A DNA stretch of 64,000 bases from positions 1,612,001 through 1,676,000 of the forward strand of contig NZ_CP131935.1 in assembly GCF_030704305.1 (NCBI RefSeq), written 5' to 3'. The position numbers were made by a program, and so were the translations under genes. The stretch comes from Massilia sp. R2A-15. Its GTDB lineage: Bacteria > Pseudomonadota > Gammaproteobacteria > Burkholderiales > Burkholderiaceae_D. The notes beneath the pieces were generated by a model. That model had not been told where the DNA came from, searched no databases, and saw only the letters and a program-made list of their open reading frames with translations. Of this stretch, positions 1 to 64,000 are shown piece after piece (within the stretch, counting starts at the first letter, position 1; every line of letters starts with the position of its first letter).

Positions 1-14
1 TCCAGACAGGCGCA

Positions 15-104
15 CGTCGTCCCCGCGCAGGCAGGGACCCATGCTGAAATTGCCGGAGCGGTGCTGCGCGCTCAGCATGGGTTCCTGCCTTCGCAGGAAC
101 GACG
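15..104. repeat. Long imperfect inverted repeat (family B), copy 1
   Basis: Two arms of about 33 bp surround a short spacer. The left arm (15-47) ends in GGGACCCATGCTGA and the right arm (72-104) starts TCAGCATGGGTTCC. A closely similar element lies at 4562-4640 after relA. It sits just downstream of the dehydrogenase stop on the minus strand, so as RNA it could form a long hairpin acting as a terminator or 3' stabiliser. The role is inference; the symmetry is visible. Confidence 0.8.
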
Positions 105-118
105 GTTTCAAGGTTAAC

Positions 119-913
119 TTATTGCGCGGCCCAGCCGCCATCCATGTTCCACGCCACGCCGCGCACCTGGTCGCCGGCGGGGCTGCAGAAGAACACCGCC
201 AGCGCGCCCAGTTCCTCCGGCGTGACGAACTCGCCCGACGGCTGCTTCTCCGACAGCAGCGCCTTCTTGGCCGCCTCGTTGCTGATGCCTTCCCTGGCAG
301 CGCGGTCGTCCACCTGCTTTTGCACCAGCGGCGTCAACACCCATCCCGGGCAGATCGCATTGCAGGTCACGCCGGTGTGCGCGGTCTCCAGCGCCGTCAC
401 CTTGGTGAAGCCGACCAGCCCGTGCTTGGCCGCGACATACGCCGACTTCTGCGCCGAGCCGACGAGGCCGTGCACCGACGCTAGGTTGATGATCCGGCCC
501 CAGTTCTTCTGCTTCATGCCCGGCAGCGCCAGGCGCGAGGTGTGGAAGGCCGAGGTCAGGTTGATCGCGATGATCGCATCCCATTTCTCGACCGGGAAGT
601 CTTCGATGTTGGCCACGTGCTGAATGCCGGCGTTATTGACCAGCACATCGACGCCGCCGAACTTCTCCGCCGCGAACGCCATCAGCGCCTCGATTTCGAC
701 CGGCTTGGACATGTCGGCGTTGTGGTACGCCGTCTTCACGCCGAATTCGGCGGCCACGCCGGTGTGCAGCGCCTCGATCTGCTGCGCGTCGCCGAAACCG
801 TTGAACACGATGTTGGCGCCTTGTTCCGCCAGCGCGCGCGCAATGCCCAATCCGATGCCCGAAGTGGAGCCAGTCACTAACGCTGTCTTGCCGCTCAACA
901 TGCTACTTTTCAT
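119..913 (-). CDS. bdhA: 3-hydroxybutyrate dehydrogenase (SDR family)
   Basis: A 264-residue short-chain dehydrogenase predicted to oxidise (R)-3-hydroxybutyrate to acetoacetate with NAD+, a cytoplasmic step in poly-3-hydroxybutyrate turnover. The cofactor motif TGSTSGIG is at residues 14-21, NNAG at 93-96, and the catalytic set N118, S146, Y159, K163 is complete. Q98 and H148 fit the substrate-binding positions known in this family, and the length matches (about 260). The start is ATG at 913 with GAGGAA upstream; a longer frame opening with TTG at 997 has no ribosome site. The gene is transcribed away from the hydrolase at 1031, leaving a 117-bp shared promoter region. Another SDR specificity is possible but less likely. 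Confidence 0.9.
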   Translation of the reverse strand: MKSSMLSGKTALVTGSTSGIGLGIARALAEQGANIVFNGFGDAQQIEALHTGVAAEFGVKTAYHNADMSKPVEIEALMAFAAEKFGGVDVLVNNAGIQHVANIEDFPVEKWDAIIAINLTSAFHTSRLALPGMKQKNWGRIINLASVHGLVGSAQKSAYVAAKHGLVGFTKVTALETAHTGVTCNAICPGWVLTPLVQKQVDDRAAREGISNEAAKKALLSEKQPSGEFVTPEELGALAVFFCSPAGDQVRGVAWNMDGGWAAQ

Positions 914-1030
914 GATTTCCTCTATAAAAATGGGCTGGACGAAGGGTGTGTGCAAGATTTTAATCGCAACGACCGGTAAAATGTCGGATGTGGACAAAAT
1001 AGAAGCAGTCCTTCGAGGACGGGAGAGCGC

Positions 1031-1909
1031 ATGACCGCAGCAAGAATCAAATCAGTACAGTGCATCTCGCCGGCCGGCCTGCACCGCATGGCCTATAAGG
1101 AGTGGGGCGACCCGGACAACCAGAAAGTGCTGGTGTGCGTGCATGGCGTCACGCGGGTCGGCGACGATTTCGACTCGCTGGCGCAGGCGCTGTCGGACCA
1201 TTACCGCGTGGTGTGCCCGGACGTGGTGGGGCGCGGCCGCTCGGGGCGCCTGCGTAATCCGCTGCTGTACCAGATCCCCCAGTACATCGCCGACATGGTT
1301 ACCCTGATCGCCCGCGTTACCGCCAATTCTGACGGCGGCACGGTGGACTGGTTCGGCACCTCGATGGGTGGCCTGATCGGCATGGGCCTGGCGTCGCTGC
1401 CGGAGAGCCCCATCGCCAGGCTGGTACTGAACGACATCGGCCCCACGCTCGACCCGGTCGCATTGGCGCGCATCGGCGACTACATCGCCCAGGACCTGCG
1501 CTTCAAGAGTTTCAGCGAAGGCGCCAAATTCGTGCGCGAGGTGTCGGCGTCGTTCGGCGCCCACACAGAAGACCAGTGGCACAAGCTGGCGGCCGACGTG
1601 CTGCGCCAGAACGAGGACGGTGAATGGGTGCGCCACTACGACATGGGGCTGGCCGAACCGCTGCGGGGCTCGACGCCGGAAAAAGCGAAGGCCGACGAAG
1701 CGGCGCTGTGGGCCGCCTACGATGCGATCCGCTGCCCGACCTTGCTGGTGCGCGGCGCCGAGTCCGACCTGCTCTCGCGCGAGACCGCGCAGGCGATGCT
1801 CACACGCGGCCCTAAGCCGCAACTGGTCGAGATCCCCAACACCGGCCACGCGCCGACTTTCATCAACGCCGATCAGATTGCGATTGCACGCAAGTTCCTG
1901 GTCGGTTAA
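1031..1909 (+). CDS. Alpha/beta hydrolase
   Basis: A 292-residue alpha/beta-hydrolase-fold enzyme without signal peptide, so cytoplasmic. The HG oxyanion motif is at 39-40, the nucleophile elbow GTSMGG places serine at 111, and D246 and H273 (in NTGHAP) complete the triad. The start is ATG at 1031 after GGGAGAG. It is 22 bp from the RidA-family gene and reads into relA, so the three genes may be co-transcribed. Divergence from a 3-hydroxybutyrate dehydrogenase suggests an ester or oligomer hydrolase linked to polyhydroxybutyrate, but nothing in the sequence fixes the substrate. Confidence 0.85.
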   Translation: MTAARIKSVQCISPAGLHRMAYKEWGDPDNQKVLVCVHGVTRVGDDFDSLAQALSDHYRVVCPDVVGRGRSGRLRNPLLYQIPQYIADMVTLIARVTANSDGGTVDWFGTSMGGLIGMGLASLPESPIARLVLNDIGPTLDPVALARIGDYIAQDLRFKSFSEGAKFVREVSASFGAHTEDQWHKLAADVLRQNEDGEWVRHYDMGLAEPLRGSTPEKAKADEAALWAAYDAIRCPTLLVRGAESDLLSRETAQAMLTRGPKPQLVEIPNTGHAPTFINADQIAIARKFLVG

Positions 1910-1931
1910 ATCAACAGAGGAATAGAACAAT

Positions 1932-2282
1932 ATGGAAATCACCCGACTGCACGTAGGCAAGCGCCTGTCCGAAGTAGCCATCCACAACTCGACCGTGTAC
2001 CTGGCCGGCCAGATCGCCGAGGACACCGGCCAGGACATCGTCGGCCAGACCCGCGAAGTGCTTGGCCACGTCGACCGCCTGCTGACCGAAGCGGGCAGCG
2101 ACAAGACCTGCATCCTGATGTGCCAGATCTTCATCTCCGACATGGCCAACTTCCCCGGCATGAACGAAGTGTGGGACGAATGGGTCGCCAGCGGCCACAC
2201 GCCGCCGCGCGCCACCGTCGAAGCGAAACTGGCCAATCCCGCCTGCCTGGTCGAGATCTGCGTGACCGCGGCATTGCGCTGA
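1932..2282 (+). CDS. RidA/YjgF family protein
   Basis: A 116-residue protein of the RidA (YjgF/YER057c/UK114) family, small trimeric enzymes many of which hydrolyse reactive imines. It spans the whole family fold, from the opening strand through LAGQIA to the C-terminal PPRATVEAKL segment. In canonical RidA the arginine of a PxRxT/S-type motif binds the substrate carboxylate; R72-T in this segment fits. GAGGAA lies ahead of ATG 1932. It ends 6 bp before relA. It belongs to a divergent RidA subgroup, so imine deaminase activity is likely but not certain. Confidence 0.8.
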   Translation: MEITRLHVGKRLSEVAIHNSTVYLAGQIAEDTGQDIVGQTREVLGHVDRLLTEAGSDKTCILMCQIFISDMANFPGMNEVWDEWVASGHTPPRATVEAKLANPACLVEICVTAALR

Positions 2283-2288
2283 TCCGTC

Positions 2289-4544
2289 ATGGTTGCAATC
2301 GCAGCGCTGGGCAGCGCTACAGCTGAACTCATTCAGGGCCTCGGCCCGGAGGACAGCGCGCGCGTCGAAGCGGCGCTGGCCTATGCCAACGAGGCTTACG
2401 ACGACAGGAAGTGCAGCTCAGGCCAGGGCGCGCTGGAGTTTTCGATCGGCGTGGCCAGCACCCTGGCCTTCCTGCGCAGCGACGCCGAAACGCGCATCGC
2501 CGCGCTGCTGTTCGAGCTGACCGTGATCGATCCTGCCGCAGCGGCCGGACTGGAACTGCGCTTCGGCAAAGAGGTGACCGACCTGGTGTCCGGCCTGCGC
2601 CAGCTGATCCGGCTGCGCGACCTGACGGTCGGCCAGCAGGCCGGCCAGCAGCCGGCGGGACGCGGCAGGGGCGCCGCCCAGCAGGCCGTGGCCCAGATCG
2701 AAACGCTGCGCAAGATGCTGCTGGCGATGGCCACCGACATGCGCGTGGTGCTGATGCGCCTTGCGTCCTGCGTGACCACGCTGCGCTACTTCGCCGAGAT
2801 CAAGCTGTTCAACGAGATGACCCATGCGTACGGGCGCGAGACGATGGACCTGTACGCGCCGCTCGCCAACCGGCTCGGCATCTGGCAGCTCAAATGGGAG
2901 CTGGAAGACCTGTCGTTCCGCTTCCTCGAGCCGGACACCTACAAGCAGATCGCCAAAATGCTCGAAGAGAAGCGCATGATGCGCGAGGGCTTCGTGCAGT
3001 CGGCGATCAAGCGCCTCGAGGACGAACTGGCGGCGGCCGGCATCAAGGCCGACGTATTTGGCCGGCCGAAGCACATCTACAGCATCTGGAACAAGATGCG
3101 TGGCAAGGAGCTCGATTTCTCCTCCCTGTACGACGTGCGCGCTTTCCGCGTGATCGTCGAGGACGAGAAGACCTGCTACGCGGTGCTCGGCCTGGTGCAC
3201 AACATCTGGACCCCGATCCCGAGCGAATTCGACGACTACATCTCGCGGCCCAAGCCGAACGGCTACCGCTCGCTGCACACGGTCGTCACCGCCGACGACG
3301 GACGTCCGTTGGAAGTGCAGATCCGCACCCAGGAGATGCACAACTTCGCCGAGTACGGCATCGCCGCGCACTGGCGCTACAAGGAGGAGGGCGGCTCCAA
3401 CTTCAAGGGCCAGAAGTACGACGAGAAAATCGCCTGGCTGCGCCAGCTGCTGGCCTGGAAGACCGACGTCGCCGACGCCGTCGTCGGACAGGAAGACGCG
3501 CAGAAAAAGGAGCTGGTGGAAAAGCTCAAGGCGACCAACCTGGACGACCGCATCTTCGTGCTGACGCCGCAGGCGCGCGTGCTCGAACTGCCGGCCGGCG
3601 CCACGCCGATCGACTTCGCCTACCACCTGCACAGCGAGGTGGGCCACCGCTGCCGCGGAGCGCGCGTCGACGGCGTCATGGTGCCGCTCAATACGCCGCT
3701 GCGCAACGGCCAGACCTGCGAAATCATCACCGCCAAGGGCGCGCCAGGCACCGCCGGACCGTCGCGCGACTGGCTTAGCCCCGGCTACACGGTCAGCACC
3801 CGCACCCGGGCGAAAGTGCGCGCCTGGTTCCACGCGATCGACCTGGCCGAGACGCTGGCGCACGGCCGCGCCCTGGTCGAAAAGTCGCTCCAGCGCGAAG
3901 GCAAGACCGCGGTCAACCTCGAAGCGCTGGCGCAGAAGCTGGGCTTCTCGAAGGTGGACGACCTGTTCGTCTCGGTCGGCAAGGAAGAATTCAGCCTGCG
4001 CCACGTGGAGCAGGCGCTGCACGACACCGGCGAGCCGGTCGAGCCGGAAGACGCGGTGGTGGTGCGCACCAGCCGCGCCTCGAGCGTGGAGCAGGGCGCC
4101 AAGTCGGGCGTGCTGGTGGTAGGCACGGACGGGCTGATGACGCAGCTGGCCAAGTGCTGCAAGCCGGCGCCGCCGGACAGCATCGTCGGCTTCGTCACGC
4201 GCGGCAAGGGCGTCTCGATCCACCGCGCCAACTGCAAGAACTTTGCCGAGATGCGCGCCAAGGCGCCGGAGCGCGTGATCCACACCGACTGGGGCCGCGC
4301 CGGACAGGACACCGTGTATCCGGTCGACCTGTTCATCCTCGCCGCAGACCGCCAGGGCCTGCTGCGCGATATCTCGGAGGTCTTCTCGCGTGAAAAGATC
4401 AACGTGACCGGCGTGAACACGCAAAGCGCCAAGGGGCAGGCGCGCATGACCTTCACCGCCGAAATCGGTTCGACCTCGCAGCTGCAGAAGGCGCTGGCGG
4501 CGATCGGCGAGGTGCCCGGCGTGCAGGAAGCGCGGCGGCATTGA
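2289..4544 (+). CDS. relA: RelA-type (p)ppGpp synthetase
   Basis: A 751-residue long RSH protein that makes (p)ppGpp from ATP and GDP/GTP at starved ribosomes. Visible order: degenerate HD hydrolase region (about 25-190), synthetase domain (about 230-360) with PKPNGYRSLHT, TGS domain (about 400-465), linker with CC-containing zinc-finger region near 620-650, and C-terminal ACT domain (about 670-745). The HD region lacks the metal-binding HD dipeptide (LLFEL replaces LLHDV). The synthetase loop reads EFDD at 313-316, the EXDD signature of monofunctional RelA, not the RXKD of bifunctional Rel/SpoT. It is therefore predicted to be synthesis-only; a separate SpoT should exist elsewhere. There is no strong ribosome site before ATG 2289, so translation may be coupled to the gene upstream. 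Confidence 0.95.
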   Translation: MVAIAALGSATAELIQGLGPEDSARVEAALAYANEAYDDRKCSSGQGALEFSIGVASTLAFLRSDAETRIAALLFELTVIDPAAAAGLELRFGKEVTDLVSGLRQLIRLRDLTVGQQAGQQPAGRGRGAAQQAVAQIETLRKMLLAMATDMRVVLMRLASCVTTLRYFAEIKLFNEMTHAYGRETMDLYAPLANRLGIWQLKWELEDLSFRFLEPDTYKQIAKMLEEKRMMREGFVQSAIKRLEDELAAAGIKADVFGRPKHIYSIWNKMRGKELDFSSLYDVRAFRVIVEDEKTCYAVLGLVHNIWTPIPSEFDDYISRPKPNGYRSLHTVVTADDGRPLEVQIRTQEMHNFAEYGIAAHWRYKEEGGSNFKGQKYDEKIAWLRQLLAWKTDVADAVVGQEDAQKKELVEKLKATNLDDRIFVLTPQARVLELPAGATPIDFAYHLHSEVGHRCRGARVDGVMVPLNTPLRNGQTCEIITAKGAPGTAGPSRDWLSPGYTVSTRTRAKVRAWFHAIDLAETLAHGRALVEKSLQREGKTAVNLEALAQKLGFSKVDDLFVSVGKEEFSLRHVEQALHDTGEPVEPEDAVVVRTSRASSVEQGAKSGVLVVGTDGLMTQLAKCCKPAPPDSIVGFVTRGKGVSIHRANCKNFAEMRAKAPERVIHTDWGRAGQDTVYPVDLFILAADRQGLLRDISEVFSREKINVTGVNTQSAKGQARMTFTAEIGSTSQLQKALAAIGEVPGVQEARRH

Positions 4545-4561
4545 GTAACAGCCTCAACACT

Positions 4562-4640
4562 GTCGTTCCAGCGCAGGCTGGAACCCATGCTGACGTAGAG
4601 TTCATGCTCAGTATGGGTTCCAGCCTCCGCTGGAACGACG
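4562..4640. repeat. Long imperfect inverted repeat (family B), copy 2
   Basis: Arms read TCGTTCCAGCG...GGAACCCATGCTGA and TCA(G)TATGGGTTCC...CTGGAACGACG, closely matching the element at 15-104. It begins 18 bp after the relA stop and ends 28 bp before the next gene. It could terminate relA transcription; it is not followed by a T run. Confidence 0.8.
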
Positions 4641-4668
4641 AAGATGAAGTCAGCGGTATCATAGGCGA

Positions 4669-5460
4669 ATGCGCCTGATCCGCCTCCTCTACGTCAAGCC
4701 GACCCACTGGTTCGGTTTTGCCGCGCATTGGGCTGCAAGCTGGTGGCGCATGTTCCTGCTCGGCGCCATCGCGCTGGTGCTGGCGTTCACCCCATCGACC
4801 TACACGCGCGAACACCGCATCGCCACCGCCCGCCAGATCTACTTCGGCGCCTGGCAGGTGCTGCCGTGGTTCACCGCGCTGTCGGCGCTGGTCAGCCTGG
4901 TGATCATCCGCATCGTCCTGGTCACAGCCGTCAGCTACGGTCTGTCGCGGTTTGCGCTGGAGATGGTGGTGCGGGTGCTGGTGCTGGAACTGATTCCTTT
5001 ATCGGCAGCGCTGTTCGTTGCGTTGCGCGCCGGCCTTGCGTTCAACGCCACGGCGCTGGAGCCGCTCGCCGCTGACCAGTCGCCCGACGCCACCTGGCGG
5101 CTTCGGCGCGACCTGGTTGCCGAAGTATCGGGCAACGCCTGCGCCGTGCTGACGCTGGCGCTGGTCAGCAGCGCGCTGGTGCTGGTGCTGGCCTACCTGA
5201 ACGTCTATGGGCTGTCGCCGTGGGGCGTGGACGACTACACGCGCACGGTCGGCCGGGTGTTCGAGCCGACCGTGTCGATGGGCTTCGCGCTCAAGACCAT
5301 CCTGTTCGGCCTTGCGGTGGCCGTGATTCCCGCCGCGGCGATCCTGGAGATCCGCCGCAGCGGCGGCGCCGACAGGTCCACCATGCAGCCTGGCGCGGTG
5401 CGCCTGCTGTTCGTTCTGTTTGTGATCGAGGCGGCCTCGCTGGCCGTCAAATACTTTTAA
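4669..5460 (+). CDS. MlaE-family ABC permease
   Basis: A 263-residue inner-membrane protein with about five or six hydrophobic segments, recognised as an MlaE/YrbE-type permease by overall pattern and by the MCE (MlaD-like) gene directly behind it. This family moves lipids between inner and outer membranes with an MCE ring and an MlaF-type ATPase. The MCE gene starts 11 bp after its stop. No ATPase gene is present nearby, so the partner must be encoded elsewhere. Start ATG 4669. Confidence 0.75.
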   Translation: MRLIRLLYVKPTHWFGFAAHWAASWWRMFLLGAIALVLAFTPSTYTREHRIATARQIYFGAWQVLPWFTALSALVSLVIIRIVLVTAVSYGLSRFALEMVVRVLVLELIPLSAALFVALRAGLAFNATALEPLAADQSPDATWRLRRDLVAEVSGNACAVLTLALVSSALVLVLAYLNVYGLSPWGVDDYTRTVGRVFEPTVSMGFALKTILFGLAVAVIPAAAILEIRRSGGADRSTMQPGAVRLLFVLFVIEAASLAVKYF

Positions 5461-5471
5461 AAGGAGCGGGC

Positions 5472-6401
5472 ATGACCGAACCGAATGCCGAGTCGCCGCC
5501 GCACGTCGAAGCGAAAGCGGTGATCCTGCTGATCCTGTTGATGTCGCTGATCGCGGCTTTCCTGCTGTACGTGATGTACGCCCGCGGCGTGTTCGAGCCG
5601 ACCCAGCGCCTGGTGCTCGTGTCGGACGATTCAGAAGGCGTCATCCCCGGGATGGACATCACTTTCGCCGGCTTCCCGGTCGGGCGCGTGCGCCAGGTCG
5701 AACTGGCGCCGGACGGCAAGGCCCGCATCCTGGTCGATGTGCCGAAGAAGGACTCGAAGTGGCTGCGCGTGTCGAGCGTGTTCACGCTCGAGCGCGGGCT
5801 GGTCGGCGAGACGCGGCTCAAGGCGTTCAGCGGCATCCTCACCGATCCCCCGCTGGAGGAAGGCGCGACGCGCACCGTCCTGCGCGGCGACACCGCCGCC
5901 GAAATTCCGCGGCTGGTGGCAAGCGCCCGTGCGCTGCTGGAGAACCTCGATGCGATGACGCGCAGCGATTCGAGCCTGAACGCGAGCCTGGCCAACGTGC
6001 AGGTGGCGACCGGACGCCTGGCAGGCAAATACGGCCTTCTGGGCGGCGCGCTTGGCAGCGACGAGGAGGCGAAGAAGCTGATGCTCACGCTCGATCGGGT
6101 CAATGCCCTGCTGGCCAACGCCGACCGGCGCGTGTTCGGCAAGAACGGCGTGATGGACGACACCGAGGCCGCCGTCGAACAGCTGCATGTGCTGTTGAAG
6201 GACGCCAGCGTCACGCTCAAAAAGGTCGATGCGGTGCTGGTCGAGGCGCAGGCAGTCGGCAAGAATGCGCGCTTGGCGACCGAGGACTTGGGCGCCTTGC
6301 GCGCGGAAGTCGATGCGAGCCTGCACAAGGTGACGCGCCTGGTCGATGAAATCAACCGCAAATGGCCATTCGCCAAGAAGACGGAGCTGAAACTGCCATG
6401 A
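5472..6401 (+). CDS. MCE-domain (MlaD-like) lipid transport protein
   Basis: A 309-residue protein with one N-terminal membrane anchor (about 17-40) followed by an MCE domain (about 48-130; strands around VIPGMDITFAGFPVGRV) and a long helical tail to residue 309, typical of MlaD/PqiB-like substrate-binding proteins in the periplasm. The start is ATG 5472, preceded by AAGGAGCGGGC; longer reading in this frame would overlap the permease. It overlaps the next lipoprotein gene by ATGA, so the trio is an operon. Its cargo is probably phospholipid, by family. Confidence 0.85.
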   Translation: MTEPNAESPPHVEAKAVILLILLMSLIAAFLLYVMYARGVFEPTQRLVLVSDDSEGVIPGMDITFAGFPVGRVRQVELAPDGKARILVDVPKKDSKWLRVSSVFTLERGLVGETRLKAFSGILTDPPLEEGATRTVLRGDTAAEIPRLVASARALLENLDAMTRSDSSLNASLANVQVATGRLAGKYGLLGGALGSDEEAKKLMLTLDRVNALLANADRRVFGKNGVMDDTEAAVEQLHVLLKDASVTLKKVDAVLVEAQAVGKNARLATEDLGALRAEVDASLHKVTRLVDEINRKWPFAKKTELKLP

Positions 6402-7030
6402 AGACGATCCTGATATGCGCCGCGCTGGTGCTGGCCGGATGCGCGAGCAAACCGGCCGAACCATCGTGGCGCACCAATGCGGCCGACTCGCTGAAAAACT
6501 TCACCGACGAATACCTGAAGGGCAATAGCGCGATCGCCGCCAACGACTTCGCGCGCGCCCGCAGCGAGATGGCCAGCACAGGCCGGTTTGATCTGGTGGC
6601 GCACGCGGAGCTGGTGCGCTGCGCCGTCTACACCGCCAGCGTCGTGGTGGGCGAATGCGAAGGCTTCGCGCCGCTGGCGGCCGATGCCACGCCGGTCGAA
6701 CGCGCTTATGCGGCCTACCTGGCGGGCCGCTGGCAGGGACTCGATGCGGCGCTGCTGCCGGAGCAGCACCAGGCGATAGCGCGCGGCGCCGGATCCCTGG
6801 CCGCGGTGGCCGATCCGTTGTCGCGGCTGGTCGCGGCGGGCGCGATGCTGCAGGCCGGCCGGATTGCGCCGGCCGACATCGCCACCGCGACGGAGACTGC
6901 CTCGGCGCAGGGCTGGCGCCGGCCTCTGCTCACCTGGCTGGGCATCGCCGCGCAGCGTGCCCGGGCCGCCGGCGATACTGCGGAACTGGCGCGCATCGAG
7001 CGCCGCATCGCACTCGCGACGCCGCACTGA
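6398..7030 (+). CDS. Lipoprotein of the Mla-type operon
   Basis: A 210-residue lipoprotein: MKTILICAALVLAGC is a short signal peptide with lipobox LAGC, giving a lipid-anchored cysteine at residue 15. The rest is mostly alpha-helical and alanine-rich, with no family I recognise. ATG 6398 overlaps the MCE gene stop by four bases, which couples translation and suggests the lipoprotein serves the same transporter as an outer-membrane or periplasmic partner, as PqiC and MlaA-type lipoproteins do in other systems. Sequence similarity to those is not evident. Confidence 0.75.
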   Translation: MKTILICAALVLAGCASKPAEPSWRTNAADSLKNFTDEYLKGNSAIAANDFARARSEMASTGRFDLVAHAELVRCAVYTASVVVGECEGFAPLAADATPVERAYAAYLAGRWQGLDAALLPEQHQAIARGAGSLAAVADPLSRLVAAGAMLQAGRIAPADIATATETASAQGWRRPLLTWLGIAAQRARAAGDTAELARIERRIALATPH

Positions 7031-7074
7031 CCGGTGCGCCCGCCTCTCAAGCGCATCGATTGGTGCATTTCTAA

Positions 7075-7257
7075 ATGACGAACATCACCATGACGCTCAA
7101 CTTTACCGACACCGAAGTCGCCTACCTGCTGATCTCTCTGAAACGCTACGAGGCCCAGCTTCTTTCGAGCGAAGACGAAGACATGGAAGACGGCGTGACT
7201 GATCTTCTTTTCGTTCAAGCACTGCAAAAGAAACTCCAAGGCGCCGGCGAACCATAG
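7075..7257 (+). CDS. Small hypothetical protein
   Basis: A 60-residue acidic, soluble protein of unknown function; the EDEDMEDG stretch is the most acidic part. Amino-acid composition looks natural, and the frame fits the codon pattern of its neighbours better than the opposite-strand readings. No clear ribosome site precedes ATG 7075; an inner ATG at 7090 is an alternative start. It lies between the Mla-type operon and a GYD gene. Confidence 0.5.
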   Translation: MTNITMTLNFTDTEVAYLLISLKRYEAQLLSSEDEDMEDGVTDLLFVQALQKKLQGAGEP

Positions 7258-7355
7258 CCTTTCCGCCACCGCCCGCACGCCGCGCGTGCACGCGCCAGCG
7301 CGAGGAAAGCGTGTCAGAATGAGCCATCTTCTCTTGAATGCGGAAGGGGATTGCC

Positions 7356-7748
7356 ATGGCCAAATATCTGATCGAAGCGAGCTACCGCGCTGAAGGCATC
7401 GCCGGTCTGCTCAAGGAGGGCGGGACGGGACGCCGCACCGCGGTCGACGAACTGTTCAGCTCGTTGGGCGGGAAGGTCGAGTCCATGCATTACGCTTTCG
7501 GCGACGAGGACGTCTTCATCATTGGCGAGCTGCCCGACAATAGCGCCGCCGCCGCGCTGTCGATGAAGGTCAACGCTGCCGGCGCCGCGGCCTGCAAGGT
7601 CGTCGTGCTGATGACGACCCAGGAAATCGATAGCGCAATCAAGAAGTCGAGCCGGTATCGGCCGCCGGGCCATGACCTCCCCCCGGAGGAAGTCAACTGG
7701 GAGGGCGAGGGCGGACACCTCAGACAGGAGTCCCCGCCGCCGGTCTGA
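7356..7748 (+). CDS. GYD domain-containing protein
   Basis: A 130-residue cytoplasmic protein. Residues 1-92 fit the GYD domain, a small ferredoxin-like fold of unknown function: opening strand MAKYLIEASY, then GGKVESMHYAFGDEDVFIIGELP, which matches the family core where Gly-(Tyr/Asp)-Asp-x-hydrophobic lies before a strand. The tail from about 100 is proline-rich and probably disordered. ATG 7356 follows GGAAGGGGA, which decides it over an ATG 18 bp upstream. The stop is followed by a strong bidirectional terminator at 7791. Confidence 0.75.
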   Translation: MAKYLIEASYRAEGIAGLLKEGGTGRRTAVDELFSSLGGKVESMHYAFGDEDVFIIGELPDNSAAAALSMKVNAAGAAACKVVVLMTTQEIDSAIKKSSRYRPPGHDLPPEEVNWEGEGGHLRQESPPPV

Positions 7749-7790
7749 CGGGCTCGGGCACCTCGTCCGCCGCATGAATCGCCACATCGA

Positions 7791-7816
7791 AAAAAAGGCG
7801 CCGCAGCGCCTTTTTT
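7791..7816. terminator. Bidirectional intrinsic terminator
   Basis: AAAAAAGGCGC, a CGCA loop and GCGCCTTTTTT form an 11-bp perfect stem with A and T runs on either side. It lies between two convergent genes (stops at 7748 and 7826) and would end transcription from both. Confidence 0.9.
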
Positions 7817-7825
7817 GATCCCGCT

Positions 7826-8626
7826 CTAGTTGCGGTACGGGTTGTCCGGACGGGCGTCGCGGTTGTTCGGTACGCCGTCGCCGTCACGATCCCTGTCGTA
7901 CCGGTTCGGCACGCCGTCGCGGTCCTGGTCGCGGCGCCCTTGCTCGTAGCGGTCCGGGATGCCGTCGCGGTCACGGTCGCGGCCATGCTCGTAACGGTCG
8001 GGAATGCCGTCACGGTCGCGGTCACGGCCATGCTCGTAGCGGTCGGGGATGCCGTCCCGGTCGCGGTCGTGGCCGCCGCGCGGATTCCAGCGCGGCTGCT
8101 CGAAAAACCAGCGGCCGTCGCGCTGCACCCAGACCGGTTGCGAGTACACGTAGCCGGGACGCTCCGCGACCCAGATCCCCGGGATCCATTCATAGCGGTT
8201 GCCGCGCCAGTCCCAGTAACCCGACTGCCATACATAGCCATGCCGTGCGCGCGGGATGCGCTCGTAGCGCGGCGCCGGCGGGGCGATGCGAATGTCGTCG
8301 TAGCGCACCTGGGCGACGGGCTGCCAGCCGCCTGTCACCAGGCGGTAGCCGCCGCCGTCACGGATCCACTCGCTGCTGCGATAGTGGTAACCGCTGCGCT
8401 CCGGCTCCCAGTGGCCGGCGATCCACACGTGGCGGCCGCCTTCCCAGTTCCAGTAGCCCGGTGCCCAGACGTAGCCGTGGCGCGGCGCGGGCACGCTTTC
8501 GAAACGCGGCGCCGGCGGCGCGGTTTGGATCACCACGTTGAAGCCCGGTTGCGCCAGTGCGGGCAACGGCATCCAGGCTGCGGCGCCGAGGGTGATCAGT
8601 GTTGCGAGTGTCAGTGTACGTTTCAT
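7826..8626 (-). CDS. Secreted YXWGXW-repeat protein with DxDxDG calcium-type repeats
   Basis: A 266-residue exported protein. Residues 1-25 form a Sec signal peptide ending ALA-QP. Two or more aromatic repeats follow (about 45-160), with units such as HGYVWAPGYWNWEGG and HGYVWQSGYWDWRGN, of the YXWGXW/BcpO type found in envelope proteins. From about 175 the chain is hydrophilic: copies of DRDRDGIPDRYEHG resemble thrombospondin type-3 calcium-binding loops (DxDxDG). The tail is DNA-level repetitive (see 7942-8076), so copy number may vary. Function unknown; extracellular or periplasmic location is likely. Confidence 0.8.
   Translation of the reverse strand: MKRTLTLATLITLGAAAWMPLPALAQPGFNVVIQTAPPAPRFESVPAPRHGYVWAPGYWNWEGGRHVWIAGHWEPERSGYHYRSSEWIRDGGGYRLVTGGWQPVAQVRYDDIRIAPPAPRYERIPRARHGYVWQSGYWDWRGNRYEWIPGIWVAERPGYVYSQPVWVQRDGRWFFEQPRWNPRGGHDRDRDGIPDRYEHGRDRDRDGIPDRYEHGRDRDRDGIPDRYEQGRRDQDRDGVPNRYDRDRDGDGVPNNRDARPDNPYRN
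7942..8076 (-). repeat. Three tandem 45-bp repeats inside the YXWGXW protein gene
   Basis: Units 7942-7986, 7987-8031 and 8032-8076 each encode 15 residues of the DRDRDGIPDRYE type. The third unit differs most at its end. As 45 is divisible by 3, gain or loss of a unit keeps the frame. Confidence 0.9.
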
Positions 8627-8751
8627 TTTGGTCTCCGTTTCAAAAGCCTGCGATTCAATATATCAAGCCGGCGCGGCCTTGCGGAGATTTGATGAATTTG
8701 CTTACAACTGAAACAGATGACGCCCAAATCGATGTGCGCCAACGCACGGAA

Positions 8752-8776
8752 GGGGCCAATCTTGCGAACTGGCCCC
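8752..8776. terminator. Hairpin downstream of the small secreted protein gene
   Basis: GGGGCCA (8752-8758) pairs with TGGCCCC (8770-8776). It lies 8 bp beyond the stop of the minus-strand gene at 8784. There is no T run on either side, so it is a weak or factor-dependent terminator at best. Confidence 0.4.
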
Positions 8777-8783
8777 GTGCAAA

Positions 8784-9035
8784 TCAGATGCGGTTGCGGG
8801 TCGCTTCCTGCTTTGCCAGCAGGCGCTCATCTTCCAGCGAGCGCTGCTTCTCGAGCGCGGTCATGCGCTTGGCGGGAACCGACACGACGGCCATCTTCGA
8901 CGGCGTCGCCACGCTCGTGCTGATCGCTTGCGCGGCGGGGGCGGCGGTTTCGGGCGAGCCCACCAGGTTGGCGGCGGAGACGGCCACACCGAGGGCCACG
9001 GCGAAAACGGCTTCGAAGTTTTTGAGGACGTTCAT
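8784..9035 (-). CDS. Small exported or membrane-anchored hypothetical protein
   Basis: An 83-residue protein with a hydrophobic N-terminal segment (about 8-26, FEAVFAVALGVAVSAANLV) that could be a signal peptide or anchor, an Ala/Pro-rich middle and a charged helical C-terminus (ALEKQRSLEDERLLAKQEA). ATG 9035 is preceded by GAAAGGAA; the frame remains open far upstream but that region is the antisense of the penicillin-binding protein gene. Function unknown. Confidence 0.65.
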   Translation of the reverse strand: MNVLKNFEAVFAVALGVAVSAANLVGSPETAAPAAQAISTSVATPSKMAVVSVPAKRMTALEKQRSLEDERLLAKQEATRNRI

Positions 9036-9251
9036 GGTAGTTCCTTTCAGTGTGGCGTTGCGATGACTGCACTGTAGCCAAGCGCCGGCGCCCTCGCCAG
9101 CCGGTTGCGACGAGTCGCCGATTTTGCGTCCCGGCCTGCAAAAAAAGGCGACGAAGCGCAGTAGCGAACCCGGCCTTTTTCGCCTCCCCCCCGCTAAGGC
9201 TGAGCAGACGGCGTGCGCAGGTGCGGACCCGCCTTTCCTGACGGGGAACCC

Positions 9252-12200
9252 ATGCAAGGCTCGATCCGAAACCTGGTGCGCCAGGCGCGCGCGCGGCACG
9301 TCGCATGGCGTCGCGCGCGCAACCTGAACGCGGCAACGCGCGCCGGCGCCCGGCCGCGTACGAAACCCGCTGCAACGCCCGCCTTGCGCATTAGGGTCCG
9401 CCCGGCCGCGCTCACGGCGGTGCACTGGATCGGTGCGGCGGGCGCGCTGGCGGCGCTGGGCGGCGCCTTGCTGCTCGCCGCGCACGCGCGCAGCCTCGCG
9501 GTGGCCGGCGACGTTCCCGGCACCGGCGGCCTGCCGCATCCGGTGGCCGCGTTCCAGCCCGCGCTGCCGGGCATCGCGTTCAGCGTGCCTGAGCAAGGCG
9601 GGATTACGGTGGAGGAGCACGAGGCGGGCGCGCTGCTGGTCGCCGCCGGCATGCGCAGCGCGCCGCCGTTGCGCATCGACCTGTGCGCGCAGATGGCGGG
9701 CACGCGGGACGGCCGCCTGCTGACGATCCGGATCGGTTACGGCTTCGACGAAGTGGCGCGCTGGGCCGAACGCGCCGCGAGGGTGGCGCCGCTGCGCAAC
9801 GTCGCGCTCAGCGGCCCGGACACGGCCGACATGCCGCGCGTGCAGGTCAGCGGAAACGCCATCAGAGATTTCGCCGCGCCCGACGCCGAGCCGCTGCAGC
9901 TGCGCTGGGACAGCGCCGATCGCGCGGTGCGCTGGATCGGCGACGCGGACTGGGGCAAGCCGGGTCAGGGCGCTCACGGCCAGGTCGCGCTGCGGCGTGA
10001 CGGCTGGCTGGTGTGGCGCCGCGACGCCGCGATGCATATCCAGCGCCGTGCCGGCGGCGCCTGTCCCGCGGGCGAACTGGTGGTGCAGGTGGTGCGCACG
10101 GCGCCATCGACATCCGCCGCCAGGGCCCAGGTGACGGCATATCCGTCGAACGGACAGCCGGTGACCGCATGGCTGGCCGCGGGACGCTACCTGGTGCCGA
10201 TCGACCCCGCGCGCGGCGTGGAAGACCAGGCGTTGTTCCAGGAGCTGCGGCGGCGCGGCATGATCCGCCTGGGCGCCGGTGGCCTGGCGGAACTGGCGCC
10301 GCGCGACCTGGCCGCGTGGCGCGCCGCTCCTGCCCCCGAGAGGGCGGGCCAGCTGGCCGGATGGGACAAGGTGGTGCTGGATCCGGCCGGCGTGAAGGTG
10401 CTGCGGCGCCTGTACCGCATGGCCGACGGCGAATACGTACGGGAACAGATACGCGTTTTCAATGGCGAGCGGCGCCTGCTGGCATGGCGCGTGCCGCAAG
10501 CAGCGCGCGAAGGGCAATGGCAGGCCAGCGTGGCAGGGGCGCCCGCCTCGCAGAGCAGCGCGATGCCGGCGTCGGCGGCGCGCCTGTTCACCGGGCTCGC
10601 CCAGGGATGGGCGCCGTGGACCCGTATCGACGCGTGGCCCGGCGGCGGCGCCGCGCGCCTGACGCTCGACCTCGCGCAGCCGGCGCAGGGCGGCGAAGCC
10701 GTGAAGCTGATGCTGATCGGGCGCGCCGCCAACGTGCAGGGTGCGCGCGTGCGCACGGCGCAGGATGCCTGCGGCGGGCGGGCCTGCCCCTCGCGCGACG
10801 CCGCCCAGGTGCTGGTGCTGGAACTGCTGCCCGGCGCGCGCAGCGTGTCGCTCGACGCCACGCCCCTCGACATGACGGCGCTGGCGATGCCGGGCGACCT
10901 GCAGTACCGCCACCTGCGCGTCGTCGGCGGGCAGCTAGACTGGCAGCAGCTTGCGCCGATGGCCGCGCCGCGGCCGGCCGCCCTGGCCGAGGTGACGCTG
11001 GAAGACCGCAATGGTGTGCCACTGTGGAGCGCCGGTGCGCCGACGCGCGCGGCGATCGACGCGGGCCTTGCGCCTTTGCTCGGCATCCGGCCCGATCACG
11101 CCAGCAGCGTGGCCGGCATGCTGGCACGGCTGCCGGCGCCCGGCGGCACGCCGCACGACGCGCGCCTGACGCTAGACCTTGCGCTGCAGGCGGCCAGCCA
11201 GGGCGCCCTCGACTGCATCGGCATGCGGCGCGGCCGCTGGGACGGCAAATCGTGCAGCGGCGGCTCGCCCGCCCCGGCCGGAAGGCACGCCGGCATCGTC
11301 ATCCTCGACACCGAAACCGGCGACATCCTGGCGGCGGCCGGCGCCGGCAACGCGCCCGTCTCCGCGGCGAACTGGAACGAAGTGCGCAATTTCGACCGCA
11401 CCGACCCGGCGCGCAGCCCCTTGCGGCTGCCGGCCCTGCAGCACGACGGCGGCGCCCATTCGAGTCCCGGCTCGACCTTCAAGGTGATCAGCGCGATGGG
11501 CCTAGAACAAGCCGCGCGGCGCGATCCGCAGCTCGAAGCGCTGCTGGCGGGAATGCCGCTGCCGGCGATCAACCGGGTGGCAAGCGAAAAGGGCTTCGCG
11601 TTCCGCACCGACGCCTCGGTCTATCCGGTGTCGGCCACGCTGGCGCACATCACCAACTACAAGGACCAGCACCTGGACCGGCGCGCGCAGGACGGCAGGC
11701 TGGGTTTGGCGCAGGCGCTGACATACAGCCTGAACACCTGGTTCGCCTGGTCGGGAGAACTGAGCGACCGCAGCCTGTTCGGCCGCGCCGAGGGCGGCGC
11801 GCCCGATCTGCAGCCGCTTGAACCGGGCGCGCTCGACAGCGTGCGGCCGATCGTCGCCATGGCGCACCGCCTCGGATTCGGCCAGGCGCTGCGTCTCGAC
11901 GCCGGCCTGCTGCCGGCCGATTTCGGCTGGTCGGCGTGGGATGCGCTTCAAGCCAGCCCTTCGAACATCGACCCGATCCACACCCGCCACGAGCTGCGCC
12001 AGATGTCGATCGGCCTGCGCATGCAAGTCACGCCGCTGCAGATGGCGCTGGCCGCCGGGGCGGTCGGCCAGGGCAGGGTGATCGCCCCGCGCCTGCTGCT
12101 CTCGCTCGACAAGCGCAACGCCGTGGAAGCGCCGATGCCGCCGCTCGGCGTGCGGCTGGACCGCATCCGGGCCGGCATGAAAGGCGTGGTGGACGTCGGC

Positions 12201-12485
12201 ACCGCGGCCGGCGCCTTCCGCGACAAGCGCTTCGACGGATTGCGCACGCGCCTGTCCGGCAAGACCGGCACTGCGCCCACCGGCCCGCAGGGCGGCGGCG
12301 ACTCGGCCACCGTCTGGTTCACCGGCTGGCTGGAGCCGGGCAGCCTGCCTCGCCAGCCGCACCGGCTGGCGCTGGCAGCCTTCGTCAGCCACTCCGACGC
12401 CACCGGCGGCGAACACGCGGCGCCGGTCGTCGCGGCGGTGCTGGCGTCCGCGCTTGCGCAGAATCATGAACAGAAGGGTAAATAG
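9252..12485 (+). CDS. Very long penicillin-binding transpeptidase
   Basis: A 1077-residue protein with a basic cytoplasmic head, one membrane segment (about 53-78) and a long extracytoplasmic part. The C-terminal transpeptidase domain has all three PBP motifs in order: STFK with nucleophile S741, SLN at 826-828 and KTGT at 1004-1007, so D,D-transpeptidase chemistry on peptidoglycan stem peptides is expected. The roughly 600 residues between anchor and active site are not a pedestal I recognise; usual class B PBPs (FtsI, PBP2) total about 580-650. ATG 9252 follows GGGGAA. The window also encodes a SEDS polymerase (31613-33991), the usual partner of a class B PBP. It is the first gene of the plus-strand cluster that reaches the kinase gene at 18566. 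Confidence 0.85.
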   Translation: MQGSIRNLVRQARARHVAWRRARNLNAATRAGARPRTKPAATPALRIRVRPAALTAVHWIGAAGALAALGGALLLAAHARSLAVAGDVPGTGGLPHPVAAFQPALPGIAFSVPEQGGITVEEHEAGALLVAAGMRSAPPLRIDLCAQMAGTRDGRLLTIRIGYGFDEVARWAERAARVAPLRNVALSGPDTADMPRVQVSGNAIRDFAAPDAEPLQLRWDSADRAVRWIGDADWGKPGQGAHGQVALRRDGWLVWRRDAAMHIQRRAGGACPAGELVVQVVRTAPSTSAARAQVTAYPSNGQPVTAWLAAGRYLVPIDPARGVEDQALFQELRRRGMIRLGAGGLAELAPRDLAAWRAAPAPERAGQLAGWDKVVLDPAGVKVLRRLYRMADGEYVREQIRVFNGERRLLAWRVPQAAREGQWQASVAGAPASQSSAMPASAARLFTGLAQGWAPWTRIDAWPGGGAARLTLDLAQPAQGGEAVKLMLIGRAANVQGARVRTAQDACGGRACPSRDAAQVLVLELLPGARSVSLDATPLDMTALAMPGDLQYRHLRVVGGQLDWQQLAPMAAPRPAALAEVTLEDRNGVPLWSAGAPTRAAIDAGLAPLLGIRPDHASSVAGMLARLPAPGGTPHDARLTLDLALQAASQGALDCIGMRRGRWDGKSCSGGSPAPAGRHAGIVILDTETGDILAAAGAGNAPVSAANWNEVRNFDRTDPARSPLRLPALQHDGGAHSSPGSTFKVISAMGLEQAARRDPQLEALLAGMPLPAINRVASEKGFAFRTDASVYPVSATLAHITNYKDQHLDRRAQDGRLGLAQALTYSLNTWFAWSGELSDRSLFGRAEGGAPDLQPLEPGALDSVRPIVAMAHRLGFGQALRLDAGLLPADFGWSAWDALQASPSNIDPIHTRHELRQMSIGLRMQVTPLQMALAAGAVGQGRVIAPRLLLSLDKRNAVEAPMPPLGVRLDRIRAGMKGVVDVGTAAGAFRDKRFDGLRTRLSGKTGTAPTGPQGGGDSATVWFTGWLEPGSLPRQPHRLALAAFVSHSDATGGEHAAPVVAAVLASALAQNHEQKGK

Positions 12486-12581
12486 GCGGTTCAAGCGCGC
12501 CTTGCGGACCGCGGTTGTATGGCATGATTTTGATGTGTCCGCCACCGGGCGGACCGGCCAACGACGATTCGAGGAAAGGGT

Positions 12582-13724
12582 ATGCGCCTGCCGGGGACCC
12601 GCTACCAGGAGCACGGGTGGGAACAAGTGCGCAAGATGCTGGGACTGTGCTCCCTGGCGGCGTTCGCCCATGCCTCGCCGGCGCGCCTGCTCGATCCTGG
12701 CTGCCGCCCGGCCGCCTTGTCCGAATATGTCGACCATACATCGGGCGCCTTGCGCGCCACTTGGCGGTCGGCGCGCGCGGAAACGCCCGCCAACAGCTAC
12801 GGCGAGAGCGTGCTGGAACTGGCGCTCGGCCTGCTGTTCGAATTGCAGGCTCGGCCCGCCGACTGGGACGCGTTCGCCGTCGCGGTGGAGAACGAGCACG
12901 GAAAGATCGGCGCGTTCTGGGACCAGGCCGGCGGCGACGCGATCCTGCGCAAGAAGGTCAACGACATGTACGCGGTCCTGCGCGACAAGGTCGATTCGGA
13001 CAACTACCAGGTCGCGTGCGGGCGCAGCTGCAGTCCCAACAAGATGTACGCCTACCGCATGATCGACACCGCGTACGGCGACATCGCCCGGATCTTCGAC
13101 GCCTGGCGCCAGCATCCGGGCCAGGTCGGCGCCATCCTCGGGCGCGAAGTGGGCGCGGCGGCGGCCCCGATCGAAGTGCGCCAGATGAAGTCGATCGCCG
13201 GCTGCAAGCCGGAATGGGTGATCAACTGGAGCGAGTCGCGCGAGCGGTTCACCGGCGCCCCGGGTCCCTTGCATACCCGCTCGAAGCGCTTCGCGAGCTT
13301 GAGACACTGCCCGGACCGGATCGGCGCGATGCTGCGCGAGATTGGCGACTACGAAGAACTGTCGGCCAACCGCGACTGCGACTGGCAGCAGGACGGCGTG
13401 GACGCCGCGGGCTGGCTGGACGACCTGGCCCGCGTGTTCGACGAAGCGGAGCGCGAGCCCGATGTTTCACCGGCCCCCGGCTACATGAATCTGATGAGCG
13501 CCGCCGGGCCGATGGCAGGCCAATCGCTGCCCGTGCGCCTGGCGGTGTACCTGAAAATGCTGGGGGCGCACGACGACAGCTATCCTGCCGAATGGCTCGA
13601 TCCCGTCACCGGCGAACTGCCGACGATGCAGCAGCTGGCGATGATGGACCAGGTCTCGTTGCCGACGCTGCGCAAGCGGCGCGACGCCGCCATCGCCACG
13701 CTCCTTGGGGCGCAGCGACCATGA
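12582..13724 (+). CDS. Unknown protein of the PBP/kinase cluster
   Basis: A 380-residue soluble protein with no signal peptide or membrane segment and no family I recognise. Scattered cysteines (C23, C41, C146, C150 and others) could bind metal. The last 35 residues (LPTMQQLAMMDQVSLPTLRKRR) resemble a helix-turn-helix of the sigma-region-4 kind, so DNA or protein binding is possible. A GAGGAAAGGG ribosome site precedes ATG 12582. Its stop overlaps the next start (ATGA at 13721), so it heads a run of closely packed unknown genes behind the penicillin-binding protein. Confidence 0.7.
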   Translation: MRLPGTRYQEHGWEQVRKMLGLCSLAAFAHASPARLLDPGCRPAALSEYVDHTSGALRATWRSARAETPANSYGESVLELALGLLFELQARPADWDAFAVAVENEHGKIGAFWDQAGGDAILRKKVNDMYAVLRDKVDSDNYQVACGRSCSPNKMYAYRMIDTAYGDIARIFDAWRQHPGQVGAILGREVGAAAAPIEVRQMKSIAGCKPEWVINWSESRERFTGAPGPLHTRSKRFASLRHCPDRIGAMLREIGDYEELSANRDCDWQQDGVDAAGWLDDLARVFDEAEREPDVSPAPGYMNLMSAAGPMAGQSLPVRLAVYLKMLGAHDDSYPAEWLDPVTGELPTMQQLAMMDQVSLPTLRKRRDAAIATLLGAQRP

Positions 13725-14281
13725 AGGAGAACGATGTGAAGACCCTCGACGACAAGCTGCGCGAGAAGCTGCTGCTGTCACGCCGCGTTGAAGGCGACCG
13801 GCTGATGCTCGACGACGCCGTGCTGAACGCAGCCCTGGACGGCAGCCGCCCCCTGGGCGCAGGCGAGAAGAAGGCGCTCGCGGATTCCCCGCTGACCCTG
13901 CGCCGCCTGCGCCAGTTGTCGATCGCCCGTGCGGCTTCGGGCAACGTATGGTCGGGCAGCGACGGCATGCTGCGCGCCGCGTCGGGCGGCGCAGCGGTCG
14001 AACAGCTGGCGACCGACGACAGCCACTGGGCCTTGCACTTCCTGCCTCAGGGTGCTGGCTGGCAGGTGATCCTGAAGCTCGCCGCCGCCGCGCCGTTCGC
14101 GCCGCAGCTGATGCGCGAACAGCCGATGCTGCGCGTGACCGACGGCGGCGGCGCTATCGTCCTGCAGGGACGCCTGGACGCCGACGGCGAGTGCGAAAAC
14201 GCGTGGCCGTTCGAGACTCCCCCGGCGCAGCATTTCCAGCAGTTCGGCGCGCGCTTCGCGGTCGAACCGGTGAGGATCTGA
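13721..14281 (+). CDS. Unknown protein of the PBP/kinase cluster
   Basis: A soluble protein of 186 residues if it starts at ATG 13721 (overlapping the previous stop as ATGA), or 181 if at GTG 13736, which has AAGGAG six bases upstream and may be the true start. N-terminal half helical and charged; C-terminal half (about 105-186) predominantly beta. No recognised domain. Its stop is 5 bp before the next gene. The tight packing indicates it works with its neighbours. Confidence 0.65.
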   Translation: MKENDVKTLDDKLREKLLLSRRVEGDRLMLDDAVLNAALDGSRPLGAGEKKALADSPLTLRRLRQLSIARAASGNVWSGSDGMLRAASGGAAVEQLATDDSHWALHFLPQGAGWQVILKLAAAAPFAPQLMREQPMLRVTDGGGAIVLQGRLDADGECENAWPFETPPAQHFQQFGARFAVEPVRI

Positions 14282-14286
14282 GCACG

Positions 14287-15321
14287 ATGGCTGGCCTCTT
14301 CAAATGGCCTGAGCGCGGCCCCGTCGTGGATACGTCGGGGCTGGGTGCCGCCGTGATTGCGATGCCGCTGCCTGCCGGAGCCGCCGTTCCGCCCGGGTGC
14401 GCCGCGGTGCTGGTGGACCGCGGCGGTCGCACCCGGCGCGCGCCCGACGGCGCCAGGCTCGCGCCGGAGCCCGGCGAAACCGCATGGGCCTTCCACCCCG
14501 GCCCCTACCATGCCGACCTGGCTCCCTTCGCGCAGGCTCCCGAAATCGGCCTGCGCGTGGCCTTTGCGATCGACAGCCCCGATCCGCGCGTGGCGCAGCA
14601 GCGGTTCGACCTGTACCTGGCCAGCGAAGCGGCCGATGCGGTCCCGCTGGACCGGTTCTGCGAGGCGATCCAGGCCGCGCTGCGCCACGAACTGTCGCAG
14701 GGCCACCTCGAACTGCCGCCTTGCACGACGCTGGCCGAGTGGAATGCGTTTCGCGCCGGCTTCAACCAGCTTCTGTACATGCGCTTCGGTGTAACGGTGG
14801 AAGAGTGCGTGCCGGCCGACCTTGGCGAAACGGTCGATTTCGCGCAGATCCTTTTGGCGCGCCGCGAATCCGCTCCCGAATCGGCGAGCGCCGTCGCGCC
14901 TGCGGCAGCGCCGGAGCCGCTGTCGGACGCGCGCGCGCTGCGCCGGCTGTTCCTCGAACTGCCATGCGTGATGTGCGGCCTGCGCCTTGCCGTGCTGCCT
15001 TCAGGCGCAGGGTTGTTCCGCCGCCACCAGGAACTGCTGCAGCGGCTGGACCTGGCCAACCTGTCGGCTGCGACGATGCCGGCGCTGGAGCTGGCGGCGC
15101 CGGGGGTGCCGCTCGACGCGTGCCAGCAGGCGCGGCGCATCCGGCAGGTCCGGCGCGCGGTCGCCGCCCTCGACGAGGCCTGGGCGCTGCTGGCGCGCCT
15201 GCAGCCGGGCGGCGACGCGCAGATGGCCGGCCTGTTCGACGAGGCCGAGCGCATCGTCGCCAACCTCGAATACCATACCGGCGAGCGCCGTCTCGCGCTG
15301 TCCGAAAGCGAGCCGGCATGA
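14287..15321 (+). CDS. SPFH-like protein of the PBP/kinase cluster
   Basis: A 344-residue protein without a signal peptide. Residues about 20-185 resemble an SPFH/band-7 domain: a beta-rich first half, then the pattern of strand (GLRVAFAID), helix (LDRFCEAIQAALRHEL) and a helix ending in a strand (FGVTVEECVPADL), which parallels the clearer SPFH region of the protein at 16422. This is a by-eye similarity. A CxxC pair (C227, C230) follows a low-complexity linker, then a helical C-terminus. The stop overlaps the next start (ATGA at 15318). It could scaffold membrane-associated partners as flotillin-like proteins do. Confidence 0.6.
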   Translation: MAGLFKWPERGPVVDTSGLGAAVIAMPLPAGAAVPPGCAAVLVDRGGRTRRAPDGARLAPEPGETAWAFHPGPYHADLAPFAQAPEIGLRVAFAIDSPDPRVAQQRFDLYLASEAADAVPLDRFCEAIQAALRHELSQGHLELPPCTTLAEWNAFRAGFNQLLYMRFGVTVEECVPADLGETVDFAQILLARRESAPESASAVAPAAAPEPLSDARALRRLFLELPCVMCGLRLAVLPSGAGLFRRHQELLQRLDLANLSAATMPALELAAPGVPLDACQQARRIRQVRRAVAALDEAWALLARLQPGGDAQMAGLFDEAERIVANLEYHTGERRLALSESEPA

Positions 15322-16322
15322 ACCGCTTGCCCGACAGCGCCGAATGCTGCAGCCTGCTCGCCGACGGGACCATCCTGACGGCGACGGCGACCCGGCGGCC
15401 GCGCGCCGACCGCGCCGACATCAAGTGCAGCGGCGCCGGATCGCCGGCGCTGGCCGAGCGCATGCTGCAGGTGCTGCGCCTGGCGCGCCACACCGAGCCG
15501 CGTTTCGACAGCCGCGACCAGGTCGTGGTGAGCATCGACCGCGCCCCTGGCATCCACGAGCGCGACTGGGAACTGGCGGTGGTGCTGGCCGACCGCATCG
15601 TGCGCGGGGTCTGGCAGCCGTCCGCGCCGGCCCTGGCGAACGGCTGGTCCGATACATGGGAACTGGGACGGATCGGCGGCCATGCGGTTGGCGGCGCGCC
15701 CCAGCACGCGCTGCTGGGCGGGCCGGACGGACTGGCGCATCTCGGCATGCTGACCGGCCAGCCGGACCAAGCGGGGGCGGTGTCGTCGGCGCGCGCCTGG
15801 TTCCCGCTGCACAGCGGCGGCATCAACGACAGCCTGTGCTGGGTCGAGGTCAGCGTTTTTCCGCTGGCGCGCGAAGCCGGCGAGGAAGAAGACGCGATCG
15901 CCACGCCCGGCCTGGACCTGACGCAGCAGCTGGCGGTGCGCCAGGCCCTGGCCGGCGCGCGCCATTTCGACGGACGCGGCCTGGGGCGCTGGCGCAGCGT
16001 GGTGCGTTTCGGCCAGCCTCGCTTTCACGGCAATTCCTTCGAGCTGGCGCTGGTGATGGCCGACCGCCTCGCGCGCGGGCGCGAGTTCCTGCCGCGCGGC
16101 CGGATTATCGCCACCGGCTGCTCCGGCGCCTGGCATGCGGGGCGGGTCGATCCGGTCGATGGACGCGAGCCGAAATGCGCGCTGATATTGCAGCAGGCGG
16201 TCGACGGCGACCGTATCCTGCTGCCGGCCGCGTGGGAAAACGAGCTGGCGCCCGGGTTCGCGCAGGCGGTGCGCGCCAAGGGCGCCAGCGTGGCCTGCGT
16301 CGGGCGCATCGGGATCATCTAG
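15318..16322 (+). CDS. Protein with duplicated Lon-like (S16-type) half-domains
   Basis: A 334-residue soluble protein with an internal duplication: WELAVVLADRIVRG (84-97) and FELALVMADRLARG (241-254). The second copy is followed by RIIATGC, GRVDPVDG and REPKCALILQQAV, the order seen in the Lon protease S16 domain (serine before a helix, then TGEV..GRVLPIGG and KxKxxAA). S240 (in HGNSFELAL) and K286 (in REPKCAL) occupy the Ser and Lys dyad positions; the first copy has D83 where the serine would be. I infer a Lon-like fold with one intact and one degenerate half. Peptidase activity is unproven, and there is no ATPase domain. Translation is coupled to the gene upstream. Confidence 0.55.
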   Translation: MNRLPDSAECCSLLADGTILTATATRRPRADRADIKCSGAGSPALAERMLQVLRLARHTEPRFDSRDQVVVSIDRAPGIHERDWELAVVLADRIVRGVWQPSAPALANGWSDTWELGRIGGHAVGGAPQHALLGGPDGLAHLGMLTGQPDQAGAVSSARAWFPLHSGGINDSLCWVEVSVFPLAREAGEEEDAIATPGLDLTQQLAVRQALAGARHFDGRGLGRWRSVVRFGQPRFHGNSFELALVMADRLARGREFLPRGRIIATGCSGAWHAGRVDPVDGREPKCALILQQAVDGDRILLPAAWENELAPGFAQAVRAKGASVACVGRIGII

Positions 16323-16375
16323 ACAATAGCGGCGCACGCCTCGCGTGCGTCATGTAAAAGCATGCCTGCCCCTGC

Positions 16376-16381
16376 TAGAAT
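16376..16381 (+). promoter_or_regulatory. Candidate extended -10 promoter element
   Basis: TGCTAGAAT gives an extended -10 (TAGAAT) with a weak -35 (TGTAAA, 16353-16358) 17 bp upstream, in the 99-bp gap before the zinc-ribbon gene at 16422. It suggests that gene and the kinase behind it can be transcribed separately from the genes upstream. Confidence 0.4.
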
Positions 16382-16421
16382 CGAAGCGGGAGGGCCACGG
16401 ATAGAATAACCAGGAGTCGAT

Positions 16422-18557
16422 ATGTTCCAGATGTTTGGATTTGGCGGCGTCAAATGTCCGCGCTGCGAGCACAAGAACGCCGACGGCGCGGGCTACTGCG
16501 CCCAGTGCGGGCTGACGCTCGGCGCGCCGCGCAACGAGCCCGTGCTGCGCGAGAACCGCTGGATCCCCGGCCCCGGCGAACTGGCCGTGTTCTTCGGCGT
16601 GCGCGAGCTTTCGGGCCTGTTCGTCAAGACGCTGCGCGTGCCGGCCACCACGCGCGCCTATATTCTGCAGGGCGACAAGGCCACCGAGGTGCCGCAGGGC
16701 GAATACGAAATCGAGGGCTTCTTCACGCGCCTGAACCACCTGCTGCGCAACCAGCACGCCGAAATCCTGATCACCCGCAGCGCCGCCATGCCGGTCCAGT
16801 TCGAATTTAACGACTTGCCGACCGCCGAGCACCTGCCCGTTGCGGCCAGCGTCACCGTCAGCGTGCGGATCGAGCAGGTAGCCGCCTTCGCGCGCCACTT
16901 CATGACCCTGCCGGGCACCGTCACGACGGAACACCTGCGCGAGCTGCTGGCGCCATCGGTGCGCCAGCTGGCCGCCGAATTCATCGCCGGTCAGTCGCTG
17001 CGCGACATGGCGCGCAATCCGGAACTGCGGGCCCAGCTCGACGAACGGCTGCAGGGCGCGTTGAAGATGCGGCTGGCGCAGTACGGGCTGGCGGCGGTGC
17101 AGGTCGATACGGTGTCGCTGAAGCACGACAAATTCGACGCCAGCCGCGAGCGCATCGGCACCTTGTGGCTGGTGGTTGACGACCGCCACGTCGAACTCGA
17201 ACATGCGAAGCAGCTCGACCAGCTGTACGACGACGCCGAATGGCAGCGCATCCACCGCGAGGAACTCGAAAGCCGGCTGCGCTACCGCCGCGCCGAGCTG
17301 CGCCAGGATGAAGCCATCGAACGCGCCGAGCTGTCTCTGCAAAACACCGAGCGCATGCAGGCGGTGCGCGCGCGCGAGATCGAGCTGTATTCGCGCGTCG
17401 TCGAGTCGAAGAACCGCAAGCAAGCGATCGAGCGCGGCGCCGGCGACGTGCTGGCCGAACTGGAGCACGAGCTGGCCAAGAAGGACGCGGCGCGCGCCGA
17501 CGAATCGGCCGACTGGGCGCACCTGCGCCACATCGCCCAGATCCGCATGCGCACCGAACTGGAGATCTCGCAGCAGGAAGCGCTGGAGGCACGCCAGCTG
17601 GCGCAGCAGCGTTTTTCGCACCGGCTGCTGCAGCAGCAGATCGAGAACAAGGTCGCGCAGGCGATGCTGATCGAAGACGAGTCGCGCAAGCGCGCCGAAC
17701 TCGATCGCCTGCAGTCGGGCCAGAAGGCGGCGGCGCGGCGCCTGGCCGAGATCGAGGAAGAGGAGCACAAGGCCAGGTGGCAGTCGCTGGCGCTGATCAA
17801 CGCGGCGCACAAGCGCGAGGCCGAGCGCATGCAGGAATGGGAAAACCAAGTGGCGCTGGAGCGCCAGCATGAACTGCTGCGCGGCGGCTCGCTGCTGGCC
17901 GAGGAGACCAACCAGAAGCTGGAAGCGATGCGGCGCGAAGGCGCCACGGCCGAATCGATCGCCCAGTACGAAAAGCTGCTGCGCACGATCGAGGCCGACG
18001 GCGTGCAGTCACGCCAGGCGCAGAAACTGGCGCTCGAAGGCGAGGAGGCGCGGCTCGCGATGAAGCGGCAGGCGCAGGAAGCCGAATGGCAGCACGAGCT
18101 GCGCCGCCTGGAGCATGAGCGCGAGGACAAGTTCGCGCACCTGGCGCATCTGGCCGACATGGCGCGCATCGAAATTGCGCGGGTCGAGGCGATCGGCGCG
18201 ATGGGCGACACTGCCAAGGTGGCGCTGGCTGCGGCGCCGAACGCCGCCGCGCTGGCCGATTACATGAAGACGCAGGTCCATGCGGGAATGAGTCCGCAGC
18301 AGCTGGCGGCGCTGGCCGGCGTGGTCGGCGCCACCAACAACGTCACTGCGCAGGAAGCGTCGCGCATGGCGGAGCAGCGCGTGCAGCAGGAAGCGGCGCG
18401 GCGCGACGCCGAGGTGGACAAGGACCGGCGCCACCAGCTCGACCTGGTCAATTTGCAGCATGACCTGCAGCGGGGCACGCCGCGCTGCGACAACGGCCAC
18501 GCGGCGCAGCCGGGCGACCGCTTCTGCGCGCAGTGCGGCGCGGCCCTCCGACCCTGA
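16422..18557 (+). CDS. SPFH-domain protein with zinc ribbons at both ends and a long coiled coil
   Basis: A 711-residue cytoplasmic protein. Zinc-ribbon cysteines C12, C15, C26, C29 open the chain and C689, H693, C702, C705 close it. Residues about 50-250 fit an SPFH/band-7 domain; about 260-600 is a charged coiled coil rich in E, R and Q. SPFH proteins build membrane-associated rings or scaffolds, and terminal zinc ribbons usually bind protein or nucleic acid. AGGAG precedes ATG 16422. It is 8 bp from the kinase-FGE gene and is probably its direct partner or substrate. It has no transmembrane segment, so membrane contact would depend on the SPFH domain. Confidence 0.75.
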   Translation: MFQMFGFGGVKCPRCEHKNADGAGYCAQCGLTLGAPRNEPVLRENRWIPGPGELAVFFGVRELSGLFVKTLRVPATTRAYILQGDKATEVPQGEYEIEGFFTRLNHLLRNQHAEILITRSAAMPVQFEFNDLPTAEHLPVAASVTVSVRIEQVAAFARHFMTLPGTVTTEHLRELLAPSVRQLAAEFIAGQSLRDMARNPELRAQLDERLQGALKMRLAQYGLAAVQVDTVSLKHDKFDASRERIGTLWLVVDDRHVELEHAKQLDQLYDDAEWQRIHREELESRLRYRRAELRQDEAIERAELSLQNTERMQAVRAREIELYSRVVESKNRKQAIERGAGDVLAELEHELAKKDAARADESADWAHLRHIAQIRMRTELEISQQEALEARQLAQQRFSHRLLQQQIENKVAQAMLIEDESRKRAELDRLQSGQKAAARRLAEIEEEEHKARWQSLALINAAHKREAERMQEWENQVALERQHELLRGGSLLAEETNQKLEAMRREGATAESIAQYEKLLRTIEADGVQSRQAQKLALEGEEARLAMKRQAQEAEWQHELRRLEHEREDKFAHLAHLADMARIEIARVEAIGAMGDTAKVALAAAPNAAALADYMKTQVHAGMSPQQLAALAGVVGATNNVTAQEASRMAEQRVQQEAARRDAEVDKDRRHQLDLVNLQHDLQRGTPRCDNGHAAQPGDRFCAQCGAALRP

Positions 18558-18565
18558 CTGGAACG

Positions 18566-20779
18566 ATGCAGACCGCACGAGACAAGATCCGCGAACTGCG
18601 CGCCCTGCACGAAGACGGGCTGCTAAGCCTGCAGGAATTCGACAGCCGCAAGAACGCCATCCTGGACGCCGAGTACGCGCCGCCGGGCGGGGTGTCCGCG
18701 CCTGTCCGCCAAGGTACCGAGATCGGACTGATGGCGGGCCAGGAGATCGGCCCGCAGAACCGCCGCTACAAGCTCGAACGCCTGATCGCGCAAGGCGGCA
18801 TGGGCCAGGTGTGGCAGGCGATGGACCTGGCCACGCATGAGGAACTCGGTCACAGCGCCTGCGTGGCGCTGAAGATCCTGCCGCCGCAGCTGACCGTCAG
18901 CCCGACGCTTGCCAAGCTGCTGGTCGAGGAGGCGACCCAGGCGCGCCGCCTGGCCCACGAGAATATCGTGCGGGTCTACGAATGGGCGCAGGACCCGGCC
19001 ACGGCGAGCTACTTCATCATCATGGAATGCCTGGAAGGCGAGGACCTCGACAGCCTGCTGGCGCGCGAGGGGCCGTTTTCGCTCGAACGCGCGACCGGGC
19101 TGCTGGCGCCGGTGGCCGAGGCGCTGGCGTATGCGTGGGAGAGGCACCGGCTGGTGCACCGCGATATCAAGCCCGGCAACGTGTTCGTCACCAAAAAGGG
19201 CGAGGTCAAGCTGCTCGACTTCGGCATCGCCGCGCGCGCCCGTTCGAGCGCGAGCAATATCGGGCTGGAGGCGCCGGCTAGTTCCGGCACGGCCGGCTAC
19301 CGGGCGCCGGAAGCGGGCGTCTACCAGCGCGAGCCAGCGCGCGCGCTCGACGTGTACGCGGTCGCGGTGATGATCTACCAGATGGTTGAGGGACGCATGC
19401 CGTTCGACGGCGTGCGCAGCGCGGCGCACCAGCCGCCGCAGCCGGCCGCGCTCACCGCGCCCCAATGGCAGGTGCTGCAGTCCGGCTTTGCCATGGACCC
19501 GGAACAGCGGCCGGCCAGCGTGGCCGACCTGCTCGACCAGCTGCGCCGCGCCGCTGCTCCGACGCCGCAGCAAATCGCCGCCGAACAGGCGGAGGCGCGC
19601 GCGCGGGAGGAGCTGCGTCAAAAGCAGCTGGCGGCGCAGCGCAAGGCCAATGCGCAGGCGGCAGCGGCGGCCCAGCTGATCCGCGACCAGGAACGGCGCG
19701 CGAAGGAAAAGGCCGAGCGCGCGCTGGCGGAAGCGGCGCGGCGCGAGCGCAAGGAAGCGCTGCGCCAGCAATTGCGCGACCGGCGCGCGGCCGACGCCGA
19801 GAAGGCGCGGCTGGAGCAGGAAGAACGGCAGCGCAAGCTGCTGCAGGCGAAGGCCGCGGCGGCGTATCGCGAAGAGCAGCATCGCGCGCGCCTCGAAGCG
19901 GCAGCGCGGGTGCAGGCGGAACTGGACCGGCTGCTGCCGACCGCCGCGAGCCCGGTGGCCGACACCGAAGGCGTGCTGCGTGACCGCTTCCTGGACGGCT
20001 CGGGGGTGGCGCCCGACCTGGTCCTGATTCCGACCGGGCGCTTTCAAATGGGCTCGCCCGAACACGAACGCAAAAAAGCGATGGAGGCCGGATCGCTGCA
20101 ATCGTGGCTGGACCGCGAGACGCCGCAGCACTGGGTCGGGATCGAACAGCCGATCGCGCTGGGGCGCTATCCGGTCACCGTTGGCGAATGGCGCCGCTTC
20201 GCCGAGGCGACCGGCTGGCAGCCGCACGAGGAGTTCAACTGGGACGCGCCGGGCTTCGCGCAGGGCGAGGATCATCCGGTGGTCGGGGTGTCGTGGCACG
20301 ACGCGCAGCGCTACGTGGCGTGGCTGGGCGAGATGACCGGCCAGCGCTATCGCCTGCCCAGCGAGGCGGAGTGGGAGTACGCCTGCCGCGCCGGCACCAA
20401 GACGGCGTTCAGCTTCGGCGACGCCATCAGCACCGATCTGGCCAACTTCGACGGCAACCATAGCTACAATGGCAGCGCGATGGGCGAATACCGGCGCGGC
20501 ACGACGCGGGTCGGCGAGTTTCCGCCGAATCCGTGGGGACTGTACGACATGCACGGCAACGTGTGGGAGTGGGTGCAGGACCCGGTGCACGACAATTACG
20601 ACGGTGCGCCGAACACGGGCGCGGCCTGGGAGGAGGGCGGCGATCCGGGACGGCGCATCCTGCGCGGCGGTTCATGGCTGTACAGCCCGCGCTACCTGCG
20701 CTCTGCGCTGCGCAACGGCTTTTCGGCGGGACGCAGCAATGGCATTGTCGGCTTTCGGGTGGCGCGCAATTTGCTGTGA
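18566..20779 (+). CDS. Ser/Thr protein kinase fused to an FGE-sulfatase domain
   Basis: A 737-residue protein. Order: SHOCT-like helical hairpin (about 5-36), Hanks-type kinase (about 68-330), charged coiled coil (about 335-458), FGE-sulfatase/SUMF domain (about 478-736). Kinase motifs are intact: QGGMGQV loop, K103 in VALK, HRD at 198-200, DFG at 218-220, APE at 247-249, so it should phosphorylate Ser/Thr. The FGE domain shows GRFQMGSP, PSEAEWEYACRAGT, DMHGNVWEW and ILRGGSW; in bacteria this fold is often a binding module instead of an enzyme. No transmembrane segment, unlike PknB-type receptors. ATG 18566 has only a weak ribosome site, so coupling to the gene 8 bp upstream is likely. Confidence 0.9.
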   Translation: MQTARDKIRELRALHEDGLLSLQEFDSRKNAILDAEYAPPGGVSAPVRQGTEIGLMAGQEIGPQNRRYKLERLIAQGGMGQVWQAMDLATHEELGHSACVALKILPPQLTVSPTLAKLLVEEATQARRLAHENIVRVYEWAQDPATASYFIIMECLEGEDLDSLLAREGPFSLERATGLLAPVAEALAYAWERHRLVHRDIKPGNVFVTKKGEVKLLDFGIAARARSSASNIGLEAPASSGTAGYRAPEAGVYQREPARALDVYAVAVMIYQMVEGRMPFDGVRSAAHQPPQPAALTAPQWQVLQSGFAMDPEQRPASVADLLDQLRRAAAPTPQQIAAEQAEARAREELRQKQLAAQRKANAQAAAAAQLIRDQERRAKEKAERALAEAARRERKEALRQQLRDRRAADAEKARLEQEERQRKLLQAKAAAAYREEQHRARLEAAARVQAELDRLLPTAASPVADTEGVLRDRFLDGSGVAPDLVLIPTGRFQMGSPEHERKKAMEAGSLQSWLDRETPQHWVGIEQPIALGRYPVTVGEWRRFAEATGWQPHEEFNWDAPGFAQGEDHPVVGVSWHDAQRYVAWLGEMTGQRYRLPSEAEWEYACRAGTKTAFSFGDAISTDLANFDGNHSYNGSAMGEYRRGTTRVGEFPPNPWGLYDMHGNVWEWVQDPVHDNYDGAPNTGAAWEEGGDPGRRILRGGSWLYSPRYLRSALRNGFSAGRSNGIVGFRVARNLL

Positions 20780-20788
20780 ATTCAAAAT

Positions 20789-20815
20789 GGGGTCAGGTCC
20801 GCGGGACCAGACCCC
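20789..20815. repeat. Family A palindrome (GGGGTCAGGTCC type), copy 1
   Basis: GGGGTCAGGTCC-GCG-GGACCAGACCCC, a 12-bp inverted repeat with one mismatch, 9 bp after the kinase stop. Confidence 0.9.
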
Positions 20816-20874
20816 GTCTCCGTTTGAATTGGTGTAGATTATTGGGTTCCACTACAGCCTTCAGAAGGAACCTT

Positions 20875-21273
20875 ATGTCGATCTCCGTCACCCGCGACCT
20901 GTCGCAGCCGCTGGGCCACGTCGTCCACGTGCGCGACCATCAGTTCGTCACCGATGGCAGCATCGAGGAAGGCGGCACCGATTCCGGGCCGTCGCCGCAC
21001 GACCTGTACGATGCGGCGCTCGCGTCCTGCAAGGCGATGACGCTGGTGTGGTACGCCGGGCGCAAGGGCATTCCCCTGCGCGACGTGAAGGTGGACGTCG
21101 TGCGCGATGCCAGCGCCGAGCGGCAGGGCGTGTACAAGCTGGCGACGGTCCTGCACCTCGGCGGCGACCTGACCGAGGCGCAGCGCCAGGAACTGCTGAC
21201 GGTCGCCGGCAAGTGCCCGGTGCACAAGCTGATGACCACCGTGACCACCGAAATCACCACCGCGCTGGCGTGA
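20875..21273 (+). CDS. OsmC family protein
   Basis: A 132-residue OsmC/Ohr-superfamily protein. The family core is visible: SPHDLYDAALASCKAMTLVWYAGRKG with the conserved cysteine C49 at the start of the central helix, and CPVHKLM near the C-terminus giving the second cysteine C113. Such cysteine pairs reduce organic hydroperoxides in OsmC/Ohr proteins; the CPVHK context is typical of the YhfA/OsmC branch. AGAAGGAA precedes ATG 20875. It is 4 bp from the pirin gene, so the two form a stress-response pair. Confidence 0.85.
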   Translation: MSISVTRDLSQPLGHVVHVRDHQFVTDGSIEEGGTDSGPSPHDLYDAALASCKAMTLVWYAGRKGIPLRDVKVDVVRDASAERQGVYKLATVLHLGGDLTEAQRQELLTVAGKCPVHKLMTTVTTEITTALA

Positions 21274-21277
21274 CGCC

Positions 21278-22153
21278 ATGGCCATCGAATACTTCTTCAA
21301 GCCGCACGAAAAAGACCTCGGAGGCGGCTTCATGGTGCGCCGCATCTTGCCCGCCGCGGCGAAGCAGGCGGTGGGGCCGTTCATCTTCTTCGACCACTTC
21401 GGGCCGATCGACGCGCCGCCCGACGCCAACCATGACGTGCGGCCCCACCCACACATCGGCCTGGCCACGGTCACCTATCTGTTCGAGGGCGCCATGCTGC
21501 ACCGGGACAGCCTGGGCTCGGTGCAGCGCATCGAGCCGGGCGCGATCAACTGGATGACGGCCGGCAGCGGCATAGTCCACTCCGAGCGCACGCCGCCGGA
21601 CCTGGTGGGCAAGGCGCGGCGCAGCCACGGCCTGCAGCTGTGGGCCGCGCTGCCCAAAGAGCATGAAGAGGGGCCGCCCGGATTCAGTCACACGGCGGCC
21701 GACCAGATTCCCGTCGCGCCGTTCGATGGCGGCGTCGCCCGGGTGCTGATCGGCAGCGCCTTCGGCCTGACCTCGCCGGTGGCGACCTTCAGCGAAACGC
21801 TCTACCTCGACATCCGGCTCGATGCCGGCGCCGAACTGGTACTGGACAAGCTTCCGGAGGAAGCGGCGATCTACCCGGTGGCGGGAGAGCTGGCGATCGA
21901 CGGCGAGGCGCTGGCGCCGCACACGATGGCTTACTTCGAAACCGGCGGGCGCCCGCGCATCACGACGGCGACCGGAGTACAATTTGTGGTGATTGGCGGC
22001 GCGCCGCTCGATGGCCATCGCTTCCTGTTCTGGAACTTCGTATCGTCGAGCAAGGAGCGCCTGGCGCAGGCCGCGGACGACTGGGAACAGCAGCGTTACG
22101 CGAAAGTGCCGGGCGAAACCGAGTGGATTTCGCTGCCGAGGCCGCTGCGCTGA
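21278..22153 (+). CDS. Pirin family protein
   Basis: A 291-residue bicupin of the pirin family. The N-terminal cupin carries the metal-binding set around FFDHFGP and HPHIGLATVTYLFEG, with a second group at GAINWMTAGSGIVHSE; the C-terminal cupin follows from about 150. Bacterial pirins such as YhhW act as metal-dependent quercetinase-type dioxygenases or redox sensors. ATG 21278 is 4 bp after the OsmC stop. Substrate unknown. Confidence 0.9.
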   Translation: MAIEYFFKPHEKDLGGGFMVRRILPAAAKQAVGPFIFFDHFGPIDAPPDANHDVRPHPHIGLATVTYLFEGAMLHRDSLGSVQRIEPGAINWMTAGSGIVHSERTPPDLVGKARRSHGLQLWAALPKEHEEGPPGFSHTAADQIPVAPFDGGVARVLIGSAFGLTSPVATFSETLYLDIRLDAGAELVLDKLPEEAAIYPVAGELAIDGEALAPHTMAYFETGGRPRITTATGVQFVVIGGAPLDGHRFLFWNFVSSSKERLAQAADDWEQQRYAKVPGETEWISLPRPLR

Positions 22154-22215
22154 TTCATGGTGTTTCCTGACGGCGCGGCGCCAGCATAACGTGGCAACGC
22201 CTGGAAGGAAGCGCC

Positions 22216-22323
22216 ATGAAGATCCCTAAAGATGTGCAAATCCCCGCCATTGTGTTCACGCTGGAAGCCGCGCTGTTGATCGGCATCTCGCTGGTGTTCC
22301 TGGTGCTGGTGCCGCACTGGTAA
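22216..22323 (+). CDS. 35-residue single-span membrane peptide
   Basis: A very short gene: MKIPKDVQIPAIVFTLEA opens it, then a hydrophobic span from about residue 10 to 33 ending VPHW and TAA. GGAAGGAA lies 6 bp ahead of ATG 22216, and nothing else is encoded here. It is probably a small inner-membrane protein; the function is unknown. It lies 62 bp after pirin and may be in its transcript. Confidence 0.6.
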   Translation: MKIPKDVQIPAIVFTLEAALLIGISLVFLVLVPHW

Positions 22324-22462
22324 GCGATGCTGGCCAGCCTTCCCGCGGCTGGCTTGCGAAACAGCGAGCGACTCTTCCTGTCGCTCGACGTAGCGTTGCG
22401 CGCGGAAGCGTCGAATAGAGTCGACCGGGCAGCGACGTTGTCGACGCCGCGGACCAACACCT

Positions 22463-22502
22463 GGGGACTCGGCGTCCCCGTCGCTCCGCCGGACCTGACC
22501 CC
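22463..22502. repeat. Family A compound repeat, copy 2
   Basis: GGGGACTCGGCGTCCCC palindrome, then CTCCGCCGGACCTGACCCC, the right half of the family A core. It lies just downstream of the FHA gene's stop (minus strand). Confidence 0.8.
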
Positions 22503-22508
22503 GCCCAA

Positions 22509-24023
22509 CTAGGCAGTGTGCATGTCCTGCGCCAGCGCCTGCTGCAGCTGGCCAGACCGGCTGCGGATGATCCAGCTTTCCGGATACGGCTCGCTGGTGA
22601 AGCGCACATGCCGCTGGAACGGGCTGAGCCGTTCGAGCGATGTCGCCGGCCCCAGCGCCGTCTCGACGCCGGTGACCGCGTCCAGGTGCCAGAAGCCGCC
22701 GTTCTGGTGATACAGCAGCGGCATCACGGCCGCGCGCGGTTCGCGCGGGAAGGCCGGCAGCGGGAAGCCGGGATGGCGCCCCGGCTCGAGGAAATAGAAG
22801 CACTCGGCAAACTCGCCCTGGTCGATGCGGTGCATGATCACGCCGTTCGGCAGCAGCGCGGAAACGTTGAGCACGACGACGCCCTTGATGCTGGCGGTCA
22901 GTTCGATGCGCATGCCCAGCCGCAGCGGCACCGGCTTGTGCTTGCCCGGCCACACGCCGTCGAGCAGGATGCCGTAGCGCGACACGTCCTCGATCTCGAA
23001 GCCGCGCTCGCCGCGCCGGATGATGGCGTGGCGCCCTGACAGGCGGCGCGTCAGGCCGTTGCGGTCCTGGCCGTCGTCGCCGAAGTGCGCCAGCAGCACG
23101 TCAGCCTCCGGGTCGTATTGTTCCCAGCGCCCCAGCACGCATTCGTCCAGCGCGAACAGGCGCACCTGGCGCTGCGCCCCGGCGTCCGGCGCCGCGTTGA
23201 CCAGGCAGGCGCTGCTGGCCGGGAAGGGGTGCGGCTCGGTGCGTTCCGGGATGTCGATCTCGATCAGGTCTTCGTCCCACGCGATGGTGGAGAAGCCCAG
23301 GTCCACCTTGCCGGCGCCGCCGTCGAGGTTCAGGTGGGCGATCGCGGCATTGCGCGCGGTGACGTCGATGTCGAGGCGGCCGCCGCCGGTTTGCGCGTTG
23401 ACCTTCGCGATCGAGGCGTCGTCCGCGATGACGCGCACATTCTTGTGGGTCGACAGGAAGGTCTGGTGGATTTCGGTGAGCGAGGCGTCGGCGCGCGGCA
23501 CCAGCAGCACCATGGTGCAGGCCCAGCGGCGCGCCGGCTGGCCGTCCGGCTCGCTGTCGAGCTGGACGTCGATCTGGTACTGGCCGTGTTCCTTGTCGCG
23601 CGAGGAAAATTCGATGAAGACCGGGCGCCAGTCGCCGCGCGTGGTGCGCGCGAAAGCGTGGCGCGCGCCGCCGCCCGCGATCAGCGCCGAGCGCAGCTGC
23701 ATGGTGATGAGCGGGGCCGCGTCGGCCGGCATGCCTCGCAGCTCGACCTTGATGGCCTGGCGGCCGCCCGCCGCGCGCGGATCGAAGCCGCTGACGTGCA
23801 GGTGGGGGCGCTGCAGCAGCGGCAGCGCCTGCGCAACGGCCGTTGGGACCAGCGCGTGCGCCGCATCGCCGCCGGCGGCGCGGGCGCTGCGCACCGCACT
23901 GATCAAGTCGAAACTCGTCGGCGGCGCTGCGGCCGGCTGGGCATGCCCGCTGGCGCAAGAGGTATCCCCTAGCATCACCCACAAGGTACAGTGCGGGTGG
24001 TCGGCGTTACTGCATTTGTTCAT
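22509..24023 (-). CDS. FHA-domain protein
   Basis: A 504-residue soluble protein. An FHA domain spans about 288-390 with the phosphothreonine-binding signature: LGR at 297-299, SGRH at 329-332, then DVSRYGILLDG, the S..G...N/DG loop. FHA domains read phosphothreonine made by Hanks kinases. The N-terminal 280 residues are beta-rich with no recognised fold; C4, C12 and C23 with H9 and H11 could form a small metal site. ATG 24023 lacks a clear ribosome site. It lies on the same strand as the PP2C phosphatase gene upstream (gap 119 bp) and, with two kinases within 12 kb, completes a writer-reader-eraser set. Confidence 0.85.
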   Translation of the reverse strand: MNKCSNADHPHCTLWVMLGDTSCASGHAQPAAAPPTSFDLISAVRSARAAGGDAAHALVPTAVAQALPLLQRPHLHVSGFDPRAAGGRQAIKVELRGMPADAAPLITMQLRSALIAGGGARHAFARTTRGDWRPVFIEFSSRDKEHGQYQIDVQLDSEPDGQPARRWACTMVLLVPRADASLTEIHQTFLSTHKNVRVIADDASIAKVNAQTGGGRLDIDVTARNAAIAHLNLDGGAGKVDLGFSTIAWDEDLIEIDIPERTEPHPFPASSACLVNAAPDAGAQRQVRLFALDECVLGRWEQYDPEADVLLAHFGDDGQDRNGLTRRLSGRHAIIRRGERGFEIEDVSRYGILLDGVWPGKHKPVPLRLGMRIELTASIKGVVVLNVSALLPNGVIMHRIDQGEFAECFYFLEPGRHPGFPLPAFPREPRAAVMPLLYHQNGGFWHLDAVTGVETALGPATSLERLSPFQRHVRFTSEPYPESWIIRSRSGQLQQALAQDMHTA

Positions 24024-24142
24024 AGCAACGTTTGTCGTCTGTTTAACTCTAGCTTACGCCGGTTTCTTCAAATTCCGGCAAAGCATCTGTTGTAGAGTGT
24101 GCCACCTATTTTTCTGGGCTGCAATTAAAGATACTTGACTAG

Positions 24143-25102
24143 TCAAGCATATGTCTCGTCCTCAGGGTCCGGGTCCGCCAGCGGCCGCAGGACGATCGCG
24201 GTCAGGTTATCGATGTGCAGGCCGGGCGGCGGCGTGGTGCGAATGGCGTCGAACAGCAGCTGCACCATGTCCGCGGCGCTGCGGCCGGCGCCCAGTATTT
24301 CCGGCCAGCGGCTCACCCACAGGTGCGGCTCGGCGCAGGCCCAGAAGCCGTCGGTCGCCAGCAGGTACACCGCATCGGGACGCAGCGCGACGGCGCGGCG
24401 GTCTGGCAGGTGGCGCAGGAAACGCGGCAGCCGCGCCGGCGTGAGCGCGAACAATGCATCGTCGAGCAGCGCCGGGTCGGCGAAGGCATTGCCGAGCACG
24501 AACGCCTGGGCGATCTGAGAACGGTGCTCGCCGTGCACCTGCTGCCACCATTCCTGTTCGCCCAGCACGCCCGTCATCGCGAACGCGGTGGCCGGCACAT
24601 GATCGACCGTCAGCGGGTAGATGCGCTCCGGCGTGATTTCGTACAGGCGCGAGTCGCCGACGTGATACAGCAGCGCCGCCTCGCCTGGCGGCAGCTCGAG
24701 CAGGGTCAGCGTGGTGCCGGGGCGCCGTTCGGCGTCGGCGCCGCCGGCAAATTCGGCCTGCAGGCGCGCGTGTAGCCGTGCCAGGTGGTCCTCCAGTTGC
24801 GCGATGGTGGTGCAGGCGGGCATCTCCAGCAGCCCGGCGACGACGGCCTCGGCCGCTTCGCGCCCGCGGCCGTGTCCGCCCATGCCGTCGAGCACCGCGA
24901 TGCGGACGTGTCCGCGCGCCCAGCCGTCGACCTGCACTTGCGCGAGCTGCTCGTCGCGCAGGAACACGGCGCGCCCGGCGCTGTCGATCAGCAGCAGGTT
25001 GTCCTGGTTTTCAAGGCCGGCAAACGGATCGGCGCCGGCAACGCTGCCGGCCGCGATATCGAGGCGGGGGCCGAACCGGAGGCTGTCTGGCGAACGAATC
25101 AT
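24143..25102 (-). CDS. PP2C-type Ser/Thr protein phosphatase
   Basis: A 319-residue PP2C (PPM) phosphatase. Motifs: NQDNLLL at 32-38, LDGMGGHG at 71-78 with metal ligand D72, GTTLTLL at 129-135, HVGDSRLYEI at 147-156, ATDGFW at 249-254 with D251, and DNLTAIV at 298-304. All metal-binding aspartates are present, so Mn/Mg-dependent phosphothreonine hydrolysis is expected. No membrane segment, unlike PstP of actinobacteria. The start is ATG 25102; TTG at 25108 would add two residues. It is the likely opposing enzyme to the two kinases nearby. Confidence 0.9.
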   Translation of the reverse strand: MIRSPDSLRFGPRLDIAAGSVAGADPFAGLENQDNLLLIDSAGRAVFLRDEQLAQVQVDGWARGHVRIAVLDGMGGHGRGREAAEAVVAGLLEMPACTTIAQLEDHLARLHARLQAEFAGGADAERRPGTTLTLLELPPGEAALLYHVGDSRLYEITPERIYPLTVDHVPATAFAMTGVLGEQEWWQQVHGEHRSQIAQAFVLGNAFADPALLDDALFALTPARLPRFLRHLPDRRAVALRPDAVYLLATDGFWACAEPHLWVSRWPEILGAGRSAADMVQLLFDAIRTTPPPGLHIDNLTAIVLRPLADPDPEDETYA

Positions 25103-25170
25103 TGGCAAGCGGGCAGGCAGAATAACAATGCTGACAGCTTACCAAGGATTCGCAGCTTTCCATGCGCCGA

Positions 25171-26424
25171 TTAGAGCGGCTTTTCCCGCTTGCCGGTGGC
25201 GAGGGCGATGGCGTTGACAATCACGCAAGATCCGGCGACGGCGAAGGCGAAGCGCACGCCGAAGTGATCGGCCATGCGGCCCCAGACCAGGCTGCCGGCG
25301 GTGTAGCCGGCCGCCATCACGAACAGGTAGATCGACAGCGTGCGTGCGCGGATGTGCGGCGGGAACGACGACTGCGCCGCCGCATTGAGGGTGGACACGG
25401 TGGCCGACCACGCCATGCCGGCCAGCACGATCATCGGCACCAGTACCGCCAGCGAGCGGGCGAACGACAGCGTGATCAGCATGGCGCCGTACACCAGCAG
25501 CGCCGCGCTCAGCAGGCGGGTGCGGTCGAAGCGCGCGCGCAGGCCCGGCAGCAGGAAGGCGGCGATGACGGCGCCGGCGCCCAGGCTACCCATCAGCATG
25601 CCGAAGGTGCTCGAATTCATCCGCAGCACGTCGCGCACGAACACCGGCAGCAGGCCGGCGAAGGCGATGGTGGCGAAAAACACCGTGCATACGTTGAACA
25701 GGATGTGACGGTAGCGGCTGCAGCCGAAAGCGCACGACAAGCCCGCCTTCATGCTTTCGAGGAAGGGCGTGGGCTTCGCCGTCGTGGGCAGGCGTTCGCG
25801 CCACCAGGCGCGGTACACGGCGAGCAGGCCGATGAAGGACAGCGCATTGGCCAGGAACAGCGCGCCCGGACCGACCAGGTTGAACAGCACCCCGCCCAGC
25901 GCCGGGCCGAGGATGGCGGCGACGTTGTAGCTGAGGTTGTTGAGGGTGGCGGCGGCCTCGAGTTCGTCGGGCTCGACCAGCGCCGACATCGACGCCTGCC
26001 AGGCCGGCCACATGAAGGCGGACCCGGTGCCCAGGCAGAACGTGAGCACCAGTACGGGCGCGGCCGTCACATGGCCGGTGATCACCAGGCCGGCCAGGGT
26101 GCAGGCGCACAGCGCCATGAACAGGTTGCAGAAGAACAGGAACTTTGGGCGGTCCACCGCGTCGGCGACCACGCCGGCGAACAGCGCGAACAGGAAGATC
26201 GGCACGTAGCTGGCGGTCTGGACGAGGGTGGTGACCGAGGCCGAATGCGACAGCGAGGCGATCAGCCAGGCCGATGCGAAAGTCTGGATCCAGGTGCCCA
26301 GGTTCGACACCAGGTTGGCCGTCCACAGGCGCCGGTAGCGGGGATGCCGAAGCGGCTTCGACAGGGGCACCTTGCGGCGCACCGGCTGCGCCGGGAGGGG
26401 AACGGACAAACTGTCTTTGGACAT
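25171..26424 (-). CDS. MFS transporter
   Basis: A 417-residue major facilitator with about 12 membrane spans, of the MFS_3/EntS-like branch: an N-terminal PLRHPRYRRLWTANLVSNLG motif, then GVVADAVDRPKFL (the loop 2-3 motif A variant) and a second repeat at GRMADHFGVR. Members export siderophores, drugs or metabolites. ATG 26424 is clear. Substrate cannot be assigned; it lies between the phosphatase and an acetyltransferase and is probably unrelated to the phospho-signalling set. Confidence 0.85.
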   Translation of the reverse strand: MSKDSLSVPLPAQPVRRKVPLSKPLRHPRYRRLWTANLVSNLGTWIQTFASAWLIASLSHSASVTTLVQTASYVPIFLFALFAGVVADAVDRPKFLFFCNLFMALCACTLAGLVITGHVTAAPVLVLTFCLGTGSAFMWPAWQASMSALVEPDELEAAATLNNLSYNVAAILGPALGGVLFNLVGPGALFLANALSFIGLLAVYRAWWRERLPTTAKPTPFLESMKAGLSCAFGCSRYRHILFNVCTVFFATIAFAGLLPVFVRDVLRMNSSTFGMLMGSLGAGAVIAAFLLPGLRARFDRTRLLSAALLVYGAMLITLSFARSLAVLVPMIVLAGMAWSATVSTLNAAAQSSFPPHIRARTLSIYLFVMAAGYTAGSLVWGRMADHFGVRFAFAVAGSCVIVNAIALATGKREKPL

Positions 26425-26529
26425 GATGAGTCCAGTCTAGGCCCGATAGTGCTGTGCGTCAACATTCGTGGGCATTATTTGATGGGCTGTGCTATGTTGG
26501 CGGGAGTAACAACATGGACGAAATGACCA

Positions 26530-26991
26530 ATGATTCGAATCAGGCCGATGGAGGCGGGGGAAGTACCAGTGGTGGCGGGCATGTTGAGGGCGCTGATGCT
26601 CGAATTCGTGCTGCATGAGTCGACCCCGGAGGGCGGGGCCACGGTGCTGCGGGAAAACAACGAAGAAGGTATCCGCGGCTTCATCGATAGCGGCTTCGTG
26701 TACCACGTTGCCGAAGCTGACGGCGCGATCGTCGGCTTTGCCGGCATGCGCGACCGCTCGCACCTGTTTCACATGTTCGTGGACCGCAACTGGCATCGCC
26801 AGGGCGTGGCGCGCCGGCTGTGGGAGGCGGCGCGGGCCGCCGCGATCGAGGCGGGCGGCAGCGGCAATTTCACCGTCAACGCGTCCAACTACGCGGTGCC
26901 GGTGTACGAGGCGCTGGGGTTCGTGCGCACGGGGCCGACGCAGGAAGCCAAGGGGATGGTTTTCAATCCGATGGCGCTCAATGCAGATTAA
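26530..26991 (+). CDS. GNAT family N-acetyltransferase
   Basis: A 153-residue GNAT enzyme that would use acetyl-CoA. The pyrophosphate-binding segment VDRNWHRQGVARRLWEAA (about 78-95) follows a central strand (LFHMF), and NASNYAVPVYEALGFV near 117-132 is the usual C-terminal alpha4-beta6 part. The start is ATG 26530. It is divergent from the MFS gene (105-bp gap). Acceptor unknown. Confidence 0.85.
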   Translation: MIRIRPMEAGEVPVVAGMLRALMLEFVLHESTPEGGATVLRENNEEGIRGFIDSGFVYHVAEADGAIVGFAGMRDRSHLFHMFVDRNWHRQGVARRLWEAARAAAIEAGGSGNFTVNASNYAVPVYEALGFVRTGPTQEAKGMVFNPMALNAD

Positions 26992-27025
26992 TGGCACTCA
27001 CCCTGTAAATCCTCCAATGCCCAAA

Positions 27026-27475
27026 TCAAGGTGTACGGTAGCACATGGCCATTTGCGCGCAGCGGGCCGGTCCTGGCAGATGAGTCCAGTCGCCAGGAGA
27101 AGGAAACGTGTATCCGCAAATTTGATTCAACGCCTGGAGTGAAAAAAAGCCTTGGTTGCGGCCGAGTTTTATTGCCCAGCAATCCGCAGCGTTTTCATTG
27201 CTCCCAACGACCTGATGCGCACATTCATGGGTATAGATGAACCACTGGATGGTAGGTGGAAGGAAGAAAAAATCCGGGCGAAATAAAAGTTGCCCTGGCG
27301 TTGCCATTGCGATATCCGAGATGTTGGCGACGTATGATATGGCGCCATTGCACTGAAGCCGAACGCCCGCAATGATGGGTGTGGGTCCCAAGATGTTTAT
27401 GATTTGCGATTGGCCTGCATGGGGGAAGCCGAACATCAATCCCAACGCCAACATCGAACTTTTTAGTGCGCGCAT
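27026..27475 (-). CDS. Secreted HExxH metalloprotease-like protein
   Basis: A 149-residue exported protein: MRALKSSMLALGLMFGFPHAGQSQ is a signal peptide. The motif THECAH is an HExxH zinc site, followed by NENAADCWAI, where the E or D could supply the third ligand as in gluzincin-like families with ExxAD. Four further cysteines could form disulfides. It is small for a peptidase, so it may be a minimal metallopeptidase or an inactive relative. ATG 27475 follows AAGGGAAA; the frame is open further upstream but without a start signal. The gene lies in an AT-richer patch with two broken genes. Confidence 0.65.
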   Translation of the reverse strand: MRALKSSMLALGLMFGFPHAGQSQIINILGPTPIIAGVRLQCNGAISYVANISDIAMATPGQLLFRPDFFFLPPTIQWFIYTHECAHQVVGSNENAADCWAIKLGRNQGFFSLQALNQICGYTFPSPGDWTHLPGPARCAQMAMCYRTP

Positions 27476-27545
27476 GGATATTTCCCTTAAGGTTGGAAAT
27501 TCTTTGTTTAAACAAAAAACCTCTAAACCACCGAGATCGCCGGTA

Positions 27546-28432
27546 TTACTGGAGAGATTGTAATTCGGTGGGGACAGGGCAGCGTTTATCCCGTAACTGG
27601 AGTTGGTCAATCTGGGATTTCAACGTGGAGATCAGAGCCGCACGACTGGGCGGCGGAATTTGCGGGTCCAGAGTATATTGCATAAACTGTCGGATTCGTT
27701 CTAGGCCTACGCCACAGTCACCCATCGCGAATTCGGAAATGGCCCAATCGCTAATGATGTACGCGCGTACCCCATTGATTCCAAACCCTGCTTCATTTCG
27801 CAAGACATTAAGCGAGTCCTCAAACGCTTTTCTGCCCTCTTGTATTTTTCCAGTGGAGAACTTAAGCGCGCCTTGTAACGACGCGCTTCCGACTGAAGCG
27901 AGGGAACGGCGTCTTTCACCTTGATTGCGCGTTCGACAAAAATATCAGCGCTTTTCCAATCGTAAATATTTAATGACTCCGATATCAAAACGATCAGTTG
28001 TGGAATTCCCGCTTGGTCGCCAATCCGAGGCAAAAGCGTCGTTGCATACTGAATATTCGCCAGCACTTGCGGCGTAACCATCGAGTTCACAGCCATCACC
28101 ATTTGCGGATTATTGGATTGGTACTGCAGTTGAATCATATTTTGGCGTAGATTCGCCACTGCATTTACGGCCTTGTTGAATTCTTCGGTCTCTCGAAATA
28201 GTGTTTCCCGCGGTTTAGTCCAAAAAATGTCAAAAAGAGAAATCGTACTGAGCAGAATGCCAATCATCAGCGCGAAGAAGCTTGCCTTTTTCTGCAACCA
28301 GGCGAAACGACTCGTTTCTTCTGGCTGTTCGAGGTGTTTTAATCTTGAATCGAATGTATTGAGAACCAAGTCAAGCGACGCGGATTGGCTGAGCGCAGCA
28401 CTCTGTTCGTTTGGCGACGGGTTATCGTTCAT
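27546..28432 (-). pseudogene. Frameshifted membrane-anchored gene of unknown function
   Basis: The reading starts at ATG 28432 and gives a soluble head, one membrane span (about residues 50-70, FFALMIGILLSTISLFDIFW) and a helical part. After about residue 187 (SEARRYK) the natural sequence continues in another frame as GALKFSTGKIQEGRKAFEDS and runs to a stop at 27546. Restoring one A near 27873-27875 joins the two into one protein of about 295 residues with a TPR-like helical tail. It is either a recent mutation or a sequencing error. Base composition is more AT-rich than the surroundings, which suggests transfer. No family recognised. Confidence 0.7.
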
Positions 28433-28655
28433 GGGACTGCCTCAGGTTTAGCGCGATCGTGGACCACCAGTCGCGAGAGCGAGGGTCTTACCTTCGAGAT
28501 CGTACCCACGCCAGGTTGGCCCTTCTGCGGAGCATACGGGATCGCCGGGTGAAGGCGCTTTTAGTCTTCCTGCATCGCTTCCCGTCGGTGTGCAGAAGTT
28601 ATTTCGATGCTAGGCGCAGCGAGCAACCCGGGCAAGCTACTAGAAATGGGGGGTG

Positions 28656-29207
28656 TTATTTCACCGTCAACGCGTCCAGTTGCCGGCCGCGCCCCCGCGG
28701 GCAGCTGAAAAGAAATTCCCGGATCACTCCGCTGTCGTCGGTGAGCGACAGCGTGCAATCGTTGCGTTGCTGCCGAATCGTGATGTCGGGATTCGGTGCG
28801 CGATACGATTTGATCAAGTTGGTGACCGATTCATTTTTGTACGCCCAGTCGAAGGCGCCGATGTCTTGTTCGAGCAGGCGCTCGGCGTCCGCGGAGTAGA
28901 TCACCAGCTAGTCCGGTCTTTTTAAGCTTGATGTTGGATCGCCCGACCACAAGTTCGACGCCCGCGCGATCCACAGATAGGTCGACGCAGGGACATCCGG
29001 TATGACTGTCGTGTGGCCGGTGTCGCACTCTTCCAGCGTGATGTTCCAGATCGCGCCGTCGGTTCCCTGATGAGGATGGCGCGCAATCAGGTGCGACGAG
29101 TCGGCCTGCAGGTCGACTGTGCGGTAGTACCGGGTTCGGTCGGCGCTGGCCCCCGCCGGGAACAGCAAAGTGATGCAGCCCAGTCCGAAGAAGTGGCGCA
29201 TGTTCAT
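28656..29207 (-). pseudogene. Secreted protein gene interrupted by an in-frame TAG
   Basis: From ATG 29207 the frame encodes a signal peptide (MNMRHFFGLGCITLLFPAGASA) and reaches TAG at 28908-28910 after 99 residues. The same frame continues without another stop for about 83 residues to 28656, and that part (IYSADAERLLEQDIGAFDWAYKNES) looks like normal protein. Read through, it would be one exported protein of about 183 residues. The start overlaps the monooxygenase stop by four bases, so it was translated in tandem. Nonsense mutation is the simplest explanation. Function unknown. Confidence 0.6.
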
Positions 29208-29509
29208 TGCTGTGGCTTCGCCATGCCGATCCCGCCGAGCGGCTCGGTCTCGAACCGTTCGCCAAAACCGGCGATCATCGGCCGACCTTTGGCGATTGTC
29301 TGCTGCACCGCCGGGCGGGACAGTGACGCCTCGTGGCTGTCCTGGCTGTCCCATGCTTCGGTGATCCACATCGCATCGGGATCGGTTTTGTCGTTGGCGA
29401 TCACGTAACTGTGGCAGCCCGGCATCGCTGACGTGCCTTCGAGGAGAACGGCGACGAGTGCGTCGCGCTGGCCCGGCACGCAACGTATCTTTCCGATCAA
29501 GCCGTACAT
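29204..29509 (-). CDS. Antibiotic biosynthesis monooxygenase (ABM) domain protein
   Basis: A 101-residue dimeric alpha/beta-barrel protein of the ABM family. Visible pattern: MYGLIGKIRCVPGQRDALVAVL, GCHSYVIANDKTDPDAMWITEAWDS (the W-x-x-E-x-W core) and a closing helix/strand. Members oxidise quinone-like substrates or degrade heme; many act on unknown small molecules. ATG 29509 is clear. It is coupled to the interrupted secreted gene (ATGA overlap). Confidence 0.8.
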   Translation of the reverse strand: MYGLIGKIRCVPGQRDALVAVLLEGTSAMPGCHSYVIANDKTDPDAMWITEAWDSQDSHEASLSRPAVQQTIAKGRPMIAGFGERFETEPLGGIGMAKPQQ

Positions 29510-29652
29510 CGCGGTCGCTCCCCGAGAGTTATTGTTGCGACCGAGTGTAAGAACAATCGATTAATTCGGCAATGGGTTCTCCGCATTCGCGAAGACGACG
29601 GGATAATGGTCGTCGTCCTCGCGAAAGCGCGTGAAAGCGGCGACCCCATCAT

Positions 29653-30099
29653 TCAACGCCGCTCGTCCGCGCGCCGCAGCCACAGGCTGCTGACCCATCC
29701 CGTCGCCGGCTTGCCGCCCACGCGCGTGCTGACCTCCCACCAATCGCCTTCGCGCGTGCCGGTCGTCGTCACCACCGCGCCGACAGGAACCACCGCCAGC
29801 CGCCGCGCGCCGATGCCGCTGCCGGCGCGCAGGTTGAGATCCTCGAACACCAGGTAGCTGCGGCCCGCCGTCGGCCACACCGGCCGGATCGCTGCGAGGC
29901 CTTCGGTCGCCGTCGTCGTGGCCATCGCCGGTTTCGGCAGCGCCTGGAAAAGCAGGCTCCCGATGCCCCACGTTCCCGCAACCAGGATCGCCAAGGCGCG
30001 CGCGTTTGGCCGCTTCCACCAGCGGCCCGGCGTCAGGAACGCCGCCAGCACCAGCGTCAGCGCCAGTCCCGCCGCGAACGCCGCGATCATGTAAGCCAT
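29653..30099 (-). CDS. Membrane protein with a bacterial SH3 domain
   Basis: A 148-residue protein with two N-terminal membrane spans (about 1-22 and 35-55) and an SH3b domain (about 88-145; NLRAGSGIGARRLAVVPVG, then GDWWEVSTR and GWVSSLWLRR). Bacterial SH3 domains commonly bind peptidoglycan peptides. GGAGG lies 5 bp before ATG 30099. It is the last gene of the operon kinase - SEDS - FHA-like - SH3b, 11 bp after the gene upstream, so a cell-wall-binding role fits its partners. Confidence 0.8.
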   Translation of the reverse strand: MAYMIAAFAAGLALTLVLAAFLTPGRWWKRPNARALAILVAGTWGIGSLLFQALPKPAMATTTATEGLAAIRPVWPTAGRSYLVFEDLNLRAGSGIGARRLAVVPVGAVVTTTGTREGDWWEVSTRVGGKPATGWVSSLWLRRADERR

Positions 30100-30110
30100 G
30101 CCAGCCTCCG

Positions 30111-31643
30111 TTACGCGTCGAAGCGCAGCACGTAATGGCCGGCCACCAAGTGATGCCCGGCCGGCAGCAGGTAAGGCGTGTCGCCGCCGATGCCGGCGAC
30201 GAAGCGCATCTGCTCGTCGAGGTGGTACAGCGCCTGCGTCGCGCTGAGGCGGCCGATCTGGTAGCCGCCGCCCGCCGCTTCGAAGCTGAAGGCATTGCGC
30301 GACAGGCCGATGCGGTCCGCGCTGGCGCTGTCGAAGCCTTCCGAGCGCCGCAGGAAGCGCGCCTGGTCCAGCACGCGCAGCGCCGCCAGCATCGGCGCGC
30401 TGCGGCCGAACACGAAACGCGCGCCGCTGGCCGCCGGCACGGCCGGCGGATTGGCCAGGGTCAGGATCGCCGAGTAGCGGTCGGCCATCTCGGGCGCCAC
30501 CGCGGACAGCGTCACCGTGCCGCCTTCGACCGGCGTAAACGTCGCCGGCACCGCGATGCGTTCGCGGCCGGCGCCGGTGATGGCGTGCAGTTCGTCGCCG
30601 GCGTCCACCGCGAAGCTGATGATGGCATCTTCGGCGTGGGCGGCCACGCCGAGCGTGCGATCGAGCCCGATTTCCAGGGCCAGCGCGCCGGTTTCGCGGT
30701 AGCGCGACAGCCGCGGCATCGCCAGCGCCACCAGGCTTACGCGCTGTTGCGACACGGGCGCGTAGGTCGCGTCGCCCTCGACGGGCGTCGAAGGCCGGTG
30801 GCTGCCCGGCACCGCGGTCAGTTCGACTTCGTCCGGCGCGCGCGAGCGCGTCTTCCACACGGCTGCGGGCTTGAGCTGGATCGGCGACGCTGCCGCCGGC
30901 TTGTCCGGCGCCGCGGCTGCGGGCGCGACGCGCGTCACCTTCATCAGCAGCCTGGCCCCGGGGCCATCGAGCTTCGACTTCACTGTGAAGTAGCCGCCGA
31001 TCGGATCGAAGGTGCAATCGAATGCGCCTTTCGGGCGCACCTGGACCTCGATCGGGGCATCCGGCCCGTCGTTGATCAGGAGGATCGCGCCGTCGGCGCC
31101 GAACGGCCAGTCCGGCGCCGCGTGGCTGGCCGACTGGTCGTCCGCGCCGATCAGCGCCAGGCGCTGGTTGGGGTAGATCGAACACACCGGCTTCCAGATC
31201 GCACTGTCGCGCGACGTCGTGACCGCGTACAGCACCTTTTCATCCGGCGCCGGCAGGTACACCGCGTGCCCGAACTTTACCTCGACCTGGCCCGGCTCCA
31301 GCGAGTCGGCGCCGACCACGTCGTAGCGCACCTCGTCGCTGCCGAGCAGGTCGCCGAAATCCTTCTGATGCAACTGGGCCAGCGACTGCGCCAGGTCGCG
31401 CACGCGCGCGCCGCGCGTGAGGTGGCGATCGTCGTCCACCTCGTCCTGCGGCAGCATCAGCGTCACGTGCGAGAAGCAGCGCGTGGCGGCGCGGCCGCGG
31501 TGTTCGCGCGGCGATCGTTCGAGCAGGTCGCGCAGCAGCGGCCTGCGCGCAAACAGCGCCAGCCCCGGCGCCTGCCACAGCGCCTCGGCGTTGAAGACAT
31601 CAGGCACCTTGCCTAGCACTTCGTGTTGGACATAGACCGGCAT
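30111..31643 (-). CDS. FHA-like protein of the SEDS operon
   Basis: A 510-residue soluble protein. The C-terminal 75 residues (IGLSRNAFSFEAAGGGYQIG, then a loop, LLPAGHHLVAGHYVLRF) match the FHA fold pattern: SR-N-x-F, a strand, and the closing L..G..I..G...LRF; the usual S-x-x-G-T-x-x-N loop is degenerate. The remainder is mostly beta with no family recognised. GAGGAGAT precedes ATG 31643, which lies inside the end of the SEDS gene (31-bp overlap), so it is co-translated with it. It may read phosphorylation by the kinase that heads the operon. Confidence 0.65.
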   Translation of the reverse strand: MPVYVQHEVLGKVPDVFNAEALWQAPGLALFARRPLLRDLLERSPREHRGRAATRCFSHVTLMLPQDEVDDDRHLTRGARVRDLAQSLAQLHQKDFGDLLGSDEVRYDVVGADSLEPGQVEVKFGHAVYLPAPDEKVLYAVTTSRDSAIWKPVCSIYPNQRLALIGADDQSASHAAPDWPFGADGAILLINDGPDAPIEVQVRPKGAFDCTFDPIGGYFTVKSKLDGPGARLLMKVTRVAPAAAAPDKPAAASPIQLKPAAVWKTRSRAPDEVELTAVPGSHRPSTPVEGDATYAPVSQQRVSLVALAMPRLSRYRETGALALEIGLDRTLGVAAHAEDAIISFAVDAGDELHAITGAGRERIAVPATFTPVEGGTVTLSAVAPEMADRYSAILTLANPPAVPAASGARFVFGRSAPMLAALRVLDQARFLRRSEGFDSASADRIGLSRNAFSFEAAGGGYQIGRLSATQALYHLDEQMRFVAGIGGDTPYLLPAGHHLVAGHYVLRFDA

Positions 31644-33991
31644 GATTGAATCTCCTCGGATGATTGGGCGCTGATCGCACTGAACGCTAGCAGGGGGCAG
31701 ATGAAAAACAGCAGGTGGCTGCCGCCGGCCGAGAGAAAGCTCATGGGCTGGCCCATGATCGGGAAAATCGCCAGGTTGGTGCCCCACGAGAGCAGGAAGT
31801 GGCCCAGCACGAAGGCGGCGCCGCCGCACAGTGCGAAGCAGCGGAAGCGGCCCATCCAGGCGTGGCGGAAATCGCGCGCTTCGACGCTGGCGGCATACGA
31901 GCGCGCGGCTGTCTGCAGCACCCCGACCAGGAACAGCGCCTGCAGCATCCACAGCGCGAGCGCGCCGGCCAGGCCGTGTCGGTTCACGAAGAACGACGGC
32001 GCAAAGTCGTCCTGCACCTGCGGGATGTGCAGCGCGCTGCCGGCCGGCTGGCCCAGCGACGAGATGCCGAGCAACTGGTCCGAGCCCCACCACGCGCCCT
32101 CGGCGATGGCGCGCGCACCGAGCAGCAGCTGCTGGCCGGTGTGCGGATGGCTGGCCGGATCCAGCCACACCAGGAAGCGGTCGGCGTAAAAGGTCCATTG
32201 GGACACCTCGCCGGCGCCGGCGCCGCGCAGCCAGGCGATGGACGCCGCGGCGCCGCAGGCGAGGCCGACGATGGCGGCCGTGGCGAGATACTTGCGCGCC
32301 GCCAGCGACCAGGCGAACGCCATCGCCATGCTCCATACCAGCAGCAGGATCAGCGGCGAGTAGTCGTCCACCTGCACCAGCGCGAGGCCAAGCAGGGCGA
32401 GGAACAGCAGCGCCGGGGCGGCGAGCCGGAACCAGCGCAGGACGGGATGGATGTGCGCGGGCAGCGCCGCATCCCATCCGAGACCGAGGGCGATGCAGTG
32501 CGCGGTCAGCGCCGTCAGCGCAAGCTTGGCGAATTCCACCGGCTGCAGGTCGAACACCCCGGTTTCGTCGCCGAGCACCACTTGCAGCAGCAGGGCCGCC
32601 AGCGCGCCGCACGCGAGCAGCGCGAGCATCCATTCGAGCCGGGTCTGCGGCATGACGAAAGCGCGTCCGCCCAGCCGCAGCCGCAGGTGCGCGCCGATGC
32701 CGAGGCCGATTGCCAGCAGCGCGGTGGACTTCTGATAGTGGCGCAGCCAGGACGACTCCATGGCGCCGAGGCCCAGTTCGAGCTGCGCGAGCAGGCCCAC
32801 GGCAAGCAACAGCACGCCCGCCGCCGTCACCAGCGACGGGCGTCCCGGCAGCATCAGGCAGCACCACATGGCGGCGCATCCGAGCAGGATCGACACGCCG
32901 ACGCCGGGCGGCGTGCCCGCGCGCTGCAGGACCAGGGCGGCGATGCCGGCGATGGCAAGCAGCACCGTGGCAAAGCTCGCCGCGCGGGTGGCGGGGGCGA
33001 CGCCGCGCTCGAACGGCCAGCGTCCGCGCTGCCATGCGAGGGCGCCGGTGGCCGCGAGCGCGCCGCACAGCACAAGCGCCAGGAGCCACGCCGGCCCGCC
33101 GGACAGCGCCCACGGTCGTCGCCAGCCCCATTCCCATTGGACCTGCGGCGGCAGCTCGACGCGCGCGTCAAGGAACAGGGCGACGTGGCCCACTGGCCTG
33201 AATTCCAAGCGGTCGTTCGCGATGCGAATCGCAAGGCGCGTATGGCCGGCGACCAGCGCCGTTACGCCGTCGAGCGGAACTTCGTTGCGCGCCAGGTCGA
33301 AGCTGCCGGCGCCCGAGGCCACCAGCATCGGCGCGGTGCCGCCGCCGCTTGCCAGCAGCAGCCGGCCATTGCTGCGGCCAAGCGTCGCGGCGCCGATTTC
33401 GATGTGTTCCAGTCCCAGGCGGTTGTCGCAATACAGATTGCCGCCGAATGAAAGCGGCCGCGCGAAGGTCATCGTGCGCGGCGCCCAGCGGTTCCACAGC
33501 GCCGCGACGCGGGCGCCCAGCCGGGCGTCGGGGCAGGGCGGCAGAGCGCGGCCGTCACGCTGCAGGGTTGCGCCGTCGTAGCGCCAGCGCTGCCCGGCGC
33601 CGGCAAATGCGACGGAATGGTCGTCGCCCGATTGCACCGTGAACAAGGCGCCGCCGATGCGAAATTGCTGGCCTTCGCGCAGGGCGATTGTCCCGGTGCG
33701 CAGCTCCGATCCGTCGCGCTGCAGCAGCAGCTGCCGGTTGCCGCTCACATTGCGCGCAAACCAGCGGCCGGCCAGATCGCGCCGAATGCCGACGTGGGCC
33801 CTGTCGGCCTGCGGCGCGGCCAGTTCCTGCCGCCCCAGCGTGATCGACTCGCCCGGCTTGAGCGACAGCGCGATGAGTGCCGGCGACATCACCGCCGGCG
33901 AGCGCCACAGCGCCACCAGCTGCAAGGCGCACAGCACGCCGAGCGCGATCGCCGCGACCAGGAATCCGCCAAGGTGGAGGCGCCGGATCAT
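31613..33991 (-). CDS. RodA/FtsW-family (SEDS) glycan polymerase with N-terminal FHA-like domain
   Basis: A 792-residue membrane protein; usual RodA/FtsW are 370-420. Order: membrane span (7-29), FHA-like beta domain (about 45-120; GESITLGR, then HVGIRRDLAGRWFARNVSG), a further beta-rich part to about 290, span 301-320, then the SEDS core (about 335-775). The core has DLQPVEFAKLAL at 481-492, DP...GQQLLLGARAIAEG at 611-632, PQVQDDF at 657-663 where D662 matches the catalytic Asp of FtsW/RodA, and PIMGQPMSFLSAGGS at 744-758, so lipid II glycosyltransferase activity is plausible. ATG 33991 overlaps the kinase stop (ATGA). The extra domain faces the side set by span 1, probably periplasm, which is odd for a phosphothreonine reader. 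Confidence 0.85.
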   Translation of the reverse strand: MIRRLHLGGFLVAAIALGVLCALQLVALWRSPAVMSPALIALSLKPGESITLGRQELAAPQADRAHVGIRRDLAGRWFARNVSGNRQLLLQRDGSELRTGTIALREGQQFRIGGALFTVQSGDDHSVAFAGAGQRWRYDGATLQRDGRALPPCPDARLGARVAALWNRWAPRTMTFARPLSFGGNLYCDNRLGLEHIEIGAATLGRSNGRLLLASGGGTAPMLVASGAGSFDLARNEVPLDGVTALVAGHTRLAIRIANDRLEFRPVGHVALFLDARVELPPQVQWEWGWRRPWALSGGPAWLLALVLCGALAATGALAWQRGRWPFERGVAPATRAASFATVLLAIAGIAALVLQRAGTPPGVGVSILLGCAAMWCCLMLPGRPSLVTAAGVLLLAVGLLAQLELGLGAMESSWLRHYQKSTALLAIGLGIGAHLRLRLGGRAFVMPQTRLEWMLALLACGALAALLLQVVLGDETGVFDLQPVEFAKLALTALTAHCIALGLGWDAALPAHIHPVLRWFRLAAPALLFLALLGLALVQVDDYSPLILLLVWSMAMAFAWSLAARKYLATAAIVGLACGAAASIAWLRGAGAGEVSQWTFYADRFLVWLDPASHPHTGQQLLLGARAIAEGAWWGSDQLLGISSLGQPAGSALHIPQVQDDFAPSFFVNRHGLAGALALWMLQALFLVGVLQTAARSYAASVEARDFRHAWMGRFRCFALCGGAAFVLGHFLLSWGTNLAIFPIMGQPMSFLSAGGSHLLFFICPLLAFSAISAQSSEEIQSCRSMSNTKC

Positions 33992-34950
33992 GCCGCCCTC
34001 GACACGGTGGTGGCGCTGCGCACATCGGCGATCATGCGGCTGATCGCCAGCGCGTGGGGTGGCCGCTCGTGGCGATCGGCGCTGAGCAGGCGGCGCAGCA
34101 GGGCGAGCGCCGGTGTGCCGGCTTCCCCGGCCCGCTGCGCGAACTGGACAGCTTCGTCGTCGCGCAGCGTGGGCGGCATCGCGCCGCCGTGGCTGGCCAG
34201 CAGGAACGCGGCGCCGCCGGCCTGGTGTTCACGGTAGGCCTGGCCGCAATCGCTGCAAAAGCGCAGCGGCAGCCCGCCCGTGACCAGGTAGTAGAACATC
34301 GCGCCCAACGCAAAGTAGTCGCTGCGCGTATCGGTGTGGTAGCGGCCATCGCGGTCCGGGAAGAACTGTTCCGGCGCCTGCCAGTTGGCGGTGCCCGCGT
34401 AGCCGTGCGGCGCCGCTTCGCCGAGCAGGCGATTGGTGCCGAAATCAGTCAGCTTGACTCCGCCCCGGACGGTGTCGAGCAGGACGTTCGACGGCTTCAG
34501 GTCGAGGTAGCGCCAGCCGTACTGATGCACTTTTGCCAGCGCGTCATTGATCTGGCCGAGCCAGGACAGCGCCTGGCCGAAGCCGATCGCGCCGCCCGCG
34601 CGGCGCAGGCGCGCGACATGGCTCGCCACGTCGGCGTCGAGCAGTTCGAGCGCCATCACGGGCAAGCCGTCGTGCATGCCGCTATCGAGCAGGCGGACGA
34701 TGTGGCGCTCGTCCCAGGGCGCAAGCGAACGCAGGAACGCAATCTCCTTGCTGGCGCTGGCGATCCAGCGCTCGCGCTGTTCCGGCCGGGCGCGCGCCAT
34801 CTGCTCCCGGTTAATTAGCTTGAGCGCAACCTGGCGGCCAGCCGGCAGCGCGTCGGCGCACCAGACCACCCCGTAGGCCGAGCGGGCCAGCGGCGCGCGC
34901 AGGCGGTAGGCGCCCGCTTCGAGTGTGATGACCGCGCCCGCATCCAGCAT
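33988..34950 (-). CDS. Ser/Thr protein kinase, soluble
   Basis: A 320-residue Hanks-type kinase with no membrane segment. K44 in VALK, catalytic D150 in YLDLKPSN, DFG at 169-171 and APE at 192-194 are present. HRD is changed to YLD, and the glycine loop is poor (LARSAYGVVW), so activity is likely but may be altered. A CSDCG pair (C232, C235) with nearby cysteine-poor surroundings forms half a zinc site. It heads the operon to the SEDS gene (ATGA overlap), making the SEDS, FHA-like or SH3b proteins the probable targets. Confidence 0.85.
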   Translation of the reverse strand: MLDAGAVITLEAGAYRLRAPLARSAYGVVWCADALPAGRQVALKLINREQMARARPEQRERWIASASKEIAFLRSLAPWDERHIVRLLDSGMHDGLPVMALELLDADVASHVARLRRAGGAIGFGQALSWLGQINDALAKVHQYGWRYLDLKPSNVLLDTVRGGVKLTDFGTNRLLGEAAPHGYAGTANWQAPEQFFPDRDGRYHTDTRSDYFALGAMFYYLVTGGLPLRFCSDCGQAYREHQAGGAAFLLASHGGAMPPTLRDDEAVQFAQRAGEAGTPALALLRRLLSADRHERPPHALAISRMIADVRSATTVSRAA

Positions 34951-35009
34951 GCTTCCCCCGTTCGATGGGACGGCGAGTGCCGTCAGCGGAGGTTAGCGGG
35001 GGGCGGACG

Positions 35010-35043
35010 AAAAAAAACGCCGCCGGTTGCCCGGGCGGCGTTT
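35010..35043 (-). terminator. Intrinsic terminator of the glycine-zipper gene
   Basis: On the minus strand AACGCCGCC...GGCGGCGTT forms the stem and is followed by a run of eight T (plus-strand A run 35010-35017). It lies 23 bp past the stop at 35066. Confidence 0.85.
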
Positions 35044-35065
35044 GATGAACTGCGTTGTGCTGCGA

Positions 35066-35557
35066 TTAACGGTGACCGTGGTGACCGTGGTATCCGCCGT
35101 GGCCGCCGTAGTATCCGCCGCCGCTGCTGAAATACACGACGGTCGAAGGACGGCTGTAGTAGTAGCTCGGCGCAGGGGTATAGTACACCGGCGCTGGCTC
35201 GACGTACACCGGGGCAGGCTGTACATACGTTGGGGCCGGTGCGTAATACGTATTGCTGTACGAGTCGCGGCTGTCGTAGTACGCCGCTGGCGCCGGCGCG
35301 TAGCCGCGGTTGTCGTAATAGTAACCGTTGCTACGATTGTCGTAGTAACGGTCGTTGTTGGTGCTGATCGAATTGCCGACCGCAGCGCCCAGCACGCCGC
35401 CGACGATGGCGCCATCGCGTCCACCGGCATTGTGGCCGATTGCGGCACCGATCAGGGCGCCGACCGCGGTATTCGCACCGCGGTCCTGAGCCATTGCCGT
35501 CGTCGAGACGGCCGTTGCGGCCAGAAGCACCGCGCCTACGAATTTTTTGTTCAACAT
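35066..35557 (-). CDS. Exported glycine-zipper protein
   Basis: A 163-residue protein with a signal peptide (MLNKKFVGAVLLAATAVSTTAMA). Residues about 28-62 are a glycine-zipper region (AVGALIGAAIGHNAGG, then GAIVGGVLGAAVG), the kind found in outer-membrane lipoproteins and surface-antigen families. The C-terminal 90 residues are Tyr/Pro/Gly-rich repeats (PAPVYVEPAPVYY) ending in a His/Gly tail that could bind metal. GAGGAAA precedes ATG 35557. Probably envelope-associated; role unknown. Confidence 0.75.
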   Translation of the reverse strand: MLNKKFVGAVLLAATAVSTTAMAQDRGANTAVGALIGAAIGHNAGGRDGAIVGGVLGAAVGNSISTNNDRYYDNRSNGYYYDNRGYAPAPAAYYDSRDSYSNTYYAPAPTYVQPAPVYVEPAPVYYTPAPSYYYSRPSTVVYFSSGGGYYGGHGGYHGHHGHR

Positions 35558-35733
35558 GGCGATTTCCTCTTGCCTCAACCTGGATCGGAATGATCGTATA
35601 AAGTGCTGGGCATGGAGTCACTATATGTGTGTCCAGAATCTCGCGCCATTCTTAATACAGACTCTTACAACTCCTGTGTCGCATGTAACATACAGTGTAT
35701 TTACGCGGCCAATTCACCCTTTCCGGACCCTCC

Positions 35734-36876
35734 ATGCCCCGCCGTTCCTTTCTCACCGTCGCCGTTTTGCTCGCGCTGCTGCACGCCTATATCGGCTGGC
35801 GGCTGATCCCGGCCATGGCGCTCGGCGCCGCCGGGCAGGGCGCCGGGATCGCGATGCTGATCGCGTCCACGCTATTGGTGCCTACGGGCCTGTTCGCCTC
35901 GCGGCTGAAGCGCGGCCCTTGGGGCGAACGCCTGACCTGGGCCGGCCTGCTGGCCATGGGCTTGTTTTCTTCCCTGCTGGTGCTGACCGTGCTGCGCGAT
36001 GCGGTCATGCTGGTGCTGGCGCTGTTCGGCGCGGGCACGCCGGCCCTTGCGCGGGCCAGCGCTTTCGGCGTTCCCCTGCTGGCGCTGGCAGTGACGCTGG
36101 TCGGCTTCGTCAACGCGCGCCGGCTTGCGAAGGTGGTCGAAGTCGACGTGCCGATCGCCGGGCTGCCCGACGCGCTGCACGGCTACACGATCGCGCAGAT
36201 ATCGGACATCCACGTCGGCCCCACGATCAGGCGCGGCTACCTGAATGCGATCGTCACCAGGGTCAACGGACTGCAGCCCGACGCAATTGCGATCACCGGC
36301 GACCTGGTTGACGGCAGCGTGCCGCGCCTTGCGCTGCACACCGCGCCGCTCGAACGGTTGTCCGCGCGTGACGGTGCGTTTTTCGTCACCGGCAACCACG
36401 AATACTATTCGGGCGCCGACGCCTGGATCGCCGAACTGCGCCGGCTCGGCATCACGGTGCTGATCAACCAGCACGTGGTGCGCGAGCGTGACGGCCACGC
36501 CGTGATGATTGCCGGCGTTGCCGATTTTTCGGCTCACCATTTCGACGAATCGCACCGCAGTGACCCGCACGCCGCAGCGGCCGGCGCGCCCGCCAATGTG
36601 CGGGTGAGGGTGCTGCTGGCGCACCAGCCGCGCAGCGCGGAGGCGGCTGCGGACGCCGGCTTCGACCTGCAGCTGTCGGGCCACACGCACGGCGGCCAGT
36701 TCTTCCCCTGGAACCTGTTCGTGCCCCTGCAGCAGCCGTTCACCGCGGGCCTGAACCGGTTTCGCTCCCTGTGGGTGTACACCAGCCGCGGCACCGGTTA
36801 CTGGGGCCCGCCGAAACGCTTCGGCGCGCCTTCCGAGATCACTTTGGTGCGGCTGGTGCGTGGCGAAGCGGCGTAA
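35734..36876 (+). CDS. Membrane metallophosphoesterase
   Basis: A 380-residue protein with four N-terminal membrane spans (to about residue 127) and a calcineurin-like phosphoesterase domain (about 148-375). Metal-site motifs are complete: ISDIHVG, GDLVDG, GNHEYY and LSGHTHGGQ. This layout matches the YkuE/YaeI-like family, whose members cleave phosphodiesters such as UDP-diacylglucosamine or phospholipids. ATG 35734 is used; an upstream GTG at 35695 would add 13 residues ahead of the first span. Substrate unknown. Confidence 0.85.
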   Translation: MPRRSFLTVAVLLALLHAYIGWRLIPAMALGAAGQGAGIAMLIASTLLVPTGLFASRLKRGPWGERLTWAGLLAMGLFSSLLVLTVLRDAVMLVLALFGAGTPALARASAFGVPLLALAVTLVGFVNARRLAKVVEVDVPIAGLPDALHGYTIAQISDIHVGPTIRRGYLNAIVTRVNGLQPDAIAITGDLVDGSVPRLALHTAPLERLSARDGAFFVTGNHEYYSGADAWIAELRRLGITVLINQHVVRERDGHAVMIAGVADFSAHHFDESHRSDPHAAAAGAPANVRVRVLLAHQPRSAEAAADAGFDLQLSGHTHGGQFFPWNLFVPLQQPFTAGLNRFRSLWVYTSRGTGYWGPPKRFGAPSEITLVRLVRGEAA

Positions 36877-36958
36877 ACACGCCATCGCGGGCGTGTACAA
36901 AATGGGTACAAATGGGATATTGTTCGAGTCCTCATGAACCTATCGAAGGACCTGCTGC

Positions 36959-38392
<1,434 letters not shown>

Positions 38393-38411
38393 TCGCAGTG
38401 AGCAAAAACAG

Positions 38412-38436
38412 AAAACCCGGCGCGAAGCCGGGTTTT
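38412..38436 (+). terminator. Intrinsic terminator after the M28 peptidase
   Basis: AAAACCCGGC, loop GCGAA, GCCGGGTTTT with further T. It lies between convergent genes and could serve both. Confidence 0.9.
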
Positions 38437-38455
38437 TTGTTGAAGCTGAGGCGCG

Positions 38456-38647
38456 CTAGAAGTTCAGCCGCGGCAGGTAGCCACCGGGGATAATTCCGAA
38501 CACCGACAGCACGATCAGGATCAGCAGGATGATGAACAGCACGCGCACGATTTGCGCGACGGGCGCCGGCAGCGGCAGCAGGCTGACCAGCCACCAGATC
38601 AGTCCGAAGATGACCAGATAGACGATGAGGCTCATTATTGTGGCCAT
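38456..38647 (-). CDS. Thivi_2564-type small membrane protein
   Basis: A 63-residue, strongly hydrophobic protein with two membrane spans (about 5-22 and 33-52) separated by PLPAPVAQ; a closing GIIPGGYLP. This matches small two-span proteins annotated as the Thivi_2564 family, of unknown function. AGAGGAAA precedes ATG 38647. Confidence 0.75.
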   Translation of the reverse strand: MATIMSLIVYLVIFGLIWWLVSLLPLPAPVAQIVRVLFIILLILIVLSVFGIIPGGYLPRLNF

Positions 38648-38765
38648 GTTATTTTCCTCTACGGCGTGGTTGACGAGATATCAAGATTTGCTGACGCAAC
38701 GATAGCGGAAGATTGATCACTCGACTGTACGGTAGAGCACATAGCACTCGCGGCCACGCAAAAAT

Positions 38766-38792
38766 GGGGTCAGGTCCGCAGGACCAGACCCC
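38766..38792. repeat. Family A palindrome, copy 3
   Basis: GGGGTCAGGTCC-GCA-GGACCAGACCCC, 8 bp past the stop of the minus-strand gene at 38801. Confidence 0.9.
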
Positions 38793-38800
38793 CGGCTTCG

Positions 38801-39223
38801 TCACGCGGCGCTGGCGGCATCGGGCTCTGGTGCCGCGGCGCTGCTGCCCCCATCTTCCTGGATGACGCGCCGCACGGCCCTGGCGCGGCCATGGAACTGG
38901 CGCCCATACATGGTCTGAATGCCGCTCGAGAAGTTCTCGCCCCACACCAGTTGCGAGCGGGTTTCCGACGGCTCGCGCGACCAGTACCACACGCGCTGGA
39001 AGTGCTCCTTCTGGTTGGCGAACAGCAGCGCCAGTTCGCGCCGGTTGGGCAGCTCGCCGCCGGCCCGCACGGCCCAGTCGCGCGCGGCGGCCCAGGTGAC
39101 GTCGTCGATTTCGCCCGGCAGCAGAATGAGGTGATGGTCCGGCGCGCCATCCTTTCCCAGAATGAGGCCCGCGTAATATTCACCTTCCCGCAAGGTGTCC
39201 CTGACTGGTTCGAGCCTGCTCAT
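38801..39223 (-). CDS. DUF1566-like protein
   Basis: A 140-residue soluble protein. The middle (WAAARDWAVRAGGELPNRRE, then HFQRVWYWSREPSE) follows the DUF1566 pattern, a fold related to C-type-lectin-like domains seen in phage and surface proteins. GAGGAAG ahead of ATG 39223 decides the start; upstream codons in frame are Arg-rich and unlikely to be coding. No signal peptide. Function unknown. Confidence 0.7.
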   Translation of the reverse strand: MSRLEPVRDTLREGEYYAGLILGKDGAPDHHLILLPGEIDDVTWAAARDWAVRAGGELPNRRELALLFANQKEHFQRVWYWSREPSETRSQLVWGENFSSGIQTMYGRQFHGRARAVRRVIQEDGGSSAAAPEPDAASAA

Positions 39224-39380
39224 GCGCGCCTTCCTCGGTGAAAGTGCCGGTCTGTATCTTAAGACCGTTTTGAGGCCCGCAAGTTGCCGCGTTTTGCGGC
39301 CGATTTCGATTCGATCAAGCCGTCCCATCCGCAAAGCAAAAATCCGCCTCGCGGGCGGCCTTGGCGGGGCGCGCAGCAAT

Positions 39381-39593
39381 TCAGTACATCATGCGCCGTG
39401 CCAGCACGGGAGGACGGATGATCGCGCGCTCGGGCCGCGCGGCGCGCTGGAACAAGTTCGGCCACAGCACCAGCGAACGCTCTCCGCAGTGCGAGCAAAG
39501 GATGTTCTTGCTGTTGACCAGCACAAGGCGCTGGAGCATTGTGCGGGGGATACGTCGCGTATGAGTCGAACCGCAATCCGGGCAGGCGTTCAT
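39381..39593 (-). CDS. Small zinc-ribbon protein
   Basis: A 70-residue basic protein with two CxxC knuckles: CPDCG at residues 4-8 and CSHCG at 33-37, a complete four-cysteine zinc ribbon. The C-terminal part is Arg/Pro-rich. GGAGAAG precedes ATG 39593. It may bind nucleic acid or a protein partner; no specific function is visible. Confidence 0.7.
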   Translation of the reverse strand: MNACPDCGSTHTRRIPRTMLQRLVLVNSKNILCSHCGERSLVLWPNLFQRAARPERAIIRPPVLARRMMY

Positions 39594-39632
39594 GGTGGTC
39601 TTCTCCAAAAAGGATGGTTATTTGTGGACGGC

Positions 39633-40052
39633 TTACTGGCAGTTAAGGGTAATGCTGTCGCCTTCGTCGGCCTGTGCGCGCATCAGTGCGCTGTCGCCGC
39701 AGCGGTAGGTGACGGTCAGGCGCTTGCGGGCTCCCCGGGCGGGATCGCCGCACAGCTGGTTGCCGGCGGTAATGGTCGGGTTGGGGTAGCGGCCGATCAT
39801 CTGGCGCACCGCTTCGCGCGCGTCGCATGAGGCGTCGCGCACGCCGTAGAGGGCTTCGGCGATGTGGATCCGTCCGCGGCCGCCGTATTCCTGGCCACCG
39901 CGGCTTTGCGCCGCCGCCATGCCGTCGCGGTAGCCCTGGTCGTAGCCGCGGCGATATTCCTGGCTCTGGGCCGAAGCGGCGCCTGAAACCACGCCGAGGC
40001 CAATGAAGGCGAGCGCGCACATAAGGCGTTTGCCGGCAAATTGGGTGTTCAT
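39633..40052 (-). CDS. Secreted small cysteine-containing protein
   Basis: A 139-residue exported protein with a signal peptide (to about residue 28, GAASA-QS), a YRRGYDQGYRDG segment and four cysteines in the mature part that can pair. GGAGAT lies before ATG 40052. No family recognised beyond general resemblance to secreted proteins of the same bacterial group. Confidence 0.7.
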   Translation of the reverse strand: MNTQFAGKRLMCALAFIGLGVVSGAASAQSQEYRRGYDQGYRDGMAAAQSRGGQEYGGRGRIHIAEALYGVRDASCDAREAVRQMIGRYPNPTITAGNQLCGDPARGARKRLTVTYRCGDSALMRAQADEGDSITLNCQ

Positions 40053-40433
40053 CGTGATCTCCTTGCATTGATATGTTTTGTCAACAATACAAGGCGCACA
40101 GCCTTCCTTCTGTGCGGTGACGCTCAGAGCGAGGCTTGATTTCGATTCATTTTTTGTCTACTTGGCAGCTGGACGGGAGCAACGCGGCGAGTGATGCAAT
40201 GCCACTTATGGACGTCGAGTGGCAATGGTTCGATATCCATATTTCGACGGTTGGCGCTGAACGGGCTGAACCCGGCAACCAAGCTCGATTTTTTTGGACC
40301 GGGCCGAGGAGCTACTGGCGAAGACCATCGGGGAAAAGTGAGCTGTCATGCAGCCCGATGCCGGCCGATTGGCATCTGCCTGAACAACAAAAAAGCCCGC
40401 ACAAGGCGGGCCGCGGGATGACGCCGAAAATTG
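40053..40433. other. 381-bp intergenic region
   Basis: Between two minus-strand genes. Its right end holds the terminator of the PEP-CTERM gene (40390-40412); its left end should contain the promoter of the gene starting at 40052. The open frames on the plus strand here have no ribosome site and unnatural composition. I see no further signal. Confidence 0.6.
40387..40412 (-). terminator. Intrinsic terminator of the PEP-CTERM gene
   Basis: On the minus strand GGCCCGCC...GCGGGC forms a stem of at least six pairs (plus GCCCGC-ACAAG-GCGGGC), followed by a run of six or more T (plus-strand A run). It lies 22 bp beyond the stop at 40434. Confidence 0.85.
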
Positions 40434-40985
40434 TTATTTTTTTGCCGCTTGACGGCGGCGCGCTGCCGCGAAACCCGCCAGGCCCAGGCCGATCAGGGCA
40501 AGGCTGCCAGGTTCAGGGACGTCGGAAACCGCCGGCGCACGAACCAGGAAGGTCTCAGCCGCCGTGCTGTTGCGCTGTCCTAATGACGGCGCCAGTGGCG
40601 AGTGCCACACGTAACCAAGGCCGACGTCGCCACCGTCGCAGTGGTCGTACTGGGTATTGAAATAAGCTGAGGCACAAAGCGGAGAGCTGGTGGTGTGGAA
40701 GGCGGCCATCAGCGCTGACAAATCGGAAAAGCTCGCGTTCCATTGATCATCGGTAGCGAATTCGAACCCATGGTGCAGTTGGACCACGCCGCAGCTTGGC
40801 TGAAGGCCGGCGCAGGGACCTGCATACACCCATTCAAAGCCCCCTGCCTGGACGATTAGCGATGGGTCCGGCGCCTGCCCAAGCATGGTGACGGCGCCCG
40901 CCGATCCGGCCGACAGCAGCGCGGCGCAGGCGAACATCGACATGCCGGCCGACTTGATTACTGATTTCATTTTTTTATTAAACAC
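40434..40985 (-). CDS. PEP-CTERM sorting domain protein
   Basis: A 183-residue exported protein. It has an N-terminal signal peptide (hydrophobic 14-31), a mature part with cysteines that could pair, and a C-terminal PEP-CTERM tail: VPEPGS, a hydrophobic helix and RRRQAAKK. This tail is processed by exosortase in bacteria that make exopolysaccharide. The likely start is GTG 40985, which has AAGGGGA at proper spacing; the ATG five codons further on has none. No exosortase gene is in the window. Confidence 0.85.
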   Translation of the reverse strand: MFNKKMKSVIKSAGMSMFACAALLSAGSAGAVTMLGQAPDPSLIVQAGGFEWVYAGPCAGLQPSCGVVQLHHGFEFATDDQWNASFSDLSALMAAFHTTSSPLCASAYFNTQYDHCDGGDVGLGYVWHSPLAPSLGQRNSTAAETFLVRAPAVSDVPEPGSLALIGLGLAGFAAARRRQAAKK

Positions 40986-41353
40986 GTTTATCCCCTTGTT
41001 TGGTCACGACTATTACCTCGATTCAAATACCACACGCAATAGAAGTAAAGCAATTAACGTGCCCGAACTAACAAGCCTTTGTAAACAATAGTTTGCGCTG
41101 AGAAAGTAAGAGAAGCGCGACCTCCTGTAAAATTTCTCGACAATGGAGGGTTGAAATCGGATCAAACGAATGTGGCCCATCGTTGCATGTTCGGGATCGG
41201 CGCTGCAGCGTGTACCGCAGATACAGCTTCGCTTTCAGCGGCTGCTGGGAGGGATTTCGAATTTCAGATGGGCGCCTCGCGTTTGGCAATGTTTCGGGTC
41301 GTGGCAGGGCGTGCAGCCTTCTGTTTCGCGTCACGCAAGAATTTCAGAGGCCA
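40986..41353. other. 368-bp intergenic region
   Basis: AT-richer than the flanks, between two minus-strand genes. It must carry the promoter of the PEP-CTERM gene near its left end. Several short overlapping frames exist on both strands, none with a ribosome site or recognisable product. It may be decayed coding sequence. Confidence 0.5.
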
Positions 41354-41686
41354 TCAAGGCAATGCCCGGGCGATTCGCTTCGCTGGATCAACTTCATACC
41401 GCCGGCCAGTTTCGGTGACGATAAGCAGCTTGCCGTCAGACGTCGCGGCCAGGGTCCTGAAATGGTCTTCCTGCACGTCGGACTCTAGCCGCGGATCGAT
41501 CGCAAGGTCGTAGACTTTGAGTGTCCAGAGTCGGGCGCCGGTAGCCGCATCGTATGCTCCCAGCACGCCAGGTGCATGATCGGGACCCGGTGTCGCCGAC
41601 TGAGTGGTCGGTTCGTAACGAATCCCACCGATCGTTACTGGGGGCACATGAGGTGCCGGAGGGCGACTGAATGATAAACCCGACAT
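41354..41686 (-). CDS. Hypothetical protein
   Basis: A 110-residue soluble protein of unknown family. Segment YDAATGARLWTLKVYD resembles one beta-propeller blade of the PQQ type, but a single blade is not a fold, so this is only a resemblance. AAGGAG precedes ATG 41686, which sets the start. It lies in the AT-richer patch upstream of the tRNA-Leu gene. Confidence 0.6.
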   Translation of the reverse strand: MSGLSFSRPPAPHVPPVTIGGIRYEPTTQSATPGPDHAPGVLGAYDAATGARLWTLKVYDLAIDPRLESDVQEDHFRTLAATSDGKLLIVTETGRRYEVDPAKRIARALP

Positions 41687-41777
41687 GGACGACTCCTTGG
41701 CTGCGGTGGGCGACGGAATGCCGCAAAATTCATTACGATAAGGCTTGCGGCAAAGTGACGAGTAGTAGCGCTGCAAG

Positions 41778-42251
41778 TCATTTTAGGACTCGTCCCCGAA
41801 CCCCATCATCCAACGCTCCCGCGCAGTCCGCCGCGAAAAAGGCCCAGCTTTCCGCATTGGTCAGGCAGGTGGCGGTATTGAAGTTATTCTTTTCCGGCTT
41901 CATCCCTAATGAGTCGTGGGCATAGCGCACGTCGACCGCTGCAAGTTCCACGTGAGCCATCTCGTGAACAAGTATTCGGGTCCAGTTCTTTTTGCCGGAC
42001 AGGATATTCTTACTATCAAAGAAAGCACTTTCTATATAGATTACTCGGAGCCCGTCGCTAGCAGCGGAACCCGGCGCCGCCGCAGCTTTCGACAACCAGA
42101 TCTTGTTTGTGGTATCCCCTCGGATGGCGGGGACGTCGGTCAAAATGACTTGGCCTTTGGTCATCGCACTCGCCATCTTCTTGAAGCCGATGTTCAGGGT
42201 GGGGGCGATTGCGGCAAGCTCAGTTTCGCTCTGATTGATTTCGTCGTCCAA
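41778..42251 (-). CDS. M35-like zinc metallopeptidase domain protein
   Basis: A protein of about 157 residues with HEMAH (HExxH zinc site) in LVHEMAHVELAAVDVRYAH; the downstream D (VDVRYAH) fits the third ligand of aspzincins (M35, lysine-specific metallo-endopeptidase type). NAESWAFFAADCAG near the end matches the closing motif of that family. The start is uncertain: TTG 42251 opens the frame, the next ATG would remove 25 residues, and a stop lies at 42294. A different frame just upstream (42194-42382) could be the missing N-terminus if there is a frameshift. No signal peptide is visible, unlike secreted M35 enzymes. Confidence 0.6.
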   Translation of the reverse strand: MDDEINQSETELAAIAPTLNIGFKKMASAMTKGQVILTDVPAIRGDTTNKIWLSKAAAAPGSAASDGLRVIYIESAFFDSKNILSGKKNWTRILVHEMAHVELAAVDVRYAHDSLGMKPEKNNFNTATCLTNAESWAFFAADCAGALDDGVRGRVLK

Positions 42252-42442
42252 CCATCGTTTGATGCAAAGTATGCCAAATGCGAAAAATCGCCACTAGCCT
42301 CCTGTAAACTGTTCAATTCCGGCTCCAAACCTGCATCATGACGTCTGCAGTTGGGCGGCACCAGTTTGATATACATACGCAACCAAACACACGCAAGTCA
42401 TGGCTTCTGAGAAAATGCCGCATCTCATCGGGAGGAATATAT

Positions 42443-43504
42443 ATGGAAAGTCAGTTCGATCCAGACGCGGGAACGGTCATGGATGGAGGGCGCATTGTCG
42501 CGTTCAGCTTCAATAAATTTGTTAATGATATTTGTAAGGACGGTCACTGTTTCATTTGCGGAACCCCTCGCGACGAAACATTCAACGATGAACACGTGAT
42601 TCCTAAATGGCTGCTGCGCTGGGCAGGTCTGTTCGACCAGTCGATTACGTTGCCAAATACGGTAAAACTGAAGTACAGCCAATACACGCTTCCGTGCTGC
42701 CGTGAATGCAACAGTTTTTACGGCAAAAACCTCGAAGAACGCGTCCAACCTTTGCTCACCCAAGGATATGCAAGTCTCACGGCAGGCTTGGATCGAAAAT
42801 CCAGCGAGTTGCTGTTTGTTTGGGTCGCGTTTGTCTTCTTCAAAACGCACCTCAAGGATACTCAGCTGCGGCTCCACCTTAATAAACAAAAGGGAGAGCA
42901 ACCGATTTCGAGCAAATACGACTTCGCGTGGCTCCATCACATCCATGCGGTGATTCGGAGTATCTACACAGGCGCTAAACTTGAGCCCGCCTGCATCGGC
43001 ACTTTCCTGGTTTTGAACGCGCCGGAGGGGCCGACCAGCACCCCGTTCGATTTCCGAGATATCAATGGTATCAATACCATACTGCTCAGGGTGGGCGACA
43101 CTGCCTTATTGGCGTCGTTGGACGACGCCAAACTGAGCCAACCGTTCTTGAAAGGCCATATTGACGCGACGGCAGGCAAGCCCATGAGTCCCATTCAGCT
43201 ACGGGAGATGCTGGCACATCTTAGTTTCGTCAGTTGGAGCTTATCTCACCGACCATTGTTCCGGAACGAGTACGATCCGGCGGCACGAACATCGACGATC
43301 AGGGCCGCAGTTCCGCAACAAGTACAGATGGCAAACGCGCCAAAGACCACATTCGGTCAAATGCTCTATCTCTGCACCTTCGACATGCTGCCGAAATTAG
43401 GAATACGGGACCTGGCCGCGCTGGAAGCGGAAGTCAAGACCGGGGAGGTCGGGTTCATTTTCGACGAGAACGGAGATTTTCACGTGAACGGCGCGATGCG
43501 CTAG
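42443..43504 (+). CDS. HNH-type nuclease-like protein
   Basis: A 353-residue protein. CFICG (about 36-40), DEHVIPKWL and CCRECNSFYG give the Cys/His scaffold of an HNH/HNHc zinc-supported beta-beta-alpha nuclease, with H in DEH as candidate catalytic base. The rest (about 110-353) is a large helical extension of no known family, perhaps target recognition. A strong GGAGGAATATAT site precedes ATG 42443; codon use is more AT-rich than the core genes. It ends 138 bp from the 3' end of tRNA-Leu. Possible defence or mobile-element nuclease; no partner modification gene is present. Confidence 0.65.
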   Translation: MESQFDPDAGTVMDGGRIVAFSFNKFVNDICKDGHCFICGTPRDETFNDEHVIPKWLLRWAGLFDQSITLPNTVKLKYSQYTLPCCRECNSFYGKNLEERVQPLLTQGYASLTAGLDRKSSELLFVWVAFVFFKTHLKDTQLRLHLNKQKGEQPISSKYDFAWLHHIHAVIRSIYTGAKLEPACIGTFLVLNAPEGPTSTPFDFRDINGINTILLRVGDTALLASLDDAKLSQPFLKGHIDATAGKPMSPIQLREMLAHLSFVSWSLSHRPLFRNEYDPAARTSTIRAAVPQQVQMANAPKTTFGQMLYLCTFDMLPKLGIRDLAALEAEVKTGEVGFIFDENGDFHVNGAMR

Positions 43505-43642
43505 AAGGGGTTTGCATTCCCGTGTTTGCAGCATGGCCGGGTTACGCTGCCACAATCGCCAGTAGCCTCCGTGTGCGCACGCGCACCGCGCAAATCAGTA
43601 TCAAAAGGGGGAGAGGTCGCGACGAATGTCGATACCAATTGT

Positions 43643-43729
43643 TGGTGCCCGGGACCGGAATCGAACCGGTACGCCATTTCTGACACGAGATTTTAAGTCT
43701 CGGGTGTCTACCAGTTTCACCACCCGGGC
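43643..43729 (-). tRNA. tRNA-Leu (UAA)
   Basis: On the minus strand the acceptor stem GCCCGGG (from 43729) pairs with CCCGGGC, with encoded CCA at 43643-43645. Anticodon stem GAGAC / loop with TAA / GTCTC-like arm reads ACTTAAAAT, and the T-arm GGTTCGATTCC is standard. The long variable arm (CGTGTCAGAAATGGCG) gives 87 nt, as expected for leucine. Confidence 0.95.
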
Positions 43730-43833
43730 AGCGGGCGAGATTTTAGCACATTGGCACCATGTCGGGCGAGGAAGCTGACGGCATAACGGCGTTGCGTTGA
43801 GCGAGAATCCTTTTCCACCGCATCGACCAGGAT

Positions 43834-43860
43834 GGGGTCAGGTCCGCGGGACCTGACCCC
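43834..43860. repeat. Family A palindrome, copy 4
   Basis: GGGGTCAGGTCC-GCG-GGACCTGACCCC: a perfect 12-bp inverted repeat with a 3-bp loop, in the gap between tRNA-Leu and the ParB-like gene. Confidence 0.95.
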
Positions 43861-44008
43861 GCCTTTGCATGCCGCAGCGTGCTGCCCCTGCCGCTGTGAA
43901 AACGCGGTGATCAAGACGTCAACGATTAGCTTTGGCGACAACCTCGGATGGTGTAGCATTCTGGCGGCGCGCCGGCCGTCTGGCGCGCCCGAACTCCGAG
44001 GACAAGAA

Positions 44009-44794
44009 TTGAACATCACTATCAACGAAGAACTGCGTTCGTTTATCGATCCGCTCACCGCCAATGAACATGCCGCGCTCGAACGCAGCCTGCTGGCCGA
44101 AGGATGCCGCGATGCGCTGGTGCTGTGGGGCGATGTGCTGATCGACGGTCATAACCGCTACGATATCTGCACCCGCCACGGCATCGAGTTCCGCACCGTG
44201 CAGAACACGAACTTCAACTCGATCGACGACGTCATGCTCTGGGTGATCGATAACCACCTGGCGCGGCGCAGCGTGTCGGACTACCAGCGCGGCGTGCTGG
44301 CCCTGCGCAAGAAGGATATCGTCACCGCCCGCGTCGCCCAGCGCGCCGCCGAGCCGGAAGCGAAGGCCGCGCCCGAAGCGGAAAAGAAGGTGCCTGAATC
44401 GCCGCCATGGAACACGCGCGAGGACGTGGCGAAGGCCGCCCGCGTGTCGAGCAACACGATCAGCCAGATCGAGCGGATCCAGAAGGCTGCCACGCCGCAG
44501 TTGGTGGAAGCCGTGCGCTCCGGGACCATTTCGATCAATGCAGCCGCCAACGTCGCCTCGCTGCCGGAATCGGTGCAGATCGCCGCGGTCGCGGGCGGGC
44601 GCAAGGAACTGCAGCAGGCCGCACGCCAGGTGCGCGAACAGAAGGCCGCCGCGCGTCCGCCGAAGGAGTCGGCGCAGGACGAAGCCGGCGAGCTGCGCGC
44701 CCAAGTGGCCGCGCTGCGCCAGAAGGTCGATACGCTCACGCAGGAAAACGCCGAACTCCGCGAAAAGCTGGGACTCCCGGCGGCCGACCAATAA
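44009..44794 (+). CDS. ParB-like protein, solitary
   Basis: A 261-residue DNA-binding-type protein. The N-terminus (about 1-75) resembles a ParB/Srx fold: INEELRSFIDPLTANEHAAL, then GDVLIDGHNRYDIC, in which DGHNR corresponds to the nucleotide-binding GxHR motif of ParB. A helix-turn-helix (about 135-160, EDVAKAARVSSNTISQIERI) and a C-terminal leucine-zipper-like coil follow. GAGGA six bases before TTG 44009 makes TTG the start; there is no ATG in range. No parA is adjacent. It may be a phage- or plasmid-derived regulator; ParB-CTPase activity is inference. Confidence 0.75.
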   Translation: MNITINEELRSFIDPLTANEHAALERSLLAEGCRDALVLWGDVLIDGHNRYDICTRHGIEFRTVQNTNFNSIDDVMLWVIDNHLARRSVSDYQRGVLALRKKDIVTARVAQRAAEPEAKAAPEAEKKVPESPPWNTREDVAKAARVSSNTISQIERIQKAATPQLVEAVRSGTISINAAANVASLPESVQIAAVAGGRKELQQAARQVREQKAAARPPKESAQDEAGELRAQVAALRQKVDTLTQENAELREKLGLPAADQ

Positions 44795-44821
44795 CAATAA
44801 CCTTCACATGGATCTCGTCCG

Positions 44822-47035
44822 ATGACGTCACCACGTTTCGTCTGGAGTGCGCTGCTTGGCGGCGCTTGCCTGTTCACCCAACTGCCTGCGGAGGCGGTCT
44901 GGTTTCCGCCGGCGGCGACGCGCGTCTCATCTGAACAGGCGCGCTGGCAGGCCACCGCAAAGCGCGTGACGATCATGCGCGACAAATGGGGCATCCCCCA
45001 CGTATTCGGCAAGACCGACGCCGACGCGGTGTTCGGCCTGCTGTACGCGCAGGCCGAGGACGATTTCAACCGGGTCGAACTCAATTACATCAACGCGCTC
45101 GGGCGCCTGGCCGAAGTCGAAGGTGAGGCCGAAATCTGGCGCGACCTGCGAATGAAGATGTTCATCACGCCGCAGGACATGCAGGCCAAGTACGCGGCCA
45201 GCCCCGCGTGGCTGAAGCAGCTGATGGTGGCGTTCGCCGATGGCTTGAACTTTTACCTGCACACGCATCCGGGAGTGAAGCCGAAGCTGCTGACGCATTT
45301 CGAGCCGTGGATGGCGCTGGCATTCAGCGAAGGCAGCATCGGCGGCGACATCGAGTCGATCGACCTGAAGAAGCTCGAGCAGATGTACGGCAAGCCGGCG
45401 CAGGCCGCGCTGGCCGACGCCGGCACCGGCTTCGATCCGGAGCCGCGCGGCTCGAACGGCTTTGCGATCGCACCGTCACGCAGTGCCTCCGGCCACGCGC
45501 TGTTGCTGATCAATCCGCACACCTCGTTCTACTTCCGGCCCGAAGTCCACATGGTCAGCGAGCAGGGGCTGAACGCCTACGGCGCGGTGACCTGGGGCCA
45601 GTTCTTCGTCTACCAGGGCTTCAACGAGCGGGCAGGGTGGATGCATACCTCCGGCGGAGGCGACGTCATCGACGAGTACCTCGAAACGATCACGGAAAAG
45701 GACGGCAAATTCTTCTACCGGTACGGCGGAGAACAGCGCCAGGTGCGGGCGGTGCCGATCACGCTGCCTTACAAGACCGCCGGCGGCATGGCCAGCAAGA
45801 CCGTCACCGCGTACTTCACCCATCACGGTCCGGTGGTGCGCGAGGCCGGCGGCAAATGGGTTGCTGTCCGACTGATGGATGAGCCGCTCAAGGCGCTGAC
45901 CCAGTCGTACACGCGCACCAAGGCGAAAAACTACGGCGCGTTCTACAAGTCGATGGAGCTGCGCACCAATTCGTCGAACAATACCGTGTACGCGGACGCG
46001 GACGGTACCATCGCCTACTTCCACGGCAATTTCGTGCCGCGCCGCGATCCATCCTTCGACTGGAAGCACCCGGTCGACGGCAGCAATCCGGCCACCGAGT
46101 GGAAGGGCCTGCACGACATCAAGGAGACCATCACGCTGCACAACCCGGCCAGCGGCTACATCCTCAACACCAATAATTGGCCGTTCGCGTCGTCCGGCGC
46201 CAGCAGCCCTCGCGTGCAGGACTATCCGGCGTATATGTGGTCGCTGCCGGAAAACGCGCGCGGCCTGCATGCGGTGAAGGTGCTGAAAGACCAAAGCGGC
46301 TTCACGCTCGACAGCCTGATCGCCACCGCCTACGACAGCTACCTGACCGCGTTCGAGCCGCTGGTGCCGGCCGTGGTCAAGGACTGGGAAGCGCTGGACT
46401 CCAACGATCCGTTGAAGGCGCAACTGGCGGCGCAGGTTGCGGCCCTGCGCGGCTGGGACCTGCGCTTTTCGACGGCGTCGGTGCCGACCTCGCTCGCGGT
46501 GTACTGGGGCCAGCAGATGGTTGCCGCCGCGTCGGCCGCGGCGAAGGCGAAGGAAGTGCCGGTGGCCGATTACATCACCACCGACATCGGCGCGCAGGAC
46601 CGCCTGCAGGCACTGGCGCGAGCATCGGCCAAGCTGGAGGCGGATTTCGGATCGTGGCAGACGCCGTGGGGCGAGATCAATCGCTTCCAGCGCATCAGCG
46701 GCGACATCGACCAGCAGTACGACGACAGCAAGCCAAGCTGGCCGGTGGCGTTCACGTCGGCGACCTGGGGTTCGCTGGCGTCGTTCGGCATGGTGGCGAA
46801 GCAGAAGACGAAGCGGATCTACGGCGACCGCGGCAACAGCTTCGTGGCCGTGGTCGAATTCGGCCCGCGGCTGCGCGCGAAGAGCATCCTGGCCGGCGGC
46901 GAAAGCGCCAATCCGGCGTCGAAGCATTTCAGCGACCAGGCCGAAATGTACAGCAAGGGCCAGTTCAAGGATGTGCTTTTCTATAAGAGCGACATCGAAA
47001 AGGCGCTCGAAAGGAAGTATCACCCGGGCCAATAG
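44822..47035 (+). CDS. Penicillin acylase family (S45) amidase
   Basis: A 737-residue secreted Ntn-hydrolase. Signal peptide 1-25 (ending AEA-VW), alpha chain to about 210, then the autoprocessing site PRGSNGFAI where the serine would become the N-terminus of the beta chain. Beta-chain elements HTSFYFRPEVH and ELRTNSSNNTVYAD fit. Members cleave penicillins, N-acyl-homoserine lactones (quorum quenching) or other acyl amides; the substrate is not set by sequence here. ATG 44822 is 27 bp after the ParB-like gene. Confidence 0.85.
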   Translation: MTSPRFVWSALLGGACLFTQLPAEAVWFPPAATRVSSEQARWQATAKRVTIMRDKWGIPHVFGKTDADAVFGLLYAQAEDDFNRVELNYINALGRLAEVEGEAEIWRDLRMKMFITPQDMQAKYAASPAWLKQLMVAFADGLNFYLHTHPGVKPKLLTHFEPWMALAFSEGSIGGDIESIDLKKLEQMYGKPAQAALADAGTGFDPEPRGSNGFAIAPSRSASGHALLLINPHTSFYFRPEVHMVSEQGLNAYGAVTWGQFFVYQGFNERAGWMHTSGGGDVIDEYLETITEKDGKFFYRYGGEQRQVRAVPITLPYKTAGGMASKTVTAYFTHHGPVVREAGGKWVAVRLMDEPLKALTQSYTRTKAKNYGAFYKSMELRTNSSNNTVYADADGTIAYFHGNFVPRRDPSFDWKHPVDGSNPATEWKGLHDIKETITLHNPASGYILNTNNWPFASSGASSPRVQDYPAYMWSLPENARGLHAVKVLKDQSGFTLDSLIATAYDSYLTAFEPLVPAVVKDWEALDSNDPLKAQLAAQVAALRGWDLRFSTASVPTSLAVYWGQQMVAAASAAAKAKEVPVADYITTDIGAQDRLQALARASAKLEADFGSWQTPWGEINRFQRISGDIDQQYDDSKPSWPVAFTSATWGSLASFGMVAKQKTKRIYGDRGNSFVAVVEFGPRLRAKSILAGGESANPASKHFSDQAEMYSKGQFKDVLFYKSDIEKALERKYHPGQ

Positions 47036-47061
47036 TTCGTTCGGGCCGCGGCCCAAGGGCT

Positions 47062-47101
47062 GGGGTCAGGTCCGGCGGAACGACGGGGACGCCGAGTCCC
47101 C
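47062..47101. repeat. Family A compound repeat, copy 5
   Basis: GGGGTCAGGTCCGGCGGA, ACGAC, then GGGGACGCCGAGTCCCC: the reverse orientation of the compound form seen at 22463. It follows the acylase stop by 26 bp. Confidence 0.85.
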
Positions 47102-47195
47102 GGGGTTGTCGCCGCCGCGGGCAACTCGTTATCGCGGCCCCGATCCATAACATCGGACAGCCATGGTTTGCTCCATTTCCAGGGCGCCGCTTTGC

Positions 47196-47201
47196 TATAA
47201 T
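47196..47201 (+). promoter_or_regulatory. Candidate -10 box of tdk
   Basis: A perfect TATAAT lies 29 bp ahead of GTG 47231. A convincing -35 at 16-18 bp is missing. Confidence 0.45.
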
Positions 47202-47230
47202 CCCGCATCCAACAGGGCACGAGGCAGGCA

Positions 47231-47779
47231 GTGGCAAAACTCTATTTCAGGTATTCGGCGATGAACGCCGGCAAATCGACCGCCATGCTGCAAGTGGCGC
47301 ACAACTACGAAGAGCAGGGGCAGCAGGTCAAGCTGTACACCGCCGCCATCGACAGCCGCTACGGCGTGGGACGCGTCACCTCCCGCCTGGGCCCGCAGCG
47401 CGAGGTCGACATCTTCGAGCCCGATACCGATTTCCTGGCCGAGGCGCCGACGGTGGCCTGCGTGCTGATCGACGAAGCCCAGTTCCTGTCCACCGCCCAG
47501 GTGCAGCAGCTGCACCAGCTGGCGCAGGTGCGCGGCGTGCCGGTCATCTGCTACGGATTGCGTAGCGACTTCCGCGGCGACCCGTTCCCCGGCTCGGCCT
47601 ACCTGCTGGCGCTGGCCGACGACATCGAAGAGCTGAAGAACATCTGCACCTGCGGGAAAAAAGCGACCATGAACGTGCGCGTGGACGAGCAGGGCAGCCG
47701 CATCCGCGAAGGCGAGCAGGTCAGCATCGGCGGCAACGAGAGCTACCGCCAGGCCTGCGGCCGCTGCTTCTACGCCTGA
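47231..47779 (+). CDS. tdk: Thymidine kinase
   Basis: A 182-residue type II thymidine kinase that makes dTMP from salvaged thymidine with ATP. P-loop AMNAGKST at 10-17, Walker-B-like VLIDEAQFL, the thymidine-binding loop, and a zinc ribbon of CTCGKK and CGRCFYA. GTG 47231 is the start; there is no in-frame ATG nearby. Length fits the bacterial family (180-205). Confidence 0.95.
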   Translation: MAKLYFRYSAMNAGKSTAMLQVAHNYEEQGQQVKLYTAAIDSRYGVGRVTSRLGPQREVDIFEPDTDFLAEAPTVACVLIDEAQFLSTAQVQQLHQLAQVRGVPVICYGLRSDFRGDPFPGSAYLLALADDIEELKNICTCGKKATMNVRVDEQGSRIREGEQVSIGGNESYRQACGRCFYA

Positions 47780-47802
47780 GCGGCGTGCGCGCCGGCTGAC
47801 CG

Positions 47803-48366
47803 ATGAGCTTTGTCGCCAGCTGCCGCGCGCTCGCGCCCGCGTTCCTGTGCCAGCACACCGATGTGCTGCTGTACCTGGCGCCGACGGCCGCGCTGGCCCT
47901 GCTGATCCGCATCCTGGCCGGCTCGCACCCGTTTTTCTTCCTGTTTACCGTCGCCGGCACCATTTGCCACGAACTGGCGCACTACCTGGTCGGCCTGGTG
48001 ACGGGCGCCCGTCCGACCTCGCTCACCATCATCCCGCGCCGTGTCAAGACCGGCCACTGGGAGCTCGGCTCCGTCACGCTGACCCGGGTGCGCTGGTACA
48101 ACGCCGCGCCGGCCGCGCTGGCGCCTTTCCTGATCATTACCATTCCATTCCTTGTGGCGCGCTGGCGCACCGCGCCGGGCTGGCATTTCCAGCCGCTCGA
48201 CCTGCTGCTGGCGTTCGCGCTGGCGCCGCAGTTCCTGTCGTTCTGGCCATCGCCGGTGGACTGGCGCATCGCTTGGCGCTCCTGGCCTTATCTGTTGATC
48301 ATCGCTGCCGGCGCGGCGCTGTTGGCGCATTACCATCCCGGCCTGTATCCATTTGTAAAAGCGTGA
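47803..48366 (+). CDS. Membrane M50-like HExxH protein
   Basis: A 187-residue protein with about five membrane spans. ICHELAHYLVG is an HExxH zinc site inside a hydrophobic helix, as in site-2 protease (M50) relatives, and FQPLDLLLAFALAPQFLSFWPSPVDW near the C-terminus may carry the third ligand. Short M50B-like proteins of this type have unknown substrates. ATG 47803 is 23 bp after the tdk stop, so they probably share a transcript. Confidence 0.7.
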   Translation: MSFVASCRALAPAFLCQHTDVLLYLAPTAALALLIRILAGSHPFFFLFTVAGTICHELAHYLVGLVTGARPTSLTIIPRRVKTGHWELGSVTLTRVRWYNAAPAALAPFLIITIPFLVARWRTAPGWHFQPLDLLLAFALAPQFLSFWPSPVDWRIAWRSWPYLLIIAAGAALLAHYHPGLYPFVKA

Positions 48367-48525
48367 CCGCCCACGTCTGACGCCCCGTAAGCTGCCAGTG
48401 AAAATCACTCAAGCTGGCTCTGCGCTGGGCCGGTATCCTGTTAGAATCGTTCAGATTGGCCGTTTTGCGCAATTCAACGCCCGGACCGCCCGCTTTACAC
48501 AGTATCCCGCACGGAGAGACCAAGA

Positions 48526-50766
48526 ATGAAGAAGCAGATTTTCATCGTTGCAATGGCGTTCGCCATGTCCGCCCCTCTCGCCCTGGCTCAGCCCGAGAAA
48601 ATCGGCACGACCCAGCTCAAGCCGGAAGCGGCCCAGGCCCAGGCCGCGCTGTGGGCGTCGAAATTCCTCGCGCGCTACCACTACAAGGCCATGCCGCTCG
48701 ACGACGCGTTGTCGGAAAAGATCTTCGACCGCTACTTCAAGACACTTGACGGCGAGAAACTGTATTTCTTGCAAAGCGATGTGGACCAGTTCGATGTCGT
48801 TCGCACAAAACTCGACGACGCGATCAACAACGAAAACCTGACCCTGCCGTTCACGATCTACAACCTGTACCAGCAGCGCTTCAACCAGCGCATGGCGTAC
48901 GCGCGTGAACTGCTCAAGGGCAAATTCGACTTCACCTCCGACGAGACCTTCCAGCTCGACCGCGAAAAGGCGGCCTGGCCGAAGAACGACGACGAGGCGC
49001 GCGACCTGTGGCGCCGCCGCGTGAAGAACGACTGGCTGCGCCTGAAACTGGCCGGCAAGGACGACAAGTCGATCCGCGAAACGCTCGACAAGCGCTACGA
49101 GAACTACGTCACGCGCATGCGCAAGCTGAACAACGAAGACGTGTTCCAGATGTTCATGAACGCGTACGCCACCGCGATCGAGCCGCACACCAACTACCTC
49201 GGCCCGCGCTCGGCGGAAAACTTCGACATCGCGATGCGCCTGTCGCTGGAGGGCATCGGCGCCGTGCTGCAGACGCGCGACGAATACACCATCATCCGCG
49301 AGATCGTGCCGGGCAGCCCGGCCGCGCTGTCGAACAAGCTGAAGGTCGGCGACCGCATCGTCGGCGTGGCGCAGGGCGATTCGGGCCCGTTCACCGACGT
49401 GCTGGGCTGGCGCATCGACGACGTCGTGCAGCTGGTTCGCGGCACCAAGGATTCGACCGTGCGCCTCGACGTGCTGCCGGGCGAGACTGGCACCGACGGC
49501 AAGCACACTACCGTGGCGCTGGTGCGCAAGAAGATCAGCATGGAAGAGCAGTCGGCCAAGAAGTCGATCATCGAAGTGCGCGACGGCGGCGTCAAGCGCC
49601 GCGTCGGCGTCATTTCGCTGCCGACCTTCTACCAGGACTTCGAAGCGCGCCGCAAGGGCGACAAGGACTTCAAGAGCGCCACGCGCGACGTCGCCCGCAT
49701 CCTCGGCGAGCTGAAAAAGGACAAGGTCGACAACGTGCTGATCGACCTGCGCAACAACGGCGGCGGCTCGCTGGTCGAGGCGGTCGAACTGACCGGCCTG
49801 TTCATCGACAAGGGCCCGGTGGTGCAGCAGCGTACCGCGGATGGGCGCGTCGATGTCGAGAGCGACACCGTGCCAGGCCTGGCGTGGGACGGCCCGGTGG
49901 GCGTGCTGATCAACCGTGGTTCGGCGTCAGCGTCGGAGATCTTCGCCGCGGCGATCCAGGATTACGGCCGTGGCCTGATTATCGGTGAGCCGAGCTTCGG
50001 CAAGGGCACCGTGCAGTCGCTGGTCAACCTCGACCGCTTCGCGCCGAGCGACAAGGTGCACTACGGCGAGTTGAAGATGACGGTGGCCCAGTTCTTCCGC
50101 ATCAACGGCGGCACCACGCAGCTGCGCGGCGTCACCCCGGACATCAAGTTCCCGGTCACGGGCGACAACGACAGCTTCGGCGAGTCCACCTACGACAACG
50201 CCTTGCCATGGGTGGCGATCAAGCCTGCCAGCTACGTGCCGTCGGGCGACCTGAAGGAACTGATCGCGCCGCTGCAGAAGCGCCACGATACGCGCATCGC
50301 CAAGGACAAGGACTTCCAGTACCTGCAGGAAGACATCAACGAGTTCCGCCGCATCCGCAAGGAAAACGCGATCTCGCTGAACGAGGCCGTGCGCCGCAAG
50401 GAGCGCGATGCCCAGGAAGCCCGCGCCAAGTTGCGTGAAGCGCGCCTGGCGGCGCAGGCGCCGCTGGACGAAGCTGCCGCCGGCCCGGAAAGCAAGGAAG
50501 CGCGCGGCAAGGTGCCGGCGCCGGTCAAGCCGGTCAAGGCGCTTGCGCTGAAAGGCTCGCCGCGCCAGGACGACGGCCTGCAGGCCGACGAGCGCAACCT
50601 CGCGGCCGAACTGGCGGCGGAGAAGGCCTTCAAGAACGCCAAGGACGTGATTCTGCAGGAAGCTGCGCACGTGCTGGCCGACGAAGCGGCGATGCTCAAG
50701 ACCGACACGCGCATGGCCTCGCGCGTGATGCCGTACCGCGCGCCGACCAAGGACGCCGGCAACTGA
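48526..50766 (+). CDS. prc: Carboxy-terminal processing protease
   Basis: A 746-residue periplasmic Prc/Tsp protease that trims or degrades proteins from the C-terminus, including cell-wall enzymes in other bacteria. Signal peptide 1-21 (ending ALA), N-terminal helical domain, PDZ about 240-330, S41 catalytic core with S468 (in GSASASEIF) and K493 (in SFGKGTVQ), and a long charged C-terminal DUF3340-type region from about 560. GGAGAG precedes ATG 48526. A terminator follows at 50824. It appears full length for the proteobacterial form (about 680-750). Confidence 0.95.
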   Translation: MKKQIFIVAMAFAMSAPLALAQPEKIGTTQLKPEAAQAQAALWASKFLARYHYKAMPLDDALSEKIFDRYFKTLDGEKLYFLQSDVDQFDVVRTKLDDAINNENLTLPFTIYNLYQQRFNQRMAYARELLKGKFDFTSDETFQLDREKAAWPKNDDEARDLWRRRVKNDWLRLKLAGKDDKSIRETLDKRYENYVTRMRKLNNEDVFQMFMNAYATAIEPHTNYLGPRSAENFDIAMRLSLEGIGAVLQTRDEYTIIREIVPGSPAALSNKLKVGDRIVGVAQGDSGPFTDVLGWRIDDVVQLVRGTKDSTVRLDVLPGETGTDGKHTTVALVRKKISMEEQSAKKSIIEVRDGGVKRRVGVISLPTFYQDFEARRKGDKDFKSATRDVARILGELKKDKVDNVLIDLRNNGGGSLVEAVELTGLFIDKGPVVQQRTADGRVDVESDTVPGLAWDGPVGVLINRGSASASEIFAAAIQDYGRGLIIGEPSFGKGTVQSLVNLDRFAPSDKVHYGELKMTVAQFFRINGGTTQLRGVTPDIKFPVTGDNDSFGESTYDNALPWVAIKPASYVPSGDLKELIAPLQKRHDTRIAKDKDFQYLQEDINEFRRIRKENAISLNEAVRRKERDAQEARAKLREARLAAQAPLDEAAAGPESKEARGKVPAPVKPVKALALKGSPRQDDGLQADERNLAAELAAEKAFKNAKDVILQEAAHVLADEAAMLKTDTRMASRVMPYRAPTKDAGN

Positions 50767-50775
50767 TGCGAACAT

Positions 50776-50802
50776 GGGGTCAGGTCCGCCGGACCTGACC
50801 CC
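50776..50802. repeat. Family A palindrome, copy 6
   Basis: GGGGTCAGGTCC-GCC-GGACCTGACCCC: a perfect 12-bp inverted repeat, 9 bp after the prc stop and 22 bp before the terminator at 50824. Confidence 0.95.
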
Positions 50803-50823
50803 GGTTTTGCACGCTGCAGAATG

Positions 50824-50846
50824 AACCGCCTCCGGCGGTTTTTTTT
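50824..50846 (+). terminator. Intrinsic terminator of prc
   Basis: AACCGCC-TCC-GGCGGTT followed by a continuous T run: short stem with classic U tail, just beyond the family A repeat. Confidence 0.85.
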
Positions 50847-50905
50847 CGGGTAGAATCTTCCTGAACGATCGTGCTTTTTTAGGCGGCGCATAACAAGGAG
50901 ACTGC

Positions 50906-52093
50906 ATGGACCTGAATTACACCGCCGAAGACCTGGCGTTCCGCGACACCGCGCGCGCCTTCCTCGACGCCAACCTGCCGGCCGACCTGCAGCAGAAAGT
51001 GCGCAAGCACCTGCGCCTGGCCAAGGACGACTACGTGCGCTGGCACCGCATCCTGGCGAAGCAGGGCTGGGTAGCGCCGGGCTGGCCGGTGGAATTCGGC
51101 GGCCCCGGATGGACGCCGGTGCAGCGCCACATCTGGGAAGAAGAATGCGCGCGCGCCGGCACGCCGCCGATCCTGCCGTTCGGCGTGAACATGGTCGCGC
51201 CGGTCATCATCGCCTTCGGCAGCCCGGAACAGAAAGCCCACTTCCTGCCGCGCATCCTGTCCTGCGAGGACTGGTGGTGCCAGGGCTACTCCGAACCGGG
51301 CGCCGGCTCCGATCTCGCATCGCTCAAGACCACCGCGGTGCGCGACGGCGACCACTACATCGTCAACGGCCAGAAGACCTGGACCACGCTGGCGCAGCAC
51401 GCCGACATGATCTTCTGCCTGGTGCGCACCGACAGCGGCGTGAGCAAGCAGGAAGGCATCTCGTTCCTGCTGATCGACATGCACAGCCCAGGCATCACGG
51501 TGCGCCCCATCATCATGCTCGACGAAGACCACGAAGTGAACGAGGTGTTCTTCGATAACGTGCGCGTGCCGGTGGCAAACCTGGTCGGCCAGGAGAACAA
51601 GGGCTGGACCTACGCCAAGTACCTGCTGGGCCACGAGCGCACCGGCATCGCCGCGGTGGGCCGCTCCAAGCGCGAGCTTGCCTTCCTCAAGCGCTTCGCC
51701 GCGAAGCAGACGGTGAACGGCCAATCGCTGCTGTCCGACCCGCTGTTCGGCGCCAAGGTCGCCACGCTGGAGATCGAACTGATGGCGCTGGAGATGACGG
51801 TGCTGCGCGTGCTGGCGCAGGCGCACAAGGCGCCGGGTCCCGAGGCGTCGGTGCTGAAGGTGCGCGGCACCGAGATCCAGCAGATGCTGACCGAACTGAT
51901 GGTCGAAGCGGCCGGCCCGCTGGCGCTGCCGTTCGACCCGGCCTACCTCGAAGGCGAGCATGAACACAGCATCGCCGACGACGATGCCGCGCCGTTGGCC
52001 GCGCACTACTTCAACGTCCGCAAGACCTCGATCTACGGCGGCTCGAACGAAATTCAACGAAACATCATCACCCAGATGATCCTGGGCCTGTGA
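50906..52093 (+). CDS. Acyl-CoA dehydrogenase, large-subunit type
   Basis: A 395-residue FAD enzyme that introduces a double bond into an acyl-CoA. The ACAD signatures YSEPGAGSDLASL (about 130-142) and GSNEIQRNIITQMIL near the C-terminus are complete. It resembles the large subunit of two-subunit ACADs such as pimeloyl-CoA dehydrogenase PimC. AAGGAG precedes ATG 50906. The next gene, 10 bp on, encodes the matching small-subunit type, so a heteromer is likely. It heads the acyl-CoA operon. Confidence 0.85.
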   Translation: MDLNYTAEDLAFRDTARAFLDANLPADLQQKVRKHLRLAKDDYVRWHRILAKQGWVAPGWPVEFGGPGWTPVQRHIWEEECARAGTPPILPFGVNMVAPVIIAFGSPEQKAHFLPRILSCEDWWCQGYSEPGAGSDLASLKTTAVRDGDHYIVNGQKTWTTLAQHADMIFCLVRTDSGVSKQEGISFLLIDMHSPGITVRPIIMLDEDHEVNEVFFDNVRVPVANLVGQENKGWTYAKYLLGHERTGIAAVGRSKRELAFLKRFAAKQTVNGQSLLSDPLFGAKVATLEIELMALEMTVLRVLAQAHKAPGPEASVLKVRGTEIQQMLTELMVEAAGPLALPFDPAYLEGEHEHSIADDDAAPLAAHYFNVRKTSIYGGSNEIQRNIITQMILGL

Positions 52094-52103
52094 GGACCTG
52101 AGC

Positions 52104-53237
52104 ATGGATTTCAACTTCAAGGAAGAACAGCTGCAGTTCGCCGACGCGCTCAAACGCTGGGTGGCGAAGGATTACAGCTTCGAGGAACGCGCGAAGATCA
52201 TCGGCTCGGATGCCGGGGTATCGGACGCCGCCTGGGCGACGCTGGTCGAGCTGGGCATGACCGCCTTGCCGGTGCCGGAAGCGCAGGGCGGCTTTGCCGG
52301 CAGCGCGGTCGACATGTTCGTCGTGATGCAGGAACTGGGTCGCGGCCTGGTGGTCGAGCCTTACTTCGCGACCGTGATGGGCGCCGAATTCCTCAAGCTG
52401 GCCGGCGGCCACGAGGAGCTGCTCGAACAGGTTGCCGCGGGCGAACTGAAACTGGCGTGCGCGCTGGGCGAGCGCCAGTCGCGCCATGACCTGGCCGATA
52501 TCGCTACCACTGCGGCGCAGGATGGCGGCGCGTGGGCCATCAACGGAAGCAAGAGCGTCGTCGTGCATGGCGCGCAGGCGGGCCGCCTGATCGTCTCTGC
52601 GCGCAGCGGCGGCGGGCAGCGCGACCATGACGGCATTTCGCTGTTCGTGGTGCCGGCCGATGCGCCAGGCGTGACCGTCACCGGCTATCGCACGCTCGAT
52701 GGCCAGCGCGCCGCCGACATCGCCTTCGCCAATGTGCGCGCCGACGCGCTGCTGGGGCAAGCGGGCAAGGGCTGGGAGATCCTGGAAGCGGCGGCCGACT
52801 ATGGCGCCGGCCTGCTGTGCGCCGAAGCGCTCGGCGTGATGGAGGCGATCTTTGACGCGACCTTGGAATACCTGAAGACGCGCACCCAGTTCGGCGCGCC
52901 GATCGGCAAATTCCAGGCGCTCCAGCATCGGATGGCCGACATGTACATCCACCTCGAGCAGGCGCGATCGATGGCCTTGCTGGCGGCGGTCAAACTGTCG
53001 GCCGAGCCGGACGAACGGCGCCGCACGGTTGCCGCGGCCAAGTTCCGCGTCGGCCAGGCGATGAAGTTCATCGGCCAGCAGTCGGTGCAGCTGCACGGCG
53101 GCATGGGCGTGACCAACGAACTGCCGGCCGCGCACATGTTCAAGCGCCTGACCATGATCGAACTGACGCTTGGCGACTCCGACCACCACCTGAAGCGCTT
53201 CATGGCGCAGCCCGGGTTTGCGGAGGTCGCGGCATGA
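52104..53237 (+). CDS. Acyl-CoA dehydrogenase, small-subunit type
   Basis: A 377-residue ACAD-family protein, PimD-like. The opening [20 protein letters not shown] and [15 protein letters not shown] near 332-346 are typical. The EPG-type FAD motif is weak (a [12 protein letters not shown] region replaces it), as in many small subunits that rely on their partner for FAD or catalysis. It overlaps the MaoC gene by ATGA. It probably pairs with the protein encoded upstream. Confidence 0.85.
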
Positions 53238-53680
53238 GGTACTTCGAGGACTTCCATCCTGGTCAAATAATCGAATTGGGCAGCAAGACCGTCAGCGAAG
53301 AAGAGATCATCGCCTTCGCACGGCAGTTCGACCCGCAGCCATTCCACGTCGACCACGACGCCGCTGCGCAGTCGATCTTCAAGGGCGTCATCGCCAGCGG
53401 CTGGCATACCTGCAGCATGATGATGCGCATGGTGGTCGATGGACTGATGTGCGAAGCGTCGAGCATGGGATCGCCCGGCCTGGACGGCGTGCGCTGGCTG
53501 CAGCCGGTGCGCGCAGGCGACACCATCAGCGTCAGCTACGAGACCACCAAGGTAAAGGCTTCGGCATCGCGCCCGGACCGCGGCGTGGTGTGGTCGAAGT
53601 GGACCGCCACCAACCAGCATGGCGAAGCGGTGTGCACGATCGAAGGCATGGGCATGTTCGGGCGTCGTCCCGATGCGTGA
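53234..53680 (+). CDS. MaoC-type hydratase
   Basis: A 148-residue hot-dog-fold protein of the MaoC/(R)-specific enoyl-CoA hydratase class. The active-site pattern [13 protein letters not shown] (about 32-44) holds the Asp/His pair of hydratase-2. It would add water to the enoyl-CoA made by the dehydrogenases. ATG 53234 overlaps the stop upstream; its own 3' end overlaps the next MaoC gene by 8 bp. Confidence 0.85.
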
Positions 53681-54116
53681 TATCGACAACCTGGAGGAAC
53701 TGGTCGGCACGGAAGTCGCGGTGTCGGACTGGATCGAGATCACGCAGGAGCGCATCGACACCTTTGCCGACGCGACGTCGGATCATCAATGGATTCACGT
53801 CGATCCGGAACGCTGCGCGCGCGAATCGCCGTTCGGGAAATCCATCGCGCACGGCTTTCTGACTTTGTCGCTGCTGCCGGCGATGTTCGAGAACGCGATC
53901 CGGCTGCTGGGCGCTAAGATGGTGCTGAACTACGGGATGAACAAAGTGCGGTTTCCGGCGCCGGTGCCGGTCGGAAGCCGCCTGCGCGCGCGCCTGACGC
54001 TGGCCCGGGTGGAGCCGATCGAGGGCGGGATGCAGCTGGAGTGGTCGGTGATTGTCGAATGCGAAGGCAGCCCGCGGCCGGTTTGCGCTGCCGAATTCCT
54101 GATGCGGCGCTATTGA
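53673..54116 (+). CDS. MaoC-type hydratase (NodN-like)
   Basis: A 147-residue second MaoC-fold protein, NodN-like. [18 protein letters not shown] (about 29-46) carries the catalytic D..H pattern, followed by [11 protein letters not shown]. Two adjacent MaoC genes may form a heteromeric hydratase like those of steroid side-chain degradation. ATG 53673 lies 8 bp inside the previous gene. Confidence 0.85.
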
Positions 54117-54120
54117 AAAT

Positions 54121-54147
54121 GGGGTCAGGTCCGCAGGACCAGACCCC
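54121..54147. repeat. Family A palindrome, copy 7
   Basis: GGGGTCAGGTCC-GCA-GGACCAGACCCC, 4 bp after the second MaoC stop and inside what otherwise looks like one operon. Confidence 0.9.
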
Positions 54148-54193
54148 GGGCGCGGACGGCATCAACTAGAATAAATAAAACGAAGGAGACGTC

Positions 54194-55261
54194 ATGTTCG
54201 ATGAGATGATGGGCACCAAGGCTGTATCGGAGCGGCAGCGCTTCGACGTCGATGCGCTGGGCGCCTATCTGCGCGCAAACATCCCTGATTTTCCCGACGG
54301 GCCGGTCGAAGTGAAGCAGTTCAAGGGCGGCCAGTCGAATCCGACCTTCGAGCTGTCGGTCGGCGGACAGTATTTTGTCCTTCGCACCAAGCCCGGCCCC
54401 GCCGCAAAGCTGCTGCCGTCGGCACATGCGATCGACCGCGAATACCGCGTCATGGATGCGTTGCACCGCGCCGGATTTCCCACCCCGCGCCAGTACCTGC
54501 TGTGCACCGACGAATCGGTGATCGGGCGCGCCTTCTTCCTGATGGAGTACATCGAAGGCCGCGTGCTGTGGGACCAGTCGCTGCCCGGCATGACGCCCGC
54601 CGAACGCGCCGCCATCTATGACGAAACCAATCGCGTGATCGCCAGGCTGCACACGATCGACTACGCCGCGATCGGCCTGGCCGACTACGGCAAGCCGGGC
54701 AACTACTTCGCGCGCCAGATCGAACGCTGGACGCGCCAGTACCAGGCGTCGGCCACCGAGACCATCGAGGCGATGGACCAGCTGATCGAATGGCTGCCGC
54801 GGAACATTCCGGCCGGCGAGCAGACCGCCATCGTGCACGGCGACTTCAGGCTCGACAACATGATCTTTCACCCGACCGAACCGCGCATCCTGGCGGTGCT
54901 GGACTGGGAACTGTCCACGCTGGGGCACCCGCTTGCCGACTTCTCGTACCACTGCATGAGCTGGCACATCGAGCCGGGCCAGTTCCGCGGCATCGCGGGC
55001 CTGGACCTCGAAGCGCTCGGCATCCCGAGCCAGGAGCAGTACATCGCCACCTACTGCGCGCGCACCGGCGCCACGATCCGCGCCGAGGACTTCAATTTCT
55101 ACCTGGCCTACAACATGTTCCGCCTCGCCGGCATCATGCAGGGCATCATGAAGCGCTATGTCGACGGGACCGCATCGAGTCCGCAGGCGCTCCAGAACGG
55201 CAAGGCCGCGCGGCCGATGGCCGAACTGGGATGGCAGTACGCGCTGGCCAGCATGGCCTGA
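54194..55261 (+). CDS. APH-family phosphotransferase of the acyl-CoA operon
   Basis: A 355-residue aminoglycoside-phosphotransferase-fold protein. [12 protein letters not shown] forms the nucleotide loop, VHGDFRLDN (catalytic D) and LDWE (metal D) are intact. This branch resembles the kinase domain of ACAD10, which acts with acyl-CoA dehydrogenases, possibly on 4-hydroxyacyl-CoA. GAAGGAG precedes ATG 54194. It is 26 bp from the third acyl-CoA dehydrogenase gene, mirroring the ACAD10/11 gene fusion in eukaryotes. It is not an antibiotic resistance gene by context. Confidence 0.85.
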
Positions 55262-55287
55262 CCCGATCACTCACTCAAGGACCGACC

Positions 55288-56514
55288 ATGGAATTCGATT
55301 ACTCCGACCGCTGCAAGGAACTGCAGGGCCGCCTGCTCGCCTTCATGGACGAGCATATCTACCCGAACGAAAAGGCATTCAAGCAGGAGGTCGACCGCAA
55401 CGGTCTCGAGAAAGGTAACCGCTGGATTCCGACGGAGCTGGTCGAACGCCTCAAGCCGCTGGCGCGCCAGCAGGGCCTGTGGAACCTGTTCCTGCCGAAG
55501 TCCGTGCGCGCGCCGGAAGGATTGTCCAACCTCGATTACGCGCCGCTGTGCGAGATCATGGGCCGCGTGGTATGGGCGCCGGAGGTGTTCAACAGCGCCG
55601 CACCCGATACCGGCAACATGGAGACCATCGAGCGCTACGGCACGGAGGAGCACAAGCGCGAGTGGCTGGAGCCGCTGCTGCGCGGCGAGATCCGCTCCGC
55701 GTTCGCGATGACCGAGCCGGGCGTGGCCTCGTCGGACGCAACCAACATCGCCACCCGCATCGAGCGCGATGGCGACTCGTACGTCATCAACGGCCACAAA
55801 TGGTGGATTTCCGGCGCGGGCGACCCGCGCTGCAAGATCTTCATCGTGATGGGCAAGACCGATCCGACTGCCGCGCGCCACGCGCAGCAGTCGATGATCC
55901 TTGTGCCGGCCGATACGCCGGGCATCACCATCGTGCGTCCGCTGCCGGTGTTCGGTTACGACGACGCGCCGCACGGGCACTGCGAGATCCTGTTCGAGAA
56001 CGTGCGCGTGCCGGCGTCGAACCTGCTGCTGGGGGAAGGGCGCGGCTTCGAGATCGCCCAGGGCCGCCTTGGGCCGGGCCGGATCCACCACTGCATGCGG
56101 TCGATCGGCGTGGCCGAGCGCGCCCTGGAGCTGATGTGCAAGCGCCTGAACGCGCGGGTCGCGTTCGGAAAGAAGGTGTCCGAGCAGGGCGTGTGGCGCG
56201 AGCGGATTGCCGAAGCGCGCATCAAGATCGACACCGCGCGCCTGCTCACCTTGAAGACGGCCTACATGATGGACACGGTCGGCAACAAGCAGGCGGCAGC
56301 GGAGATCGCGATGATCAAGGTGCTGGCGCCGAACGTGGCGCAGGAAGTGCTGGACTGGGCGATTCAGGCGCATGGCGCGGCGGGCGTGTCGGACGATTTT
56401 CCGCTGGCGTCGCAGTGGGCCGGCAACCGCACCTTGCGGCTGGCGGACGGGCCGGACGAGGTGCACCGGAACGCGATCGCCAAGCTGGAACTGGCGAAGT
56501 GGATGGGGGCGTAG
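55288..56514 (+). CDS. Acyl-CoA dehydrogenase (ACAD10/11-like)
   Basis: A 408-residue FAD-dependent dehydrogenase with the signatures [15 protein letters not shown] (about 135-149) and [17 protein letters not shown] (about 357-373). The ASSD variant of the usual AGSD loop is typical of the ACAD10/11 branch, which follows 4-hydroxyacyl-CoA phosphorylation. ATG 55288 has CAAGGA upstream. Last gene of the operon. Confidence 0.9.
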
Positions 56515-56541
56515 GGGGCGTCACGCGGCAGCGACAAACCC

Positions 56542-56580
56542 GGGGACTCGGCGTCCCCGTCGCTCCGGCGGACCTGACCC
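56542..56580. repeat. Family A compound repeat, copy 8
   Basis: GGGGACTCGGCGTCCCC then CGGCGGACCTGACCC, as at 22463. It follows the acyl-CoA dehydrogenase stop by 27 bp. Confidence 0.85.
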
Positions 56581-56609
56581 GATCTTGATTTCGCCGATAC
56601 TCTCAACAT

Positions 56610-56636
56610 GGGGTCAGGTCCGCAGGACCAGACCCC
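56610..56636. repeat. Family A palindrome, copy 9
   Basis: GGGGTCAGGTCC-GCA-GGACCAGACCCC; it ends 1 bp before the stop codon of the minus-strand phosphatase gene and 30 bp from copy 8. Confidence 0.9.
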
Positions 56637-56637
56637 T

Positions 56638-57351
56638 TCATCGCGAGCGCTTGTATTGGGCGAACAGCGCTTCCATCGTGGTGCTGCGCGATTCGCCGTG
56701 CAGCGGCGCCGGCGGCGCGTAGTTGACGAAGCGGACCACCCAGTCGGTATCGGCGGCGCCGACATCGAGGGCGTTGATGCAGCCGGCCGCCTGCGCCAGC
56801 CCGCCGAGGAACATGCGCTGCCCGGTCAGCGCGAGTGACAGGATCGCGCAATTGACCCCGCCGTGCAGCACCAGCAGCACCGTGTCCCACGCCGGGTCGG
56901 CGCGCAGGCGGGCAATCGCGGGATGGATGCGGTCCATCAGTTCACCAACGGATTCACCGCCGAGGAAGCGTTTGTCGGCGCTGACCATGCCTTCGAAGGC
57001 GCCGGTGAAGGCGTCGCGCAGTTCGGCATCGGGAATCGCCGACAGCCGGCCGCCGCGGATTTCTTCGAGTTCGGGCCAGCGGTCGATGGCGATGTCCTGG
57101 CCGGTCTCGGCAAGCACGCGCTGCGCGGTTTCAACGGTGCGGGGAAGGCCCGAGACGATGACGCGGTCGAAGCGAACGCCATGATCTGCGAAGGCGCGGC
57201 CGGCGGCGCTGGCCTGTTCGCGGCCCTGCGCGTTGAGGGCGACCGATTCGGGCAGGAACGGCTTGCCCGATTCGTCGAAATAAGTGACGCTGCCGTGGCG
57301 CATCAGGTAGACGCGGCGGCGTGCTGGATTGGCTTGATCGGTCATCGTCAT
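56638..57351 (-). CDS. Histidine phosphatase family protein
   Basis: A 237-residue member of the phosphoglycerate-mutase-like branch. RHG with the phospho-accepting histidine lies in VYLMRHGSVTY (about 15-25), the second catalytic His in LVLHGGVNC (about 166-174). Substrate unknown: sugar phosphate, nucleotide or alpha-ribazole phosphate are typical. The start is ATG 57351 or 57345. It lies between two family A repeats. Confidence 0.85.
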   Translation of the reverse strand: MTMTDQANPARRRVYLMRHGSVTYFDESGKPFLPESVALNAQGREQASAAGRAFADHGVRFDRVIVSGLPRTVETAQRVLAETGQDIAIDRWPELEEIRGGRLSAIPDAELRDAFTGAFEGMVSADKRFLGGESVGELMDRIHPAIARLRADPAWDTVLLVLHGGVNCAILSLALTGQRMFLGGLAQAAGCINALDVGAADTDWVVRFVNYAPPAPLHGESRSTTMEALFAQYKRSR

Positions 57352-57364
57352 ATGGTACACCGTC

Positions 57365-57391
57365 GGGGTCTGGTCCTGCGGACCTGACCCC
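57365..57391. repeat. Family A palindrome, copy 10
   Basis: GGGGTCTGGTCC-TGC-GGACCTGACCCC, 14 bp upstream of the phosphatase start. An unusual 5' position for this repeat. Confidence 0.9.
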
Positions 57392-57419
57392 ACCCTGAGA
57401 TTCGTGGCGAAATAAAAAT

Positions 57420-57459
57420 GGGGACTCGGCGTCCCCGTCGCACGGCAAGACCAGACCCC
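57420..57459. repeat. Family A compound repeat, copy 11
   Basis: GGGGACTCGGCGTCCCC then CGGCAAGACCAGACCCC. It lies 28 bp from copy 10. Confidence 0.85.
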
Positions 57460-57478
57460 AGTCAGACGAGCTCCGTAT

Positions 57479-58381
57479 TCACAACGCGGCGAGGGGCCCC
57501 CACACCGCCTTCATGCTGAAACGCAGACGGGCATCGTCCTCGTGCAGCGCTTCGGCGATCGGCATGTCGCCGGTGTCGCGCACGATCGAAACGGCATTGC
57601 CGCAGTCGTCGCGCAGCACATGCACCGTGGCCGCCGCCGCCATCACGCCAAGTTCGCCGTTTTGCAGCTTCACCAAAGTACCGGGCGGATACGCGCCGAT
57701 GCATTCCTGGAACAGCGCAACCAGCTCTGGATCGTTCGCCGTATCCGCGCGCAGCCTGGCCAGCGCCAGCGGCGGCGCCATCGAACGGCGGTAGTTGCGC
57801 GCCGAGACGCAGGCGCAGTAACGGTCGGCCATGCCGACCAGCTTTGCATCCAAATCGATCTCGGCTTCGCGCAGTCCGTCCGGATAGCCGCTGCCGTCAT
57901 GATTTTCATGGTGTTGCGTGACGCAGGCGATCCACTGCTCGTCGCCGACGCCGGCGCAGCGGAGCAGCTCCGCGCTCTCCGCCGGATGGCCGTGCACCAG
58001 CGCGCGTTCATCGGGACTCAGGGGCAGGGTGCGGTCCTGGAACTTCTCGATCTGACGCATCATTCCCGCGTTCATGGTCAGCGCCGCCGCGGCGACAGTC
58101 ATCACTTCGAGCGGCGGTTTGCCCATCGCGCGCGCCAGCACAGACGCGATCACGGCGGTGTCGATGCAATGGCGCACGGCGTAGCGCCCGGCGATCTGGT
58201 TGAGCAGGATGCAGGCGATGGCGACGTCCGGCCCGCGGTCGACGGCATTGGCCACCGCGCTTGCGACCTCGCGCAAGTCGGCGGGGGCGTCGCCCACCTC
58301 GCGCAAGTGCGCCAGCAGCCGGTCCAGCGTCGCGCACGCCGCGTTCAGGCCATGCAGGACCGAGGCGGCCGGCGCGTCCAT
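57479..58381 (-). CDS. HD-GYP-like protein with a degenerate HD site
   Basis: A 300-residue protein of the HD-GYP type, which in active form hydrolyses cyclic di-GMP. The second half motif HHENHDGSGYPDGL (about 156-169) is intact with GYP. The first half is damaged: RHCID keeps one His/Asp pair at another spacing, while the position of the usual HDIGK reads TMNAG. Loss of metal ligands suggests no phosphodiesterase activity, perhaps a binding or scaffold role. ATG 58381 starts directly after the aminotransferase stop, so the two are co-transcribed. Confidence 0.75.
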   Translation of the reverse strand: MDAPAASVLHGLNAACATLDRLLAHLREVGDAPADLREVASAVANAVDRGPDVAIACILLNQIAGRYAVRHCIDTAVIASVLARAMGKPPLEVMTVAAAALTMNAGMMRQIEKFQDRTLPLSPDERALVHGHPAESAELLRCAGVGDEQWIACVTQHHENHDGSGYPDGLREAEIDLDAKLVGMADRYCACVSARNYRRSMAPPLALARLRADTANDPELVALFQECIGAYPPGTLVKLQNGELGVMAAAATVHVLRDDCGNAVSIVRDTGDMPIAEALHEDDARLRFSMKAVWGPLAAL

Positions 58382-59539
58382 CTAGAGGCTCGCCAGGCGT
58401 TCGAGCGCCGATTGCAGCGTGGCGTCCTGCTTGGCGAAGCAGAAGCGCACGATGCCGGACTCGGTGGCGTCGTGGTAGAACGCCGACACCGGGATCGCCG
58501 CCACCTTCACTTCGCGCGTCAGCCATTCGGCGAATGCGGCTTCGGGCAGGGCGGAAATCGCGTCGTAGCGCACGCACTGGAAGTAGGTGCCGTCGGCCGG
58601 CAGCAAGGTGAAGCGGCTGTTCGCGAGGCCCATGCGAAACAGGTCGCGCTTGCGCTGGTAGAACGCCGGCAGCTCGACGTAAGGCGACGGATTGGCCATG
58701 TAGCTGGCCACGCCGTGCTGCATCGGCGTGTTCACGGTGAACACGTTGTACTGGTGGACCTTGCGAAATTCCGCCGACAGCGCGGCCGGCGCGGCCACGT
58801 AGCCGATCTTCCAGCCGGTCACGTGATAGGTCTTGCCGAAGCTCGAGACGACGAAGGAGCGCTCCGCCAGGTCCGGATGGCGGCACATCGATTCGTGCGG
58901 CGCGCCGTCATAGACCATGTGTTCGTAGACCTCGTCGGACAGGATCAGGATGCCGGTGCCGCGCACGATGCCGGCCAGCGCGTCGATGTCGGCGCGGCGG
59001 AATACCGTGCCGGTCGGGTTGTGCGGCGAGTTGATGACGATCAGCCGGGTGCGCGCATTGACCGCGGCGGCGACCCGGTCCCAAGGCACGCTGTAGCCTT
59101 CTTCGCCGACTTGCATCGGCACCGGCACCGCAACGCCGCCGGCCAGTTCGATCGCCGGCAGGTAGCTGTCGTAGGCCGGCTCGATGACGATCACTTCGTC
59201 GCCGGGGTGCACGCAGCACAGGATCGCGGTGGTGAGCGCCTGGGTGGCGCCGGCCGTGATCGTGATTTCGGTCGCGGCGTCGTACTGGCGCCCGTAGATG
59301 GCGGCGATCTTCGCGGCGACCGCTTCGCGCAACGCAGGCACGCCGGCCATCATTGGGTACTGGTTGTGGCCGGCGCGCATGGCGTCCGAGACCATGTCCG
59401 GCAGCGCCGGGTCGCAAGGAAAGTCGGGAAAGCCCTGCCCAAGATTGACCGCGCCGTGCTCGATGGCCAGCGCCGACATCCGGGTGAACACCGTGGTGCC
59501 GACTGCGGGCAACCGGGTGCGAAGGACGGGTGTCGTCAT
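58382..59539 (-). CDS. PLP-dependent aminotransferase (methionine aminotransferase-like)
   Basis: A 385-residue class I/II aminotransferase. NLGQGFPDFP, SPHNPTG (about 171-177), DEVYEHM and SSFGKTYHVTGWK (Schiff-base lysine in FGK, about 233-245) are intact. The GFPDF opening and FGKTYHVTGWK match the YbdL/KAT branch, which acts on methionine, aromatic or kynurenine substrates. ATG 59539; upstream gene of the pair with the HD-GYP-like gene. Confidence 0.85.
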   Translation of the reverse strand: MTTPVLRTRLPAVGTTVFTRMSALAIEHGAVNLGQGFPDFPCDPALPDMVSDAMRAGHNQYPMMAGVPALREAVAAKIAAIYGRQYDAATEITITAGATQALTTAILCCVHPGDEVIVIEPAYDSYLPAIELAGGVAVPVPMQVGEEGYSVPWDRVAAAVNARTRLIVINSPHNPTGTVFRRADIDALAGIVRGTGILILSDEVYEHMVYDGAPHESMCRHPDLAERSFVVSSFGKTYHVTGWKIGYVAAPAALSAEFRKVHQYNVFTVNTPMQHGVASYMANPSPYVELPAFYQRKRDLFRMGLANSRFTLLPADGTYFQCVRYDAISALPEAAFAEWLTREVKVAAIPVSAFYHDATESGIVRFCFAKQDATLQSALERLASL

Positions 59540-59769
59540 GTGGAATGCGGGAAAGTTGTTGGTGTACCTATTCTAGCGCAGCGGCGGCTTGTTGCCGCCC
59601 TTCGATTGCATACAGCAGCCGACAGTGGAACGAGCGATCTTCAACCTCAGATTGCGGCGGTCGCAGCGGTTCAGATCTGTTATTCTTTCGGCGGCAATCG
59701 GCCAGGAACAACCAGTCCATGAGGTGAGACGACCATGAATTCAAACAGCATCAGGGGATCCGTTTTTTC

Positions 59770-59964
59770 ATGATTTTTTTGATTTCAATAGCCCTTGGAT
59801 TCGCGCTAATGTTCCCCCTCGGCTGGCTGTTCGGAGCCATGAATTGGCCAGTATTTCATAGTTGGGGACTGTTTCACGGAGCATTCATCATTGCCTGGCC
59901 GCTGCTTACATTCGCCTCTTGGGGCCTGATGCGGGCTATACGCTCGCGCGTGGCGACACGCTGA
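59770..59964 (+). CDS. Small two-span membrane protein
   Basis: A 64-residue hydrophobic protein with two spans (about 2-24 and 33-53) and a basic C-terminus. The ribosome site is weak; a 12-codon frame (59735-59773, MNSNSIRGSVFS) with GAGGTGAG upstream overlaps its start as ATGA and could feed it by coupling. It overlaps the front of the decayed DUF4349 sequence in a different frame. Real gene status is uncertain. Confidence 0.45.
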   Translation: MIFLISIALGFALMFPLGWLFGAMNWPVFHSWGLFHGAFIIAWPLLTFASWGLMRAIRSRVATR

Positions 59965-60286
59965 TCAAGGTGAATCGGGAGCTCGCGCAAGTCCATAGCG
60001 GGAAGCGATCGCGGGAAAGCAGGCAGGTTTGCTGGAGCGCGTGGAGACGGAGATTCTGAGCGTCGTTATCCGCGCCGACCGCAATCAGTCATTCTGGAGA
60101 CCGATCGCGCTCGCCGCCTCTGACTTTGGCTCCAATCTTTCGCAGGGAGTATCGATTGCAATTAGCGGCATTGCCTATTTGATTCCATGGCTGTTGTTCT
60201 TCGGCGTGCCTGCCTGGATCGTTCGAAAACTCTGGCGGCGCCGCAGGCGGCCGAATGGAAGCGCGGCTGCCCGAAGCGCTGGCTGA
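59950..60286 (+). pseudogene. Remnant of a DUF4349-type gene
   Basis: RGDTLIKVNRELAQVHS in one frame is followed, after a one- or two-base shift near 59997-60000, by REAIAGKQAGLLERVETEIL in another frame, then a membrane span (about AIPWLLFFGVPAWIV-like, 60165-60220) and a basic tail to TAA 60284. This coil-then-span order is the C-terminal third of DUF4349 proteins, which are membrane-anchored. The N-terminal two thirds are missing. A decayed gene is the simplest reading. Confidence 0.6.
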
Positions 60287-60426
60287 AATAAAGCGTTGAT
60301 CCACCCTGTTCGCGCAGCCTAAACAATCCCGGCCGCGCGGCAAGCAGCCTCATGCCACCTTCGCAATAGCCTGCGGCGCCAGTCTCCTGTACAGTTCAGC
60401 TTGTCTAATTGAGAGGAGGCAGTGCC

Positions 60427-60867
60427 ATGCGTAAAATGACGATTGCGGCCGGGGCGCTGGTTGCTCTGATGATCGCATCCTGTGGCGGTAGCTGGCCCAC
60501 GGAGCAAGATATCAATAATTCCCTGTCCGCCAAAGTCCAGTCAGTGACGGGCGACTGGACCGGGTTTTCCCAAGGAACGAACCCCGTTACCCTCGACTTC
60601 AAGCTTCAGGAAGGAAGCAATGGCCAGGTAAGCGGTACCGGCACCTGGAAAGAGGGGAACGCGAGCCCTGCGGTTCCCATCACCGTCTCCGGGACATTTC
60701 AGCGACCAGCACTCTCGCTGACCTTCGATGGCATCGTGTCCGAATCGCATCAGGTGAAAGGCGTTGCCCAGGGTAATTACACGACGGCAGGGGGCATCTC
60801 GACGACGCTGACGCTCACCGGGACCGGGTACACCCGTGACGTGGCTATCGTGTTGATAGAAAAGTGA
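60427..60867 (+). CDS. Small lipoprotein
   Basis: A 146-residue lipoprotein: basic start MRKM, hydrophobic stretch and lipobox IASC give a lipid-modified cysteine at residue 19. The mature part is beta-rich with repeated Ser/Thr/Gly (GTWKEGNASPAVPITVSGTF), like a small beta-barrel or lipocalin-like sheet; no family recognised. GAGGAGG precedes ATG 60427. Confidence 0.75.
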   Translation: MRKMTIAAGALVALMIASCGGSWPTEQDINNSLSAKVQSVTGDWTGFSQGTNPVTLDFKLQEGSNGQVSGTGTWKEGNASPAVPITVSGTFQRPALSLTFDGIVSESHQVKGVAQGNYTTAGGISTTLTLTGTGYTRDVAIVLIEK

Positions 60868-60937
60868 TTGTCGAAGCGGCGCTCCTTACCGAATAAGGAT
60901 GCGCCCCGTATCGGCACCGGCCGCGGGGCGACTCGAT

Positions 60938-61705
60938 TCAGCGCGCCGGTCGTTCGTCGGGGCGCAGCGTCAGGACCTGCACGCCGTCGCGTGTCACCGC
61001 CACCGTATGCTCGAACTGCGCGGACAGTTTGCCGTCCATCGTAACGACCGTCCAGCCATCGTCTTCGGTCTCGACGGCATGATGGCCCTGGTTGATCATC
61101 GGCTCGATCGTGAAGACCATCCCTTCGCGTAGCAGCATTCCGGTATTGGGCTTTCCCCAATGCAGCACCTGGGGATCTTCGTGCATCTCACGGCCGATGC
61201 CGTGCCCGCAGTACTCCCGCACCACCGAGTAGCCATTGCGCTGGGCATGTCGCTCGATCGCATGGCCGATATCGCCGAGCCTTGCGCCGGGACGGACAAC
61301 TTTGATTCCCTTCCACAAGGCTTCGTAGGTCACTTGCACCAGCCGCCTGGCCGCGGGCGACACGTCGCCAACCAGGTAGGTCTTGCTGGAATCGGCGATA
61401 AATCCGTGCTTTTCCAGCGTGATGTCGAAATTAACGATATCCCCGTTACGCAGGATATCCGACTCGGACGGAACGCCATGGCAGACGACTTTGTTGGGAG
61501 AGGAGTTGAGCGCGTAGGCAAATCCGTACTGGCCCTTGCTCGCCGGCCGTGCTTTGAGATCATTCACGATGTAGCTATCGACCAAATCGTTGACCTGCAT
61601 GGTGGACATGCCGATCAGGCTCAATTGGTCGAGGTAGCCGAATACGTTCGCCAGCAGCCTTCCCGATTCGGCCATCAGGGCGACTTCTTCAGGTTGCTTG
61701 ATCAT
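60938..61705 (-). CDS. map: Type I methionine aminopeptidase
   Basis: A 255-residue enzyme that removes the initiator methionine. The five metal ligands are recognisable: D in VNFDITL, D in IADSSK, H in GHGIGREMHE, E in TIEPMIN and E in AQFEHT, so it should be active. It is not next to rpsB, where the housekeeping copy usually sits, but behind a ParD-like gene whose stop overlaps its ATG 61705 (ATGA). It is therefore likely a second, specialised MetAP. A TTG at 61717 is an unlikely start. Confidence 0.9.
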   Translation of the reverse strand: MIKQPEEVALMAESGRLLANVFGYLDQLSLIGMSTMQVNDLVDSYIVNDLKARPASKGQYGFAYALNSSPNKVVCHGVPSESDILRNGDIVNFDITLEKHGFIADSSKTYLVGDVSPAARRLVQVTYEALWKGIKVVRPGARLGDIGHAIERHAQRNGYSVVREYCGHGIGREMHEDPQVLHWGKPNTGMLLREGMVFTIEPMINQGHHAVETEDDGWTVVTMDGKLSAQFEHTVAVTRDGVQVLTLRPDERPAR

Positions 61706-61914
61706 GTTAGCGCGCAACTGAGAGACGGCGCCTCGACGCCGGCGGCGCGCAGTTCCCGCCCGACGATCTCATTGAAGGTCAGCGTCGGGTTCATTTCGGC
61801 CAGCATGCCGATCTTGATCCAGAAAGTCGCTTGCGCGTTAATTGACCGACCGCTTACCGCGCTCGCCTTGCGGATTTGATCGTGCAGATCATCGTCGATG
61901 TTTACGATGCCCAT
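61702..61914 (-). CDS. ParD-like antitoxin-type protein
   Basis: A 70-residue protein of the ParD-like (DUF3423) type: an N-terminal ribbon-helix-helix-like start (MGIVNIDDDLHDQIRKAS) and a helical C-terminus. Such proteins commonly bind their own promoter. GAGGACTCC precedes ATG 61914, with an AT-rich palindrome 25 bp upstream. Directly coupled to a methionine aminopeptidase gene in place of a ParE toxin. Confidence 0.75.
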   Translation of the reverse strand: MGIVNIDDDLHDQIRKASAVSGRSINAQATFWIKIGMLAEMNPTLTFNEIVGRELRAAGVEAPSLSCALT

Positions 61915-61938
61915 ATGGAGTCCTCGAATATATGTAAT

Positions 61939-61966
61939 ATATACGAATTATATATGAATCGTATAT
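61939..61966. promoter_or_regulatory. Candidate operator of the ParD-like/map operon
   Basis: ATATACGA (61939-61946) and TCGTATAT (61959-61966) are a perfect 8-bp inverted repeat around a 12-bp AT-rich centre, 25 bp before ATG 61914, in a short stretch (61925-61966) far richer in AT than its surroundings. Likely overlaps the promoter and is bound by the ParD-like protein. Confidence 0.65.
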
Positions 61967-61990
61967 GCGGCCGCAAGCGAGCGACTGCGA

Positions 61991-62638
61991 TCAGCCGGCG
62001 GGAGCTTTGTTCACCGCCAGTTGAGCATCGAAAGCCCGTTTGTAGGCGGGCCGCGCTTCGCCGCGGGCGACGTACGCGGCGAGGTTCGGATATTCGTCGA
62101 GAATGCCCGACGCCCTCAGCCTCAGCAGCACGGATACCATCATCAGGTCTCCGGCGCTGAACGGGCCGTCGAGCCAGTCGGCGTCGCCAAGCCGGGAGGA
62201 AAGCGGGGCCAGGCGACCGCGAACGCGGTCTTCGACCAAGGGCAGCCGCTCTGCGTACCAGGGCTTGTCGCGCTCCAGGAGCCTGGCGTTTCCAAACTCG
62301 AGGATCGGCGGCTCCACCGTATTGAGCGCGGCAAATATCCACGTGATGGCCCGCGCCCGCGCATTGGCATCTTGCGGTAGCAGCCCCGGGTAATGGTCTG
62401 CGATGTGAAACACGATCGCGCCGGTTTCGAAGATGGCGAGATCGCCTTCCTCGTAGGTCGGGATCTGGCCGAAAGGATGAATCGCCAGGTGCGCGGGTTC
62501 CTTCATCGCACTGAACGACACCAGGCGGACCTCGTAGGGCTGGCCCACTTCTTCCAGCGCCCAGCGAACGCGCGTGTCGCGCGCCAGTCCTTTGCCGCCA
62601 TCGGGCGAGCGCTCAAACGCGGTAATGGTGATGGTCAT
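61991..62638 (-). CDS. Glutathione S-transferase family protein
   Basis: A 215-residue GST. N-terminal thioredoxin-like domain (about 1-85) with GQIPTYEEGDLAIFETGAI, the cis-Pro and the ExS-type turn (E-T here) that hold glutathione; helical domain after about 95. GGAGG precedes ATG 62638. Substrate unknown. Confidence 0.85.
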   Translation of the reverse strand: MTITITAFERSPDGGKGLARDTRVRWALEEVGQPYEVRLVSFSAMKEPAHLAIHPFGQIPTYEEGDLAIFETGAIVFHIADHYPGLLPQDANARARAITWIFAALNTVEPPILEFGNARLLERDKPWYAERLPLVEDRVRGRLAPLSSRLGDADWLDGPFSAGDLMMVSVLLRLRASGILDEYPNLAAYVARGEARPAYKRAFDAQLAVNKAPAG

Positions 62639-62751
62639 TGCGAGGCTCCTCCTTTGGTCAGACTCGGGCAGCGGGGGCGGGCGTGGCGTCGGCGGGCGCA
62701 CCCGGCCGTGACCACGCCATAAATTCCTTCGACATAGCTGGCAACGTGTGG

Positions 62752-63123
62752 CTATTTCCGCCCACGCACGTTTTTCACCTCTAGTATTTCGGTAACTTCC
62801 AGCAAGCGCTTGCAGCGGCCCAATCCTCCGAAGCTGCCCTCCGGCCCGAGTTTGCCTCGGACGACAACATACGAAGTGCCCCATTGCTCGCCGGGATTCT
62901 TGGCGGGAAGCATCGCCTTCGACATGTCCGAATTAATGCACCACGCCTCACTTTTACCGTCAGGGGTCAGAATGGAGTTCTCAAAATTATAAAAGTAGTC
63001 CCCTCTATAAATTGGATCATCCGATTTTGGGCTTCCGAATCCCAATCCCTGCGCTTGGCCCAACGCCATCACACAGAACATAAAAACGCCGGCGACAAAG
63101 GGGTGCGAAGGATATTTGGGCAT
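62752..63123 (-). CDS. Secreted small hypothetical protein
   Basis: A 123-residue exported protein with a signal peptide (MPKYPSHPFVAGVFMFCVMALGQA) and a mature part with two cysteines (AWCINSD and GRCKRL) that can form a disulfide. A weak GAAGAG lies ahead of ATG 63123. AT content is higher than in core genes. No family recognised. Confidence 0.6.
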   Translation of the reverse strand: MPKYPSHPFVAGVFMFCVMALGQAQGLGFGSPKSDDPIYRGDYFYNFENSILTPDGKSEAWCINSDMSKAMLPAKNPGEQWGTSYVVVRGKLGPEGSFGGLGRCKRLLEVTEILEVKNVRGRK

Positions 63124-63330
63124 TACACTCTTCAGGATTTGGTACGCGGCGACATAAACGGCCGCGCCTGGTCGTTTGCTGACAGAAGGATAACAGAGTC
63201 CTATGACTATCAACACTACACTGAAGCATAGGTGGATTTTCCCCAGTTCCCCCTTGGGAGAGGTCGCGGATGGTGCGCCTGTTTGTGCGCCCGTTTTGCC
63301 TGTCCGATGAATACAGGCCGAGCTGGCCAG

Positions 63331-63786
63331 CTATTCCAGCATAGCCGCGGCCTGGGCCTTGATCCACGCCTCCGGAAGCATAATCCGAAACAAGCCCGCC
63401 TGCGCCGTCTTGCGCGCCAGCTTCAGCAGCGCCTTGTCCTTGGTGATCAGCACAGCGGCGCGGGCGTCGCGCGCGACCTCCAGAAATTTCTGGTCGTCGC
63501 GGTCGGTGCATACCGGCAGCCGCACCGGGCTGGCGTCGGGCGCCACCACCGTGATCAGCTTGTCGAAGCGGGCCGAGGCCAGCGGCCGGCTGTCGTCGTC
63601 GAGCGGCAGGTGCTTGTAGTGCAGCACGACGTTGTACTCGTCGCGGCAGTCGGCGCGGGTGACCGCTTCGACGGCGCCGCTCTCGAGCGCGGCCAGCAGG
63701 CTGGCCCAGCGCGGATCGTGGAACACCATCAGGTCGAGGCAAACATTGGTATCGATGACGATGCGTTCGGCTGGTACGGGTATCAT
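63331..63786 (-). CDS. PIN-domain protein
   Basis: A 151-residue PIN-fold protein. Acidic residues fit the Mg-dependent RNase site: IDTNVCLD (D near 12), E and D in ADCRDEYN, and TDRDDQKFLE plus ITKDKALL near the end. Standard PIN toxins pair with an antitoxin; none is adjacent, and the TDRDDQKF pattern is typical of the COG1569-like PIN proteins often found alone. ATG 63786. Divergent from yaaA 38 bp away. Confidence 0.8.
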   Translation of the reverse strand: MIPVPAERIVIDTNVCLDLMVFHDPRWASLLAALESGAVEAVTRADCRDEYNVVLHYKHLPLDDDSRPLASARFDKLITVVAPDASPVRLPVCTDRDDQKFLEVARDARAAVLITKDKALLKLARKTAQAGLFRIMLPEAWIKAQAAAMLE

Positions 63787-63823
63787 GTCGGCAATTCTAT
63801 TTGTTGGATGTTGATTGAATCTT

Positions 63824-64000
63824 ATGCTGATTGTCTTGTCGCCTGCAAAATCCCTCGACTTCGAGACCCGCCCCACCACGAAACTGACCACCACGCCCGA
63901 CCTGCTCGACCGCTCCAGCGAACTGATCGACGTTCTGCGCGGCTACTCGATGGGCCAGGTCGCTGACCTGATGAGCCTGTCCGATACGCTGGCATCGCTC
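63824..64000 (+). CDS. yaaA: YaaA family peroxide stress protein, 5' part
   Basis: The first 59 residues (MLIVLSPAKSLDFE, then a DLLDRSSELIDVLRGYS helix) match the start of YaaA (UPF0246/DUF328), which in E. coli limits intracellular iron damage under hydrogen peroxide. The gene runs off the right edge; full length is usually about 255 residues. Confidence 0.9.
   Translation, partial: MLIVLSPAKSLDFETRPTTKLTTTPDLLDRSSELIDVLRGYSMGQVADLMSLSDTLASL

Follow-up and report, generated by a model that had tools for sequence, protein, structure and literature searches.

A third SEDS protein and a divergent class B-type penicillin-binding protein in a conserved gene set with Ser/Thr kinases in Massilia sp. 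R2A-15

Among the major targets of antibiotics are the SEDS enzymes, whose well-studied working pairs are RodA-PBP2, FtsW-FtsI and close paralogues of these. Massilia sp. R2A-15 has, in addition to both of these pairs, a conserved module that encodes a divergent SEDS protein, a divergent class B-type penicillin-binding protein (PBP), two Hanks-type Ser/Thr kinases, a PP2C-type phosphatase and an FHA protein. The gene content, the catalytic residues, the separate ancestry of the SEDS protein and the PBP, and their co-retention across genomes are direct observations; how the SEDS protein folds and crosses the membrane is a computational prediction. The explanation that we favour, and to which we give about an even chance, is that the module encodes a third, dedicated synthase of envelope glycan, of the SEDS and class B PBP type, which would work beside the elongation and division synthases and would probably be switched by cytoplasmic Ser/Thr phosphorylation.

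The gene set and its conservation

The DNA analysed, called the window here, is a 64,000-nt stretch of assembly GCF_030704305.1 (contig NZ_CP131935.1, positions 1,612,001-1,676,000, forward strand). An initial annotation of window positions 9252..34950, about 26 kb, had named two kinases (18566 and 33988), a PP2C phosphatase (24143), an FHA protein (22509), a SEDS protein, a PBP and an SH3b protein, and Pfam matches place all of them where it had put them, the PP2C match being weak. The zinc-ribbon/SPFH gene 16422 and the three conserved genes 12582, 14287 and 15318 were absent from its list. Proteins are referred to here by the first position of their genes (Table 1). The genes fall into three separate transcription blocks. 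A scan for promoters and terminators was uninformative (5 promoter-like sites vs 2.0 expected; 11 terminator-like sites vs 11.5 expected). No paper on the cluster is among the literature matches listed, a weak absence because these consist of titles and abstract openings of open-licence papers.

Table 1. Genes of the cluster, with positions in the window
Feature	Positions	Strand	Basis
Divergent class B-type PBP	9213..12485	+	Pfam transpeptidase; invariant motifs; own tree clade; TM
Conserved protein, no TM	12582..13724	+	Orthologues; no Pfam match
Conserved protein	14287..15321	+	Orthologues; ORF opens at 13948
Conserved protein	15318..16322	+	Orthologues
Zinc-ribbon + SPFH/Band 7 protein	16422..18557	+	Pfam in orthologues
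Hanks-type kinase fused to FGE domain	18533..20779	+	Pfam; orthologues
Soluble FHA protein	22509..24023	-	Pfam FHA; invariant residues
PP2C-type phosphatase	24143..25108	-	Weak Pfam; motifs; G139 orthologue
SH3b membrane protein, two TM	29653..30099	-	SH3_3 match; TM prediction; last gene of kinase-SEDS block
Partner protein 30111, soluble	30111..31643	-	FHA-like GR...SR signature; persistence beside SEDS
Third SEDS protein	31613..33991	-	Pfam FTSW_RODA_SPOVE; tree; predicted structure
Soluble Hanks-type kinase	33988..34950	-	Pfam kinase; invariant residues

Canonical rodA/mrdA and ftsW/ftsI lie at about 184-186 kb and about 346-354 kb, respectively, of the same 5.03-Mb contig, as had been supposed when they were said to lie elsewhere. 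Therefore, the cluster SEDS and PBP are extra. Phylogeny agrees: the cluster-type SEDS proteins form their own clade (support 100/100) apart from the host RodA and FtsW, in a tree for which the program warned of long branches, and the PBP is set off with full support, in a clade of its own, from the host PBP2 and FtsI, a branch with 100/97 support placing it with class B. With canonical copies elsewhere and separate clades, the idea that these are the only RodA and PBP2 of the host is ruled out.

The SEDS and PBP genes are kept or absent together. Among 392 genomes of the family, 128 have the SEDS gene, 127 the PBP gene, 126 both and 263 neither, an above-chance co-occurrence that lies almost wholly inside one clade, and the co-retention holds also where the two genes are unlinked. 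Across relatives, the SEDS gene remains grouped with the genes for the kinase, the phosphatase and the FHA protein. This conservation shows that the grouping is beyond chance and that the gene set is a conserved module. One could still suppose that these are neighbours without a joint function, held by regional synteny, and that the kinase-FGE, FHA and PP2C proteins serve another pathway. The separate transcription blocks would fit this idea, as would the retention of an M28 peptidase gene (68/70 loci) and a glycine-zipper gene (66/70) nearby. Against it are the co-retention of unlinked SEDS and PBP genes, the poor retention of the MFS and GNAT genes between the blocks (just 25/70 and 35/70 loci), and a compact version in Chitinilyticum, a member of another family, in which PP2C, kinase, SEDS, 30111 and PBP occur and the M28 and glycine-zipper neighbours are absent from the 40 kb fetched. 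We consider this explanation improbable.

Not all of the set travels together everywhere. For example, a Contendobacter-type gammaproteobacterium (G845) has the SEDS and 30111 pair only: none of its four transpeptidase matches is homologous to the cluster PBP, and the kinase and phosphatase of the set are absent in 40 kb around the pair. Thus, the PBP, kinase and phosphatase are not obligatory partners of SEDS and 30111, which limits the separate SEDS-PBP machine that the initial annotation had inferred. No plasmid-borne relatives of the SEDS protein were found (tblastn, 1e-5).

The SEDS protein and the PBP

The SEDS protein 31613 matches Pfam FTSW_RODA_SPOVE (PF01098) at 1.2e-18 (67.7 bits vs a curated cut-off of 26.4) over positions 98-348 of 356. 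Its predicted layout is one TM helix, a periplasmic region of ~270 aa, three more TM helices and a 10-TM SEDS core, that is, four helices more than a canonical SEDS protein. The predicted structure of the core takes the RodA/FtsW fold (structural matches 6pl6, 6pl5, 8p1u, 8tj3, 6bas and 6bar). The predicted structure of the periplasmic region has an FHA-like fold; no FHA domain is detected in the N-terminus by Pfam, and hhalign gives a probability of 9.5%. The closest known counterparts of this region are the FHA domains of MDC1, GarA, ArnA and EssC, from which it differs in its predicted periplasmic location and in that the phosphate-binding Arg occurs in only 16/38 proteins and the conserved Ser is absent.

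The catalytic aspartate D662, which aligns with the TDF motif (ECL4) of 17 canonical proteins, is kept together with F663 and Q660 in 38/38 cluster-type SEDS proteins, the most distant aligned members included. Q483, E486, K489, D543 and R605 are also retained. The surroundings have changed. The GxxRW motif of the TM3-TM4 loop is deleted (RW in 0/38 vs 17/17 canonical), the SYGG/SFGG position reads SAGG, SSAG or SAAG in the seven cluster-type tree rows, the aromatic residue of this motif is lost in 38/38, only 22/59 canonical columns are retained, and a new set (R417, Q470, E476, W609, R671, W736 and N739) is invariant, each in 38/38. A study of FtsW reports W138 and Y379, which are the GxxRW loop and SYGG aromatic residues, as essential (PMC8765783). 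As both features are absent from 31613, ordinary lipid II polymerisation by this protein cannot be assumed. Judged from its sequence, 31613 has lost motifs that canonical polymerases need.

Two alternatives bear on this point. The first is that 31613 is a glycosyltransferase of the SEDS fold with a different job. On this view, it is no canonical polymerase of peptidoglycan but joins or transfers a modified lipid II or some other glycan linked to undecaprenyl; 30111 would be an obligate partner of it in the cytosol, and the PBP would act separately. The lost motifs, the new invariant set and the presence of SEDS and 30111 without the cluster PBP in G845 speak for it; the retained catalytic residues, the near-perfect co-retention with the PBP in the 392 genomes and the closeness of the SEDS and PBP genes in Chitinilyticum speak against it, and on balance we regard it as rather unlikely. 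The second is that the SEDS protein is catalytically dead or regulatory, with a scaffolding or sensing role towards lipid II or the canonical synthases. The few canonical columns retained and the extra periplasmic region with its predicted fold are compatible with such a role. However, the invariance of D662 argues against a pure scaffold, because a scaffold should not need the aspartate, and we give the second alternative only a small chance.

The PBP has a C-terminal transpeptidase domain (Pfam 6.7e-18) with the motifs S754xxK757, S839xN841 and K1017TG, all invariant in 6/6, and one N-terminal TM helix (residues 72-90). About 700 residues without an assigned domain precede the catalytic Ser; a sequence scan with Pfam gave no match to a PBP dimer/pedestal domain at 0.01 and none to GT51. 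The best PDB match of its profile is 4mnr (E 2.8e-13), presumably from an actinobacterium. The ATG at 9252, which the initial annotation had used, and the start at 9213 are equally possible. The proposal of a separate SEDS-PBP machine thus stands as to separate ancestry and co-retention, whereas motifs that canonical polymerases need are absent and ordinary peptidoglycan as the product is unproven.

Kinases, their partners and a possible mechanism

Kinase 18533 has FGE (1.2e-58) and kinase (4.7e-38) matches in Pfam; counted from a GTG start, its gene shares 25 nt with the one before it, and an alternative ATG lies at 18566. Kinase 33988 (Pfam 8.6e-28) has K44, E69, D150, N155 and D169 invariant in 15/15, with YLD in place of HRD. 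Pfam finds no PASTA domain in either kinase, and NCBIfam PknB_PASTA scores 196 and 75 bits vs a cut-off of 450. The phosphatase has a Pfam match of 3.7e-5, 0.2 bit below the cut-off, and an NCBIfam Stp1-type match of 1.9e-12, far below the cut-off of that model; it contains DGMGGH, GDSR, TDG and DN, which we take to be the PP2C motifs, and has an orthologue in genome G139 (44% identical). The FHA protein (Pfam 1.7e-5) has GR (298-299), S329 and RH (331-332) invariant in 16/16. A profile search of the PDB gave no match for it, for 30111 or for 16422.

Protein 30111 is the most persistent companion of the cluster-type SEDS, and its gene overlaps that of the SEDS protein by 31 nt. It has a C-terminal FHA-like signature, GR...SR, invariant in 30/30; Pfam finds FHA in 0/15 members, and profile comparison with the FHA protein of the window gives 0.3% probability. 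Of the two further FHA-like domains that had been proposed, that of 31613 is therefore backed by predicted structure and not by Pfam or hhalign, and that of 30111 by the GR...SR residues only. The SH3b protein (SH3_3, 1.2e-8) adjoins SEDS in 70/70 full-flank loci. The orthologues of 16422 show Zn_Ribbon_1 in 13/14 and Band_7 in 5/14 (best 1.6e-8), and the window's own protein shows only Band_7_1, at 0.018; its long tail looks helical, and its C-terminus carries a second zinc ribbon. Genes 12582, 14287 and 15318 sit between the PBP gene and 16422. The orthologues of 12582 (no Pfam match) are 52-65% identical and adjoin the PBP gene in the Telluria group, most orthologue matches of 14287 start near residue 114 of the ORF, and those of 15318, which has no Pfam match beyond chance and no PDB match by profile search, are 62-69% identical.

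From the gene content and the conserved kinase and FHA residues, we infer phospho-control. In the favoured synthase, the soluble kinase 33988 may phosphorylate either 30111 or the PBP, the latter on its basic cytoplasmic tail (residues 1-71); the kinase gene overlaps the SEDS gene by 4 nt and is thereby linked, via that gene, to 30111. The FHA protein, and perhaps 30111, would read phosphothreonine so that the SEDS-PBP pair is assembled or activated, and the PP2C phosphatase would reset it. The SEDS protein presumably joins a lipid-linked glycan through its conserved aspartate, although its use of substrate or acceptor must differ in detail from that of RodA and FtsW, since it lacks the GxxRW loop and the SYGG tyrosine, and the PBP would crosslink the product. 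The periplasmic FHA-fold region, in which the phosphate-binding Arg is not conserved, would be no phospho-reader but could be a docking domain for the long N-terminal region of the PBP, for the SH3b protein or for the wall. The second block (kinase-FGE, zinc-ribbon/SPFH and the three conserved genes) probably acts upstream, in sensing or as a scaffold.

A wider reading, which we put forward tentatively and hold to be possible but doubtful, is that these proteins form a third SEDS lineage that exchanged the RodA/FtsW substrate loops for a new invariant set, kept the aspartate and has a periplasmic FHA-fold docking region. Controlled by Ser/Thr kinases, this lineage would make or attach a glycan of the envelope that differs from ordinary peptidoglycan strands. 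Its irreducible core would be SEDS and 30111, which occur from Oxalobacteraceae to Competibacteraceae. A divergent clade that keeps the aspartate without the surrounding loop is a natural experiment on the residues that set substrate choice. The hosts are culturable, mostly environmental genera (Massilia and Duganella), in which each gene can be deleted singly.

Comparison with known systems

An anti-phage system was considered and rejected: the two kinases match only generic kinase models, seven of ten cluster proteins have no match, and the phosphatase matches PDC-M21C models weakly (3.7e-6).

The cluster shares a kinase, a PP2C phosphatase, an FHA protein and an FGE domain with the T6SS threonine-phosphorylation pathway (PpkA/PppA/Fha), in which TagR is the FGE protein. 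The initial annotation had offered this pathway as an alternative. In the cluster, however, FGE is fused to the kinase and the partners are SEDS and a PBP, and no tss-type domain is present among the 40 window ORFs scanned (about 20, mostly small, were left out). This pathway is disfavoured as the explanation and appears very improbable.

With RodA-PBP2 and FtsW-FtsI, the cluster has in common the SEDS fold, the catalytic Asp and a PBP with SxxK, SxN and KTG. It differs from them in the separate clades of both proteins, the loss of GxxRW and the SYGG aromatic, the predicted extra helices and periplasmic region of the SEDS protein, and a PBP with a long region without an assigned domain and no detected PBP-dimer domain.

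The full actinobacterial gene order is fhaA-fhaB-pstP-rodA-pbpA-pknA-pknB. The cluster has the same roles side by side as this operon (PMC3989709), namely SEDS, a class B PBP, Ser/Thr kinases, PP2C and FHA proteins. Unlike the operon, it is without a PASTA kinase, one of its kinases being soluble and the other fused to FGE; its SEDS protein is not RodA-like, it has the additional 30111, SH3b and SPFH genes, and its host also has canonical RodA and PBP2. We treat the kinship as analogy. If the kinase control is true, the cluster would be a Gram-negative counterpart of the actinobacterial kinase-controlled wall synthase. Taken together, the cluster is a variant of the theme in which a SEDS protein and a class B PBP are combined with Ser/Thr kinases.

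SEDS and PBP clades apart from RodA, FtsW, PBP2 and FtsI

The initial annotation had assumed that canonical SEDS-PBP pairs lie elsewhere in the host, and they do: the genome has three loci matching PF01098 and nine matching PF00905, with RodA and PBP2 at ~184-186 kb and FtsW and FtsI at ~346-354 kb, all outside the window. Phylogeny against these four proteins, a check that it had proposed, gives the window SEDS and PBP each a clade of its own. The window type forms one side of a branch at 100/100 among 24 SEDS cores (RodA, 99/98; FtsW, 96/89) and is again separated at 100/100 among 29 transpeptidase domains (PBP2, 96/98; FtsI, 100/100), where a 100/97 branch parts every class B row from those of class A and 1C. 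The canonical copies and separate clades rule out that the two proteins are the host's only RodA and PBP2. The new clades are clearly distinct; their exact place is unsure because the tree program flags long branches.

Seven window-clade rows aligned with 17 canonical SEDS retain 22 of 59 near-invariant canonical columns. D662 (TDF), Q483, E486, K489, D543 and R605 are each kept in 38 of 38 window-clade SEDS. GxxRW in the TM3-TM4 loop is found in 0/38 vs 17/17 canonical proteins, and the SYGG/SFGG site reads SAGG, SSAG or SAAG in the window-clade tree rows. E. coli FtsW mutants W138A, Y379A, G380A and D297A are described as failing to complement (PMC8765783), and a modelled RodA active site is described as including K97-W102 and E258-F263 (PMC10449877). 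Set against these data, the residues show the catalytic aspartate in a remodelled substrate site. The enzyme may have changed its substrate or its acceptor, or may bind in a very different way; a function plainly identical to that of RodA/FtsW is not among these options.

The PBP triad is kept in 6/6 sequences, with 4mnr as best PDB relative (E 2.8e-13). The kinase at 33988 retains K44, E69, D150, N155 and DFG in 15/15; YLD stands in place of HRD, and its glycine loop has degenerated. We infer that the cluster is controlled by phosphorylation.

Layout and conservation of the cluster

The window (G000:C1:1612001-1676000) belongs to a single contig of 5.03 Mb, and its nearest named homologues come from Massilia and Telluria. 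Gene order and strands bear out the three transcription blocks described earlier. Pfam agrees with the domains named, PP2C falling just under the cut-off, but gives no support for FHA-like domains in 30111 and the SEDS. In the third block the SEDS gene shares 4 nt with the kinase gene and 31 nt with the 30111 gene.

Features of the window
Feature	Position	Strand	Remark
RelA/SpoT-type (p)ppGpp gene	2289-4544		4.7 kb upstream of PBP
PBP	9213-12485	+	block 1
12582	12582-	+	block 1
14287	14287-	+	block 1
15318	15318-16322	+	block 1; C-terminal part Lon-type (S16)-like by eye, Pfam and PDB searches gave no support
zinc-ribbon/SPFH	16422-18557	+	block 1; SPFH rests on Band_7 in 5/14 orthologues
kinase-FGE fusion	18533-20779	+	block 1
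FHA	22509-24023	-	block 2, second
PP2C	24143-25108	-	block 2, first
low-GC stretch	27000-29000		GC 0.50-0.54 (window mean 0.66); between SH3b and GNAT genes
SH3b	29653-30099	-	block 3, fourth
30111	30111-31643	-	block 3, third; start backed by conserved MPxYVQHE in many orthologues
SEDS	31613-33991	-	block 3, second
kinase	33988-34950	-	block 3, first
second low-GC stretch	40000-43729		GC 0.50-0.58
HNH-like ORF	42338-43504		weak, E 8.8e-6, under cut-off
tRNA-Leu	43643-43729		adjoins second low-GC stretch

The first low-GC stretch is probably a recent insertion, since its one compared ORF (27707-28432) has no match in 20 fetched SEDS neighbourhoods; the second is possibly an integrated element.

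These neighbourhoods (19 of the family plus Chitinilyticum, 40-kb reach) all have kinase, SEDS and 30111 adjacent, with PP2C in 18, FHA in 19 and the PBP within reach in 11. Among 70 named SEDS loci with full flanks, kinase, 30111 and SH3b are each present in 70, PP2C in 68 and FHA in 67. The M28 peptidase (68) and glycine-zipper (66) genes are kept too, and therefore synteny within this SEDS-bearing group is not specific on its own; MFS, GNAT and pirin genes number 25, 35 and 39. In their pairwise distances, cluster genes correlate better with one another than they do with the M28 peptidase gene (58 of the 70 loci; pairs not independent). The dN/dS values against G338, another compared genome, are 0.20-0.32 for SEDS, 30111, kinase, FHA and PP2C, consistent with ordinary purifying selection.

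Co-retention of SEDS and PBP

The SEDS is present in 128 of 392 family genomes (5/44 genera) and in 5/300 genomes of a wider draw of the order. Labels among the best 80 of 210 named loci are Massilia, Duganella, Rugamonas, Pseudoduganella, Telluria, a Janthinobacterium and a Herbaspirillum, the rest being Oxalobacteraceae, Burkholderiaceae or Pseudomonadota records. The PBP is found in 127/392, taken as the same draw because the listed genome handles agree. With at most two candidates scored per genome, 126 genomes have both genes, two SEDS only, one PBP only and 263 neither, so this part of the proposed co-occurrence holds; the three one-gene genomes are incomplete or fragmented assemblies. 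The 126 are not independent events because they are mostly one clade.

Genus g138 is more telling. The SEDS is absent in 12/14 genomes (all candidates scored), and neither these 12 nor G303 are in the PBP list. Four others carry both: G490, G501 (849 kb apart), G584 (different contigs) and G627 (SEDS a fragment at a contig end). G635 (83% complete) has the SEDS and no PBP match.

In G552, a further compared genome, the PBP gene is in two parts (C1:5589715-5591394 and C1:6001379-6002794) that lie 410 kb from each other in opposite orientation, a pattern that an inversion would produce; its SEDS is matched over the full length and has no stops.

Relatives outside the family and known synthases

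The SEDS on record as Chitinilyticum aquatile (G139) shares a 14-kb stretch with PP2C, 30111, kinase and PBP, all 31-44% identical to their window counterparts, and this compact cluster adjoins a lytic transglycosylase with LysM domains and caspase-FGE and AAA proteins. The 40 kb fetched held no recognisable homologues of FHA 22509, SH3b or the SPFH block, and the SEDS was absent in 12 other genomes of that family (one of its genus). The transglycosylase (L065:14981-16513, in the same neighbourhood), directly downstream of 30111, is a further wall link. Four neighbouring FGE proteins were scanned there; two have caspase-like regions and one sigma-70-like regions in place of the kinase, and these pairings suggest that FGE is a binding or effector domain here.

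The 30111 profile matched in 7/399 genomes of the order, 3/274 of the class (the own genome, G845 and G975) and 1/200 of the phylum (the own). In G975 the gene is at a contig end and no SEDS was seen. In G845, a Contendobacter-type gammaproteobacterium (99% complete), 30111 directly follows the SEDS, with none of the other cluster parts in the 40 kb fetched; thus SEDS plus 30111 is the smallest common core seen. This genome also has RodA and FtsW, and its four transpeptidase matches are FtsI, PBP2 and two putative class A/1C proteins (by score and size, outside the tree). A search with its SEDS gave 102 relatives; of those that carry a name, most are Candidatus Contendobacter/Competibacter MAGs.

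In conclusion, the cluster is real and conserved, and its genes have a functional link to the extent that co-retention can reveal one. As initially claimed, it resembles a kinase-regulated SEDS-class B PBP synthase, but the SEDS is remodelled and, judged from its residues, is for now better classed as a third clade of SEDS proteins than as a RodA/FtsW-type polymerase: it shares the TDF aspartate with RodA and FtsW and is without their GxxRW loop.
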